From assembly GCA_963971425.1 (NCBI GenBank), contig OZ020521.1, positions 188,501 to 252,500 of the forward strand: a stretch of DNA of 64,000 nt, written 5' to 3'. Of the stretch, positions 1-64,000 are shown piece by piece. The DNA is from Bryoerythrophyllum caledonicum. Its lineage: Eukaryota; Streptophyta; Bryopsida; Pottiales; Pottiaceae. The position numbers and the translations under genes are program-made. The notes below the pieces were generated by a model, which saw only the letters and a list, made by a program, of their open reading frames with translations, ran no database searches and was not told the DNA's origin. How positions within the stretch are numbered: the stretch's first letter is position 1; every line of letters begins with the position of its first letter.

Positions 1-1937
1 AGTCATGACAATTGCCATGTGCGATATGCAATCCGAGGATGCCAACGCACAACAGCTTTTTTGGGAGAATTTGAATGATACGATGAAGAACCATGGATTG
101 GAGGCAACAAACTTCAAGGGCTTCATGGCAGATAGTGCTGGAGCAAACTAGCACACAGTTCGTCGAGTTTATGGCAACGGCGACAAAGATAAGCCCATGG
201 ACAACAAGGAATGCACTTGTTTATTCCATTGGACAAAATGCCTCCAGCGAGCCACCGTTCGGAACATTATTGCCGGCTTCCAAGACCAGCATATTGCCCT
301 CTGCAAGATCTGGAAGAATGCAAAGTCTCAAGAGGAGGCCGAAGCGCAATACAATGTAATAAGAGGGTGGTGGGTGTCCTTTAGTGCCACTACCGAAGTA
401 GGGCGACGAGCTCTTGAGGACTGGATGGCGTTTTGGCACTTTCGGTATTGACAGTGGGACGGCGCAATGCAACTTGTAAGTTCTCTGCGCTTTTCATACA
501 ATCTATTCTCCAGTTCTAACTATTATAGTGCTTTGAAATCGTTTTATGACCGTCATTGACTCCTGCTAGGATCTGACGTTGGATGAGAGGGCGGACATGC
601 CTTCATGCAACCTCGTTGAAACCGTCCACAACCGGTGGCTTCAACAATCAGGGAACACAATGACATGCTTGTACGCAACAACCGTGGACGACCTCATCCG
701 TGCTTTCATGCAGATAACTTCATATCGTGCATGGTTGAAGGGTGGAACATCTTGTACAGGACCGGACAAAGGCACGCTGAGGCTTCGTTCTGCTCAACGT
801 TTAGGTGATCCCAAACTCATTGCTGAGGCTGTTAGGAACTTTCCAAATGCTACAGATCTATTAACCCGAACTGGCGGACTAGAAGGTTCGGAGATTTTTG
901 GATCAACAAAGCGTAAGCTTGATTTGCCCCCAGGGTCTGAACATGATTCTCACCGTTCCGATACAGTGAACTACTCTATTCCACGAGATGGGACGAGGGT
1001 GACTCGGGCACGTATTGAAGAGTCCGTTAGCGGTCATAGTTCCGGGGTTCAACACACAACCTCCGTCCAAGAGTCGGACTGTGATCCATTGAAGTGGCAC
1101 ATTGCTCGTCTTCCAAAGAAGTCCGCTCGAAGATGCCAGACATTGCAAGCTTATACAGGTCAGCAATGCAATGCTAGAGTACAACGCGGAAGTTATGGAA
1201 CTCCGGCCCCAACATACGCTGGTTTGAAGAAGGATTTTAGAAGTCCTCGAAATGTTGTTGCGGAGTTCTGGTTTTGCCTTGATGACATTAGCCGTTGTGT
1301 GAAGGGATCGAAGCGATCATTTGTACTGGATTGGCCAGCAGTTCCAATGATGTGGCCTGTGAAGTTTGGTACAAACCTAACAGTACAAGAGGTTTTGGCA
1401 TTAGACGAAGCTGGTTTCCAATTGCAGCAACGTGGTGCTCTTTCACCGCGTAGGCAATTCCAAGTGTCTTTGGACATGCCCCTTCCGCGTTCCCACTTCC
1501 CGGTTCCCGTGAATCCAAATTCATTCCACACATTTCGTCACAGCTATGCGATCCGTAGGGGCTCGGACGTTCCCACAATTGAGCAACGAAATAAGTGGTC
1601 AAGCACGGCTCTTATGAATAACTGTTATGTTTCGAACGTCGTTGCCATACCATACCCAAGTTGGAGATGTGTTATTACCCTTGACACAGGCTCTGAAAAG
1701 ACCTACTGCATCACCTTTACGGTTCTCCCGGGGTGTTCTTGCCCTGATTTCTTGAAAATGCAGTCGGAGGCATTGGGAAAGAAGGGGCAGTGGAAGTATT
1801 GCAAGCATGTGTACTACATCCTTCGTTACTTGTATAAGATGGATTACAAGGTTGACGTATTCATGCACGCTCCCAGTTATAGCTTCAGCAAAGTGATGCG
1901 CATTCTCGAACTGGCCAACATTGCAGAACAGGCATGA
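1..1937 (+). pseudogene. MULE-like transposase with SWIM zinc finger, 5'-truncated by window edge, two in-frame stops
   Basis: Exon 1 (about 2-475) reads as a MULE-type transposase segment, with GFMADSAGAN followed by TVRRVYGNGDKDKP and a CTCLFHW motif. An intron at 476-569 (GTAAG...CTAG, 94 bp) joins it in phase to exon 2 (570-1937). Exon 2 ends in a SWIM zinc finger near 1735-1815, with CSCPDF then CKHVYYI (C-x-C-xn-C-x-H). SWIM fingers are the usual C-terminal DNA-binding module of plant MULE transposases. Lesions are TAG at 149-151 and TGA at 449-451, so the copy is probably dead. The start lies before the window. Alternative: a domesticated SWIM protein, but the stops argue against it. 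Confidence 0.75.
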
Positions 1938-2034
1938 GTAACTCAGAGTTTGTAGCAAAGATCAGATGTCGAGATTTGGTTTTAAGTAGCATCACAGAGT
2001 GAACAAGATATCAAATTATACTTTTGAATTAGGG
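1938..2034 (+). other. 3' flank of the MULE/SWIM gene up to the gypsy insertion point
   Basis: No ORF is seen here. The sequence should have been continuous with 59091 onward before the gypsy element inserted. Joining the two flanks would give this gene a 3' region of about 400 bp ending at the terminal repeat at 59338-59395. Confidence 0.5.
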
Positions 2035-2039
2035 ATCAC
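2035..2039. repeat. Left target-site duplication ATCAC of the gypsy element
   Basis: ATCAC precedes the LTR start at 2040. The same five bases follow the LTR end at 59086-59090. A 5-bp duplication is the standard length for Ty3/gypsy integrases. Confidence 0.85.
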
Positions 2040-2937
2040 TATGAGCCGCAAAAACGGCTCACGGTGACGAATGGGCCACGCATCGTGCCCATTAACTTTA
2101 ACAAGTAGTGGAATGAGGTTAACCCATGTGTTAGCTCATGGTTTTTTGATTAAAAGGGCTAAGTAGCCTTTCCATTCACTAATTCCTCAAATAGGAGCCA
2201 ATTATTGGCAACCACGGATTTTATGAACTTAACCAAAAAATGAATAGAAAGGGAAAAAAATAAAGGAAAAAATAGAAAGGACAAAAGAAAGGAAAACAAT
2301 AGAAGAAAGGAAAAAAAAATAGAAATAGAAGTGGTGAAGACGAATTTACCTCCTACCGCATCGGGGACCGCAATTGGCCACGGTGAGGAAATCACGAGGA
2401 AAAAATTAGGAAAAAAGAAGAAAAATGACGGTGGGGAGAAGGAAAAATGTGGGGGCTTAAAAAGCCCTTAAAAAAGGAGTTAAAAGCGTCCAAAAGGCTT
2501 GGCAAACTCCTCACCAATCACTAAGTAAAAATAAGAATTCCTCCAAGCAAAGGGAATTCGAGCTAAGTAGAGTAGTGGTTTTTTGTAACTTGAAATTAGC
2601 CTTAATGGCTCACTAATTGGAGGTCATGCACGCACCATGTGGCATGGAGTTAAAGTTAGATTTAGATATTCCTTGGTTAGTGGCACACCCACTTTTGTTA
2701 ATGCAAGGGTGGCACGGAATTAGTACTCATGGGGTTAATAGGCTTTGTAAGAAGAAAGTCATTAATCGAAGAATGGCCAAGCGCGGCGGGGAACACCCAT
2801 GGGAACGAAGCGAGGCTGGGGAGGTACCCCCTCAAGAGGTGAGATTATTGAGTGTGTGGAAGGAATGTGCGAGGAGAGAAAACTGAGAGAGGGAGAGCCG
2901 GAAGACCCGGCCATTGGAAGAGTGAATTAGGTACACG
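2040..2937 (+). repeat. 5' LTR, proximal unique part (U3-like)
   Basis: This stretch matches 34806-35700 base for base with only scattered differences (by eye a few percent), and matches the reverse complement of about 23330-24172 more distantly. It starts with the stem-like GAGCCGCAAAAACGGCTC. It contains purine-rich AAGGAAAA tracts at 2240-2330 and then passes into the 81-bp array at about 2938. The small ORFs in it are not credible genes. Confidence 0.85.
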
Positions 2938-5900
2938 GGACCACGAAGAGCAAAAGGGTGAGGTCGCGAGCGGGAACACGAAGACGACAGGACCACGAAG
3001 AGCAAGAGGGCGAGGTCGCGAGCTGGAGCACGAAGAGGACCAGCAAGATCACCAGAACACGAAGACGACACGACCACGAAGAGCAAGAGGGCGAGGTCGC
3101 GAGCTGGAGCACAAAGAGGACAAGCAAGATAACCAAAACACGAAGACGACAGGACCACGAAGAGCAAGAGAGCAAGGTCGCGAGCTGGAGCAAGAAGAGG
3201 ACGAGCAAGATCACTAAAACATGAAGACGACAGGACCACGAAGAGCAAGAAGGCAACGTCGCGAGCTCGAGCACGAAGAGGACGAGCAAGATCACCATAA
3301 CACGAAGACGACACGACCACGAAGAGCAAGAGGGCGAGGTCGCGAGCTGGAGCACGAAGGGGACGAGCAAGATCACTAGAACATGAAGACGACAGGACCA
3401 CGAAGACCAAGAGGGCAACGTCGCGAGCTCGAGCACGAAGAGGACGCGCAAGATCACCATAACACGAAGACTACACGACCACGAAGAGCAAGAGGGCGAG
3501 GTCGCGAGCTAGAGCACGAAGAGGACGAGCAAGATCACCATAACACAAAGACGACAAGACCACGAAGAGCAAGACGGCGAGGTCGCGAGCTGGAGCACGA
3601 AGACGACTAGCAAGATCACCAGAACACGAAGACGACACGACCACGAAGAGCAAGAGGGCGAGGTCGCGAGCTGGAGCACGAAGAGGACGAGCAAGATCAC
3701 CATAACACGAAGACGATAGGACCACGAAGAGCAAGAGGGCGAGGTCGCGAGCTGGAGCACGAAGAGGACGAGCAAGATCACCATAACACGAAGACGATAG
3801 GACCACGAAGAGCAAGAGGGCGAGGTCGCGCGCTGGAGCACGAAGAAGATGAGCAAGATCACCAGAACACGAAGACGACAAGACCACGAAGAGCAAGAGG
3901 GCGAGGTCGCGAGCAGGAGCACGAAGAGGACGAGCAAGATCACCAGAACACGAAGACAACACGACCATAAAGAGCAAGAGGGCGAGGTCGCGAGATGGGG
4001 GACAAAGACGACGAGCAAGATCACGAAACAGGAAGACGACAGGACCACGAAGAGCAAGAGGGCGAGGTTGCTAGTTGGAGCACGAAGAGGACGAGCAAGA
4101 TCACCACAACTCGAAGACGAGAGGACCACGAAGAGCAAGAGGGCGAGGTCGCGAGCAGGAGCACGAAGAGGACGAGCAAGATCACCAAAACACGAACACG
4201 ACATGACCACGAAGGGCAAGAGGGCGAGGTTGCGAGCTGAACCACGAAGAGGACGAGCAAGATCACAAGAACACGAAGACGACAGGACCACGAAGAGCAA
4301 CAGGGCGGGGTCGCGAGATGGAGCACGAAGAGGACGAGCAAGATCACAAGAACACAAAGACGACAGGACCACGAAGAGCAAGAGGGCAAGGTCGCGAGCT
4401 ACAGCACGAAGAGGACGAGCAAGATAACTTGAATACGAAGACGACAGGACCACGAAGAGCAAGAGGGCAAGGTCGCGAGCTCGAGCACGAAGAGGACGAG
4501 CAAGATCACCAGAACATGAAGACGACATGTCCACGAAGAGCAATAGGGCGAGATCGGGAGCAGGAGTGCAAAGAGGACGAGCAAGATCACCAGAACACGA
4601 AGACAACGGGACCACAAGGAGCAAGAGGGCGAGGTCGGGATCTAGCACTTGAAGAGGACGGGCAAGATCACCTGAACACGAAGATGACAGGACCATGAAG
4701 AGAAAGAGGGCGAGGTTGCGCGCTGGAGCACGAAGAGGACGAGCAAGATCACTTGAACACGAGACGACACGACCACAAAGAGCAAGAAGGCGAGGTCGGG
4801 AGCTGGAGCATGAAGACGACGAGCAAGATCACCAGAGCACGAAGAGGACGGTACCACGAAGAGCAAGAGGGCGAGGGCGCCAGCTGGAGCACGAAGAGGT
4901 TGAAAAAGATCACCAGAACACGAAGACGACATGACCACGAAGAGCAAGACGGCCAAATTGGGCGCTGGAGTACGAAGAGGACGAGCAAGATCACCAGAAC
5001 ACGAAGACAACGGGACCACGAAGAGAAAGAGGGCAAGGTCGCGAGCTGGAGCACGAAGAGGACGAGCAAGATCACCAAAACACGAAGACGACATGACCAC
5101 GAGAGCAAGAGGGCGAGATCGGGAGCTCGAGCACGAAGAGGACAAGCAAGATCACCTGAACACGAAGACGACAGGACAACGAAGAGCAAGAGGGCGAGGT
5201 CGCGAGCAGGAGCATGAAGAGGACGAGCAAGATCACGAGAACACAAAATCAACAGGACCACGAAGAGCAAAAGGGCGAGGTCGCAAGCTGGACACGAAGA
5301 GGCCAAGCAAGATCACCAGAACACGGAGACGACATGACCACAAAGAGCAAGAGGGCGAGGTCCTGAGTAGGAGCACAAAGAGGACGAGCAAGATCACCAT
5401 AACACGAAGACGATACGACCACGAAGAGCAAGAGGGCGAGGTCGCGAGCTGGAGAACAAAGAGGACGAGCAAGATCACCACAACACGAAGACGACAGGAC
5501 CACGAAGAGCAAGAGGGCAACGTCGCGAGCTACAGCACGCAGAGGACGAGAAAGATGACTTGAATACGAAGACGACAGGACCACGAAAAGCAAGAGGGCA
5601 AGGTCGCGAGCTCGAGGACGAAGAGGACAGGCAAGATCACCAGAACACGAAGACGACAGGACCACGAAGAGCAAGAGGGCGAGGTCGTGCGCTGGAGCAC
5701 GAAGAGGACGAGCAAGATCACCAATACACGAGACAACACGACCACGAAGAACAAGAGGGCGAGGTCGCGAGCTGGAGCAGGAAGAGGACGAGCAAGATCA
5801 CCGGAACACGAAGACGACAAGACCACGAAGAGCAAGAGGGCGTGGTCGCAAACGCGGAGCACGAAGAGGACGAGCAAGATCACAAGAACACGAAGACGAC

Positions 5901-8900
5901 AAGACCACGAAAAGCAAGAGGGCGAGGTCGCGAGCTGGAGCACGAAGAGGACTAGCAAGATCACCAGAACACGAAGACAACATGACCACGAAGAGCAAGA
6001 GGGCGAGGTCGCGAGGTCGAGCACGAAGAGGACGAGCAAGATCACGAGAACACAAAGACGACAGGACCACGAAGAGCAAGAGGGCGAGGTCGCGCGCTGG
6101 AGCACGAAGAGGACGAGCAAGATCACCAATACACGAGACAACACGACCACGAAGAGCAAGAGGGCGAGGTCGCGAGCTGGAGCAGGAAGAGGACGAGCAA
6201 GATCACCGGAACACGAAGACGACAAGACCACGAAGAACAAGAGGGCGTGGTCGCAAACGCGGAGCACGAAGAGGACGAGCAAGATCACAAGAACACGAAG
6301 ACGACAAGACCACGAAAAGCAAGAGGGCGAGGTCGCGAGCTGGAGCACGAAGAGGACTAGCAAGATCACCAGAACACGAAGACAACATGACCACGAAGAG
6401 CAAGAGGGCGAGGTCGCGAGGTCGAGCACGAAGAGGACGAGCAAGATCACCAGAACACGAAGACGACAAGACCACGAAGAGCAAGAGGGCGAGGTCGCGC
6501 GCTGGAGCACGAAGAAGACGAGCAAGATCACCAGAACACGAAGACGACAAGACCACGAAGAGCAAGAGGGCGAGGTCGCGAGTAGGAGCACGAAGAGGAC
6601 GAGCAAGATCACAAGAACACAAAGACGACAGGACCACGAAGAGCAAGAGGGCAAGGTCGCGAGATGTGGGACAAAGACGACGAGTAAGATCACGAAACAG
6701 GAAGACGACAGGACCACGAAGAGCAAGAGGGCGAGGTTGCTAGTTGGAGCACGAAGAGGACGAGCAAGATCACCACAACTCAAAGACGAGAGGACCACGA
6801 AGAGCAAGAGGGCGAGGTCGCGAGCAGGAGCACGAAGAGGACGAGCAAGATCACCAAAACACGAACACAACATGACCACGAAGGGCAAGAGGGCGAGGTT
6901 GCGAGCTGAACCACGAAGAGGACGAGCAAGATTACAAGAACACGAAGACGACAGGACCACGAAGAGCAACAGGGCGGGGTCGCGAGATGGAGCACGAAGA
7001 GGACGAGCAAGATCACAAGAATACAAAGACAACAGGACCACGAAGAGCAAGAGGGCAAGGTCGCGAGCTACAGCACGAAGAGGACGAGCAAGATGACTTG
7101 AATATGAAGACGACAGGACCACAAAGAGCAAGAGGGCAAGGTCGCGAGCTCGAGCACGAAGAGGACGAGCAAGATCACCAGAATATGAAGACGACATGTC
7201 CACGAAGAGCAATAGGGCGAGATCGGGAGCTGGAATACGAAGAGGACGAGCAAGATCACCAGAACACGAAGACAACAGGAGCACGAGGAGCAAGAGGGCA
7301 AGGTCGGGATCTAGCACTTGAAGACGACGGGCAAGATCACCTGAACACGAAGACGACAGGACAACGAACAGCAATAGGGCGAGGTCGCGAGCTGGAGCAC
7401 GAAGAGGCCAAGCAAGATCACGAGAACACAAAGACGACGGAACAACGAAGAGCAAGAGGGGGAGGTCGTGAGCTGGAGCACGAAGAGGCCAAGCAAGATC
7501 ACCAGAACACGAAGACGACATGACCACGAAGAGCAAGACGGCGAGGTCGCGAGCTGGAGCACAAAGAGGACGAGCAAGATCACGAGAACACGAAGACTAC
7601 AGGACCACCAAGAAGAAGAGGGCGAGGTTGGAGCATGAGCAAGAAGAGGACGAAAAAGATCACCAGAAGACGAAGACAATACAACCACGAAGACCAAGAG
7701 GGCGTGGTCGGGAGCTGGAGCACGAAGAGGACGAGCAAGATCACCAGAACACGAAGACGACACGACCACGAAGAGCAAGAGGGCGAGGTCGCGAGCTGGA
7801 GCACAAAGAGGACGAGCAAGATCACGAGAACACGAAGACGACACGACCACGAAGAGGAAGAGAGCGAGGTCGCGCGCTGGAGCACGAAGAGGACGAGCAA
7901 GATCACCAGAACACGAAGACGACATGACCACGAAGAGCAAGAGGGCGAGGGCGCGAGCTGGAGCACGAAGAGGACGAAAAAGATCTCCAGAACACGAAGA
8001 CGACATGACCACGAAGAGCAAGACGGCGAGATCAGGAGCTGGAGTACGAAGAGGACAAGCAAGATCATCAAAACATGAAGACAACGGGACCACGAAGAGC
8101 AAGAGGGCAAGGTTGCCAGCTGGAGCACGAAGGGGACGAGCAAGATCACCAGAACCCGAAGACGACATGACCACGAAGAGCAAGAGGGCGAGGCCGCGAG
8201 CTGAAGCACGAAAAGGACGAAAAGGATCACTAGAACACGAAGACGACATGACCACGTTGAGCAAGAGGGCGAGATCGGGAGTTGGAGTACGAAGAGGACG
8301 AGCAAGATCACCAGAACATGAAGACAACGGGACCACGAAGAGCAAGAGGGCGAGGTCGCGAGCAGGAGCACGAAGAGGACGAGCAAGATCACGAGAACAC
8401 AAAGACGACAGAACAATGAAGAGCAAGACGGGGAGGTCGCGAGCTGGAGCACGAAGAGGACAAGCAAGATCACCTAAACACGAAGACGACAGGACAACGA
8501 AGAACAAGAGGGCGAGGTCGCGAGCTCGAGCACGAAGAGGACGAGCAAGATCAGGAGAACACAAAGACGACAGGACCATGAAGAGCAAAAAGGGGAGGTC
8601 GCGAGCTGGAACACGAAGAGGCCAAGCAAGATCACCAGAACACGAAGACGACATGACCACGAAGAGCAAGAGGGCGAGGTCCTGAGCACGAGCACCAAGA
8701 GGACGAGCAAGATCACCAGAACATGAAGACGACATGACCACGACACGACTAGAAGAGCAAGAGGGCGAGGTCGCGAGTTGGAGCACGAAGAGGACGAGCA
8801 AGATCACCAGAACACGAAGAGGAGAGGACCACGAAGAGCAAGAGGGCAAGTTCGCGAGGTGGAGCACGAAGTGGACGAGGAAGATCACCAGAACACGAAG

Positions 8901-8931
8901 AGGACAGGACCACGAAGAGGAAGAGGGCGAG
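2938..8931 (+). repeat. 81-bp satellite array inside the 5' LTR (first block, about 74 copies)
   Basis: A tandem array with an 81-bp unit containing ACCACGAAGAGCAAGAGGGC, GAGGTCGCGAGCTGGAGCAC, GAAGAGGACGAGCAAGATCA and CCAGAACACGAAGACGACA. Each half unit resembles the other, so the unit looks like a diverged dimer of about 40 bp. Because 81 is 27 codons, open frames persist for hundreds of codons on both strands. Larger duplications exist: the stretch near 5721 recurs at 6126 (405 bp, five units), and the block from about 3990 recurs near 6660. The array continues at 24178 after the nested insertion. Confidence 0.9.
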
Positions 8932-9001
8932 TGTGAGCCAAATAAACCGTCCCTAATGGGTGGCGTATCTTGAACACAAGATCCTAATATGGGGCCTAGA
9001 T

Positions 9002-9014
9002 CATGGTTGTCATA
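9002..9014 (+). repeat. Left TIR of hAT element 1
   Basis: CATGGTTGTCATA, one mismatch to the reversed right end. It follows the duplication GCCTAGAT at 8994-9001. Confidence 0.8.
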
Positions 9015-9095
9015 ACGGACGGGTTGAGGTGATCGGACGGGACAACTGGACGGGCGGTCCGGACGGCATGAACGGACGGTTCGGACGGATTGCCC
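9015..9095. repeat. Left subterminal CGGACGG repeats of hAT element 1
   Basis: The motif CGGACGG or GGACGGG occurs repeatedly just inside the left TIR, and again inside the right TIR at about 21868-21930. hAT transposases are known to bind short subterminal repeats, so these are the probable binding sites. That role is inferred. Confidence 0.6.
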
Positions 9096-9182
9096 GAAGT
9101 GCGCCCAGTAATTTTTGGCAAGTAAGAAATTTTTACTGTGATCGCCACGTCACATACGGACGTGTCACGCCACCATGGCACT

Positions 9183-9293
9183 AGGGCGCGGACGTCTCCA
9201 TGAGGGGCGGGGACGTCACAATGAGGGGCGGAGATGCCTCCGCTGGGGCGGGGACATTCCCGCCCCTCATGTAGGCGTCCACGCCCCTGCATC
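9183..9293. repeat. GC-rich repeat cluster 1 of hAT element 1 (left end)
   Basis: Several copies of GGGGCGGGGACGTC or GCGGACGTCTCC separated by short spacers. It is close to the left end and downstream of the transposase 3' end, so it is not a gene promoter here. Confidence 0.7.
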
Positions 9294-9504
9294 ATTGAGC
9301 GGATAGGCCTTAATGTCTGGAAGCAAAATCTGTTTATTACATTAAAAAGTATTACGATAAAACAACAATTCCCCAATCCCATACTTCCAAACCAAGTAAT
9401 ATCTTGTAGTTATCTAAGAAACCTTTTTCTCTCCTAGCTTCTTCTATGAATTATCACAACTCTCTTGATTTCGCCTACATATATGTAGTTACTTTTCTTG
9501 TCCT

Positions 9505-12500
9505 TTAATTATTCAAACGGCCCGATCTGCGCACTCCTTCGCTGGACGGGCCACCCATAACCGCATCTCGAAGGACGATATCATCATCATCTGGTGCCTC
9601 ATCGCAATCTGGACGGTTGTCATCATCAGCTCCTTCACCGCTCTCATCTGAGAATTCTCCATTGCTATTATCCGTAGTCCAAAAGCCCTCTATTTCAGAG
9701 TTGTCATTGCGAAGCTCGACGACTGTTTCACCATCGCAACGCGAGCGTCTGAATCTCTTTTGTCGATGTGCGTGAGGATCATCGCCGTCGGAATTTATGG
9801 TTGGGCCATTGGTAGGACGAATTTCTCGATTCGGAACAACAAACGCCGGAGTTGTTGAAGAGCGTCCTGGAACATACGTGTCCAAAAACGGTTGTACAAC
9901 CACGTTCGGATCTCGTACCCCTATTCCAAGGAGGGGACGTCTACGATGCCTTGAGGAGGATGCTTCGCCGTTGTTTCTTCCTTCACGGCCTCTAGCCGCT
10001 CCACGGCCTCTAGACCCTCCACGAGCATTAGTCCTTGCACTCGATTGTATATATTGACCCATTGGATGAAGAGGCGTCCTTGTAGCGGCCAAAGGGGGTC
10101 TGCCATTTCTGGTAGTAGTAGCGGAAGTGTTTAGACCCATCCCCTCAACGCCTACACTTTGTTGAAAAGGTCCATACATGGCATTCGCCTTTCTAGGAGA
10201 AGAGGAATTCCGGGAAGGCGGCGTTGGTATATTCTGGTCATTGATAACCGTAGGCAACACCACAACCGGAGATGGTTGTGGCTCAAGGTCCTCTGTGAAT
10301 GCAAAAGCATCATCGGGGTCTACATATTCCGGGTCAAAACGCTTTGGTTGATTAACAATCCTTTCATTTCTTCGAGTCGTCCCTACAATTGTTGTGTTTA
10401 CAACATTTGCGTTAGAGTCTCCTTGAACGACTCCAGTGCTATGAAATGATGCACCCATTCCAATAGAGTTCTCTTGGCCATACCGGTTTTCAACTGATGC
10501 TTGGTTGTTTCGAGTCGCAGTATTTACTGCGTTCTCTCCCGCTCCGTTGTTGTCGCCATCTCCATTTCCACCACCATAGTCTGATGGGGAATTATCCTCG
10601 TCGCGAACATTCCTGACATTGCCCCCCCCCGTTTCAGGCTCTTCAAGGTTAGTCACATTTGGGATGTCGCTCTCTGAGGGAGTAGACAAAGGTTGCACTT
10701 CATGAATGCCCTCATTTTGATGAAAATGAGGCGAAGGACTGCGACGAGGACTTTGATTCCAAGGTCCCCAACGACCTTGAGCCAATTCTTCTTCCACATC
10801 GTCATCATCTCCGTAATAGTTTCTCGTTTCCTCAAGATGATCGGCGCCTTCCGCCCAAAGATTAGGGTGTCCACGGTACTCCAGCGGAGTGCGGGGAGTT
10901 GCCATATTGTGCTCCTCCTCTTCCTCGGCTATCAACACATCAAATTCACGATTAGGTTCACCCACCGGGACCGGCCCTAGGGCATCTGGGTCGGAATCCT
11001 CCGAGTGAATATTCGCATCGTACCATTGAACGGGATCGGCCCCCGGTCTTTGTTGAAGGCATCGGCTATTGGTATAAATATACACCAATGACGCAGCCTT
11101 TTCTGCTGCTAATCGATTTCGGCTCTTGTTGTGGACAAACGAATACATACTCCAATTTCGTTCGCAAGAGCTAGCTGAACACGTAAGGGCTAGAATACGA
11201 ACAGCTATTTTAGACAATGCCTTGTCTGCGATCCTGGCCCACCATTGGTGGAGAAGAAGCTTTGTCTGGCGGATGTCAGATGCCTCGATAGGGCCATATG
11301 GTCCTGTGCCCTCCTCTTACTGTGTTAACTCATATTGGACGTCCTCATATGAGACTTCCAATACCTCCATCATTTTGCGAACAACCCGATTCAATGCTCT
11401 TTGTGCGATTCCGTCAGCCCTAAGCGCCACATTATCCTTGAGGTACGGATTCAAAAGAGCCCCGGCGTAGTGAACATCGGTGAAAACCATTTGCCACCGG
11501 GCATCAAAAGATTGCTCAAGAGTGGATGCTATGTCAACTCGTAGAGTAAAGGGTGACTCTCTCAAAGAGTACACGTGTTCTCGCAAATTATGCATCACGA
11601 GCCACGCACGACCCATGGCTGGTTCGCGGCCATCAAACACACGCAATGCCTTCAAAACATCCCCAGTCATGTGCACGTAATTCTGACATCGTTGCCAAAA
11701 GGCCACATCTTCGATGGTGAGCACCACATTACGCGCTGCGGTTGCTGCTTGCTCTCCATTTTGTTTGTTCCGTAGGGTTGCAAAGTAGTTTACAACACGG
11801 GGGTGGTCTTTCAACTGCTCCAACACTCCTTTGAGTCTCACCAATCGATCCAACATAAGGAAATTACAAGCAAAGCGGGTTTCAGTGGGCACTACAATAT
11901 GCAGGTTTGGACTCAACTCACGAAGTGTCCCCATTGTCGAATGGTGGTTTCTAATATATATGCACAATTTCTTTGCCCTCTCTATTAAATCTTTAAATTC
12001 TTGGACCTTCGCCCAATCTTCCAACATGAGATCCAATGCATGTGCCATGCACCCCTGCTTGTGAATGTGCGGGTATGTGAGAATAATATCATCCATCGCT
12101 CCAAGCATGTTGGGAGCATTGTCTGTACAAATCTGTGTCACATTCTTGGAACCCACCTTCTCAATGTAAACTTTCACTTGGTCCGCTATGTACCGCATGG
12201 ATTTCTTCTCACCACTGGTGTCTATGCTCCCCAAGAATACGTCACCAGTGGGGCACGACATCATTAAATTCATGAGGGGCCTCCGATGGACATCATCCCA
12301 ACCATCCGTGCATATCGACACCCCATAATTCTTGATGGCAAAACCAACTTTGGCTTCAATCTCTTTCTCAATTTGCAACCTCTTAGGTTCAATCAATCTA
12401 GTCCTCAACTGGTGATATGTAGGAGGAGTGTACTCAAACTTTGCCACAGATGTCGCCCTCACTGCATCGATGAACGCTTGATTTCGCGCCACATTAAAAG

Positions 12501-13047
12501 GCACATTCGCTTGATAGAAAAAAGTCGCCCACTTCTCATCAAGTTCCTTCCTCTTTGCAATGTTAAAAGCATCAAGCATCCGTTGTTGATGTAGTTGCCC
12601 AGATCTAGTGGAATTTGAGGCGGTAAGACCACCCGACACATGTTCGCGGTCGTTTCCTTCAGAGAGATTAGGCACTCCTTCCTGAGGCCCAGTTGTTACC
12701 CCACCCGCCACATTATTTTGAGCGTCGGATTGGCTTGAAGTATCAATAGTTGGTGCCCTCGATGGACCACCCGGGCCTGAATCTCCGCCATACATGTCCC
12801 CGCCCGTCATTCGTTGCGGAACAATGTTTCCACAATTGGCAAATCGACTTCGCACATAGGGAGGTAGGCTATGACAAATCGACCTCTCTGACTTGGCGCC
12901 GTATCCAAAGTGAGCGAACGCACGCTCACGTTTGTAGCTAAAAGTGTAGTTACAGAAAACACAACTCACTTTGCCCCCGTTGTCACCAAAATTGTACCAA
13001 GGTTCCCATTCTTTTGTTTGCTTCCTTTGACTTCCCATTGCATTCAC
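9505..13047 (-). pseudogene. hAT transposase (BED finger, DUF659-like core, hAT C-terminal dimerisation), one in-frame stop
   Basis: Reading leftward from ATG at 13047 (or 13038), the protein has an N-terminal BED-type finger (CVFCNYTF...AFAHFGY, about residues 30-50). A DUF659/RNase-H-like core follows with acidic catalytic candidates in ICTDGWDD and ICTDNAPNM. After TAA at 11317-11319 the same frame continues into the hAT dimerisation region with SSCERNWSMYSF, whose Glu is the third catalytic candidate. A long low-complexity, RGG-rich and acidic tail of about 500 residues runs to 9505. The total is near 1,180 codons, longer than usual for hAT because of the tail. A TATA box (TATAAAAG, minus, 13295-13302) and GC repeat cluster 2 lie upstream. 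Only the single stop separates it from a full frame. Confidence 0.85.
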
Positions 13048-13294
13048 GGCTTATGCCAAATAATGTGCAAGTCCCGTCTAAGCCAAAATCCGGGGCTAGT
13101 TATAGTATAGAATCAGGTAAAATTGTGAGGTCTGATAGCGCTGGTGCAATGCTTGAACCAATTTTTACATCACGTCAGCCGCACACCAGTGCCGCCTGCC
13201 ACCCAAGTAGACTCGCAAGGAGCTCAAACTGAATTGAGGTCCAAGGGATAGAGGCCAAGGTAACAAGCGTGAGGACAATCGGCCCTCCCCGAAC

Positions 13295-13302
13295 CTTTTA
13301 TA
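13295..13302 (-). promoter_or_regulatory. TATA box of hAT element 1 transposase gene
   Basis: TATAAAAG on the minus strand, about 250 bp before the ATG. The edge of the GC repeat cluster is about 35 bp further upstream. Confidence 0.6.
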
Positions 13303-13337
13303 CACGAGCCATGAACGGGTGGGACCTGAAGTGCCAA

Positions 13338-13602
13338 GGGCGGGGACGTCTCCGCCCTGCCCTGTTGTGGGGAGACATCCCCACCCCTACCGGGTAAGGG
13401 CGGGGACATCTCCGCCCCTCCCGGGTAAGGGCGGGGACGTCCCTGCCCCTGCACGGGTAAGGGCGGGGACGTCCCCGCCCCTGCACGGTAAGGGCGGGGA
13501 CGTCTCCGCCCCTGCCCGGGTAAGGGCGGGGACGTCTCCGCCCCACCAGGGCAGGGCGGAGACGTCCCCGACCTTACTTGGGTAGGGGCTGGGACGTCTC
13601 CC
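13338..13602. repeat. GC-rich repeat cluster 2 of hAT element 1 (transposase promoter side)
   Basis: About ten spaced copies of AAGGGCGGGGACGTC with the partner half TCCGCCCCTG, giving near-perfect palindromes such as GGCGGAGACGTCTCCGCC. It abuts the transposase TATA box. ORFs running through it are low-complexity artefacts. Confidence 0.75.
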
Positions 13603-13830
13603 CAACCCAGGAGAAGGAGGCCTTTGGGGCATTTTGGGTGCTTAGGCATTCCTCCTCTCCATGAGGAGGGTGGAGGTTTTAATATAGGGTACCTTATTTT
13701 TGGTTCCGACAAGATTGCGACGCACTTAAAATTAGATGCAAGTTATGTCTACGAAGGAAGGCTTTCGGGAAAGTACTACTTTTGTCCTTTGACCGCATGC
13801 TCTCCAATAATGAACACCTTTATTAGCTCC

Positions 13831-14592
13831 CTAATAAACCAAGTAGTGGATAGCATTGGAGCTATGCAAGTCCCCATCCATAACGGGTAGTGTAAGCCTC
13901 TAGTAGAATGTAATGTGCAAGTTCTCTAAATATATAATTTAAACACAATTGCCCCACAAAAGATTAGGAATGTACCACATACCATGAAAGCAAAAAAATA
14001 AACCAAGTAGTGGATAGCATGGGAGCTATGCAAGTCCCCATCCATAACGGGTAGTGTAAGCCTCTAGTAGAATGTAATGTGCAAGTTCTCTAAATAAATA
14101 ATTTAAACACAATTGCCCCACAAAAGATTAGGAATGTACCACATACCATGAAAGCAAAAAAATAAACCAAGTAGTGGATAGCATGGGAGCTATGCAAGTC
14201 CCCATCCATAACGGGTAGTGTAAGCCTCTAGTAGAATGTAATGTGCAAGTTCTCTAAATAAATAATTTAAACACAATTGCCCCACAAAAGATTAGGAATG
14301 TACCACATACCATGAAAGCAAAAAAATAAACCAAGTAGTGGATAGCATGGGAGCTATGCAAGTCCCCATCCATAACGGGTAGTGTAAGCCTCTAGTAGAA
14401 TGTAATGTGCAAGTTCTCTAAATAAATAATTTAAACACAATTGCCCCACAAAAGATTAGGAATGTACCACATACCATGAAAGCAAAAAAATAAACGAAGT
14501 AGTGGATAGCATGGAAGCTATGCAAGTCCCCATCCATAACGGGTAGTATAAGCCTCTAGTAGAATGTAATGTGCAAGTTCTCTAAATAAATT
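13831..14592 (+). repeat. 164-bp tandem repeat, about 4.6 copies
   Basis: The marker AACCAAGTAGTGGATAGCAT recurs at 13837, 14001, 14165, 14329 and (one change) 14493, spacing exactly 164 bp. The copies are almost identical, so the expansion is recent. A degenerate single copy of the same core is seen near 16408-16440. No coding potential is seen. Confidence 0.9.
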
Positions 14593-14697
14593 GTACCATT
14601 ACAAACAAAAAGGATATTTAAAACCATATAATGTTTAGAGCAAAAGTATTGTTCACAAAATTGATTTGCTACGACCTAAACCTTTAAATACTCCTAG

Positions 14698-15354
14698 TCA
14701 ATAGTAACGTTGGTGAAGGGCTCGTTCGGTCCTCCTCAGCCTACCACGTGCTTGTGCCTTTTTGCTCGCGACTTGGACGTGGGTTCCGTCGGAGTCATCA
14801 TCTGAACTTGACGTGTTAGTATCATAGCTAGGTGTGTCGTCTATCATAGTCATGAACTTGCCCAATCCACCTTCTGGATACTTGCGCCATCCCATTGGAA
14901 TTATTCCATTTTCAGGGCGAGGAATTTTTACCTTCCCCGGCATCGACTTCAAAGTGGACCAATCCACTATCTTGCCCAACTTCACCTCCGCATGAACACC
15001 CCGCGCAATGAAGAGATTTACTTCGTTGCGTTTGACGAATGGGACGTCATACAACACCTGGTAAACTTCGATGCATCGGTTTTTAAACGCCTCGTCGATG
15101 CAATGTTTCAAGTTTGCCTTGTGGAAGCGCCGGTGATAGTTGTGTCACGCCTCTGGGAAAGCCTTGTTGATGTGGCACCACTTGATGTAGTTCGCGCAAT
15201 CATCAAAACTCCATGGCTCCACTACGTCCTCCCAACCTCGAAAAGCCAACTTCTCGGGATTTCGAAGAACGTGCAACCGCTTCCGATGGGCGTTCCCCGC
15301 TCTTGCACGGGTCTTGTCACGCTCCTCCTTGGCCAATCGTCCGGATGAAGACAT
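14698..15354 (-). pseudogene. Short VDWSTL-domain protein of hAT element 1 (N-domain only), one nonsense codon
   Basis: From ATG at 15354 the product is about 218 codons and matches the first 200 residues of the RING gene at 16877-19161: KRLHVLRNPEKLAF, then RGWEDVVEPWSF, then EVKLGKIVDWSTL. It stops before any coiled coil or RING. A TGA at 15145-15147 replaces what is Arg in the long copy (PEERHS against PEA-stop-HN), a CGA to TGA change typical of methyl-CpG decay. The family is not one I recognise. GC cluster 3 lies upstream. hAT element 2 has the equivalent short gene at 41083-41715, intact. Confidence 0.7.
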
Positions 15355-15505
15355 GGTGTGCATGTGTGAATGCAAAATTCTGGCCTAGATGGACGAATGA
15401 GACCTCGCACAACGCCCACATCCAGCTCAATGAAGAGATGGTGGATAGCAGTATGCGAGGTGGGGACAAATGAGGTCCCCCTCCATTAAAATAGTAATCC
15501 GGTGG

Positions 15506-15675
15506 GGGCGGAGACGTCCCCGCCCCTACCCGGGTATGGGGTGGAGACGTCCCCGCCCCTGCCCGGGTATGGGGCGGAGACGTCCCCGCCCTGCCGGGTA
15601 TGGGGCGGAGACGTGCCCGCCCCTGCCCGGGTATGGGGCGGAGACGTCTCCGCCCCACCAGGGCAGGGCGGGGAC
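15506..15675. repeat. GC-rich repeat cluster 3 of hAT element 1 (short-gene promoter side)
   Basis: Five spaced copies of TATGGGGCGGAGACGTC with CCCGCCCCTGCCCGGG. It is about 150 bp upstream of the short gene on the minus strand. Only a weak TATA-like TATTTTAA (minus, about 15485-15492) is seen at its edge. Confidence 0.7.
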
Positions 15676-16876
15676 GTTTGCTTGTAAATTGGGGAGGGGG
15701 GGTTCGTCCCCACAAAACTTTCCAAGGAGGCGTTTGAGGCCACTCTTGCTTGGCCGAGGCACTCCTCATCTCCATGAGGCGGGTGCACAATTAAATATGG
15801 GGTGATTTATTTTTGGTTCCGACAAGATCCTAATGCACTTAAAATAACATGCAGATTATGTCTCGCCCTAGTTCTAGGGAGGAAGGCGAAATGAAAAGTA
15901 CAACTCTTGTACTTTGACGGCATGCTCTCTAATAAGGAACACCTTTATTAGCTCCCTATTAGTTTTGGAGCAAACATAAGAGTGTAGAAAATGATTTCCT
16001 TCCAAATTAAAAAAAAAATTCCTTGTCTTTAGTGGAAAATAACGCTTCAACTCAAGTCAAAGATTTTCACATATTGCCAAAAATATAACGGGCAAGGTAC
16101 CAAAAACAAAAACGTCTTACCACATAAAACTTAGAGATTTTAACTTTTTATACTTTTTATTTTTTCCACAACAATATGTGGTTTAGACCTTCATATTGAC
16201 CATAAATATACATCAATCTAAAACATATCAAGTATCTAAAAACTAAAACGTTACTTGCCCATTTTTTAGCTTCCACTACTAGCATAGTTGACTTGAATAA
16301 GGTACACCCTTTTTCTACCTCTAACAATTGGTGTATAAGGAACTAACATCATCCTAAACTACCATTAGTAATGGATTTAGGCCTTATCTAGTGCAAAAAT
16401 TTGATACCAAGCAGTGAATAGCATGGGAGCTATGCAAGCCTTTCAACCCGTGTGGTTAAAATTTATGAAATTTTGTGGGGACATTAACAAAGAAGTATTT
16501 ATTGTGATCCTACGGTTAGATGTAGAAATAAAAAGGTTTTGTCTCCCTTCTTAGGCATTATACTATAGCCGGGCAATTTTGAAGTGTTTTTGGTGCAAAA
16601 ATGCCTTGGTCCTTTAGGGATTAAAAATGTTTGGAGGTTTAAAACTTGTTCCACACCATTTTTTTTAATACAAATGCACAAATCCTTATGAGGCTTAAGC
16701 ACATCCATAATCACACAGATTAACACCACTATTATCAAGTAGAATGTAGACAGTACTATTCATATTTTTTTTTAGTATCCATAATGTAATACGAAAATGG
16801 GAAAATACATTAAACGCTAAAAGATGAAGCATTGTAAGAAAATTGTCTCTTGGCACCGCAAAAATAAAAAATACAC
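15676..16876. other. Non-coding spacer of hAT element 1, partly conserved in hAT element 2
   Basis: No credible gene is seen. From about 15995 to 16720 the sequence aligns in the same orientation with 39705-40400 of hAT element 2. Shared blocks include CTTGTCTTTAGTG, GGGCAAGGTACCAAAA and ATTTTGAAGTGTTTTTGGTG. Confidence 0.65.
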
Positions 16877-19161
16877 CTAGTCAATATTCATCGGGCTATT
16901 AGTAGTGCCACTCGCCCCTGCCTCGTTGTCGTGTGCCCCTATGTGCATAGGGAGGTCTTCATCTGAGTCCAATACAAGTCTACGAGACGCCGATCGTGTT
17001 CTCCTCGTTGGTCCATCTTCATCCAACATGGCCCTTAGGATTTGGGATTGCATGAGCTGGTCGAGCGCTTGCCGTGTCCCTGGACTGTGCACATCGAGCA
17101 AGAAGTCGATTCCGTCATTTTGGAAAATTTCTTTCCACTCTGATTCCGATAATTGTCTTAGTTCTTGCGGGTCTGGTTGGTCAACGTCGTGAGAAATGCA
17201 ATCCCCGTTGTCGTCTGTGATGCGAACTCCGTCAACGGCCCACAACCATTGCCGTGGATGAGGTCGGAAACGAAATTGCTCCCCGTTCTCGTCCCAATGG
17301 CCATTAGAGCATTGGTAGAAGAAATTCGTTTTCCTTGACCGTATTTGTCCATTAACGGGATCAAATTCTTGCACACCCGGACAATCTGCTCCGGGTCCCT
17401 TTCCCAACCCCACTCGTTTGAGAGGTGCATCTTATCCAACGAGTGCATCTTCAGTTTCCAGCTCCACACCAAATCTTTTCCCCACATATGTGATTGATCA
17501 TGAGCGTTCGTCACATTGAACTCCCAATGCGGGGGCATGTATGGAACTAATCCAAAAAGTTCATACAATCGCTCGTGAAAAGGGGCCTTGCACAATGAGC
17601 ACCGCCGGCGTACGACCATCAAGCTAATCAAACAAAATGGATGGTACAAGTGCTCACAAGTGCCTAGATGCATCCCACCTTCTGGACCAAATGGGTTTAG
17701 ACAAATTGAGCAAGTCGTACCGTCGGATACGAAGCTCGAAGGTTGTGGCGACAATAACATGGGTTTGCCCCGATGATCGAGGGTAGATGAAACCTCCTTT
17801 TTGAAATCCCATTTGTAACGGGACCAATCGATGGTTGTTTGCCCACCAGCGGTTTTCACCATCGCCATTTCATCCATCTTGAAAAGATCATCTACGAGGG
17901 CCCACGATGTCAAACCAAACACCCTCTCCTGGTTGTTTTCGGTATAGTTGTTGTCGATTTTTTGGAATTCCGCCACCAATTGTCGGGACCGATCGACCGT
18001 GAAGACGCATGCCAACTTCCATTGATAGTAATGTTCTACCAACACATCCAAGCGACTTTGTAGTCTTGAATTCTCTTCAAGCGCTTTAGCGAGCTCTTTG
18101 CCGCAGTCATCCCCCACACCCTCTTCTTTGTTGACCATAGCTTTGTCTGCGTTGGTAAGGGCCTCATCAAACGACAATGAATCGTCTTGGGTTGACACAT
18201 GTACAAGCACTTCTTCCTCCCGTCGTGGATTCCGATCTTCTGTGGTCATTGTACTAGTTTGAAGGGCAAGTCGGAGCTCCTCCATATCACGTCGTTGCTG
18301 GTCAATAACAATGTTTTTATCATTGACATCAACTCTCAACTTGCGAACCTCATCGCGCAATGACAATAGTTCTGTTGTCTTCCCTTCCAATTGGTTCAGC
18401 AAGGTTTGGATAGTGTTGGCAAAAATAGCACCAGTAGAGGCTTCTAACGTTTGATCAACAACCGTGGGGGATTGTACCTGAGCCCCAACTTCATTAAGAG
18501 TATTGTTAACGACTACGCTAACCGTTTGTTCTGCCCTCCTTCGTTTGGTGCGCGCTTGTGTCCTTTGGCTCCTTATGATTGGAACGTGGGATCCGTCAGA
18601 GTCTGTATCCGTGTTTGAAGGATCGGTCTCGTACGTGTCGACCGGTTCAGTCTTTGCCATCGATTTGTCCAATCCGCCTTCTGGATACCTCCGTGTCTCC
18701 ATTGGAATCAATCCATTCGCCGGAGAAGGAACTCTTATGCTATCTCCTATGGCTTTCAAGGTGGACCAATCCACCCTCTTGCCCAACTTTACCTCCGCAT
18801 GAACACCTCGTGCAAGGAAGAGATTTACTTTGTTGCGTTTGATATAAGGGATGTCGTACAAGACCTGGTATACTTCAATGCACCGATTTTTGAACGCCTC
18901 GTCGGTGCACTTCCATAAATTTGCCTTGTGAAAGCGTCCGTGATAACTGTGTCGCTCCTCCGGGAAAGCCTTGTCGATATGGCACCACTCGATGAAGTTT
19001 GCGCAATCCTCAAAACTCCATGGCTCCGGAACTTCTTCCCAACCTTTAAAAGCCAATTTAACAGGATTCCGAAGTACATGCAACCTCTTCCGCTGCTTGT
19101 TTCCCGATCGTAGTCGACTCTTGTCTCGTTCTTCTTTATTCGTTTTTACCGGCGTGGCCAT
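16877..19161 (-). pseudogene. Long VDWSTL-domain / coiled-coil / RING-H2 protein of hAT element 1, one frameshift
   Basis: From ATG at 19161 (MATPVKTNKEERDK) the protein has the N-domain (about residues 15-190, with KGWEEVPEPWSF and KRVDWSTL), then a Ser/Asp linker, then a coiled coil around residues 260-450 rich in Leu and Glu. A RING-H2 finger follows near residues 480-530: CSIC, then CEHLYHPFC, then CSLC. RING-H2 proteins are usually ubiquitin E3 ligases, so this is a candidate E3. The frame shifts by one base near 17335: the - strand frame ending at 17158 gives way to the frame ending at 16877, which holds NFFYQCSNGHW, homologous to MFFYQTLGWHW in element 2. An alternative upstream ATG exists at 19290. 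It is divergent with the kinase gene across GC cluster 4. Confidence 0.75.
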
Positions 19162-19293
19162 GGATGGGAAAAATCTGAATAATATATGTGATGCGAATGG
19201 ATGAAGTCCTCGCACGACGCCCACAACCAACTCAATTAAGAGGTGGATGAAGAGGGAGTATGTGAGGCGGGGACAATTAGGGGTGTGCACGAT

Positions 19294-19301
19294 ATTATAT
19301 A
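19294..19301 (-). promoter_or_regulatory. TATA box of the RING gene in hAT element 1
   Basis: TATATAAT on the minus strand, about 135 bp before the ATG at 19161 and about 25 bp from GC cluster 4. Confidence 0.55.
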
Positions 19302-19325
19302 GCCGATAGACGAAGCACTGGTCTA

Positions 19326-19412
19326 GGGTCCCCGGGCAGGGGCGGGGATGTCTCCGCCCCTACTGGGCAGGGGTGGAGACGTCCCGGCCCTGCCCACGTA
19401 GGGCGGGGACGT
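19326..19412. promoter_or_regulatory. GC-rich repeat cluster 4 of hAT element 1, centre of a divergent promoter
   Basis: Three to four copies of GGGCGGGGA/GACGTC type repeats lie between two opposed TATA boxes (19294-19301 minus, 19437-19444 plus). One cluster therefore serves both RING and kinase genes by position. Confidence 0.65.
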
Positions 19413-19436
19413 CTTCGCAAAAGGAACCCTACACCA

Positions 19437-19444
19437 TATAAATA
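19437..19444 (+). promoter_or_regulatory. TATA box of the kinase gene in hAT element 1
   Basis: TATAAATA, 190 bp before the kinase ATG and 25 bp after the edge of GC cluster 4. Confidence 0.65.
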
Positions 19445-19633
19445 GGGGACTTTCTGTCTTTATTCTCTTCTAAGTCCACTCCCTAGGCCTCACGTGTCAG
19501 TTCGCTTTGCGGCCTGAAAGTGAGTTTGGTGGGTGATCGGGCTTGGCCCATTTATTGTACCCAGACTCTTTGCGGTTTTTTTTAAAACCATCAACTTGGA
19601 ATTTCGACCACGATAGGGAGTTGACAATCACAT

Positions 19634-21184
19634 ATGGCGGGAGAAGGAAGTAGGTCGATGGAGAAGCGCCCAGTATTTATGGACTTGGATGATGTTGATG
19701 AGACGGTTCTTCCGTCCACCAACACGGAGTTGACTTCGGGATCATTGAATCCGTCGTTATCGAGCGGGAAGAGGCGGATGAAGTCACCGAATCCGGATAT
19801 GCCCCCGCACGAATACATGGTTGAATGTAGAGGGATTGCCGTCGAGTTTTACAAGCGTCAGACGACAGGGGCGTTGACGAGGAGCTATTTGACCCACAAC
19901 GAAGAGGGATACCACAAGTTGACGGTTGACATGCGACACGAATTAATGTCAAACCTTGATAAATCTGAGAAATTTAATAATTTCTCAGATTATTGGTTGC
20001 ATTCGGAGTGGTTGGACACACAAGTGACCGCACTGACCACCAATATCGTTGCGAACTGGTGTTACGTCACAGGGAAGAAGGAGGATGAGAGCACCTGGAA
20101 CCTGGAGGAGCGCGCACTAGTGGCGAAGATGAGGATGATCCAGGGCTTCGTTCAACAGGACTCTTCTTCCCGTAAGAAGAAACTAGCTCCTTGGAAAGCG
20201 ACTATTGAGGAACAAATTTTGGTTCACTGCGTTAGTGGAACTTTCAAGTGGCTTGAAAGTTGCGCTAAAGTGATTCCAATGCCAGGGCAAAGCGCGGTGG
20301 GTGGCTATGGGGCTGTACGGAAGGTGATGATAACCAAATTGGAAAACATTCCAAGTTGGATTTACTTCGCCGGAAAGACTCTGACCAACACCAACGAGAG
20401 GGAGAAGCGCCGAAACATCATCAACGAGGCTGGAGGATGTCCGTTAGTGCATCCAGGGATCATTAGGCTTGCGTACATCCACCCGAAAACTATGGAAGGG
20501 TACACGCTCTGGTGGAATGGGGGATCTCTGGCTTCTTTTTGGTCCAAGTTTGACTCGAAAGTGGACGAAGCATTGCCATTTGAACGGATTGAGATGCATC
20601 CGAATATCGGGTTGTCAATCCAAGAGCTTCGGTGGGTAAAAACTTACCGCCAGAATCGAGTGAACCTCGCGCTATCATTGCTTGTCATTGTGGGAAAATG
20701 CCACGATGCAAATTATATACACAATGACATCTCTCCATCGAATGTTTTGCTCCACTTTGATGAGTGGAAACCCGATACGGTGTACATCGGAATTTGCGAT
20801 TGGGGGCTTTCTAGTTGGGTTGTGGAGAATGAGCCATCAAGGTATGGTTATCAATTCAAGGAGGAGCTTCAACAAGAGAGAGAGCGGCGACGGTTTGTGG
20901 CACTAGAACTGTTCTATAATTTTGGGCTGCAAGACTCCACCAACTCGCTTGAAGTCATGCAACGGTCACACCTCTACTCCAAGGCAGCAGATGCATTTGC
21001 GGTGGGTTGGATTTGTGAAAAAATTTGGAAAGAAGATTGGGACACTTTGTATTTCACCAGCAAAAACACGGAGCAATATGTAAACTTGAAGCTAAAACTT
21101 ACAGCGTTGCAAAAACAACTGCTCGAAGAACGGTCTTCTGTACCAGATGTTTTAGACACATTAATGAAACCCCCCAACAACTAG
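19634..21184 (+). CDS. Divergent protein kinase, cargo of hAT element 1
   Basis: An intact 516-residue frame. The N-terminal 200 residues match nothing I recognise. The kinase domain follows with a Gly-rich loop GGYGAVRKV (about residues 222-230), Lys in FAGKTL (about 249), a catalytic loop HNDISPSNVLLHF (Asp about 364) in place of HRDxxxxN, and CDWGLSSW (about 387) in place of DFG. ALE stands where APE is expected, and ADAFAVGW fits the helix-F region. All core catalytic residues (Lys, Asp, Asn, Asp) are present, so activity is plausible. The HND/DWG pattern is unlike mainstream plant receptor kinases. The homologue in hAT element 2 is at 46512-48464. It is divergent to the RING gene and sits downstream of TATA 19437. 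Confidence 0.85.
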   Translation: MAGEGSRSMEKRPVFMDLDDVDETVLPSTNTELTSGSLNPSLSSGKRRMKSPNPDMPPHEYMVECRGIAVEFYKRQTTGALTRSYLTHNEEGYHKLTVDMRHELMSNLDKSEKFNNFSDYWLHSEWLDTQVTALTTNIVANWCYVTGKKEDESTWNLEERALVAKMRMIQGFVQQDSSSRKKKLAPWKATIEEQILVHCVSGTFKWLESCAKVIPMPGQSAVGGYGAVRKVMITKLENIPSWIYFAGKTLTNTNEREKRRNIINEAGGCPLVHPGIIRLAYIHPKTMEGYTLWWNGGSLASFWSKFDSKVDEALPFERIEMHPNIGLSIQELRWVKTYRQNRVNLALSLLVIVGKCHDANYIHNDISPSNVLLHFDEWKPDTVYIGICDWGLSSWVVENEPSRYGYQFKEELQQERERRRFVALELFYNFGLQDSTNSLEVMQRSHLYSKAADAFAVGWICEKIWKEDWDTLYFTSKNTEQYVNLKLKLTALQKQLLEERSSVPDVLDTLMKPPNN

Positions 21185-21612
21185 ACTATGCCTCTATGTT
21201 GTTACCAACAATAGTTTTTTGTTAATTAGCTGCATTAGTTTCGCATGTGGTGGTTAAATAGGCAATACGGCATCTTCGTAGAAGAATATGTGTAATTGGC
21301 AATTGCCATACGTTATATTTTAATCAAAATTGGATACGTCCAAATCTTAAATTCTAAATCCGAGATTTGCATTTGTTCAAGCACAAATAACAATTGATAC
21401 ACTAAATGTGCACAAGTGAAAGAAATAAATTTATTATTTCTACAAAAAATGATACATAGTGTAGTAAATGGCATTTAGTGTCCGGTTATGTCACTACACT
21501 AAGTGCCTCATTTGCAATTGGTGTATGGGTTCACATTTAGTGTATACTACAGTAAACATAAATTTTAGTTTACCAACATAGTGTCAATAGTTAAACACTA
21601 TTAACTAACTCA
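21185..21612. other. AT-rich spacer after the kinase in hAT element 1
   Basis: No gene is seen. A short self-similar stretch at 21400-21560 repeats forms of CACTAAATG and its complement (CATTTAGTG). Confidence 0.5.
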
Positions 21613-21613
21613 T

Positions 21614-21743
21614 GAAGGGGCGGAGACGTCTCCGCCCCTGCACTAGTAGAGGCGGAGACGTCCCCGCCCCTTTATGGGCAGGGGCGGGGACGTCCCCGCC
21701 TCACACGGGCAGGGCGTGGACGTCTCCGCCCCACCTCCCTCTT
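21614..21743. repeat. GC-rich repeat cluster 5 of hAT element 1 (right end)
   Basis: Four copies of the element's GACGTC palindrome (GGGCGGAGACGTCTCCGCCC and variants), about 200 bp inside the right TIR. With cluster 1 it gives both element ends the same motif. Confidence 0.75.
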
Positions 21744-21861
21744 GCCATTAGTCCTCGATCCTACTCAAACATGACCCTCTCCTACGTGGCAGCTATGTGG
21801 TGCCAACATGGCTGCCACGTCGCATGTTTTTTACCTAGTGGGTAAGTCAACCCTGAGTTGA

Positions 21862-21945
21862 CTTACCCGGACGGGCGAGAGCTCTACCGGACGGGCGAAT
21901 CGGACGGACGGGCGTACCGGACGTCCGTCCAGTATGACAACCCTG
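21862..21945. repeat. Right subterminal CGGACGG repeats and right TIR of hAT element 1
   Basis: Repeated CCGGACGGGCG, GGACGGACGGGCG and GGACGTCCGTCC precede the reversed TIR TATGACAACCCTG (21933-21945), followed by the duplication GCCTAGAT (21946-21953). Confidence 0.75.
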
Positions 21946-22720
21946 GCCTAGATCCTTGTGTAACCAATCCTCAGCCCATTCATACACGACTCATACAAGC
22001 ATGGTGACCCATCTCATGTTCACTTAGGTTCCTTGTGGTTGATTAGTGAGGTGGTGACTTACCCCTGCCCTTTAATTGAACCCACCTTTGAACAAGTGTA
22101 ACTTTTTCCCTAGGGCTCCAAATGCAACGTTTTCAACTCTCATGGGTTCAATTCAGCATTCCGAACTTGATTAGACCCTTAATGATCAGGTTCAGGCTTA
22201 GGTGTGACCCTGGAACCAGTTGGCAGCAGACAGGCTTCCCTATTTTCTACAAACTTATAATCCTAATTATCTCCTTGGCTTCAACTCCGATTCTTATGTT
22301 TGTTTTTTTGATTCTTATAAGTTTTTTGTGCTTAACATGATGGCAGCATTCGATTGATCATTTGACTCAGCCCTGGACCTCACAGCCAGCGACCAGCAGT
22401 GCACCTTCAACATATGAGTGTATTCAAGATCGTGCATCACATTCCCACGCATATACCTCATCCATTCACACAAGTATTCCACTTCAACCTTGTTAAGAAT
22501 GAACCTCCAGCTGCTTTTACTTACTAATGACCATTTATCCGGTTGTTTAGTTAAATGTGAAGCAAACCCTAATTCTAGCAAAAAATTGGCAGCGCTTCCG
22601 CGTGGTTTTAGTATCTACAAAATTAGGGTTCCTTATTGCATAAGGGATTGACTACTAGCCGGGGGGTGAGGAGAGGCTCCCTGGTTTGATTCGATTTACC
22701 CTCCTTCCTTCAGTTGTGTG
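21946..22720 (-). repeat. Solo LTR, distal part (3' LTR section, reversed)
   Basis: Reverse complement of the LTR 3' section seen at 26236-27000 and 49706-50464, including the GGAAGGAGGGT and GGCTAGTAGTCAAT blocks. It is more diverged than those two from each other. No gene is seen. Confidence 0.8.
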
Positions 22721-22723
22721 ACC

Positions 22724-23230
22724 CAGCTTCAGTCGTCCTGCTGGTCGTCTCTTCTTCTTCGTGATCGTGCTCCTCTTCTGTTGGTCGTCTTCTCTTCTTT
22801 GTGATCGTACTCCTCTTCTGCCAATCGTCTTCTCTTCTTCGTGATCGTGCTCCTCTTCAGCTGGTCGTCTTCTCTTCTTCGTGATCGTGCTCCTCTTCAG
22901 CTGGTCGTCTTCTCTTCTTCGTGATCGTGCTCCTCTACTGCGAGTCGTCTTCTCTTCTTCGTGATCCTGCTCCTCTACTGTTGGTCGTCTCTTTTCTTCG
23001 TGATTGTGCTCCTCTTCTGCTGGTCGTCTCTTCTTCTTCGTGATCGTGCTCCTCTTCTGCTGGTCATCTTCTCTTCTTCGTGATCGTGCTCCTCTACTGC
23101 TGGTCGTCTCTCTTCTTCGTGATTGTGCTCCTCTACTGCTGGTCGTCTCTCTTCTTCTTCGTGATCGTGCTCCTCTTCTGCTAGTCGTCTTTTCTTCTTC
23201 GTGATCGTGCTCCTCTACTGCTGGTTCCTA
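22724..23230 (-). repeat. 40-bp tandem array in the solo LTR, about 12 copies
   Basis: The unit contains CTGGTCGTCTTCTCTTCTTC and GTGATCGTGCTCCTCTTCAG, period 40 bp (some copies shorter). Reversed, it resembles each half of the 81-bp satellite (CACGAAGAAGAG, GAGGAGCACGA). It occupies the same place in the LTR as the 81-bp arrays do in the host LTRs. Confidence 0.85.
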
Positions 23231-24172
23231 CCGAACTTGTTACCTCCTACCAAAAAAACTACTCACTGGCCGGCTCTTCTCCAGTCCGGCTCTTCTCTAG
23301 TCCTCACTTCTACATTCCCTCACTCCCTTCCTACTCACACTTTTTGAATAATGAACCTCTCTCCAGGGGTGACCCCCAAGCCCTTGGCTTCCCCTACGTT
23401 CCCAAGGGCGTTCCCTGCCGCCTTTGCTTCCTTCCATTAATGACCTTGTTCAAAAAAATAGCCATAAACCTATGACTAACTAATTCCGTGCCACCCTTGC
23501 ATTTAACAAAAGTGGGTGTCACATTAACCAAGGAATATCTAAATCTAAACTTGACTCCATGCCACATGGGTGTGCATGATCTCCAATAAGTGAGCCATTA
23601 AGTTAATTCCAAGGTTGCAAAATCAATTAATCTACCTAGATTGAATTCCCCTTGCTTGGGGTAATTCCTAATTTTCCCTAGTGATCAACGAGGGGTTTGC
23701 CCCACCTTTTGGACTCTTCCAACCATTTTTTTAGGGGCTATTAAACCTCCTTCTTTTTTCCTTCCCCTTGCCATCGTTTCTCTCCTTCTCCTAATTTTTA
23801 CCTTCGTGATTTCCTCATCATGACCAATTTCGGTCCATGACTAGGTAGGAGGTAATTTCTTCCCCACAACTTTATTTTTCTTCCTTTTCTATTGTTTTTG
23901 TATTTTCTCTTCTTCATCTTTTTTATTTTGGCTTTTTCTAACCTTCTCTTCATTTTTTCCTTCCTAATTATTTTTTTGGTTCACTAAATAAAATCCGTGG
24001 TCGCCATAGAGTGGCTCCATTTTAAGGAACTAGTGAACGGAAAGGCCATTTAGCCGTATTGATCAAAAATCATGGGTTAATCCTATTGGATTACCCACTT
24101 CAACTACTAGTTGAACCTAACACAATTGATGTGCGGTCCATTCATCCTCGGGAGTCGTTTTGGCGGCTCACA
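23231..24172 (-). repeat. Solo LTR, proximal part (U3-like, reversed)
   Basis: Reverse complement, diverged, of 2040-2937: the blocks around GCATGATCTCCAATAAGTGAG, the TTTTTCCTTCC tracts and the final GGCGGCTCACA all correspond. It is followed by the duplication GCGAG at 24173-24177. Confidence 0.8.
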
Positions 24173-24177
24173 GCGAG

Positions 24178-26225
24178 GTCGCGAGCTAGAGCACAAAGAG
24201 GACGAGCAAGATCACCACAACACGAAGATGACAGGACCACAAAGAGCAAGAGGGCGAGGTCGCAAGCTGGAGCACGAAAAGGACGAGCAAGATCACCATA
24301 ACAAGAAGACGACACGACCACGAAGAGCAAGAGGGCCAGGTCGTGAGCTGGAGCACGAAGAGGACGAGCAAGATCACCATAACACGAAGACGACACGACC
24401 ACGAAGAGCAAGAGCGCGAGGTTGCGAGCTGGAGCACGAAGACGACGAGCAAGATCACCAGAACACGAAGACCACAGGACCACGAAGAGCAAGAGGGCGA
24501 GGTCGCGAGCTGGAGCACGCAGAGGACGAGCAAGATCAAGAGAACACGAAGACGACACGACCACGAAGAGCAAGAAGGCGAGGTCGCGAGCTGGAGCACA
24601 AAGAGGACGAGCAAGATCACCAGAACACAAAGACGACACGACCACGAAGAGCAAGAGGGCGAGGTCGCGAGCTAGAGCACGAGAAGGATGAGCAAGATCA
24701 CCAGAACACGATGACGACAGGACCAAAAAGAGCAAGAGGGCGAGGTCGCGAGCTGGGGCACGAAGAGAACGAGCAAGATCACCACAACACGAAGACGACA
24801 CGACCACGAAGAGCAAGAGGGAGAGGTCGTGAGCTGGAGCACGAAGAGGACGACCAAGATCACCAGAACACGAAGACAACACGACCACAAAGAGCAAGAG
24901 GGCGAGGTCGTAAGCAGGAGCACGAAGAGGACGAGCAAGATCACCATAACACGAAGACGACACGACCACGAAGAGCAAGAGGGTGAGGTCGCGAGCTGGA
25001 GCACGAGAAGGATGAGCAAGATCACCAGAACACAATGGCGACAGGACCAAAAAGAGCAAGAGGGCGAGGTCGCGAGCTGGAGCACGAAGAGAACGAGCAA
25101 GATCACCAGAACACGAAGACGACAAGACCACAAAGAGGAAGAGGGCGAGGTCGCGAGCTGGAGCACGAAGAGGACAGCAAGATCACCAGAACATAAAGAC
25201 GATACGACCACGAAGAGGACGAGCAAGATCACCTGAACACGAAGACGCCTCGACCACAAAGACCAAGAGGCCGAGGTCCCGAGCTGGAGCACGAAGAGGA
25301 GGAGCAAGATCACGATAACACGAAGACGACATGACCACGAAGAGCAAGAGGGCGAGGTCGCGAGCAGGAGCACAGGAAGGATGAGCAAGATCACCAGAAC
25401 ACGATGACGATAGGACCAAGAAGAGCAAGAGGGCGAGGTCACGAGCTGGAGCACGAAGAGAACGAGCAAAACCACCAGAACACGAAGACGACACGACCAC
25501 GAAGAGCAAGAGGGCGAGGTCGCGAGCTGGAGCACGAAGAGGACGAGCAAGATCACCACAACACGAAGACGACACGACCACGAAGAGCAAGAGGGCGAGG
25601 TCGCGAGCTGGAGCACGAAGAGGACGAGCAAGATCACCAGAACACGAAGACGACACGACCACGAAGAGCAAGAGGGCGAGGTCGCTAGCTGGAGCACGAA
25701 GAGGACGAGCAAGATCACCTGAACATAAAGACGACACGACCACGAAGAGGACGAGCAAGATCACCAGAACACGAAGACGCCACGACCACGAAGACCAAGA
25801 GGGCGAGGTCCCGAGCTGGAGCACGAAGAGGAGGAGCAAGATCACGATAACACGAAGACGACATGACCACGAAGAGCAAGAGGGCGAGGTCGCGAGCAAG
25901 AGCACGAAGGGGACGAGCAAGATCACCATAACACGAAGACGACACGACCACGCAGAGCAAGAGGGCAAGGTCGCGAGCTGGAGCACGAAGAGGATGAGCA
26001 AGATCACCAGAAGAGGAAGACGACACGACCACGAAGAGCAAGAGGGCCAGGTCGGGAGCTGGAGCAGGAAGAGGACGAGGAAGATGACTAAAACACGATG
26101 ATGACATGACCACGAAGAGCAAGAGGGCGAGGTCGCGAGCTGGAGTACGAAGAGGACGAGCAAGATCACCAGAACACGAAGACGACAGGACCACAAAGAA
26201 CAAGAGGGCGAGATACCGAGCTGAA
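24178..26225 (+). repeat. 81-bp satellite array inside the 5' LTR (second block, about 25 copies)
   Basis: Resumption of the array interrupted at 8931, same unit and strand. It ends in a degenerate copy reading GGGCGAGATACCGAGCTGAAG just before the unique LTR 3' section. The match of the broken unit on both sides, with GCGAG duplicated, shows that it was one array before the solo LTR inserted. Confidence 0.9.
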
Positions 26226-27072
26226 GCCGAAGCACACGAACCGAAGGAAGGAGGGTGAATCGAATCAGTTCAGGGAGCCTCTCCTCTCACCCGGCTAGTA
26301 GTCAATTCCTTGCGCATCAGGGAACTCTAATTTTCTAGTCACCACACGTCACGCGGAAGCGCTGTCAAAATTTCACTAGAATTAGGGTTGCTATCAACTC
26401 AACCCAAGCAATTGATCAATCTACAAGAATAAGAAGACGCAACTGGATGCTGATGCGTTACTTAGTGATAAGGTAGGGTGGATCGTATGAAGTGTATGTG
26501 GTGTGCAAGTGAAGGTGTGGTCACAATTTTGAGTAAACATAGACGTTAAGTGTGCACTGCTGGTCGCTGGCTGTGAGGTCCAGGGTCGAGTCCAATGATT
26601 AATTGAAGGCTGCCATCATGTTAAGCACAAAAAACTTATAAGAAACCAGAAAACAACCATATGAAACGGAGTTATAGTCAAGGAGATAATTGGGATTATA
26701 AGTCTGTAGAAAATAGGTGAGCCTGTCTGCTGCCGATTGGTTCCAGGGTCACACCTAAGCCTGGAGCTGATCATTAAGGGTCCAATCAAGTTCGTGATGC
26801 TGAATTGAACCCATACGAATTGAAAATGTTGGATTCGGAGCCCTAGAGCAAAAGTTACACTTGTTTAAAGGTGGGTTCAATTAAAAGGCTGGGTTAGGTC
26901 ACCACCTTATTAATCAACCACAAGGCGCCTAAGTAAGCTTGAGATGTGTCACCATGCTTGTATAAGTTGTGTATGAATGGGCTGAGGATTGGTCACACAA
27001 GCAACTAGGCCCCGTATTAGGATCTTGTGTTCAAGATAAGCCACCCTGTAGGGGCGGTTTATTTGGCTCACA
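26226..27072 (+). repeat. 5' LTR, distal unique part (R/U5-like end)
   Basis: Nearly identical to 49706-50464 plus 58994-59085. It ends GGTTTATTTGGCTCACA at 27072, the reverse of the LTR start. No coding potential is seen. Confidence 0.85.
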
Positions 27073-28570
27073 TTTTGGTGCGTTTGCCTGGAGGAGGCGT
27101 GTTCATGGTTTGATTGTGTTAATCACTCTACCGTTGGATGTAGGTACAAACGCTAATAGCTTTATGGGTATGTAGTAGCATTGGGTAGCTCGAGGTAAGT
27201 GCCCAACTTGCTTATGTATGGTTGAGTTATCATTAATTATGAATGGTTTGTGAAGGTCTTGAAATATTGTGTATGCATGAACGCCAAGTTGTGTTTAATG
27301 GTGGGGGTATAGAAGAGAGTGTGGATTTCCTGACCCTCCAACCACAAAACACCTTGTGTTGGGGGGATCCCCTTCTAGGCTTGTGGCTTGAGTTGAGCAA
27401 GGGGCCTAGGGGTGAAAGGTTGAGGCCCTCCCACGGAAATCTACAAGGATTTACAATGAGCCCTTAGGTCGAAGGGGAAGGGTGCATGAGCCCGGATATG
27501 GGACAAGGGCGCCCCTTCCTTCCCCCCGCGTTTGACTAACCACCAAGGTAAGAATAACTTGGTGTTGAGTAATAGTCTTGAGTTGTGTGATGCAAGTTAA
27601 TGGTATGCATGACCAATTGAGCCACTGTGGAGGAGAGTAGAGTCGTGGACGCATCCAAGACAAAGGGGTGCTAATTGGAAGGAGCGCTGCGTGCGGTATG
27701 TGCACTACACCCTCTTTTAGGACCGCGAGTAGTAAATAGGACCAACTTGGATGTGGTGACCACACTAGGGCTAGGAAACCCTGATTTCCCACTTGAGCCG
27801 TGTGGAACACTTGCCTTAGAACCGCTACGGTGGGCCAACCACGAAATTACATACAACGAACCTTGTGCTAACAAGTGGGTTGGTTGGAGTTGCTTAAAGG
27901 TAAGTTATCCCCCTCTAAAACATTGTATGCGATCCATGGGTTGGCCTTAGAATCGTTAGAAGTGCGATTAGGTCCACGGTCGACTTCAACTAATAGTGAC
28001 AGGGTCGCTGGAGACGCATCAAGGTATGTCTTTTTCATGGTGATAACGCTGCATACACACATTGTTGCATGCCGTCCCATTATTGTGTCGTTTTCCTCCT
28101 AGAGGATGATGCCTAGCTCAAAGTGGTAAAAGGTGGAAGGGGGATACCAAGGATACCAAGGAACCCCACCTTTTATCAAGTTGAAGCCTAGGTCAGCCCC
28201 ACAGTAAGGATTTGTACCATGTGGCACCACTTGGGGGACAACTTTCCAACGGGGTGATGCTCGTAGAGACATTCCTCAATTCGGTTAGCCTTTTGTCGTT
28301 TGCCCTTGAAGGGTAGTCCTTAATAGGATTCTTCCGCGGCTTCATCGAGCTAAAACTCCACAACTAAAAACTCTGGTCTTGGTCGTGAGTCAGTCCATCC
28401 TCGTGATAGTATTGGGAGTAAGAGTGTTGAACAAACCCACTCATCGTTCGAGACAGGCCGTGCTTCGTGTAGTTCCACCCACGACCTTTAAACCTTCGAC
28501 GGGAAACCTTTTGGGGAGACATGACTACCATCAACGAACGACAAGATCTTAACTGTGGACCTTAGAGTAG
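27073..28570 (+). other. Gypsy 5' leader between LTR and gag
   Basis: Starts TTTTGGTGCGTTTGCCTGG directly after the LTR, where a tRNA primer-binding site is expected. TGGTGCG... may be that site, but I cannot name the tRNA. No conserved ORF is seen before 28571. Confidence 0.5.
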
Positions 28571-29308
28571 ATGTCCCGTGCCACAAGGTCCCAAAGACCT
28601 TCCCTCACACCACCGTGGGAACCGGCGAGTGAACGAAGGAGTAGGTCTAGGGAACTCACCGAGGACACGGCGGAAGGATTCTTAGAGGTTCAGCTAGAGG
28701 CTATCCCAGCTCCTCCCCTTCCTTTTTACCCATCTTTTTCTATATCTTCAATTGACCCGATGAATACCACCAACACCACTAGTCCACGAGGCAACACCTC
28801 AGGCCCTACTATGGCCTCTGGAGGACCACCCCCGGTTCGGCCTCCCATCAACCCCTTGGTTTAGCCAAGGGGTTTGCCAATCGTAGTACCGGAGGGCTTG
28901 TAAGCGGCGCCTATGCCACCCAATTTGCCCACATTTAGAGGAACCAAGGATGAAGACCCCTCCTCACACATGGAACGGTTTCTGGAGCTCCTCACTACTT
29001 GCCTCATCACCAACACCGGGTATTTCCTAGTGTGGTTCTCGTGTACCTTAAAGGATGCCGCTTACGAGTGGTATAGGAACCACCCCCCCGACACCTTCCA
29101 GGATTGGGATAGCCTCATGAGGGCCTTTTTGGAGCACTTTAGACCCGAAGTTGGTCAAAGTAATGCCCTCACAGCCCTAGCCGCGCTACGCCAAGGTCCT
29201 GGGGAGGATATCACAACATACATTAGGAGATTCGACCTGGTGGTTACAAGGTTCGTGGGAAACCTCCTCATCAATGACACCTTAACCCAATTCTTTATCC
29301 AAGGTTGA
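28571..29308 (+). pseudogene. gag: gag, N-terminal and capsid region
   Basis: Frame 28571-28864 (MSRATRSQRPS, Pro/Ser-rich) and, after stops at 28862-28864 and near 28901, frame 28913-29308 in the same register. The second part has the plant retrotransposon gag signature: FRGTKDEDPSSHMERF, then AAYEWYRNHPP, then FQDWDSLMRAFLEHFRP and EDITTYIRRFD. These are capsid-like helices that assemble the particle. A stop at 29306-29308 and a change of frame separate it from the next gag part. Confidence 0.8.
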
Positions 29309-29333
29309 CAATGAGGGAACCATTAAGGAGATT

Positions 29334-30704
29334 TTGAAGGTCCGCCCCGCATCGTTAGACGAGGCCAAGGTACAAGCTAGGCTAATAGAGCAGGTGGATC
29401 GAGACCAAGAGCGCATGTGGAGGAAGGAAGATCACCATATTCCTAGTTTCATACCCATCCATTCCAAGGGCAAGGGACCAGTCTTAGAACCTAACAAAGG
29501 ATCCACAGGCGCACAAGTTCCTACGTGGAACTACTATGCTCCACCCTTGAACGTTAGACCACCAGCAGCTCTCCCCGAGCTCACCTATCACGAAGAGCGG
29601 GGCACATGGAAGGAGGAAATGAAGAATGAAATCCTCCAAGGCCAGCAAGGTTTCCAGGACCAACTAGCGCAACAAATCAAGGCCATGTAGGACCAAATGG
29701 CCTTGTTGATTAAAAACCAAGTCCCTAACCCCACGCCTCCACCCATAGAGTCTGGTAGACATGCTTCAGGCCTATGGTGCACTCAATGTGGCCAACCGGG
29801 GCACACTAGTCCCTTTTAAACCACCCCAGCGGCAGCACAGTAGTATCAGGTCGCTCAACCCCCGTATGTATCTCCCCATAGGAATCAACCACCGGTGGCA
29901 ACTAACTATGGCCCGCAAAGCTATACACCACCAAACCAAGGTTATGGGGGACCTCCACGACCACGGTATGAAATCCATCACACTTGTGACAAGAGACACG
30001 CACCTGGGTAGTGTTGGGTCGAAAGTGGAGTAGTATGTGGTAACTATGGGGGTAATCACCTTACCCAAGTGTGTCGAAGGCCGGATAAGGTAATCCCCAT
30101 GCCCTCTCCACCAAGGAACTACCCTCAACAAGCTCAAGACCATTTGAGAGGTGCACGTAACCCCACCTCCGATAATACTCTTAGGCCACCTAGCCTCTAC
30201 TATGACTACAACAACAACCGCCAAAGTCAAACTCCTCCAATGGAGGTTAATACCAAGGACGGTTACATCCCCATAAGCCAAGGGCCAAACCACGGTGGCC
30301 AATCAAACCACGGGGGCCAACAAAAACACGGGGGCCAACAAAACCAAGGCCCACAAGATGTTCGCTATGCCACAATGTCAAGTGAGGTTGTGTCCACGCA
30401 CACCCCATCCCTTACCGAGCTCAATGTAGTCTTCCACGAGGTTAGCTCGACCAAGGGGGCAAGGTCTTGTGAATTACCGGCGTTGGTGGTCCAAACTCGG
30501 TCCAACCGGCGAGAACCTAGGTACTCGAGTCCTCCTCCACCCACACTGGAGAATGGTGATACCTCGGAGGAGGACTCACCTCACTTCTCCGACCTAAACG
30601 ACACCACCAAGGAGGCGGTGGAAGGCACTAAACGGGCCAACTTAAGGTCCTCCCATGGGACACCTAGGCCCCGAACACCATTATCCACTTCCCAAGAACC
30701 ATAG
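29334..30704 (+). pseudogene. gag C-terminal / nucleocapsid region
   Basis: In the same frame as pol. Begins KVRPASLDEAKVQARLIE, the usual end of plant gag. A TAG at 29688-29690 interrupts it. A zinc knuckle CTQCGQPGHT lies near 29785, but the final Cys is lost where TAA follows. A second degenerate knuckle (VCGNYGGNHLTQVC) lies near 30040. The remainder to the TAG at 30702-30704 is a Pro/Gln/His-rich linker with a repeated HGGQ motif. Role: RNA packaging, now broken. Confidence 0.65.
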
Positions 30705-30731
30705 GAAGGTCCACCGGTCCCTAGTTCCGCA

Positions 30732-31397
30732 GTGAACACATTCCCACGTGTCGAGGAACACGTGAGAGAAGGGCCTTACGATTTATGGGCGGATTTGAGT
30801 TGTCTCAAGGCGGACATCACCATAGCCCAACTACTGGAGGTATCCCCACCCATGAGGAAGGTCCTTAGGTCGGGCACCGCGGTGAAGCGGAGGCCCAAGG
30901 CAAAGGTTAAGTTGGCGGCTCGTGTAAAATCCGCACACCCCAATATCGAAGTCAAGGCGGTTCAAGTTGAGGTCTCAATCGTAGATAAGGTGGTACCCAA
31001 CGTACTAGTCGACGGTGGTAGTGGTTTGAACATCATGCCCCTCTCAACTATGGAGAAATTGGGCCTAGACATCACGGAACGATCACCTTACATCATCAAC
31101 ATGGCTAATCAAAGCTCGGAGGCCCCGTTAGGCCAAATTAGTGGTTGTAAAGTTACCACGGGGGGAATAGAGTACTCCCTCAGCTTCCAAGTCATTCAAA
31201 TGCACACCAACAAGGAGGCATATCCCTTGCTATTAGGTAGACCGTGGTTGCGAATCGCCAATGCCACGGTGGAATGGGGAGGACCGAAGCCACGCATCAC
31301 CTACGGGCCCCCTGAGAATCCTACTACTGTCCATATCCAACCGAGTAGGCTAGGACTATGCCATGATTGTATGGGCCCTTCGGAGGATGAGTCGTAA
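30732..31397 (+). pseudogene. Retroviral-type aspartic protease of gypsy pol
   Basis: Active-site motif VLVDGGSGLNIMP near 31000-31040, followed by the family's LLLGRPWLR near 31230. The frame is shared with gag C-terminus and RT. It is bounded by stops at 30702-30704 and 31395-31397, so it reads as one domain of a formerly continuous polyprotein. Confidence 0.85.
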
Positions 31398-32042
31398 GAA
31401 GTGTTGAGAAAAGAACTCCCCAAGAGAGTGAGGTTCGCACCCCACAAGGCGCTGGATAGGGCCCAACCCTCGAGGGCCGACGTGATGCCGTTCAAGAGCA
31501 TGGGACCGGGCCTTTACGAGTGGGTTTCCACCGGGGAATTTGTAGACTGGTTGAGGGAGCACCCCACCTCGAGCGCGGATGAAGCCATGTCCGTGCATTT
31601 CATGGAGAGTGAGCTGATTGAGGAGGAACCCGGATTGGAACTTAGCGTGGTTTCCCTCCTCGATGACTTAGAACCCGCGGCGGTATTTGAAATGGCTGTT
31701 GATGGCACACAAGGGGACGAATTGGAGGTGTTGGGGGACGAAGCCCCTCTCAACCCATCTCTTCACTTTAGGAGAAGATCCACCGGTATACTAGCTAGTG
31801 GTTCGGGAGCAACGTACCCCCAAGTTCCGAATGATTGGTACAAGGGACCTACTCAACAACCACACGTACATCACGATGACCGGAAATTGATGGTGGTCTC
31901 TCATGAGGATGAAGAAGTCCATAGTACAAAGGTGGGAGTTGGATTGGCCGAGGAAGAGATGGTGAAATACAAGTCGCTCGTGGTCGAATTTGGGGACATT
32001 TTTGCGTGGTGATACAAAGACCTCAAGGGCATTCCCCCGGCG
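31398..32042 (+). pseudogene. Protease-RT linker of gypsy pol
   Basis: Same frame; open from 31401 to the TGA at 32010-32012, where TGG-like context suggests a lost Trp. It contains acidic stretches (EELIEEEPGLEL type) common in the region between protease and RT of plant gypsy elements. No catalytic motif is seen. Confidence 0.6.
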
Positions 32043-33425
32043 GTGACACAACATCACATCTCCCTTCTCCCGGGCACTACTCCCATTAGACAAAAAGAGC
32101 GGCGTATGAATCCTAACCTGCCACTCATTGTCAAGGCAGAGTTGGAGAAGCTACACCAAGCGGAGTTCATTAAACCCGTGGAAATATCCGATTGGGTCTC
32201 CCCTATGGTGTTGGTTAAAAAGAAGAATGGGAAGCTACGGGTGTGCATTGACTATAGGAAACTCAACCACCACACCCAAAAAGACCACTTTCCCTTGCCA
32301 ATTATCAACACCATCTTAGAGGAGGTAGGTGGTCATGAGCTCTACACGTTTATGGATGGCTACTCGGGCTACAATCAAATCTCCATTGCTCCCGAGGACT
32401 ATCACAAGACCGCCTTCACTACCCCATGAGGGACATTCATTTATTTGGTCATTCCTTTCGGGCTTTGTAATGCCCCTTCCTCATTCCAGACGGCCATGAC
32501 CTATGCTTTCTCAGACCTCTTGCATAAATCACTGACGGTATTCATTGATGATTTTAGCACCCAGTCCACGAAGGACCACCACCTCACGTGCGTGAGGCAA
32601 AGTTTCGAATGGTGTAGACGCACCGGTATCGCTCTCAACCCCGAAAAGATTTTCCTCGCCGTAGAGAAGGGAGTCTTGCTAGGATTTGTGGTTTCCAAGG
32701 AAGGTAGAGAACCAGACCCCAACACGGTGAAGGTCATAGTGGAGTTAAGCCCTCCCACAACCGTCAAAGAAATACAGAAAACCCTAGGGCACATAGGGTG
32801 GTATTGGGAGGTTATCCATGACTATGCCACGAAGTCCATGCCTATTACTCGACTTATCCAAAAGAACGTAAGGTTCGAGTGGACTCCCAACTGCCAAGAG
32901 GCCTTCGAGGTCTTGAAAGGGGAATTAACCACCTGCCCGGTTTTGAGGCCCCCGAATTGGGAATTGCCCTTCCACATCTTTTGTGATGCCTCGGCGGTGG
33001 TTGTTGGGAGCACCTTGTGCCAACCGGTGGGCCTTAATGGCAAGGACCACCCCATTGCCTTTGCAAGTAGGCAATTAAACCCCGCCGAAAAGAACTACAC
33101 CACCACCGAACGTGAGTGTTTGGCAATGGTCTTTTCGGTCAAAAAATTCCGCCACTACTTGTTACTCAACCCCGTAGTGTTCTACGTGGATCACATGGCC
33201 ATCAAGTACCTTGTCAACAAGGCGGACTTGAGTGGTCGTTTGGCGAGGTGGGCCTTACTTTTAGAGGAGTTTGACTACACGGTTGAATACGGCCCAGGGA
33301 GGATGCACCTTCAAGCGGATCACCTCTCCCGTCTCTCAGAGGAAACCGGTGTAGTCCCCATTGACGAGGCCTTGGTAGATGAGGACTTGTTTAAAGTATC
33401 CTCTATTCCCACATGGTACAATTAG
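32043..33425 (+). pseudogene. pol: Reverse transcriptase and RNase H of gypsy pol
   Basis: RT motifs in order: WVSPMVLVKKKNGKLRVC, FMDGYSGYNQI (first Asp), FGLCNAPSSFQ, FIDDFS (catalytic Asp pair), LGFVVSKEG and the connection domain. RNase H follows with FCDASAVVVG, TTERECLAMVF and YVDHMAIKYL, carrying its acidic residues. TGA at 32427-32429 replaces a conserved Trp (P-stop-G), and TAG at 33423-33425 ends this part. Converts genomic RNA to DNA in Ty3/gypsy elements; this copy cannot do so without its stops being bypassed. Confidence 0.9.
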
Positions 33426-34660
33426 GTGGCCAAATTCCTCACTACCCACATTCTACCGGACTCATTGTCCAAAAACGAGCGTAGGAAAGTTCGCCTTCAT
33501 AGCCGCCACTTTACCATAGTGGGAGGCAAATTGTACCGCCGTGGGGTTGACGGCATGCTACATCGATGTGTGACGTCCATGGAAATCCCCACGATCCTCT
33601 CGGCTTGCCACGACAGCGCATGCGGAGGGCACTTCTCTGGGACCTTAACGGCCCAAAAGGTCCTTCGCGCGGGTTACTATTGGCCCACATTGTTCCAAGA
33701 CGCCCACGAGTACACCAAGCGATGCGACGCTTGTCAACGGTATGCCCGAAATGACCATCGAATGAGTATGCCACTACGCGTGTCCTTGCCCTTGGTCCAA
33801 TTCGAGAAGTGGGGTATTGACTACGTGGAGGAGGTGCACCCTAGCTCTTCTAGTGGGATGAAGCACATTGTGGTGGCAACCGAATACCTCACCAAGTGGG
33901 CCGAGGCTCGAGCCGTAAAACCAATGATGCTAATCATGCGGCCAAGTTTTTGTTCGAACAAATCATTATCCGGTTTGGATGTCCCAAAATCCTCATTAGT
34001 GATAGGGGGAAACATTTTTTGAACGAGATGATCGAGGCCATGACCACCCGGTTCAAGATCAACCATCGTAAGACCACCCCTTATCACCCTCAAATCAATG
34101 GTTACATCGAGCAGGTCAACCAAACCCTCGTGAATATTTCGAGGAAGACGGTCACCGATTCCAAGAGGGACTGGGACACGAAACTCCCGGCCGCATTATG
34201 GGCCAACCGAACCACCTTCAAGGTGACCACCCATGCTACTCCCTTCTCATTGGTGTATGGCATTGAAGCCATTTTGCCAATAGAATTCGAGATCCCCTCC
34301 TTGCGAGTGGCCGTGAGCGAACGATGGTCCATCGCCACGTCCTTAGCCGATCGGTTAGAACGATTGGAGAAGCTCGATGAAATGCGCCAATGGAGCGCCC
34401 AGAACATGGAAGCCATCCAACGTCAAAGAAAGATCGCCTTCGACAAACGAAACAAGGCCCGATCGTTACAACCGGGCATGCTAGTCCTCTTCCAAGATGC
34501 AAGGAGAATGGATTTCCCTGGCAAATTCGATGCCTTGTGGTTGGGACCGTATCTTGTGAAGGAGGTCTTTCCCAACAACTCCATTCAACTCCAAACCGTT
34601 AACGGCAAAGATTTCTCCACCAGAACATCAGGCAACCGATGCAAAGAGGACAAGGTGTGA
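33426..34660 (+). pseudogene. Integrase of gypsy pol, frameshifted
   Basis: An N-terminal H2C2 zinc finger lies near 33600-33750 (GGHFSGTLTAQKVL, CDACQRYAR). The catalytic core has Asp in WGIDYVEE. Then a frameshift near 33930 moves the reading to the frame of 33896-34660, which holds ISDRGKHFLNE (second Asp) and GYIEQVNQTL (Glu). The C-terminal part with LQPGMLVLFQDARRM and GPYLVKEVF is the usual GPY/F module. No chromodomain follows. Confidence 0.85.
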
Positions 34661-34805
34661 TTTGCTCACAACCTTCATCGTTGAACCTCTAAATCTTGGT
34701 TACAACCATCGGTCATTCGAACACAAAAAGCTAGAACTTGATCGTGTGCCCATAAGCAAGAGATGGGTTCTCTGCATCTTCGAGTTGTCCCAGATGGCCG
34801 CCAAG
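34661..34805 (+). other. Gypsy 3' untranslated segment up to the 3' LTR
   Basis: No ORF is seen. A clear polypurine tract before the LTR is not evident. Confidence 0.5.
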
Positions 34806-35700
34806 TGTGAGCTGCAAAACGGCTCACGGTGACGAATGGGCCACGCATTGTGCCCATTAACTTTAACAAGTAGTGGAATGAGGTTAACCCATGTGTTAGC
34901 TCATGGTTTTTTGATTAAAAGGGCTAAGTAGCCTTTCCATTCACTAATTCCTCAAATAGGAGCCAATTATTGGCAACCACGGATTTTATAAAGTTAACCA
35001 AAAAATGAATAGAAAGGGAAAAAAATAAAGGAAAAAATAGAAAAGGACAAAAGAAAGGAAAACAATAGAAGAAAGGGGAAAAAAATAGAAATAGAAGTGG
35101 TGGAGACGAATTTACCTCCTACCGCATCGGGGACCGCAATTGGCCACGGTGAGGAAATCACGGGGAAAAAATTAGGAAAAAAGAAGAAAAATGACGGTGG
35201 AGAGAAGGAAAAATGTGGGGGCTTAAAAAGCCCTTAAAAAAGGAGTTAAAAGCGTCCAAAAGGCTTGGCAAACTCCTCACCAATCACTAAGTAAAAATAG
35301 GAATTCCTCCAAGCAAGGGAATTCGAGCTAAGTAGAGTAGTGGTTTTTTGTAACTTGAAATTAGCCTTAATGGCTCACTTATTGGAGGTCATGAACGCAC
35401 CATGTGGCATGGGGTTAAAGTTAGATTTAGATATTCCTTGGTTAGTGGCACACCCACTTTTGTTAATGCAAGGGTGGCACGGAATTAGTAGTCATGGGGT
35501 TAATAGGCTTTGTAAGAAGGAAGTCATTAATCGAAGAAGGGCCAAAGGCGGCGGGGAACACCCATGGGAACGAAGCTAGGCTGGGGGGTACCCCCTCGAG
35601 AGGGGAGATTATTGAGTGTGTGGAAGGAATGTGCGAGGAGAGAGAACTGAGAGAGGGAGAGCCGGAAGCCCCGGCCACTGGAAGAGTGAATTAGGTACAC
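34806..35700 (+). repeat. 3' LTR, proximal unique part
   Basis: Starts TGTGAGCTGCAAAACGGCTC and aligns along its whole length with 2040-2937 at a few percent difference by eye. It leads into the 81-bp array. Confidence 0.85.
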
Positions 35701-37328
35701 AGGACCATGAAGAGCAAGAGGGCAAGGTCGCAAGCTCGAGCACAAAGAGGACGAGCAAGATCACCAAAACACGAAGACGACACGACCACGAAGAGCAAGA
35801 GGGCAAGGTCGCAAGCTATAGCACAAAGAGGACGAGCAAGATCACCAGAACACGAAGACGACACGACCACGAAGAGCAAGAGGGCGAGGTTGCGAGCTGG
35901 AGCACGAAGAGGACGAGCAAGATCACCATAACACGAAGACGACACGACCACGAAGAGCAAGCGGGCGAGGTCGCGAGCTGGAGCACGAAGAGGACGAGCA
36001 AGATCACTATAATACGAAGACAACACGACCACGAAGAGCAAGACGGCGAGGTCGCGAGCTGGAGCACGAAAAGGACGAGCAAGATCACCATAACACAAAG
36101 ACGACACGACCACAAAGAGCAAGAGGGCAACGTCGCGAGCTGGAGCACGAAGAGGACGAGCAAGATCACCATAACACGAAGACGACACGACCACGAAGAG
36201 CAAGACGGCGAGGTCGCGAGCTGGAGCACGAAGAGGACGAGCAAGATCACCATAACACGAAGACCACACAACCACGAAGAGCAAGAGGGCGGGGTCGCGA
36301 GCAGGAGCACGAAGAGGACAAGCAAGATCACCATAACACGAAGACGACTGTACCAGGAAGAGCAAGAGGGCGAGGTCGCGAGCTGGAGCACGAAGAGGAC
36401 GAGCAAGATCACCATAACACGAAGACGACACGACCACGAAGAGCAAGACGGCGACGTCGTGAGCTAGAGCACGAAGAGGACAAGCAAGATCACCATAACA
36501 CGAAGACGACAGGACCAGGAAGAGCAAGAGGGCGAGGTCGCGAGCTGGAGCACGAAGAGGACGAGCAAGATCACCATAACACGAAGACCACATGACCACG
36601 AAGAGCAAGAGGGCGAGGTCGCGAGCACGAGCACGAAGAGGACGAGCAAGATCACGAGAAACACGAGGACGACAGGACCACGAAGAGCAAGAGAGCGAGG
36701 TCGCGCGCTGGAGCACGAAGAGGACTAGCAAGATCACGAGAATACGAAGACCACACGACCACGAAGAGCAAGAGGGCGAGGTCGGGAGCTGGAGCACGAA
36801 GAGGACGAGCAAGATCACCATAACATGAAGACGACACGACCACGAAGAGCAAGAGGGCGGGGTCGCGAGCTGGAGCACGAAGAGGACGAGCAAGATCACG
36901 AGAACACGAAGACGACACGACCACGAAGAGCAAGAGGGCAACGTCGCGAGCTGGAGCACGAAGAGGACGAGCAAGATCACCAAAACACGAAGACGATAGG
37001 ACCACGAAGAGCAAGAGGGCGAAGTCGCGAGCTGGAGCACGAAGAGGACGAGCAAGATCACCAAAACACGAAGACGACACGACCACGAAGAGCAAGAGGG
37101 CGAGGTCGCGAGCTCGAACACGAAGAGGACTAGCAAGATCACCATAACACGAAGACGACACGACCACGAAGAGCAAGACGGCGAGGTCGCGAGCTGGAGC
37201 ACGAAGAGGACGAGCAAGATCACCATAATACGAAGACGACACGACCACGAAGAGCAAGAGGGCGAGGTCGCGAGCTGGAGCAGGAAGAGGACGAGCAAGA
37301 TCACCAGAACACGAAGACGAGAGGACCA
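35701..37328 (+). repeat. 81-bp satellite array inside the 3' LTR, about 20 copies
   Basis: Same 81-bp unit and strand as in the 5' LTR, broken at 37328 by hAT element 2. Only a fragment of a unit follows at 49671-49705. The array is about five times shorter than in the 5' LTR. The long ORFs through it are repeat artefacts. Confidence 0.9.
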
Positions 37329-37445
37329 CAGGGTTGTCTATTGTGTCGTGACGGGGACAATTTCCGTCACAATGTCACGATGTCACGACACAATGACGGC
37401 ATGACATTGTGACGGATCGTGACTTTATTGTGACGGGGCCATTTT
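37329..37445. repeat. Left TIR and subterminal GTGACG/TCGTGAC repeats of hAT element 2
   Basis: After the TIR come repeated TGTCGTGACGG, TGTCACGA and GTGACGG motifs in both orientations (37342-37440). The same motifs recur inside the right TIR at about 49590-49657. They differ from the CGGACGG motifs of hAT element 1. Confidence 0.75.
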
Positions 37446-37591
37446 GATGGCAGAAAACACAATTTTCACATTTACCTCTGGAGAGACACGTTGGATTCAG
37501 AAAGGAATCTGCATGCCACATGTGCAGACATGTCATCAACTGCGGTAGATTCAAGTCGCAGTAATTTTCAGCATGGGTCGAACGAGTGTCC

Positions 37592-37855
37592 GCGCCAATC
37601 CGCGCCTCACTCCGTCATCGAAGGCTGTCCGCGGGCAGTCCGCGGCAGTCCGCGGCCCTTCCGCGCTCAGTCCGCTGCTAGTCTGCGCTCAGTCCGCGGC
37701 CTGTCCGAACCACTGTCGCTTGTAGTCCGCGGGCAGCCCGCGGCAGTCCGCGCGCTGTCCGCGGCAGTCCGTGGCAGTCCGCGGGCTGTCTCGGGTTGTC
37801 CGGGGCTGTCTGCGGCTACGTCCGCTGCTAGTCCGCGCCCCAACCGCGCCTGTTC
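37592..37855. promoter_or_regulatory. GC-rich repeat cluster 1 of hAT element 2 (transposase promoter)
   Basis: More than ten copies of GCAGTCCGCGG or AGTCCGCG-type repeats. The cluster ends about 15 bp before the TATA box at 37870. Confidence 0.7.
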
Positions 37856-37869
37856 CATTTGAATTTCAG

Positions 37870-37877
37870 TATAAAAT
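37870..37877 (+). promoter_or_regulatory. TATA box of hAT element 2 transposase gene
   Basis: TATAAAAT, about 150 bp before the ATG at 38023 and directly after the GC cluster. Confidence 0.6.
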
Positions 37878-38022
37878 AGTGCCGTTCCAAGGCGACGGTA
37901 CTTAATCCTCCATAGTGGCTTTCAAGACCTTGGATTCTTTGTACAAGAATGCATTGCTCGAAATCCCATTGCTGAGGAGGGAATTGCTGACACATAGTTG
38001 GCTTTGAGTTCAGTGCGACTCC

Positions 38023-39357
38023 ATGCCGCGTCGGAATTTTGTATGGGATCTATGGTACGAAGACATGGGCAACGCTCCTTCAAGAGCTGCACGACAAGTG
38101 AAGTGTCGGTTTTGTTCTCACTCTATGGTTTATAGAGCCGATAGGATGTTGTCGCATATTGGGTACCGTCATCCTAGTAATCTAGGTCGTGACGTCAAAT
38201 TGTGTAGGATGGTGCCTCCACATGTGCGTTTGTTGTTTCAAAGTTGTGATGGGATTGTTCCTAATCGTTCTGATGCTGCCAACGATGTACCATGTTTCCA
38301 ACAACGTGTTGATGACGAGAATGGGATTGGAGTGGAACACTTATTGACACAATCCGTGGTAGACGACCTGGAGTAGATTCAGAACTCCCAAACAAGTCGT
38401 GGCGTGGAATCCGTGCACTTAGATAGGGAACCTCGAGAGCTACGTCAAGCGACCTTGCCTGAGGGCTTCAACATTTCCAAAAGGCATCTCTTGGACAAGG
38501 CTTGGTCTAGCGCTTTCTATGAAGCAAACATTCCATTCAATATCATTAGGCACCCTGCTTTTGTAAAAGCGGTTCAGGAAACTGCACGCGCACGAATGCC
38601 CGCCTACCATCCACCCACCTACAATGCCGTACGTACGAAGTTGTTGACAAACAAAAAAGTTGATGTACAAACGACTGTCAATGTAGCCATGGGTAATGCT
38701 ATATCAAAGTATGGCGTTACAATATGTAGTGATGGCTGGGACAACGTTCAGAACCGACCTTTGCTAAATGTTGTTCAGTCATGCACAAAAGGGGATGTTT
38801 TCATAGGCACCATCGATACATCGGGAAATTATAAAGTCCACTTTTATGTTGTTTCTCAAATCCGACCGTTTCTGCAAATGGTTGGACATGCAAATGTTGT
38901 CCAAGTATGCACGGACAATGCTCCAGTCATGGCGGCCGCATGTCGTGACATCATGCAAGAAATTCCACATCTCTATGTTCAAGAATGCGCTGCCCATTGC
39001 TTGGATCTTTTACTGGAAGATTGGGGCAAAGAAGCGTCGGTACAAAGGATTGTTAAGAAGGCAAGGGTTGTTTGTTTATTCATCAAGAACCACCATGCCC
39101 CACACGCAATCTTTCGAAGGTTATCACCCGATCTTTCTATTCGTTTNNNNNNNNNNNNNNNNNNNNNNNNNNNNNNNNNNNNNNNNNNNNNNNNNNNNNN
39201 NNNNNNNNNNNNNNNNNNNNNNNNNNNNNNNNNNNNNNNNNNNNNNNNNNNNNNNNNNNNNNNNNNNNNNNNNNNNNNNNNNNNNNNNNNNNNNNNNNNN
39301 NNNNNNNNNNNNNNNNNNNNNNNNNNNNNNNNNNNNNNNNNNNNNNAAGATGTGTAG
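38023..39357 (+). pseudogene. hAT transposase of element 2, one in-frame stop and cut by an assembly gap
   Basis: From ATG 38023: BED-type finger CRFCSHSMVYRADRMLSHIGY (a little over 20 residues; C-x2-C...H), TAG at 38374-38376, then the same frame from 38404. The core region follows with ICSDGWDNV and VCTDNAPVM, which align with ICTDGWDDV and ICTDNAPNM of hAT element 1, plus HCLDLLLEDWGKE. The N gap (39147-39346) interrupts the coding part. After the gap no hAT dimerisation domain or acidic tail is recognisable, so the C-terminus is either collapsed in the gap or deleted. The last codons around the gap are uncertain. Confidence 0.8.
39147..39346. other. Assembly gap of 200 N
   Basis: A run of exactly 200 N, most likely a placeholder of unknown true length. 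Confidence 0.99.
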
Positions 39358-40500
39358 TTGTGAGCCATTCACAGCTGCCAACTTTGACATCCTCCCCAGG
39401 GCTGATTATTTGTTAACCCCTACAGGACCAAGTGTCCAAATTTGGCTTTTTGAAAAATCGGTCAGGTTCCTATGGTGTCAATTTCCAACATTCCACTTTG
39501 AAATTTTTACTATAGAAAGACATTACCAAGAGCTCAGTGGGAAAACAATTTTTTCCTAAATTGAACATTTGATGAAAAAGTTATAGGGTATTGAATTTTA
39601 AATGGGGAGGGCGGGCACCTCGGGCACCTCCAAAAACTTTTGATATGATACTCTATTGAAAGTGAGATTTTCAGTAGTCGCAAGTAATATTATTTCCCTT
39701 CATGTTGTCAAAAAAAAATTCTTGTCTTTAGTGAAAAATAGCATACCAACCCAAGTCAAACATTTTCACACATTGTCACTCATTGTCGGGCAAGGTACCA
39801 AAAAAACTTCTTCTTTTCCACATAAAACCTAGAGATCTTCATATTTTTCACTTTTTATTTTTTCCACAACAATACGTAATGTAAAGCTTCTTATTGACCA
39901 TTCGGATTATCAATCGAAAACACATTAAGTTCAAAAAAAATTAAAGTGTGAATTAACAAATTTCGAGCCTCCACTCCTTGCTTACTTGTTTTGAATATGC
40001 TACACCCTGTCTCTACCTCTAAAAATTGGTGTGTAAGGAGCTAACATCATGCTTAACAAGATGGTAATAGATTTAGACCTTGTGTAGTGAAGTTTTTTGA
40101 CACTAACTGAAGTCAAAGTCTGCTGATCCACTAAACGCAGGGAAGAAAATGAACCATTTGCTTGACTTCAAACACTATAATATTTCAATCCGTGCGGTCA
40201 AAGTTTATGAAATTTTGAACATGTATTACTTAATAAGCCTTTATTGAGATCCTACGGTCATAACTAAAAATCAAAGTTTTTGTTACCTTCTTAATTCATT
40301 GCACTAGAACCCATTAATTTTGAAGTGTTTTTGGTGTAAAACTGTCTTGGTACCTTAGGGGTTAATTTACCTTGAAATTTTTGGCACAAGATCATCTCTA
40401 TGTTTATAATAAGTGTGCCAAATTCCAAGGCCACATGAAGAATACAAAAAAGGATACGCAAAATTTTTAGAGGCGCGCGGACAAGTAACTGAGTGGACAA
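39358..40500. other. Non-coding spacer of hAT element 2, partly conserved in hAT element 1
   Basis: No gene is seen. The part 39705-40400 aligns with 15995-16720 of hAT element 1 in the same orientation, though the neighbouring genes differ. Confidence 0.65.
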
Positions 40501-40502
40501 GG

Positions 40503-40660
40503 AATCTGCGTCGGACTGGTCGCGGACTAAACGCGGACTGCCCGCGGACATGGCGCGGACTGCCCGCGGCCAGGGCGCGGACAGGGCACAGACAGGGAGC
40601 GGACTGCCCGCGGACAGCTGCGACCCTACGGCGGCGGACAGGCCTGGACATGGGTGGACA
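40503..40660. promoter_or_regulatory. GC-rich repeat cluster 2 of hAT element 2 (short-gene promoter)
   Basis: Copies of GCGGACTGCCCGCGGACA and GGCGCGGACAGG. It ends about 17 bp before TATAAAG at 40677-40683. Confidence 0.7.
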
Positions 40661-40676
40661 TGGTCGGGCAGAGTGC

Positions 40677-40683
40677 TATAAAG
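40677..40683 (+). promoter_or_regulatory. TATA box of the short gene in hAT element 2
   Basis: TATAAAG next to the GC cluster, 400 bp before the ATG at 41083. The leader could contain an intron. Confidence 0.55.
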
Positions 40684-41082
40684 GGGGAGGGAGAAAATTT
40701 TGCAGGCACACTTTTCCACGAATCCTGGGCACCCTGACGCACTTGCCTCCACGTTGACGGCGGTGTGCGGGGTTTCCAGGTGGGTCCGTGGTCCTCTTGA
40801 GGACGGAGATTACCCGAAAGGGGATTTTTAGTCCTCAGATACATCAGCACAGGTACAGAATATTTTGAAGTTGTCAGAGATTTGACGAAGCCGAGTATTT
40901 AATACTTTTTTTCCATCTCTTAACAGCACTATTTCGAAGTGCTTGCATGGGATTTATTGTAGCACTATTTTGAAGTGCAATTAGTTATAGGCGGCATAAT
41001 CATATTAGAATAGTTAGCTAGTATTAGAAAAGCAATTAGAAGTATTTCGTAGTGGTTTAGGTTTGTTTGAAACATTTTCACC

Positions 41083-41715
41083 ATGCATAGCGGTGGTGGA
41101 GGTGGTGGAGATGGTGGGGGGAGGAAGAATTTAAATGTGCCACGTTTGGGCCCGGGTCCTTCGAAAAGAGCCAAGAAGCCTGCGGATTTGGAGCTAGAAA
41201 TTTACGGGGACATTAATCATTTGGCATATAGAGGATGGGAGGATTTACCGGAGCCATGGACTTGTCAACAGGCGTATGAACACATTGGTTTTGCTCACCT
41301 CGACCGATGGTATACTTCGGAAGCACATGAGGACCATTTTCGATTGAAGCAATTGACATATTCGAATATTACCTCCACTGAGATAAAATGGAGGTTTTTA
41401 GAGGTTTTACGAGCCATCTCCCACGAAATACGGTATCGATCAAATAATATTCCGAGAAGAATTGGAGCAATGATATACGCGGAATGTGAGTTGGGAAAGC
41501 AGGTTGATTGGTCGACGCTTGATCAACCTTTGTACACTATTGGTAACCTTGGCGTGCATCTAGGCAAAGCACTTTCTTCAAAGCTACCTGTGCTATCGAT
41601 TCCTAGAAACCCCGTGCCGGAGTGGTTTATGCGCGACAGTACTTTGGTTGACCCACCTAACGAAGAGTTGCCAGCAGACCGAGCAAAACCAAAGCCCCGC
41701 ATTCAAAGACGGTGA
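41083..41715 (+). CDS. Short VDWSTL-domain protein of hAT element 2
   Basis: An intact 210-residue frame starting with a Gly-rich stretch (HSGGGGGGDGGG). It matches the N-terminal domain of the long RING gene that follows: PADLELEIY, YRGWEDLPEPWT, KWRFLEVLRAISHE, NNIPRRIGAMIYAE and LGKQVDWSTL. It ends RIQRR with no coiled coil or RING. The domain is not one I recognise. hAT element 1 has the same short/long pair. The short form could bind partners of the long form without the RING; that is inference only. Confidence 0.7.
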   Translation: MHSGGGGGGDGGGRKNLNVPRLGPGPSKRAKKPADLELEIYGDINHLAYRGWEDLPEPWTCQQAYEHIGFAHLDRWYTSEAHEDHFRLKQLTYSNITSTEIKWRFLEVLRAISHEIRYRSNNIPRRIGAMIYAECELGKQVDWSTLDQPLYTIGNLGVHLGKALSSKLPVLSIPRNPVPEWFMRDSTLVDPPNEELPADRAKPKPRIQRR

Positions 41716-42355
41716 AGGTGCCTCCTCGTCGCGCTCCGGATATGGAATGTAAATAATGCGTACTAATTCGGCATATGTGTTTCACGAGGCGAATTTCAAA
41801 TAGTTTAGGTGCCTAAAGTCGCAAAATCAATTACCTATTTAGTAGAAAAAAATGAAGTTGTGTACATGTGTACAAGTTTCTACTTGATTTTGAGAAAAAA
41901 AATATAGAGAACTCCCATCTACTAGAGGCAATTTTCCCAACCCTCTTTACGTGTTCTTCAAAAAACCTTATAAGTTCTTCTAGAGCACACATTGCACGAC
42001 CATTGTAAAAAATGAAATTTGATGTGCAAGTATTGTTTTAAAGGCTTACTTTCTTGTATTCATTGTCGATTTTTTTTTTTTTTTTTTTTTTTTTGATGTA
42101 TTAATTCCCTTGAAGACTACACCGTTCCTTGAGTATAGTGTTGAATATAGTGTAGACCAGACTATTTGAAATTTCCTACACTAATTGAAAATTTACATGC
42201 AATTGTTGACTGACACACACTTGCTTGAGAATAAATACCCAATCAGAACCTGGCATGCACATGCTTTTATGGAAACTAGTGTGAGTGATTTCGTGAATAA
42301 TCCCTCTACACTATATTCAGTGTTTAGTGTACTGGACTAGGGGTTAGTGGGCTAG
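41716..42355. other. AT-rich spacer of hAT element 2
   Basis: Contains a pure T run of about 25 bases at 42069-42094. Otherwise nothing recognisable. Confidence 0.5.
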
Positions 42356-42357
42356 GA

Positions 42358-42920
42358 CTGGGCGCGCTGACGGGTTGCGGACTGAGCGAGGACAGTTCGC
42401 GGATAGGGCGCGAACTGGGAGCGGACGGTTTAGACAAACTGGGAGCGGACGGTTTAGACAATCTGGGAGCGGACAGGGATCGGACTGGGAGCGGACGAGG
42501 ATCGGACTGGGAGCGGACGGGGATTGGACTGGGAGCGGACGGGGATCGGACTGGGAGCGGACGGGGATCGGACTATGAGCGGACAGTCCGCGGACTGCCC
42601 GCGGATAGGGAGCGGACGGGGATCGGACTGGGAGCGGACAGTCCGCGGACTGCCCGCGGATTGGGAGCGGACGGGGATCGGACTGGGAGCGGACAGTCCG
42701 CGGACTGCGCGCGGATTGAGAGCGGACGGGGATCGGACTGGGAGCGAACAGTCCGCGGATTGCCCGCGGACTGGGAGCGGAGAGTCCGCGGACTGCCCGC
42801 GGATTGGGAGTGGACGGGGATCGGACTGGGAGCGGACAGTCCGCGGACTGGACGCGGGCAGTCCGCGTCCCGTCCGCGGGCTGGGCAGGGAATGTCCACG
42901 GACGGGACGCGGACGGGGTG
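42358..42920. promoter_or_regulatory. GC-rich repeat cluster 3 of hAT element 2 (RING promoter), about 560 bp
   Basis: The largest cluster before a gene. Repeats of GGGAGCGGACGGGGATCGGA (18-20 bp apart) alternate with CAGTCCGCGGACTGCCCGCG. ORFs across it on both strands (Arg/Ser/Pro repeats) are artefacts. It ends next to TATAGAAA at 42928-42935, a TATA-like box. Confidence 0.7.
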
Positions 42921-43369
42921 CACATGTTATAGAAAGCGGAAAGGGCCCATGGCTTGACACTTTCTTAGTCCTAGAAAGCCTTGACGCACTTGCCTCCACG
43001 TTGACGGCGGTGTGCGGGGCTTCAAAGAGGGAAAGTGCTCCTTTTGAGGACCTTCATTTTCCCAAGGGGAGATGTTTGTCCTCAGAAGCATCTGTTTTTT
43101 CACTATTATAGGCGATGGTTATGCCAACGGTGGGGTTTCAGCAATCTATCCAAGCATGGAAACAATATTTTGAAGTGCATGCTTCAATTTGTAGCCTGGG
43201 CAGCACTATTTTGAAGTGCAGGAAGTCTTCAGATTTTTGGAATAGAGCAGTTGTTCTAGAATTTTTGTATAATTTTTGTATGATAATAGGTAATGTGGGA
43301 GAGGAAATAGATATTATTGTAAGTAACTTTTCTGATACGGGAATCTGTAGAAGACTTTAGAAGAATTTC

Positions 43370-45604
43370 ATGATGGAAAGCGGAGGTGGTGTTCAAGGAG
43401 CACAGAGGATGATGGTGGACAAACCAAGCGAGGAGGGTTTTACAGTGAAAAGGACAAAGAGGAACCCAACAGATTTGGAGCTGGAGGTATACGCAAATCG
43501 TGATCTTCAAGCAAAGGAGGGTTGAGAATCAGTGCATGAGCCATGGACAGCCGACAGTGCATTGGAGTACATCAAGTTTGCGCATCTCGACAGATGGTGG
43601 CCTGCGGAGCTCCACCCTAAACATTGTGCAGCGAGAGCAGTCACGTACAGACAGATCAATGACGTGCATGTGAAGTGGAGGTTCCTCGAGATCTTACGTG
43701 CCATTTCTAACTTGGAGAAATGGCCTAAGAATAATATTCCTAGATCCATTGCAGCATTGATGTATGTAGAATATCAATTAGGGAAGGAAGTGGATTGGTC
43801 AACGATTCACGACCCCTTTTCAGGTGGTCGGAGACTTGGACGCCATCTTTCAGCAAAGAAACCTCGAGAGATTCCAAGAAACAATGCCCCTCAATGGTTC
43901 CTTGATAACCCTACTTTGTACGACGATCCAAATGATGAAGTGCCGTTCAATCGAGAAATATTTGTTTCGCCAAGGAATAGTAGCGGTCGAAAGCGTAGAG
44001 AAAGGAAGGTTGAAGACACTCATTGCAAAGAATTGGACAAGCATGCCCCAAACGAGATTGGGGAGGGGTCAAACCCACTTTCAGAAACTTTGGAGATGGC
44101 CAATGCTATTCAAAGCAAAGCCGCTGACGCCCCGATGAAGTTTGATGAAGATAAGTATGGTGAGTTACAAGCACAATTGGAAGTGCTTAGTGTGGAGATA
44201 AAGAGGTTGCAACATGGACGAGACGATGATGTGCAAACGGTGTCAAAAGTACTTGCGCTAGAGATAGAGAAGAAGAACTTGCTTGCTGAAGTGACCCATC
44301 TACGCAATCAAGTCAATCAAGTCAACGATAGTAATGAAAAGTACATGATTGAAGTTGCAGACTTAAAGAGGGAACTACAAGAAATCAAGGCACAACATGT
44401 AGCAACGGAGATGACGCATGCAGGTTTGCAACAAGAGTTGGATGAATCAAAAGCATATCGGGAGAATGAAGAATCGGCCCGAAACAATCTTAAATTATTG
44501 GTTTCAACAATAATCGATGAGCGCGAAGAGATGATGATCACAACGTTATTCGCTGTGGCACGGACACGGCAATACGAGGCGGAATTCCAGAGTATATGCG
44601 CTGAATGGACATCGGAGAAGAAGTTAAGGACCCTTTTGCTCACATCATGGCCTCGTGATGAAACCATGTATCCAATCAGCTGGGACGATAGTGATCCGTC
44701 GGTACTATTGAACAACAATAGTATTGATTGGAGGCTTGTAACAGAAGAGGATCACCGTTGGGACATTGAAGAAGTGCATGATCATCCAACTGAAATGATT
44801 GGAAAGCCGTTGTGGCAAAGACCACACCCCATGACATCCGACGGATCATCATGTCCTACCTGCGATAATCCTTGGGGTCCTGAAGGGTGTTATATGATTG
44901 GATCGTGTGGCCATTTGTTCCATCCGCATTGTCTAATCAAGAGTATGATTCGTTCGCGTACTTGTGGTGTATGTAGGGCGCCATTACATCCACGTTTGTA
45001 TCTTCAATTTGGCCTACGGGATATCATGCCAAGTCACTGGGTGTATCGTCAAGATGATTATGACTTTGCACTTGAAGACTTCAATGGGAACCCTGTTGAG
45101 TGGAGTTGGAGACATAATATGTCCAAGGCACAACTGTGACATACCTTTCAAGGGGAAGAATTGTTAGATGATCCGGACAAACTAGTACATGCAGCAAACG
45201 AGATGTATCCTGACAAACCGGCAGATTACGGCATGAAGATGTTTTTTTACCAGACCCTAGGGTGGCATTGGAATCGTCAAAGAAACGAATTGGCGCACGG
45301 CTTAGGACCGCCACCATATTACAACTCATCTGGCGAGCGAGCTGTGGGGGATCTAGAACTACGAAGGGCTTATCGTGATACAACACTACCTGCAACCACT
45401 GGAACGGAGGAATTGTATTGGGAAGAACGCTACCATCAAAAACGACTACTTGTGGCGGCGCTAGATGCCATTTTGGAAGACGTCGCCCCGGAGGTGAAGG
45501 AATGGCTTAATGGTGGGGAGATACCTCGATATCGGCAAGGCCATGGACGTCATGGATATCGAACGCGGAGTAATGTTCGTGCAAGAGATGCTGCAAGAGC
45601 TTAG
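43370..45604 (+). pseudogene. Long VDWSTL-domain / coiled-coil / RING-H2 protein of hAT element 2, two nonsense codons
   Basis: The reading frame begins MMESGGGVQGAQ at 43370. TGA at 43523-43525 replaces the Trp of the conserved GWE motif (G-stop-E). The N-domain follows (EPWTADSALEYI, KWRFLEILRAIS, LGKEVDWSTI), then a basic linker, then a clear coiled coil at about residues 260-430. The RING-H2 finger lies near residues 494-540: CPTC, CGHLFHPHC, CGVC. A second TGA at 45137-45139 precedes a 3' part (DDPDKLVHAANEMYPDK, MFFYQTLGWHW) that is homologous to the end of the hAT element 1 gene. Candidate ubiquitin E3 ligase by family. The downstream part is in frame, so only the two stops break it. 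Confidence 0.75.
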
Positions 45605-45935
45605 AGCACCATATTAATTTGTGGAAGTGAAGGATTAAAGATTCAGTAAACTATGACCAAGTCTAATTTCCCGATTGAATTAGTGTAATCAAAGCTCTTA
45701 TGTTGTTATCTTTGACATTACGAACATGGAATTCACAGTGAGTTATACACAACGGGATATTTTTTACCCATTTTGAATGCATTTATATCGAGGTTCAAAT
45801 TTGGACATTACCGTTCTCACATTGCCAAAACTTGTAGTTACACGGCGACCTTGTTGTCTCCCCCAAACCCCACCCCTACAGCAACGGCAGTTGCAAAGAG
45901 CAATTCAAAGGAGAAAAACGACGCCCATTCAGCGG
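45605..45935. other. Spacer between RING and kinase genes of hAT element 2
   Basis: No gene is seen; ordinary base composition leading into GC cluster 4. Confidence 0.45.
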
Positions 45936-45937
45936 AC

Positions 45938-46240
45938 AGGCCGCGGGCAGTCCGCTGCTAGTCCGCGGGCAATCCGCTGCCAGTCCGCGGGCAAGTCCGC
46001 GGTCAGTCTGCGGGCAATCAGTTGCCAGTCCGCGGGCTCTTTCAACCCAATCCGCGCCCCGTCCGCGGGCAGTCCGCGGGCAATCCGCTGCAGTCCGCGG
46101 GCAATCCGCTGCAGTCCGCGGGCAATCCGCTGTCAGTCCGCGAGCAAGTCCGCGGGCAGTCCGCGGGCTCTTCCAACCTAATCCGCGCCCCATCCGCGTC
46201 CAGTCCGCGCCCCGTCCGCTCCCCGTCCGCGCGGTTCTCC
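45938..46240. promoter_or_regulatory. GC-rich repeat cluster 4 of hAT element 2 (kinase promoter)
   Basis: Copies of GCAGTCCGCGGGCAATCCGC and CCGTCCGCG-type repeats. It ends about 45 bp before TATATAAAGG. Confidence 0.7.
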
Positions 46241-46283
46241 AGGTTCCCAACCCTATCCGCAATGTTCCCGACCCCTTGCAGCC

Positions 46284-46293
46284 TATATAAAGG
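46284..46293 (+). promoter_or_regulatory. TATA box of the kinase gene in hAT element 2
   Basis: TATATAAAGG, the best TATA match of the element, 219 bp before the ATG at 46512. Confidence 0.7.
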
Positions 46294-46511
46294 CAGATAG
46301 GCCATTGACGACCTCACTTTTTTCCCTCCATTTCCTTGCCCAATAGGAACCCGAGACCTTGTTGCGCGAGCACCATTGCACGGGTTTCGAGGGTATAGGA
46401 GTTGGGAAAGACGAATGCGGAGGTAACCCTTGTCATTTTTTTCCAGACTCACTCACTTTCGCACTGCACTTTAAGTGACCGGTTTAAGTGACCGGTAACT
46501 ACTTTACAGGA

Positions 46512-48464
46512 ATGGCCCATAGCAGGGTGCATTATCAAGATGCAGACATGCAACTCCACGAGGCTCATCAGGTGGAAATTCAATCAACCACTACTGCAGC
46601 CGATCGTGTGAGTGGTGGTATGTTGGCGAGAGGACAAGGTAGTGGAAGTGGGCGAAGTGACGGGGGTCGCAGGCACGGCATGGAAGAACTGCACCAAGAA
46701 TTTCATGCACTTGGACGAAATAATTCTCGTGGGTCGCAATCATATTTACGAGGCGCAGTAGGATCTCGAAGGGTTCCACGAGGATCAGCGCGGGGGACCA
46801 CAGAAGGAGGGCGGTCACGAGGATCTCAAAGTTTGAGCGGATTTCGACACCCGGGAGCTCGCAGTTCAGGCGGATCGAGTGGTGAGCCCGCAGTAGGAGA
46901 GCCATCGTTGAGGGCCGTTCAACATGGTGCGGTACCATCTGCAACAAATTCCTTGGTTCCAAACGAACCTTCAGTTGGAGCGGGACAAGGGCGGGATAAA
47001 CGGCCTGTTTTTTTAGAGGACTCAGAGCCCTACAAGAAAAGAGCAAGGACAAGCCATTTGGATGCAATGAGCAAGGAATTTAAGTGCAGGGTTGTAGCGG
47101 ATATATTATTTTGGATGATAGAGAAAGGTCTATCCAAGTTGGAGAAACGGTACTTGTGTAACGGCGCTACAGGACTAGAAGCTATGGAGGCAAGATTGAT
47201 ACTCATTATCCAAAATATTGCCAATGAAGTAAATTTTCGCGAAGATAAATTGAGACATTCAATGGATACATGGCCCAGCTTGTTTGCCAAACAAGCTATT
47301 CACAACCCCGTGAAGACTATTTGGGATGTCTATTACAAGGAAGATGTAAGCGAACAAGCAATGGAAGTGAAGTTATTGTTTGAGAGACTCAAAGAGCGGG
47401 TAGAAGCAATCAAGCCGAAAGGGAGAACTAACCTCGCTATTCCTTGGATTGATCAAGATTTGGTTGTGCGAGTTGCGAGTAGAGGTCGTGAAGGTGTAGT
47501 GTGGCTTCCAATGCATGCGGAGGTAAAGGCGTTGGATACTAGAAATTATGAAGGAGGCTTTGGAGTTGTCCGTTGTGTGAGTATTGACGGTGTAAGTTGC
47601 ATTCCAGCACACATGGAGTTTGCGGGGAAAACAATGAAGGAGGATAGTCGTGAAAAAAACCGAGAGAAACGTTCAATTGAGGCGTTAGCATGTCCAGTGG
47701 ACCATGCAGGGGTTATCAAAATCCAGTACCTGGATAGAAGAACATACGAGTCGTATACTCTATGGTGGAACGGTGGCTCACTAGCATCTATTTGGAGGAT
47801 CGATTCAAAATATGAGGAGGAACACGAAGATGATATTCTTAAAACAGCTGGAATCGACCTTGAGGCTCGTATGGAACTATGCGTGTATCGTAAAAATCGG
47901 GCCTATTTAGCATGGGCACTACTCTGCATCATGGATGTGATACATTCCCAGCGCATTTTGCACAACGACTTGAGCCCCAACAATGTTATGCTTCATTTTC
48001 CGCAAGAGAAAAAAGATGTAGTGTTCATCGGGGTGTGTGATTGGGGAATGGCATCATGGGACGGCGAAGACAAGATGTCAAACTACGGTCGACCCTCTAG
48101 TACAGAGCTCGGTGCTTTCCGAGCTAAGTATCGTCATGCTGCCCCCGAGCTATTCCATGTATATGGGAAGCCCGGAACACCAACGTCACCGAGGAGAATG
48201 GGAATAAAGCATAAGCACAACCATAGATCTGAGGCGTATGCAGTGGGGTACTTGGCAAGGAGGATCTACAACCGCGATTGCTCTTCAAGCTTGTTCCAAA
48301 AGAACAAAGATCCGAGTTCATTGTCCAAGCGATTTGAGCAAGCCATGGACGAGTTGTTGAAACCCGATCCACTAGAGAGATCAATTGTCACGCATGTAGT
48401 AGACTTGTTGAAAGGACCGCCCTACAACCTAGCTATACCATGGGATTTCTTCCGCAATGAGTAG
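46512..48464 (+). CDS. Divergent protein kinase, cargo of hAT element 2
   Basis: An intact 650-residue frame from ATG 46512; the frame also runs upstream to a GTG at 46488, but ATG is preferred. TTACAG just before the ATG may be a 5'-UTR intron acceptor. The first 190 residues are Gly/Ser/Arg-rich and likely disordered. A region with KFKCRV-type and NGATGLEAME blocks follows, then the kinase domain: GGFGVVRCV, Lys in FAGKTM, HNDLSPNNVMLHF (Asp about 485), CDWGMASW (about 509), HAAPELF (a proper APE) and EAYAVGYLARRIY. It matches the hAT element 1 kinase across the domain, including YTLWWNGGSLASIW against YTLWWNGGSLASFW. Catalytic residues are complete. Confidence 0.85.
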   Translation: MAHSRVHYQDADMQLHEAHQVEIQSTTTAADRVSGGMLARGQGSGSGRSDGGRRHGMEELHQEFHALGRNNSRGSQSYLRGAVGSRRVPRGSARGTTEGGRSRGSQSLSGFRHPGARSSGGSSGEPAVGEPSLRAVQHGAVPSATNSLVPNEPSVGAGQGRDKRPVFLEDSEPYKKRARTSHLDAMSKEFKCRVVADILFWMIEKGLSKLEKRYLCNGATGLEAMEARLILIIQNIANEVNFREDKLRHSMDTWPSLFAKQAIHNPVKTIWDVYYKEDVSEQAMEVKLLFERLKERVEAIKPKGRTNLAIPWIDQDLVVRVASRGREGVVWLPMHAEVKALDTRNYEGGFGVVRCVSIDGVSCIPAHMEFAGKTMKEDSREKNREKRSIEALACPVDHAGVIKIQYLDRRTYESYTLWWNGGSLASIWRIDSKYEEEHEDDILKTAGIDLEARMELCVYRKNRAYLAWALLCIMDVIHSQRILHNDLSPNNVMLHFPQEKKDVVFIGVCDWGMASWDGEDKMSNYGRPSSTELGAFRAKYRHAAPELFHVYGKPGTPTSPRRMGIKHKHNHRSEAYAVGYLARRIYNRDCSSSLFQKNKDPSSLSKRFEQAMDELLKPDPLERSIVTHVVDLLKGPPYNLAIPWDFFRNE

Positions 48465-48711
48465 TATATAGTATATTGTGATTTCATAGTCCTTAGATAC
48501 TGTAGGGTATGTAGCATCTTCTCTATGTTGTGAAGTGTTGTCTAATTTGTATTCGGTTATTTGAAAGAAGAGAATGCCTTTTTGGACTTCCCTGTAATTT
48601 TGAATGAAGAACAACTTTGTACAAATTGTTTTGAATTGGTCTCCCAATCCGCCCTTTGTATCTTCAGAAATAAAAATGGAATAACTAAATAAAAAAATAT
48701 CCTAACTACCA

Positions 48712-49395
48712 TATCCGCGCTCCCCCACTCCCAATCCGCGTTGCATTGGCGCCCCCACACCTAGGCCGGTGCGAGTCCGCGATCAGTCCGCAGCCAGTCC
48801 GCGGCAGTGACCGCGATCAGTCCGCACAAGTGTCCGCAGCCAGTCCGCGGCAGTGTCCGCATCCAGTCCGCGGGTCTGCACTCAATCCGCGGGTCCCCAT
48901 CCAGTCCGCTGCGTATCCGCAGCCAGTCCGCGGGTCCACATCCAGTCCGCTACGTATCCGCGGCAGTGTCCGCGGCCAGTCCGCGATCAGTCCGCGGCAG
49001 CGTCCGCAGCCAGTCCGCGGGTTTCCATCCAGTCCGCTGCGTATCCGCAGTCAGTCCGCGGGTCCACATCCAGTCCGCTACGTATCCGCGGCCAGTCCGC
49101 GGTAGTGTCCGCAGCCAGTCCGCGATCAGTTCGCAGCAGCGTTTGCAGTCAGTCCGCGATCAATCCGCAGCAGCGTTTGCAGCCAGTCCGCGATCAGTCC
49201 GCAACAGCGTTTGCAGCCAGTCCGCGGGTACATATCCTGTCCGCTGCGTATCCGCAGGCAGTCCGCGGGTCTGCACTCAGTCCGCGGGTCCAAGTTCAGT
49301 CCGCTGCGTATCCGTAGCCAGTCCGCGGCAGTGTCCGCACGCAGTCCGCGGCATGTCCGCGGACGGTCATCGCATGTCCGCGTGCAGTCCGCTCC
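48712..49395. repeat. GC-rich repeat cluster 5 of hAT element 2 (right end), about 680 bp
   Basis: Dozens of copies of CAGTCCGCGG, GTCCGCAGCCAGTCCGCG and CGGGTCCACATCCAGTCCGC. No gene follows it before the right TIR 260 bp away. ORFs in it are repeat artefacts. Confidence 0.75.
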
Positions 49396-49589
49396 TAAAC
49401 TGCTCCCTCTGAAAAACCCCCCAACTTAATTGATTTTCACTCAAAGGTTAATACAACACAGCAAAGGATAAAAGTGGTGAGAGACACGTAGGATGTCAAT
49501 GCCACATAGGACGGCCACGTCGACGCCAAGGTAACATATGTACCATACATAGGGTTAAAGTTCAGCTTTGACCCTAGGTTGACTCTATT

Positions 49590-49670
49590 GTGTCGTGACG
49601 AGAGGGTCCGTCACGACAGGTCACGTCATGACGGCACGTCACTGTCACAATGTCACGATAGACAACCCTG
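49590..49670. repeat. Right subterminal repeats and right TIR of hAT element 2
   Basis: TGTCGTGACG, GTCACGACAGG and TCACGTCATGACGG motifs precede the reversed TIR ATAGACAACCCTG. Confidence 0.75.
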
Positions 49671-50464
49671 CAGGACCACGAAGAGCAAGAGGGCGAGATA
49701 CCGAGCTGAAGGCGAAGCACACGAACTGAAGGAAGGAGGGTGAATCGAATCAGTTCAGGGAGCCTCTCCGCTCACCCGGCTAGTAGTCAATTCCTTGCGC
49801 ATCAGGGAACCCTAATTTTCTAGTCACCACACGTCACGCGGAAGCGCTGTCAAAATTTCACTAGAATTAGGGTTGCTATCAACTCAACCCAAGCAATTGA
49901 TCAATCTACAAGAATAAGAAGACGCAACTGGATGCTCATGCATAACTTAGTGATAAGGTAGGGTGGATCGTGTGAAGTGTATGTGGTGTGCAAGTGAAGG
50001 TGTGGTCACAATTTTGAGTAAACATAGACGTTAAGTGTGCATTGTTGGTCGCTGGTTGTGAGGTCCAGGGTCGAGTCCAATGATTAATTGAAAGATGCCA
50101 TCATGTTAAGCACAAAAAACTAATAAGAAACCAAAAAACAACCATATGAAACGGAGTTATAGTCAAGGAGATAATTGGGATTATAAGTCTGTAGAAAATA
50201 GGGGAGCCTATCTGCTGCCGACTGGTTCCAGGGTCACACCTAAGCCTGGAGCTGATCATTAAGGGTCCAATCAAGTTCGTGATGCTGAATTGAACCCATA
50301 CGAATTGAAAATGTTGGATTCGGAGCCCTAGAGCAAAAGTTACACTTGTTTAAAGGTGGGTTCAATTAAAAGGCTGGGTTAGGTCACCACCTTATTAATC
50401 AACCACAAGGCGCCTAAGTAAGCTTGAGATGTGTCACCATGCTTGTATAAGTTGTGTATGAATG
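49671..50464 (+). repeat. 3' LTR middle section: array remnant and R/U5-like part
   Basis: Resumes the 81-bp unit broken at 37328, then matches 26236-27000 almost identically, up to GTTGTGTATGAATG where the next insertion begins. Confidence 0.85.
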
Positions 50465-50899
50465 GACGAAGCTATTTTGCGTGCCCAGAGCGGTGAGCGG
50501 TGAGCGGAGAGCGGTGAGCGGTGAGCCTAGAGCAAAAAAGTTGGGCAATTTTTGGGAAAAGTTCTTGATAAAGTTGGAAATAATATAAATGAGAAAGTGA
50601 AAATTAGAGCGAAAGGTGACATTTGAGGGCCTATAGCCGTGGGTTTCTAGTATTATCTTATTTATTTGTTTGTATACCAAAGTACCTAGGGAGGTACTTT
50701 TTAAGAAGGGGATGCTGAGTGAGTTTGGTGAGGGTTGTAGGAACCCTATGGCCATGGAGGACAAAGCTATTTTGTGTGCAGAGAGCGGTGAGCGGTGAGT
50801 GTAGGGTTGCAAGCCCAGAGTGTAAAAAGTTGTGCATTTTTTTAAAAGTAAAAGTAAAAGATGGAATCAAAGAAAAAGATAAGTTAAAGTTAAAGCTAA

Positions 50900-53190
50900 A
50901 GTAGACTAGTAGGGCCCTACAGCCATGGATTTTGATTTAATGTTGGAAATTTTATACACCTAGTTTGCAGCAAAGGGCAATTAATTTGAAAATAGAAATT
51001 ATTTTTTGGTTATATGATATTAGATACCTTGTAGTCGTGGATGGTTGGAGCTCTTTAAAAGAAATTAGTTACCATGGGATCTTCAATTGTTAAAGAGTAA
51101 ATTGGAATCTATTGTGGACTGTATTCTTGTATAATTAAACAAATATATGTAATAAGTATTGGTTTTTTGTACTGCTTGTCCGCATCTCACATTGCTTAGT
51201 TATACTTAAAGAAGTCAGAAGTTAAAGGTGGTATAAAGAATAAACAAATCTTGAATAAATGGTTCCTTCACATGTGAAAAGTAAATACACAACTATTAAG
51301 TGATTGTATATGGGATGATCATGTCATGTAAGTAAGTACAATTATTATTCACATTGAATTGTTTGAAGAGAAATTAGAGCCTGAATGAAGAAGTGAATAG
51401 TAGGGAATGCTTAATCTATTTTAGTAAGTGAAGACTGTGGTCTTATAAACTTGGAACCTCAAAACATAGATTGCCTGAAATGAGCAAAAAATTTGAAAAA
51501 ATATACCAAATGGACTAGGTCCGCGCAGGAAGTAATGTTGAGGGTGAAAAGTGTAGAATTGCAAACATGTTGCGGATAGAGTAGACAAAGTAGTTTATAA
51601 AAAAGCTGGTGTTAGGATCGGTTGAAGAATTCTATTTGCGACCGTTAGATCCACCACTGCCGTTATGAATTGGAACATGTACGTCTAAATTTCTTGTGCA
51701 AACAATGCCTCACCACATCAGTGAGGAGGGAATGAAAAAATATGAAGGATTATATTTAGACAACTACTAGCAGAAGCGGCGCTCAGAGGCGTAATTCAAT
51801 TGGTGATGGTTAATCAATCAATTATCTAGGAACCATACAATGATCCCCTCCAGAATCCTCTCCAAAAACATTGTCATTTTTATCTTCTACAGCTTGCGCA
51901 AAAAAGCACATACAATTACAATTAACACTCAACAGAGAACAATTGCCAATAAATATGAAGCTCACCTCATACATAGTGGTTAACACGGCAAGCACATGAT
52001 GTGGTAAACACGCGCTATGGACAATGCGTAAACATACAGGAAGGTAAGCATATAATACGGTAAACACTCTCTAGACACCGTGCTAGCAATGTGGATGACA
52101 CAGTGAGCGGAAAAAATGGTGCGACCATCTCGGAGGCAGCGTCATGGCTAGTTCAGTAGATCTACGGGTATCTAGTTGGCCTATTCTTGTAGTGTAGGAG
52201 GACTTGATAATAGGAATTTGAACCAAGTCTTAGAACTTGTAGTCATTCTCAAAGTAATATAATGGTTCTAAAAGTTGTGAGTCGTGAGGGCAACTTTTGA
52301 TTAATGGTACGGGACGAGAGTGAATAGAAGGATATGAGAGCTCTGGTTCCATTTCTTTAGAACGACCAAAGTTCTTTGTACTTGGCATTAGGACAGAATC
52401 TAATGATAGAACTATGGACGTTGCAGACAAGATGGAGCAATTGGGGTTGAATTTGAACATAATAGAGTTGATTGATGTGGGGAGCTAAAATAGCTTAGAA
52501 CTTCTATTTTGGCGACATTACAAGGCCTTAATGGAGCTGGAAGTTGGAGACAAAATAGACGTGACATTTAATGCAAGGGAGGCTTGGTAAAGGCACACAA
52601 GTGAATTCTCTCAATGTATTAGCAGGTATGTGAAGCCATGTTTAAGCAGAAGATGTGGAAAGGAATCACTTCCGTGTTGGACTTGCTAGACATCTCCATA
52701 GACGGTATGGAGTTGTTCCTCATGCTGTTGTATATTCTTGGAGGGATATTCTTTAATGGACCATAATAGTTGCTAGAAATTGTTAGCGGAGTCTAAAGAA
52801 GTTGTGGATGATCATTTTGATAAGCTTTTTGATTAATGCATTAAGTATCATTTAGTTTGCATAAAGTAGCAAGGTCACTCGAGACCACAAAATTTACCGG
52901 CATCAACAATCATTTGACACCAAAGAATCTGGCGTCAGAGAACATCCATGACTTTTAACACCAACAAAACACGTGCACGCAAGCGGTATGTTGAACACCA
53001 CGGTTTGTCCACAATCATCATTATGGACGGAAAGAATGGACACTTCAATTTTGATAAGCAAATACATCAAGGACTTATATATGCAAAGGTACATGTCAAA
53101 AAGGCTTATAGCTATTTAATTTGCAATTCCAAATGCTAAAAAGATTAAGAAGCATGACAAGTATTATTTGAAGCGGATTACAGAAAAGAG
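50900..53190. other. AT-rich interior of the decayed TIR element
   Basis: No coding sequence that I can support; the longest frames are 60-80 codons and lack motifs. Confidence 0.5.
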
Positions 53191-54160
53191 GCGCTGCATC
53201 GACACGGTTTTAGAAGGCCCCTCTAATGTTTACTAAGGGAACCTCCAAAAGAGGCGCCGATATCGGCGGCTCTTTATAGAGCCCCTCAAGGCACCACGGC
53301 CTGAGTGTAGTGGTTTGAGTCATGGCACACCAGTGAGGTGGTTGTGAGTTCAAGCCCTATTGCCGGCGTAGTGCCTACCACCATAGTCCACCCAATTATG
53401 GTGGGGGGTCCCAAGGCCTTGTTGTATAGGGACCCACAAAGCCCTTGGGGGAGATGACATGTCGGTTATCTCTAAAGCAATTAGTGTAGGGAAGCACTTA
53501 GTGTAGAAAAGTGTTTACCCTCGAGAGGGGGAGTAGTTCTATTACGCTAGCCTATGTCTCGTGGCCATATGCTTAGTGAAGAGAATGAACAAACACTATA
53601 TTCACGCCGGTCTCCTTCGGAGACTGGAGTTTTATTTATTTTTTTAGAGCCCCTCTAATGTAAATTAAGGGAACCTCCAAAAGAGGCGCGGATATTGGCC
53701 GCCCTTTATAGGGTCCCTCTAATGTTTCTAATGGGAATCTCCAATAGGAGCGCCGATATTGGCCGTCCTTTATTGGGTCCCTCTAATGTTTCTAACGGGG
53801 ATCTCCAATTTAAGAGGCGCCAATATCGGCCGTCCTTTATAGGACCCGTCTAATGTTTACTAAAGGAACCTTTAAAAAGGGGGCCGGTATTGGCCACACT
53901 TTATAGGGCCCCTCTAATATTTCTAACGGAAATCTCTAAAAGAGGGGTCGACATTCGCATGGCTTTAGGGGGCCCCTCTAATGTTTACTAAAAGAACTCC
54001 CAAAAGGGGCGCAAACATTGGCACTCCTATAGAGGGCCCCTCTAATGTTTATTAAGGGACCCATTAAAAGGGGAGCCGACATCGGCCGCCTTTTATAGGG
54101 CCTCTCTAATGTTTATTAAGGGACCCATTAAAAGGAGAGCCGACATCGGCACCCCCTGAA
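53191..54160 (+). repeat. About 64-bp tandem repeats, forward orientation
   Basis: Diverged units with the blocks CCCCTCTAATGTTTACTAAG, GGAACCTCCAAAAGAGG and GCCGATATCGGC recur some ten times. One unit is split by the SINE at 53288-53645. Confidence 0.8.
53288..53645 (+). mobile_element. tRNA-derived SINE, 358 bp, with 10-bp target-site duplication
   Basis: AGAGCCCCTC occurs directly before (53278-53287) and after (53646-53655) the body. The head GAGTGTAGTGGTTTGAGTC and GTGAGTTCAAGCCCTA resemble the A and B boxes of a tRNA-type Pol III promoter. The tail is T-rich (TTTTATTTATTTTTTT). The direct duplication and Pol III boxes define a SINE. No ORF is expected. Confidence 0.75.
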
Positions 54161-54369
54161 GTATGCAACCACGCTCTTGGCAATTTCAAGAGAATTCCGA
54201 AATTGTATTACACTTTATCATCGGACGTTGCACCAATGATTTATATGCGGATGAAGTTGTGAGATTTGAAACTTCATCCGTTGATAACTCATCTTTAGAG
54301 TGGCGGATGGTGACATGTAATACGGTTTTGAAATTCCCTTATGTTTTCCTAGGTTGTGGAATTAAGTTA

Positions 54370-55480
54370 CAGGGAATCCCAATGTTGGAACCCGTTTTGG
54401 AGATCCCTTTTTATACATTCAAGGAGCCCTTTAGAGGGGTGCCGATGTCGGCATCTCTTTTGGAGGTTCCCTTAATAAACATTGGAGGGGCCCTCTAAAA
54501 GGGTGCCGGTGTCGACGCCCTTTCGGACGTTCCCTTTTTAAACATTGAAAGGACCCTCTAGAAGTATGTTGATGTTGGCAGCTCCTTTGGAAGTTCCATA
54601 TTTAAACATTGGAGGATCTTTCTAGAGAGGTGCCGATGTCGGCATCTCTTTTAGAGGTTTTGTTTTTAAAAATAGGAAGGGTCACTGTGTGCTAACGTTA
54701 TTCACCTTTGTGCAAAAATGGAGAGTTCAATAAAAATTGGAAAATAAAGTTTTTAATATTTTGGTTGGTTGGTGGTAGAAGTTAACTTGATTTTACATGT
54801 AGGACTCATTTTTTGGTTATATAATCCCTTCTACAAAGAATCGTTTAGGAATGCTGAACTAGAAAGGAGAGACATTGTGACACTAAAAATTCCTAATTTT
54901 GAGTTGACGGTTATTTCAACAACAACTAATTAAAAAAAAATTAGGCCTACTTGTACAACCTTGTTAATTTAATCTTTCAATCAACAAAAGTGAAAAAAAT
55001 ATATTTCAAATTTTTTATGGAATTCCCCATTTCTTAGTAATTTTAGTGAATAAAACCAAACATTGATTACAAATGGCAAATTGCCCTTGGACCCTAGGAT
55101 ACATTAGCAATATCAATCATTCCTTCAAATTCAATAATTTTCCTCATTTGTATACCCTAAAAGAAATAAGTAGTGTTTTTTCCAACTTTGTAACACTATG
55201 ACATCAAAAACGGGGTACCTTTGTAGACCGTCCCTAAAGAGGCCTCCTAAGTGGTGTTGATGTCGGCATCTCTTTTGTAGGTTCCCTTTTTAAACATTGG
55301 AGGCATTCTCTGGAGGGATGTTGATGTTGGCATCTCCTTTGAAAGTTCCTTTTCTATATTTATGAAGGGTCCTCAAGAAGAATGCCGATGTCAGAGATAT
55401 CTTCTGGTAATTCTTTCTAAGAAGACGCCGATATCGGAGACCTCTTATGGAAGTTCCTTCCACCATCAGAGAAGTATCCG
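54370..55480 (-). repeat. Same 64-bp repeat family in reverse orientation
   Basis: Blocks such as GGAGGTTCCCTTAATAAACA, TTGGAGGGGCCCTC and GTGCCGATGTCGGC are the reverse complement of the forward units. They occur at 54370-54670 and again, sparser, at 55200-55480. Confidence 0.7.
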
Positions 55481-55559
55481 CCGTCAAGTTAGGTTGGGCA
55501 GCTGCACGGAATGGATAAAAAAGATGACAGCTACGCATGGACTCAAACAATTATGACGC

Positions 55560-58500
55560 ACATCGAATATGAGTTTTACCTTTTTTTAATAACGTTGGCT
55601 TATTTGGAGCACATGCGGTGTGCCTACTATCTATAGTTCTTGCGACTATCTGTGGCGTCCCCTTTGCATGCCACCTATAAATGAGATTGAATGGAAGGGT
55701 ACCGCGACGTCTCTCTTTGTTCCTATTTGTAATTCTCCTCTTCATTCTACTATTGTCATTTCATTCTATCAAATTCAACCGACATGTATTGGAAGTTGCC
55801 CCACAAGGATCTCTTACGAACATAGAAAACAACCACTAAACACGTGCTTGCGTGCATCTCGGTATCTAGGGTCAAGTTGTAAAGAAAGGAAATTATAGAG
55901 ACTCACAACTAAGCTCCGTACCATAATTGACGAACAAGTAGAGATGACTCTATTTGCGACAAGGTTAGTTATTGTCCTTGAAGCAAACAAGGAGTACCTC
56001 AGTGAATTACTATTATACCTGGAACGTGTTTCCTAGAAGACACTTGAATTTGACGAACTTGTCCCCGTCTTGGACATGTTTAAACATATGACTTCCTCTA
56101 ATATTCGCAACAAGGTAACTACTTTTTGATATTTGCAATATTTTGGAATAATAGATAGCATCACCAACATGAGAGGTTCCAATAAGTGGGCCTTCATGTA
56201 AAAGAACCATTTTCTGGAAGAAGGAATACAGTTCGATAAGGTTTTCTCTTTTAGGATAGATGAGGTGGGTTCTAAGAGTGGGGTTGATTGAATAAAGCCA
56301 TGTAGAAATAAAAACAGTTAAAAGGTAAAGTAGAATCTAGATGCAACTTGAGGGTGACTTGGACACTTAGAAAATATCTGACCATGTCAAATGCGTCAAG
56401 TCCTGGACCACTATGGCCTACCATGTGTACAATTTCACTTCCAGCCGCGTCATAACTATTGGTATTTGCGATATGTCGTCCAAAGGTGTGGCAGCCCAAG
56501 AGGTGTTCTCAAAGAATCTGAATGCAATTTTGAGTAGGCATAGTATTCCAAATCCAAATTTCAAAGGATTGATGGATAACAATGCATAAGCCAATTTGAA
56601 TGTTGTACGTATCTTATATAGTAATCAGATCCCTTGTCAGTGCTATGAAGTCCATGACAAAACAATGTCAAAAATGACACTCTATCTTGAGAGCTACCAT
56701 TTGTATCTAATTGCATTATTCTTTGTTGCTATAGGCAGTCCTTTATATCCTAGTACATTTATTAGTCAACTTTGTCCTATCTACTGCCAACTTTACCATA
56801 AGTATTTCTTTGCAAGATCTATTTAAATATGAACTGGCCAAGATGTCGTCATGTATTTTGGCGGAGTCAACCATTAACAATTAGTTGCAACAGTCAAAGA
56901 GAAGGAACAATAATTTGTATGTTGCGGCCATCAATGACAAGGTTTGAGCATTCATGCAAGTTGTTGCCTTCTACCAATTTCTAAAAGGTAAAAAGTTGGG
57001 TACTAGTTCTGGGAAGGAAGAATTTGTCTACATACTACCCATCGCACCACTCTACGCTTTGGAAATGCAAAGATCCTTTATGCCGCCCTCTCCAACATGC
57101 ATGGTGTTGGCGACTATAGTACACATGAACCTCACCTGGAATGTGAAGAAGTTTTCAATGCCTCTCTAAAATAAATAGTAGATCTCCCACCTCATTCAGA
57201 AATTGACTGACATCGCCTTGACAAGACCTGTGTCTCACGTGTTTGACTGAAGGCACGTCAAATTGATTCTACAATTGTTGACCTCACAACAAACGATTTG
57301 TCATCTCATTCCAAATATGTGCTTGTAGAAGCGAAAGATCTTCCACCAAAGTCACCTACAACTACAACTAGATTGCAAAACATCAAATCTGCTTGACACG
57401 CTTATCAAAGGTGTTTGGAGAAGATATATCCGTAAACTTGGGTGATTACCCTCCTCCCTCCAATTCTACGAAACGTCCTACTTAGAGGTACGGGAAGAAC
57501 ATGTTTGAAAAAACCCTTCAGCTCCAACTACAAAATATCATAACAGTTGTGCCTCTACCCTATTAATGAGTGGGAAGATCTGTAGAATTCTGATGGTTCT
57601 GCCTTCAACTTTGGATTGCATTGTGACCTTCAAGTCTAGAAGCATGTCCAATGTTTCAAAATATTTGTTGACAATTGATTAGTTTCCTAGCTGCGACTGC
57701 CAATCCTTTAAAGAGATGTCAGATAAGTGGCTCTGCAAGCACGGTGCAGACGTATTGAAAGCACCTCTAATAAATGTTCAACGTAGTTTATGGATTAGGT
57801 TCAAAGGTAGATGCCTTCATGCACGCTCTTAGTTTCAGCTCGAATGAGATTAAACAAGTTTTGCGGATTATGCTCCTTAAATACTATAATGCAGAGGAAT
57901 CTTGAATTGTATTCTATCAATGTCTTGCTCCTTTCTACTATAATGAAAAGGTAGTAAGAATAAAATGGCCACCCACGTAGTTCGTACATGAACATGTTCT
58001 TGCCGACCACTTGTTCTATTTTCTCGGAGATTGAGGGGAGGGATGGCGAGTAGGAATAAAGATTCTCATTTGCTTTGAAATTATAAGAGAACGGTCAATA
58101 TTAACTCTGTCAATTCAACTATCCATCTTCCAAACTCTCCCTTGTTTCTTTTATCTCTTCTACTCTCTTTGTGCAGCCTCAATCTCCGTCCAATTGTGCC
58201 CAGCTCTCTCGATTGCTCTCTCTTACTCTCTCTTACTCTCCTTGTCCCAATCGCATCTTCCTCCACTTGTCCCTTTCACTAACTTTTCCTCCTACTAATC
58301 GTCCTATTGATTTTTCCTCACTCTTTCTAACTCTCTCCGGACCCCCTAATTCAACATCCCCTATCACACTCTTTATCTCTCCCTTGATTTTGTTGTTCCT
58401 CTCCCTAACTCTCTTTCCAATTGACCCTCTTCCCAAATCCTTATTTATTTTGTCTCCAATTGTCCTTTTCCATAAGCCACTCTAACTCTCCCTAGCTTTC

Positions 58501-58920
58501 TATGTGACACTCCCTAACCTCTCTCCTCTCTTGTACTTTATAAATCTTCCATTGCAACTGCCTCTTTTTCTAGCCCTAAACCAACACCCATTGTCCCTCT
58601 TTCAAACTCTCTCTAACTAACCTTCTCTCTAACTTTCCATTTCCTTTATAATTACAACCTCAAAAGATTATATCATGTCATCATTGAAAACACTAACCAC
58701 CACGGTGATAGGTCTTTCTATTTGAAAAATGCAACTTTTCTCTACCATAAGGTACATGTACTACCAAAATCAACCTTTTCTACGCAAGATTCATGCATCC
58801 TACTCCACGGTCATAGGTCCATCATTTTTACTAATAATAATATTTTCCAACTAATTTTTTTTCAAAACTTTTACTTTATCACACAATTTCCAAAAAATAA
58901 CTTACTTTTTGGGCTTTACG
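55560..58920. other. Unannotated interior of the decayed TIR element
   Basis: Only short frames. A CTCTC-rich tract (58080-58640) resembles low-complexity microsatellite sequence. A fragment near 55900-56000 reads TIIDEQVEMTLFA, weakly like TIIDEREEMMITTLFA of the RING gene; not enough to call. Confidence 0.45.
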
Positions 58921-58982
58921 CTCACAATCAAATGCTCACTGCTCACCGCTCACCACTCTACGCACGCAAAATAGCAATCCCC

Positions 58983-59085
58983 GTGTATAAATGGGCTGAG
59001 GATTGGTCACACGAGGAACTAGGCCCCGTATTAGGATCTTGTGTTCAAGATAAGCCACCCTTTAGGGGCAGTTTATTTGGCTTAC
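58983..59085 (+). repeat. 3' LTR terminal section
   Basis: After the 11-bp duplication, GCTGAGGATTGGTCACA onward matches 26978-27072 and ends TTATTTGGCTTACA at 59085, followed by ATCAC. Confidence 0.85.
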
Positions 59086-59090
59086 AATCA
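59086..59090. repeat. Right target-site duplication ATCAC of the gypsy element
   Basis: Matches 2035-2039 exactly. Confidence 0.85.
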
Positions 59091-59337
59091 CAATCCTGAA
59101 TTCTAAAAAAAAATTGGACATGATATTGTGCTAGGTAATAAATTGAATGTTCATAGAAACGTAGTCACGGGAGAGCAGAAGACCCCAAATCAAAAGTTGT
59201 TGTGACAAAGCTGAGGTGACCACAGTTATAGGATACATTCTTAATTTAGTAAATTGTATCAAACTTTGTGTGCAATTTTTTCATTTCTACGGATTTTTCC
59301 CTGAATTTTACAAAAAAAAATTTAAAACATTTTTTTT

Positions 59338-59395
59338 TTCGAGAGAGATTTTTAGTCTCCCTGCTCGCCGCTCGCTGCTCACCGCTCACAAGATA
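59338..59395. repeat. Probable right terminus of the outer MULE/SWIM element
   Basis: CTGCTCACCGCTCACAAGAT followed by AGCGTCGC is the reverse complement of CGACGCTATCTTGTGAGCGG. That matches CGAAGCTATTTTG plus GAGCGGTGAGCGG at the left end of the 8.5-kb element (50465). It lies where the right end of the element carrying the 1-1937 gene would be after removing the gypsy insertion. Confidence 0.55.
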
Positions 59396-59412
59396 GCGTC
59401 GCTGCACAAGAA

Positions 59413-61157
59413 ATGAATGACCCTAACCTGGGCATTGCGGAGTCTTCACAGTGGCCGATGGGGCAAACTCAATTCGAGACCCCTCGTCATCATGTTGTGT
59501 TTAGGGGTACGGGGGGGACGGAACCCAACATGAAACCCCACCGTCTATCGTTCCCTCTGTCGAGTCAAGGTATTGAAAACCTGGACTCTATTGTCAGTCC
59601 CCCGGTTGTTCCCGAGGAGCCTTGCGTCGCACCCCAGGAGGTTCATCCAATCCCCGAGAATCCTCTGCATTCGGAGTCCGATAACACTTCTCCGCCAGAG
59701 CCCGATAACTCTTCTCCTCCGCAAGAGCCCGATAAGCCTGCTCTTCCGCGAGAACCCGTTAAGCCTGCTCCTCCGCCAGAGCCCGTTAAGAGTGCTCCTC
59801 CGCCAGAGCCCGATAGCTCTGCTCTGATTTCTGAGCCTGATAACCATGCTCCTCCGCCAGAGCCCGAAAGCCCTGCTCTAAAGGGGATGGACCCCGAGGA
59901 GATCAGATTGGCATTGCGTTTTATCAAGGAAGCACAGGAATCGCAATTGACCAGTATTTGGGTTTATCTTAGACTAGAAGAGTGTGTTCAGAACGGTTTT
60001 AGGGCAGAACAAAAGGTGGCGTATACGTGCATGTTGGAGTAGAATCGCGGAGTATGTACTTCAGACTGTGTTTCCTGGGAGAAAGAGCCCTTGCTCTGCT
60101 ACGAAGCCGAGGAGCATGACGCATCCACGATAGAGAAGAACCTCGGTATTATTGTGGAGGTCCTTAAACTTAGGTGAGTATTGTCGTCTATGTTATCGTG
60201 TTCTCCACGCCTGTTGTTCATCGGCACCTGTTGTCTAACATCCCCTTTCTTCTGAATTGCAGGCCTCATTTTATTCACCCGAAGGACCTGACTGGAGGTA
60301 TGAGGTTTTTCGGTCCAGACCTTCGGTAAGCCGTGGATGTCTCGCTTGCACTACAGGACTAGCATTGCGTGCTAAAGGACAAGCGGGAAGTGAAAGGCAC
60401 ATTTCTGGATTTCCTCCTTAGGCATGTCGTCTACCGTGCGAAGGAGCATGTTCAAATCTTGTATCATCGCACGCACAACTGGTTATCGGCAACGTTGCAA
60501 TGCTATCTGGCGGATGAAGAGAAGGACTGGGATGACATCGTGAGCTTTCTCAGCCCCTCATTTCGTACCACCACCAAGTCGCCGAATACCCTTATCGTCC
60601 CTTACCACGATAAAGGTCACTGGAGCGTATTCGTCGTGGAGCAAAGGCGAACGTATCACCTCGACCCAGTGAAAGGTATGCACAAGGGTCAAGAAGTGGA
60701 CAACTTTATCTTCCTTGTGCACATGGAATGGGCAAACGCGAAGGGCGTGAGGATCGGATCTCGAAGTTTTGGAGAATGGCAAAATCGATTGCCGATAAGA
60801 TTGCCTCTGCCTAATCAGAAAGAAAGCTGGGAGTGTGGTTTCATGGCAGGCTTGGCCTTCTAGCAGTACCTTATCACACGTGGTGGGCGCAAAGAGGCGG
60901 AGGAGAAGACCGTGACAATGGGGACAAAATATCTAGACTGGGACAGGAAGAAGGCGTACCGATGGTTCATGCAAGCGCTCTACAGGGAGATTGTCGCACC
61001 GCTTCCGTTCCACGATGCCCTTAATCTATGTGGACAGGATACGGTGGAGTTCGGAAGCGGAAGTCCGGACGTAGTTTTCGTGGAAGCCGGTGCAGAGACG
61101 GCGAAGAAGAAGGAAGTCCTAGTTCTCGGTATTTCAGGAGACAGTGGGGAATCGTGA
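59413..61157 (+). pseudogene. Ulp1-like (C48) cysteine protease gene of a MULE, several stops
   Basis: Exon 1 (59413 to about 60173) has a Pro/Glu-rich region with repeated PPPEPVKPAP-type units, then TAG at 60040-60042 and more coding sequence. An intron follows (GTGAGT at about 60174 to TTGCAG at 60262). Exon 2 carries TAA and TAG near 60327 and 60360, then the protease domain: NTLIVPYHDKGHWSVFVV (His), TYHLDPV (Asp) and NQKESWECGFMAG (Gln, Cys), the Ulp1 triad in order. TAG at 60861-60863 interrupts the final part, which ends at 61157. Ulp1 proteases cleave SUMO; plant MULEs of the Kaonashi/KI type are known to carry such genes. Convergent with the transposase on the - strand. Confidence 0.75.
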
Positions 61158-63420
61158 ACTTCAGGGCTTCAACGTGCTCACAAACCCACCTGTGACTCGA
61201 GGAAGGCAGAAGAAGTCAACCACGTCAAAAAGCCCGAAAAAATCAAGAAAACCGAAGGGCACCACCAAGACGAAGAAGTAGGCGATAAGGGGGGGGCAAT
61301 GCTGTACATAGCCGATAGACTCCAGGAATTTGTACAGATTAATAGGATGCCGATGTTGTACATTTCATTCATTGTAAATGACAAATTTTTCAATAGCGTA
61401 CATAAACGGAATTTGAGACCCACTTGAGGCCTGTAAGCGGAACTTAAAATCCAGTCTTTGCCGATTATATTGAATGTTGAGTTTTAACTTCATAACTAAA
61501 TAAATATCACTTCACTAGAAATTTCAGGAGATGCATGGAACTTAATCTTATCGCATCTTATCGGCAGTATTCCACTGATAAGATTACTAATAGTTATCGG
61601 TACAGATTAGCAGCTAAAATCCTCTGCCCTTTATACATAACCACTTCGGAGCCGATAACCTAAGTTGTTTCTTGAGTTAGTCTTTCGCTAGCTGGAACGG
61701 ACCTCACCCGAAAACCTCTGGAATCCAGGAAGTCATGCAACCTTCGGAGCCTCATTCCAAGGCCGTCTTCATTTGTGGGGAGCGGTGCAGCTATCTCCTG
61801 GAGTGGATGAAGCATTCCGGCTTCGATTTGAGCCTCCAACCTTGAGAGGGTGGCGTCGGTGTTGCGCAGAGCTGCATCCAAGTGCCTTGCCAGCAACGGT
61901 TGCCGATAAGCCTTGTCGAGTAGCTTCAGGACAAGCTGATGCATACAATCAAAGTCGCATACCCATGTCTCGCCTAATTCTCGAAGGTTGGAAGCCATTG
62001 GGATTACATCTCCGGTTTCGGTATCGGAGGGGACACCAATATCGGGGAAGCCCTCGGTATTCGGGTGTCGATCATTGTCTTGGCGGAGAAGATTCGTCAT
62101 TCCACCTTGGATTGTGCCACGAAGGGAGCCCAGATATCTAACAATTTTTCCCTCTGCCAGGTCAGGTCTTGTCATTTTCAGGACCTTAACCTGGTGCTTA
62201 CAGATGTTACCTTTCTGGGAATGAACACATTGGCAGACGGCCCATTCGGTGCACGGATTGTATACCGCATACGTAAGGTGTCTCCTATTTGAGGATTTAA
62301 CATATGCAGGACCTCCTGACCACTCGGGCAAGGTGACCACATTATCGGGAATTGTATTTGCTTGGTTGATTGCATTGACCATGATCTGCCGCTGCCTCTT
62401 GTTCTTTATAAAACCGTTCAGCTTATACCAGTGACTGTAATCATACTTCTCGATGACATTTCCAGTGAGCTCATAAATAAGCCAGTCCATCCTTCGGCCG
62501 ATAAGCTTCCTTTTGGATTGCCGGAACACTGCTTTCATATTAGAATGGTATGATTCGATTGCTGCAGTGGTGTCCTCGCCAGCATGGAGGATTTTCTGGT
62601 CTCCCACAACCCACATTTTGATTTTCGGGAGCCATTCCTTGTCGAAGTACTTCTAGTATGCATCAGCGTCTGGCAAGAGAGCCTTAGCTTCGCCGTAGAC
62701 GTGCCGCACCCACTCTACCAAATTCCACACTTTATCGTCGGGAGCTCTCGTCGAAGGGTCTTGGAAGTCACTTGGTGTCTCCAATACGTACATAAGTGAG
62801 CCCACAATTCCCAAGGCTCCGGCCCTCGTCTCCATGTCTTTCAACTTAGCACATGCATTCTTCTGCCACGCTCGACGAACATGCCAGAGACATAGAAACA
62901 AATGCAAGTGCGGCCAAACCTCCCTGCGATAATCCAAGGTGCCGATAAGTACAACTTGCCGAAGGCCCGTCACCCGATAACGTAAGAATACTAAATCGCT
63001 TACCGAAGAGAGTTGATCGCATTATCGGCGTCGTCAAGTACAAAGGCAGTGGGTCTCCAGTCCGGCCTTATCTGCACCAACTTCTGCTTCAGAGCGCGCA
63101 TCCAAGGCACGAGATCTGTTAGTTTGGATTTCGCAGTGATCACAAAAGCCACTGAAACCCCGTTTCTCCACTCGTCGAATTCCATCATCGTGAAGAGCGG
63201 ATACTGGACACGCAAGCAAGAAATTAAGTGGTATGGGAGTGAGTGCTCCTAATTTTTAGACGGACCTTACATGGACCACGGTATAGGTATGTGTACCTTT
63301 TTGTTGTTCGTTTCAAATGTCCCGTCTATAGCAATAATGTTATGGTGACTGTATTTCAGCATCATGTGCGTCTGAAATGGGGTTTGAATCCCAATTACGA
63401 AGGGTACGTTATCGGCATTC
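60481..63420. repeat. Dispersed GCCGATAA / TTATCGGC motif through the Ulp1-MULE element
   Basis: The exact 8-mer in either orientation is seen near 60483, 60791, 61558, 61651, 61902, 62508, 62941, 63022 and 63410, in exons, introns and spacer, plus several one-base variants. Confidence 0.65.
61160..61659. other. Convergent 3' region between Ulp1-like and transposase genes
   Basis: No gene is seen. It holds GCCGATAG, TTATCGGC and TTATCGGT motifs that also occur through both genes. Confidence 0.5.
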
Positions 63421-63980
63421 AGTACTCCGTCAACCTTGCTGCCCGGGTCTTGGTAGTAAAAAACCGTACCTCGGTTTTCTCTTATCCACATTCTGACACT
63501 CTTAGCGTCGTTGTCGTATTTCTTGTATAGTTCTTGCGCACGCACTCCGCATATGTTGCGGATGTCCTCCATGCTAAGGAAACAATCCCGAGAAGGCGTA
63601 AGAGTGCCGTCATCTTGTGCCTTCAGTACCAACTTCTGGTGCTTCTGTATTATAGCTGCCATCGGAATTTGCTCCTCAAATTGCCTGAGAACCCAAAGCC
63701 TTACTTCCTCCGACATGTACTTCTAAAAGCGGAGCTTTCCCCTCTGCACATTGTCCTTATCGTGGACGATGAGGCCCTGAGTGTCGACATGTTCCGAGAA
63801 AAAGTACCCTATCTCGGCAATATGTGGGAGAAAATAGTACCTCTTTACGTAGAATCGACATTGGCAGCCCACTTTCATAGAGCCCCCCTCCTTCACATCA
63901 GTGGCACGAGGGCCTTTCTGGCCAGCGCCGGACGTAACTTGTTTCCCTTTGTGATTGTATTTCGATGGCGTTGGTGTCAT
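61660..63980 (-). pseudogene. MULE transposase with SWIM zinc finger, several stops, may extend past window edge
   Basis: Reading leftward from 63980: a FAR1-like N-terminal region (GCQCRFYVKRYYFL, EHVDTQGLIVHD), TAG at 63723-63725, then IIAIDGTFETNN (first catalytic Asp). An interruption at about 63204-63270 has GT-AG borders but an out-of-phase join. Then come TAFVLDDADNAINSL (second Asp), a second probable intron, LFLCLWHVRRAWQKN, TAG at 62653-62655, and TTAAIESYHSNMK with a Glu. The SWIM finger is CQCVHSQKGNICKHQ near 62190-62250. The C-terminal 180 residues are unremarkable. It is a different family from the 1-1937 gene. Confidence 0.75.
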
Positions 63981-64000
63981 TTTGGGCGTGATAGCTTGGA

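What the first reader, a model, noticed from the sequence alone, without database searches (positions are those of the whole stretch)
9002..49670. Two giant hAT transposons sharing a four-gene cargo of transposase, VDWSTL-domain protein, RING-H2 protein and kinase
Seen: two elements of 12-13 kb with matching 13-bp ends (CAGGGTTGTC[A/T]TA), 8-bp duplications and the same four gene families. Known: hAT elements normally encode one transposase, sometimes one extra ORF. Inference: these form a family of large, gene-carrying hAT elements in which a putative E3 ligase and a kinase travel as standard components, not as accidental captures, since two diverged copies keep all of them.
Basis: partly seen in the sequence, partly recalled or inferred. 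Interest (0 to 1): 0.92.

Follow-up and report, generated by a model that had tools for sequence, protein, structure and literature searches.

The report
Giant gene-carrying hAT transposon families
This genome holds large jumping genes of the hAT kind that, besides the enzyme that moves them, carry a protein kinase, a ubiquitin-ligase-like protein and a related short protein, with a repeated DNA signal near their ends and in front of their genes, as if each element ran its own small regulatory circuit.

Summary
The finding holds up. Both elements are hAT transposons: E1 9002-21945 (12,944 bp, perfect 8-bp duplication) and E2 37329-49670 (12,342 bp with an assembly gap, duplication 7 of 8). E1's family is abundant: of 13 convergent end pairs 8-15 kb apart on part of contig C1, 12 hold the same four gene families (transposase, V-only, V-coiled-coil-RING, kinase) in one order. 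Of 20 kinase copies sampled from the 83 best genome-wide, 20 lie 677-935 bp from the element's right end. E2 is a second family: 230 left ends, 223 right ends, its kinase in 5 of 8 further 10-14 kb elements probed.

Corrections: the V ("VDWSTL") gene is a paralogue of the RING protein's N-terminus; the families' ends share only CAGGGTTGTC; in the window all genes but E2's V-only and kinase carry damage.

New here: each family has its own noncoding motif (E1 GGCGGRGACGTCYCCGCC, E2 AGTCCGC), clustered near the ends and before the genes. In 14 E1-type copies 159 of 159 sites avoid coding matches. The layout resembles VANDAL/VANC anti-silencing elements, so I propose a self-regulated or anti-silencing giant hAT; that function is inference. 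The V domain matched nothing in Pfam or PDB. RING linkage in further E2 copies, and distant kinases, could not be tested.

The parts
9002..21945 (.). Element E1, giant hAT, 12,944 bp, 8-bp duplication GCCTAGAT on both sides
   Evidence: same layout in 12 other copies
9505..13038 (-). E1 transposase, 1,177 codons: BED-like finger (by eye), DUF659, hAT dimerisation domain, long low-complexity tail; one in-frame stop at 11317-11319 in this copy, a sense codon in the 13 other copies aligned there
14716..15330 (-). E1 V-only gene (VDWSTL domain alone); one in-frame stop here, 218-aa open frame in T09, T11, T15, T29
16877..19161 (-). E1 V-coiled-coil-RING gene (754 aa in copy T15); here in two frames, by inference an insertion near 17.2-17.4 kb; RING at 17590-17712
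19634..21184 (+). E1 protein kinase, 516 aa here, 526 aa in copy T11; K, HND, DWG motifs present
13339..13572 (.). E1 motif array GGCGGRGACGTCYCCGCC (up to 1 mismatch), 7 sites, upstream of the transposase
15507..15654 (.). E1 motif array, 5 sites, upstream of V-only
19341..19412 (.). One E1 motif site and related repeats in the divergent RING/kinase promoter gap
21617..21741 (.). E1 motif array, 4 sites, right subterminal region; only a degenerate version at 9184-9225 near this copy's left end
37329..49670 (.). Element E2, giant hAT, 12,342 bp including a 200-N gap, flanks GAGGACCA/CAGGACCA
   Evidence: family of 230 left and 223 right ends
38023..39146 (+). E2 transposase remnant: BED-like finger (by eye), in-frame stop at 38374-38376, DUF659, then a 200-N gap; dimerisation domain not found
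41083..41715 (+). E2 V-only gene, 210 aa, open; predicted all-helical fold, mean pLDDT 81
43370..45604 (+). E2 V-coiled-coil-RING region; open pieces 43526-45139 and 45140-45604 with an in-frame stop before and between them; a metagenome relative (P0036) is 84% identical and 732 aa long
46512..48464 (+). E2 protein kinase, 650 aa, open
37637..37836 (.). E2 motif array AGTCCGC, 8 sites, left end / transposase promoter
40522..40605 (.). E2 motif array, 4 sites, upstream of V-only
42377..42866 (.). E2 motif array, 14 sites, upstream of the RING gene
45949..46208 (.). E2 motif array, 12 sites, upstream of the kinase
48774..49392 (.). E2 motif array, 27 sites, right subterminal region

Best explanation
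SHOWN: two families of giant hAT transposons in one genome. Their full-length form is a package in fixed order: hAT transposase, a V-only protein, a V-coiled-coil-RING protein and a protein kinase (12 copies for E1; for E2 the window copy, with the kinase alone seen in 5 others). Each family has its own repeated noncoding motif, clustered in the subterminal regions and in front of the genes. INFERRED: the transposase cuts and pastes at CAGGG-type ends with 8-bp duplications. One element-encoded DNA binder (transposase finger or V domain) reads the family's motif both at the ends and at the promoters, so that transposition and expression are under one switch. The RING protein, an E3 ligase by its ligands, is brought there by its V domain and marks a protein for removal, most likely a host silencing factor, or else the element's own transposase. 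The V-only protein, a truncated paralogue, competes with it and damps the circuit. The kinase switches one of these partners. The net effect would be sequence-specific escape from silencing, or copy-number control, as VANC does for VANDAL elements.
For: Family and package: 13 convergent pairs at 8-15 kb against 0.42 expected at random, maximum 4 in 2000 draws; 12 of the 13 hold all four gene families, with duplications perfect in 7, one mismatch in 3, two in 2; 20 of 20 kinase copies next to the right end; E2 ends 230 and 223 against 0 control hits, 37 convergent left/right pairs against 2 in other orientation among the 100+100 listed places, kinase in 5 of 8 probed. Regulation: 159 of 159 E1-motif sites in 14 copies are outside coding matches although these cover 61% of the DNA; 20 shuffled patterns gave 0 hits in 4 copies where the true one gave 118; E2 motif 65 sites in 5 clusters, 0 in E1, 3 in the rest of the window; E1 motif 0 in E2 and 0 in the rest. 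Function kept: kinase K, E, HND, N, DWG columns invariant or nearly so in 10 aligned sequences, 8 of them relatives; six RING cysteines kept in all 9 aligned; E1-E2 synonymous sites saturated while proteins align (pN/pS 0.45/0.84 kinase, 0.49/0.80 RING, 0.37/0.93 transposase); within-family NG86 median ratio 0.48 RING, 0.51 kinase, 0.58 transposase, off-frame controls 0.58-0.89. Precedent: VANC binds family-specific motif arrays in noncoding DNA (PMC5735166, passages; PMC10398659, abstract and outline).
Against: No expression, methylation, binding or enzyme data. Within-family variation is only mildly third-position biased; the reverse-frame-1 control is close to the true frame for the transposase (0.597 against 0.575); against the most diverged copy T33 the ratio is 0.60 transposase, 0.42 RING, 0.61 kinase, and 0.74 for the kinase domain alone, which is inside the off-frame range. 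So much of the divergence is decay after insertion. The first RING histidine is replaced in 3 of 9 aligned sequences (P0042, P0045, P0047; P0045 also lacks the second) and in P0043 and P0044, so the ligase may be altered in some relatives. Subterminal repeats are usual in hAT elements (Tol2 has them, PMC8151067 passages; others recalled), so arrays at promoters could be spread of end sequence. V domain: no evidence of DNA binding, no fold match. 6 of 14 E1-type copies show four, not five, clusters at this stringency. 3 of 8 probed E2 elements gave no kinase hit in the 1 kb read, and the two E2-ended elements read in full have none of the genes.
Confidence: 0.52

Rival explanations
1. Neutral passengers: a founder element captured linked host genes once and its descendants copied them along without any role in transposition.
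For: Many copies carry stops and frameshifts in cargo; most variation within the family is decay; kinase-domain ratio against T33 is 0.74.
Against: Cargo ratios are about the same as the transposase's; catalytic and most zinc-binding residues survive the E1-E2 split and in metagenome relatives; motif arrays sit before the cargo genes as well as before the transposase.
Confidence: 0.23
2. Self-limiting circuit only: RING and kinase act on the element's own transposase to keep copy number down, not on host silencing.
For: The V-only paralogue beside the RING protein looks like a competing short form; one motif at ends and promoters suits autoregulation.
Against: Neither target is known; family-specific, tandemly grown arrays resemble VANC targets.
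Confidence: 0.2
3. Independent captures: the two families each took the same kind of host kinase and RING genes.
For: Only 26-34% identity between the families' cargo; in the V-domain tree E1's two V genes are sisters, whereas E2's V-only is not sister to E2's RING copy.
Against: Same gene set in the same order, same V-coiled-coil-RING fusion, same unusual kinase motifs, transposases also homologous at 45%.
Confidence: 0.07
4. Virus-derived element that adopted a hAT transposase.
For: Kinases and RING proteins are common in large DNA viruses (recalled).
Against: No viral hallmark among the 10 ORFs scanned with Pfam; a kinase profile found no relative in the viral contigs (RING and V not searched there); hAT ends and duplications.
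Confidence: 0.02

Closest known systems
hAT superfamily DNA transposons (Ac, Tam3, Tol2, Hermes)
   Same: DUF659 and hAT dimerisation domains, 8-bp duplications, short terminal repeats, subterminal repeats
   Different: 10.5-14 kb instead of a few kb (Tol2 about 4.7 kb); transposase of about 1,180 aa with a long tail; three further conserved genes; motif arrays also in front of the genes
VANDAL elements with VANC anti-silencing proteins (Arabidopsis)
   Same: Family-specific short motifs in tandem arrays in noncoding regions, differing between related families; accessory genes beside the transposase
   Different: hAT not Mutator-type transposase; no VANC-like domain found; kinase and RING instead; arrays also in the subterminal regions; anti-silencing not shown here
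Starship giant transposons (fungi)
   Same: Large eukaryotic elements that carry genes
   Different: No tyrosine recombinase found; a fixed small gene set rather than variable cargo
ToxhAT / ToxTA (fungi)
   Same: A 14-kb gene-carrying class II element once called hAT
   Different: ToxTA has 2-bp TA duplications and 74-bp ends and is argued not to be hAT (PMC12506042, passages); the present elements meet the hAT criteria

Membership tests
hAT superfamily | 8-bp target-site duplication | tested here: met
   12 four-gene copies from 8-15 kb pairs: 7 perfect, 3 with one and 2 with two mismatches; over all 17 convergent pairs fetched 9 perfect, 14 with at most two mismatches, 3 not matching; E1 perfect, E2 7 of 8; two E2-ended elements perfect
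hAT superfamily | Terminal inverted repeats of 5-27 bp | tested here: met
   13-bp ends in E1, E2. The 17 pairs were chosen by exact ends, so they do not test this on their own; the 20 kinase copies were not and have the right end. Criterion from PMC12506042 (passages)
hAT superfamily | hAT transposase domains | tested here: met
   DUF659 3e-37 and Dimer_Tnp_hAT 2e-6 in E1; DUF659 6e-34 in E2
hAT superfamily | Catalytic acidic triad, CxxH and RW | tested here: inconclusive
   Candidate strings DGWDDV, CTDNAP, CMAH, ARWQ, CERNW located in E1; labels recalled, not aligned to a solved transposase
VANDAL/VANC system | Mutator-type transposase | tested here: not met
   Transposase is hAT; a weak MULE hit (E 0.19) is below cut-off
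VANDAL/VANC system | Accessory protein of the VANC family | tested here: not met
   No Pfam family hit in the V domain of V/RING members; that VANC has a Pfam family is recalled; no direct comparison with a VANC sequence was made
VANDAL/VANC system | Family-specific motif arrays confined to noncoding regions | tested here: met
   model from PMC5735166 (passages)
VANDAL/VANC system | Protein binding to the arrays and loss of DNA methylation | not testable with these tools
   needs binding and methylation data
RING-H2 E3 ligases | C3H2C3 zinc ligands | tested here: met
   Full set in E1 (17590-17712) and E2; in relatives six cysteines kept in 9 of 9 but first histidine lost in 3 of 9 and in P0043, P0044; 13 of 15 members match zf-RING_2 at E<=0.01, best 4e-9; window copies below Pfam cut-off
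RING-H2 E3 ligases | Ubiquitin ligase activity | not testable with these tools
   needs an assay
Eukaryotic protein kinases | Catalytic Lys, HxD and DxG | tested here: met
   FAGK, HND, DWG kept in both window kinases; in the alignment one relative has HNN and one DWA; Pkinase in Pfam, E1 just under cut-off
Starship | DUF3435 tyrosine recombinase | tested here: not met
   absent among the 10 ORFs scanned

The most novel reading that the evidence does not exclude
A hAT lineage that became a self-governing genetic system: a DNA-binding V domain of a new fold reads a family-specific code at the element's ends and promoters, brings a ubiquitin ligase there to destroy a host silencing factor, and is tuned by a truncated V-only rival and an element-encoded kinase. 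As far as I know (recalled, not searched in full) it would be the first transposon to counter silencing by targeted ubiquitination and phosphorylation, with reader and code co-evolving between families.
Probability: 0.28. Interest if true: 0.9.

Novelty: new variant of a known kind. Interest (0 to 1): 0.72.

Why it matters
hAT elements are usually described as one-enzyme parasites. A lineage that keeps a kinase, a RING protein and a domain with no match in Pfam or PDB as fixed parts, with one DNA code at ends and promoters, would show that cut-and-paste transposons can evolve regulatory or counter-defence modules of their own. Each family supplies hundreds of ends and E1 supplies dozens of gene copies, so binding, methylation and excision can be tested directly. 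The ends also mark the elements for annotation, where such kinase and RING genes could otherwise be counted as host gene families.

Tried and rejected
Considered and dropped: (1) a conserved, read-through stop in the transposase: the stop is only in the window copy; the 13 other copies aligned there have a sense codon, T23 not covered. (2) An intron between RING and its C-terminal part: frames are continuous in T11 and T15, so the window copy most likely has an insertion. (3) Viral origin: no kinase relative in viral contigs. (4) A bacterial source suggested by a relative named from a Bacilli MAG (P0003, 2-kb contig): the kinase profile found no relative in bacterial/archaeal genome contigs, where contigs under 3 kb are not held; more likely a contaminant. 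(5) Strong purifying selection inside the family: weaker than the raw ratio suggests once off-frame controls are made, and the kinase domain against T33 shows none. (6) Fold match for the V domain: none (whole protein, where the RING part alone drew weak RING matches; V-only and 75/78). (7) In one search the E2 RING region was read from a start two bases off, so that part of its output is void; frames for it are.

Odds changed on checking: best explanation from 0.55 to 0.52 and neutral passengers from 0.20 to 0.23, because of the T33 kinase-domain ratio; novel case from 0.30 to 0.28, because of the lost histidine in some RING relatives.

Led nowhere: kinase and RING protein searches for E2 and the RING search for E1 in the own genome; RING windows in further E2 elements; naming the organism. 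Papers: searches listed (listings only) nothing describing hAT elements with a kinase and RING cargo; searches failed. Subscription papers and preprints are mostly not in that library, so absence there is weak.
Full report
WHAT IS THERE. The window lies in a 437-Mb genome of 894 contigs at C9:188501-252500. E1 spans 9002-21945 and E2 37329-49670. E1 has a perfect 8-bp duplication; E2's matches in 7 of 8 positions and sits in a degenerate tandem repeat. Pfam finds DUF659 in both transposases and the hAT dimerisation domain in E1, RING in both RING proteins and Pkinase in both kinases; the RING scores and E1's kinase score are just below Pfam's cut-offs. In E2 a 200-N gap follows DUF659 and the dimerisation domain was not found. 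The gene order is the same in both elements: transposase, V-only, V-coiled-coil-RING, kinase. In E1 the first three point left and the kinase right; in E2 all point right.

E1 IS A FAMILY. The exact 13-base end occurs 807 times in the genome against 9 for the reversed control. Among the first 100 places listed (C1, 1.65-38.6 Mb) there are 13 convergent pairs 8-15 kb apart, 1 divergent pair, and 0.42 expected at random, maximum 4 in 2000 draws. I fetched all 17 convergent pairs of 0.5-20 kb from that list. Of the 13 pairs at 8-15 kb, 12 hold transposase, V-only, V-RING and kinase matches in one layout, 10.5-14.0 kb long. Their duplications are perfect in 7, one mismatch in 3, two in 2. The thirteenth (T31) has no genes, a 200-N gap and no duplication. 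Of the other 4 pairs, T37 (17.3 kb) has all gene families but no matching duplication, T39 (18.9 kb) has a perfect duplication, lacks the kinase and keeps only parts of the RING gene, T36 (3.7 kb) is a deletion derivative with a perfect duplication, and T35 has no genes and no duplication. In the genome search 83 kinase copies were scored (of 2285 first-look candidates), all 91-100% identical to E1's. From these I took every fourth row from row 2, 20 of 21 such rows (the last left out): 20 of 20 have the right end (27-30 of 30 bases) 677-935 bp beyond the kinase. The left ends of these 20 were not read.

E2 IS A SECOND FAMILY. Its left end has 230 copies and its right end 223 (up to 3 mismatches), with 0 control hits for each. 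Pairing the 100 listed left ends with the 100 listed right ends gives 37 convergent pairs within 25 kb and 2 in other orientation. Lengths run from 0.5-1.6 kb (14 pairs, MITE-like) through 2.9-8.9 kb (8) and 10-14 kb (9, the window copy among them) to 18-24 kb (6). In the 8 others of the 9 I read one 1-kb stretch each where the kinase should be: 5 hold an E2-type kinase, 92-99% identical and in the expected orientation, 3 gave no hit. Two E2-ended elements read in full (found in 15-kb stretches beside two listed left ends) were non-autonomous: 1,104 bp and 9,204 bp, both with perfect duplications, neither with the genes. So E2 is real and its kinase recurs, but gene-less derivatives are common and RING linkage outside the window copy is untested.

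STATE OF THE GENES. Open frames of full or near-full length exist among the copies: V-only 218 aa in T09, T11, T15, T29; V-RING 754 aa in T15; kinase 526 aa in T11. In the window E1's transposase and V-only each have one in-frame stop, its RING gene lies in two frames, and its kinase lacks the last 10 residues; E2's transposase and RING genes have in-frame stops, its V-only and kinase are open. None of the 17 sequences scanned (T31 and T35 left out) shows all four genes as full-length frames.

ONE CODE PER FAMILY. In E1-type copies the motif GGCGGRGACGTCYCCGCC (at most 1 mismatch) falls in four (6 of 14 copies, the window's among them) or five (8 of 14) clusters: the subterminal regions, the transposase promoter, the V-only promoter and the RING/kinase promoter gap (in T37, which runs past a normal length, the last cluster follows the kinase but not the copy's outer end). 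All 159 sites in 14 copies lie outside the coding matches, which cover 61% of the DNA; 20 shuffled patterns gave no hit in the 4 copies tried, the true pattern 118 on both strands. In E2 an unrelated motif, AGTCCGC, occupies the matching places: 65 sites in five clusters. E1 has none of E2's motif, E2 none of E1's, and the rest of the window has 0 of E1's and 3 of E2's; no shuffle control was made for the E2 motif. Leaders are also repeated between genes of one element (E2 40732-40845 and 42979-43092, 78%; E1 13644-13750 and 15757-15863, 80%).

CONSERVATION. Relatives of the proteins are almost all from unnamed metagenome or ENA contigs: 35 for the kinase, 14 for RING (both E<=0.001), 26 for the transposase (E<=1e-10). 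The only hit bearing a eukaryote's name is from the moss Ceratodon purpureus (kinase, 29% over 77%). Kinase catalytic residues are kept with single exceptions (HNN in P0009, DWA in P0021). The six RING cysteines are kept in 9 of 9 aligned proteins, but the first histidine is replaced in 3 of 9 and in P0043 and P0044. Between E1 and E2 synonymous sites are saturated while proteins align. Within the E1 family the median NG86 ratio is 0.58 transposase, 0.48 RING, 0.51 kinase over 91 pairs of 14 copies; off-frame readings give 0.58-0.89, and third positions are only mildly richer in changes. Against the most diverged copy, T33, it is 0.60, 0.42 and 0.61, and 0.74 for the kinase domain. The fair reading is that cargo is constrained about as much as the transposase, over a strong background of decay. 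In a V-domain tree E1's two V genes are sisters (100/100), whereas E2's V-only does not join E2's RING copy, so the short form either arose more than once or was homogenised in E1. The V-only model is confident (mean pLDDT 81) and all-helical, with no Foldseek hit at E<=0.001 and no VIA hit among the 15 chains compared.

HOW IT MIGHT WORK. Shown: package, mobility marks, family-specific arrays. Inferred: common control by one binder; the RING protein as an E3 ligase; V-only as competitor; the kinase as switch; host silencing as target. The nearest precedent in layout is VANDAL/VANC, where VANC proteins bind short motifs arrayed in noncoding regions and different families use different motifs (PMC5735166, passages; PMC10398659, abstract and outline). 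By membership these are hAT elements, not VANDALs. hAT criteria (8-bp duplication, ends of 5-27 bp) are taken from passages of PMC12506042; Tol2 as a yardstick of a usual hAT (about 4.7 kb, 649-aa transposase) from passages of PMC8151067.

VERDICT. Observation confirmed, interpretation supported for E1 and partly tested for E2, with the regulatory code as an added finding. I rate it a new variant of a known kind. Seven paper searches (listings seen) showed no description of such elements; two more failed.

Noticed in passing
window 2832-9149, 22655-26286, 35616-37374: Long, degenerate purine-rich tandem repeats open in several frames; E2 is inserted inside one such array, E1 begins at the edge of another.
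   Followed up: no
window 30012-34660: ORFs reading like a Ty3-type LTR retrotransposon polyprotein (protease, reverse transcriptase, integrase strings read by eye).
   Followed up: no
window 570-1937, 60363-60863, 61660-62652: ORFs that read by eye like Mutator-type transposase with a SWIM finger and a Ulp1-like protease.
   Followed up: no
window 39581-40369 and 15988-16624; C4:23827780-23836983: A noncoding stretch of the gene-less E2-ended element F63 is about 80% identical to stretches of both E2 and E1; perhaps a small nested repeat.
   Followed up: partly
C4:23827780-23836983 (L063): A 9,204-bp E2-ended element with perfect duplications has no open frame of 120 aa and an inner 1.2-kb inverted repeat, 94% alike.
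   Followed up: partly
window 13833-14624: Tandem array of a 164-bp unit, 90-99% alike, between transposase and V-only in E1.
   Followed up: no
window 40920-40979 and 43156-43220: Short repeats around CACTATTTTGAAGTGCA, hairpin-like by eye, in the leaders of E2's V-only and RING genes.
   Followed up: no
G000, E2-type ends: 14 of 37 paired E2 end pairs are only 0.5-1.6 kb apart, a MITE-like swarm beside the giant form; one of them, read in full, is 1,104 bp with a perfect duplication.
   Followed up: partly
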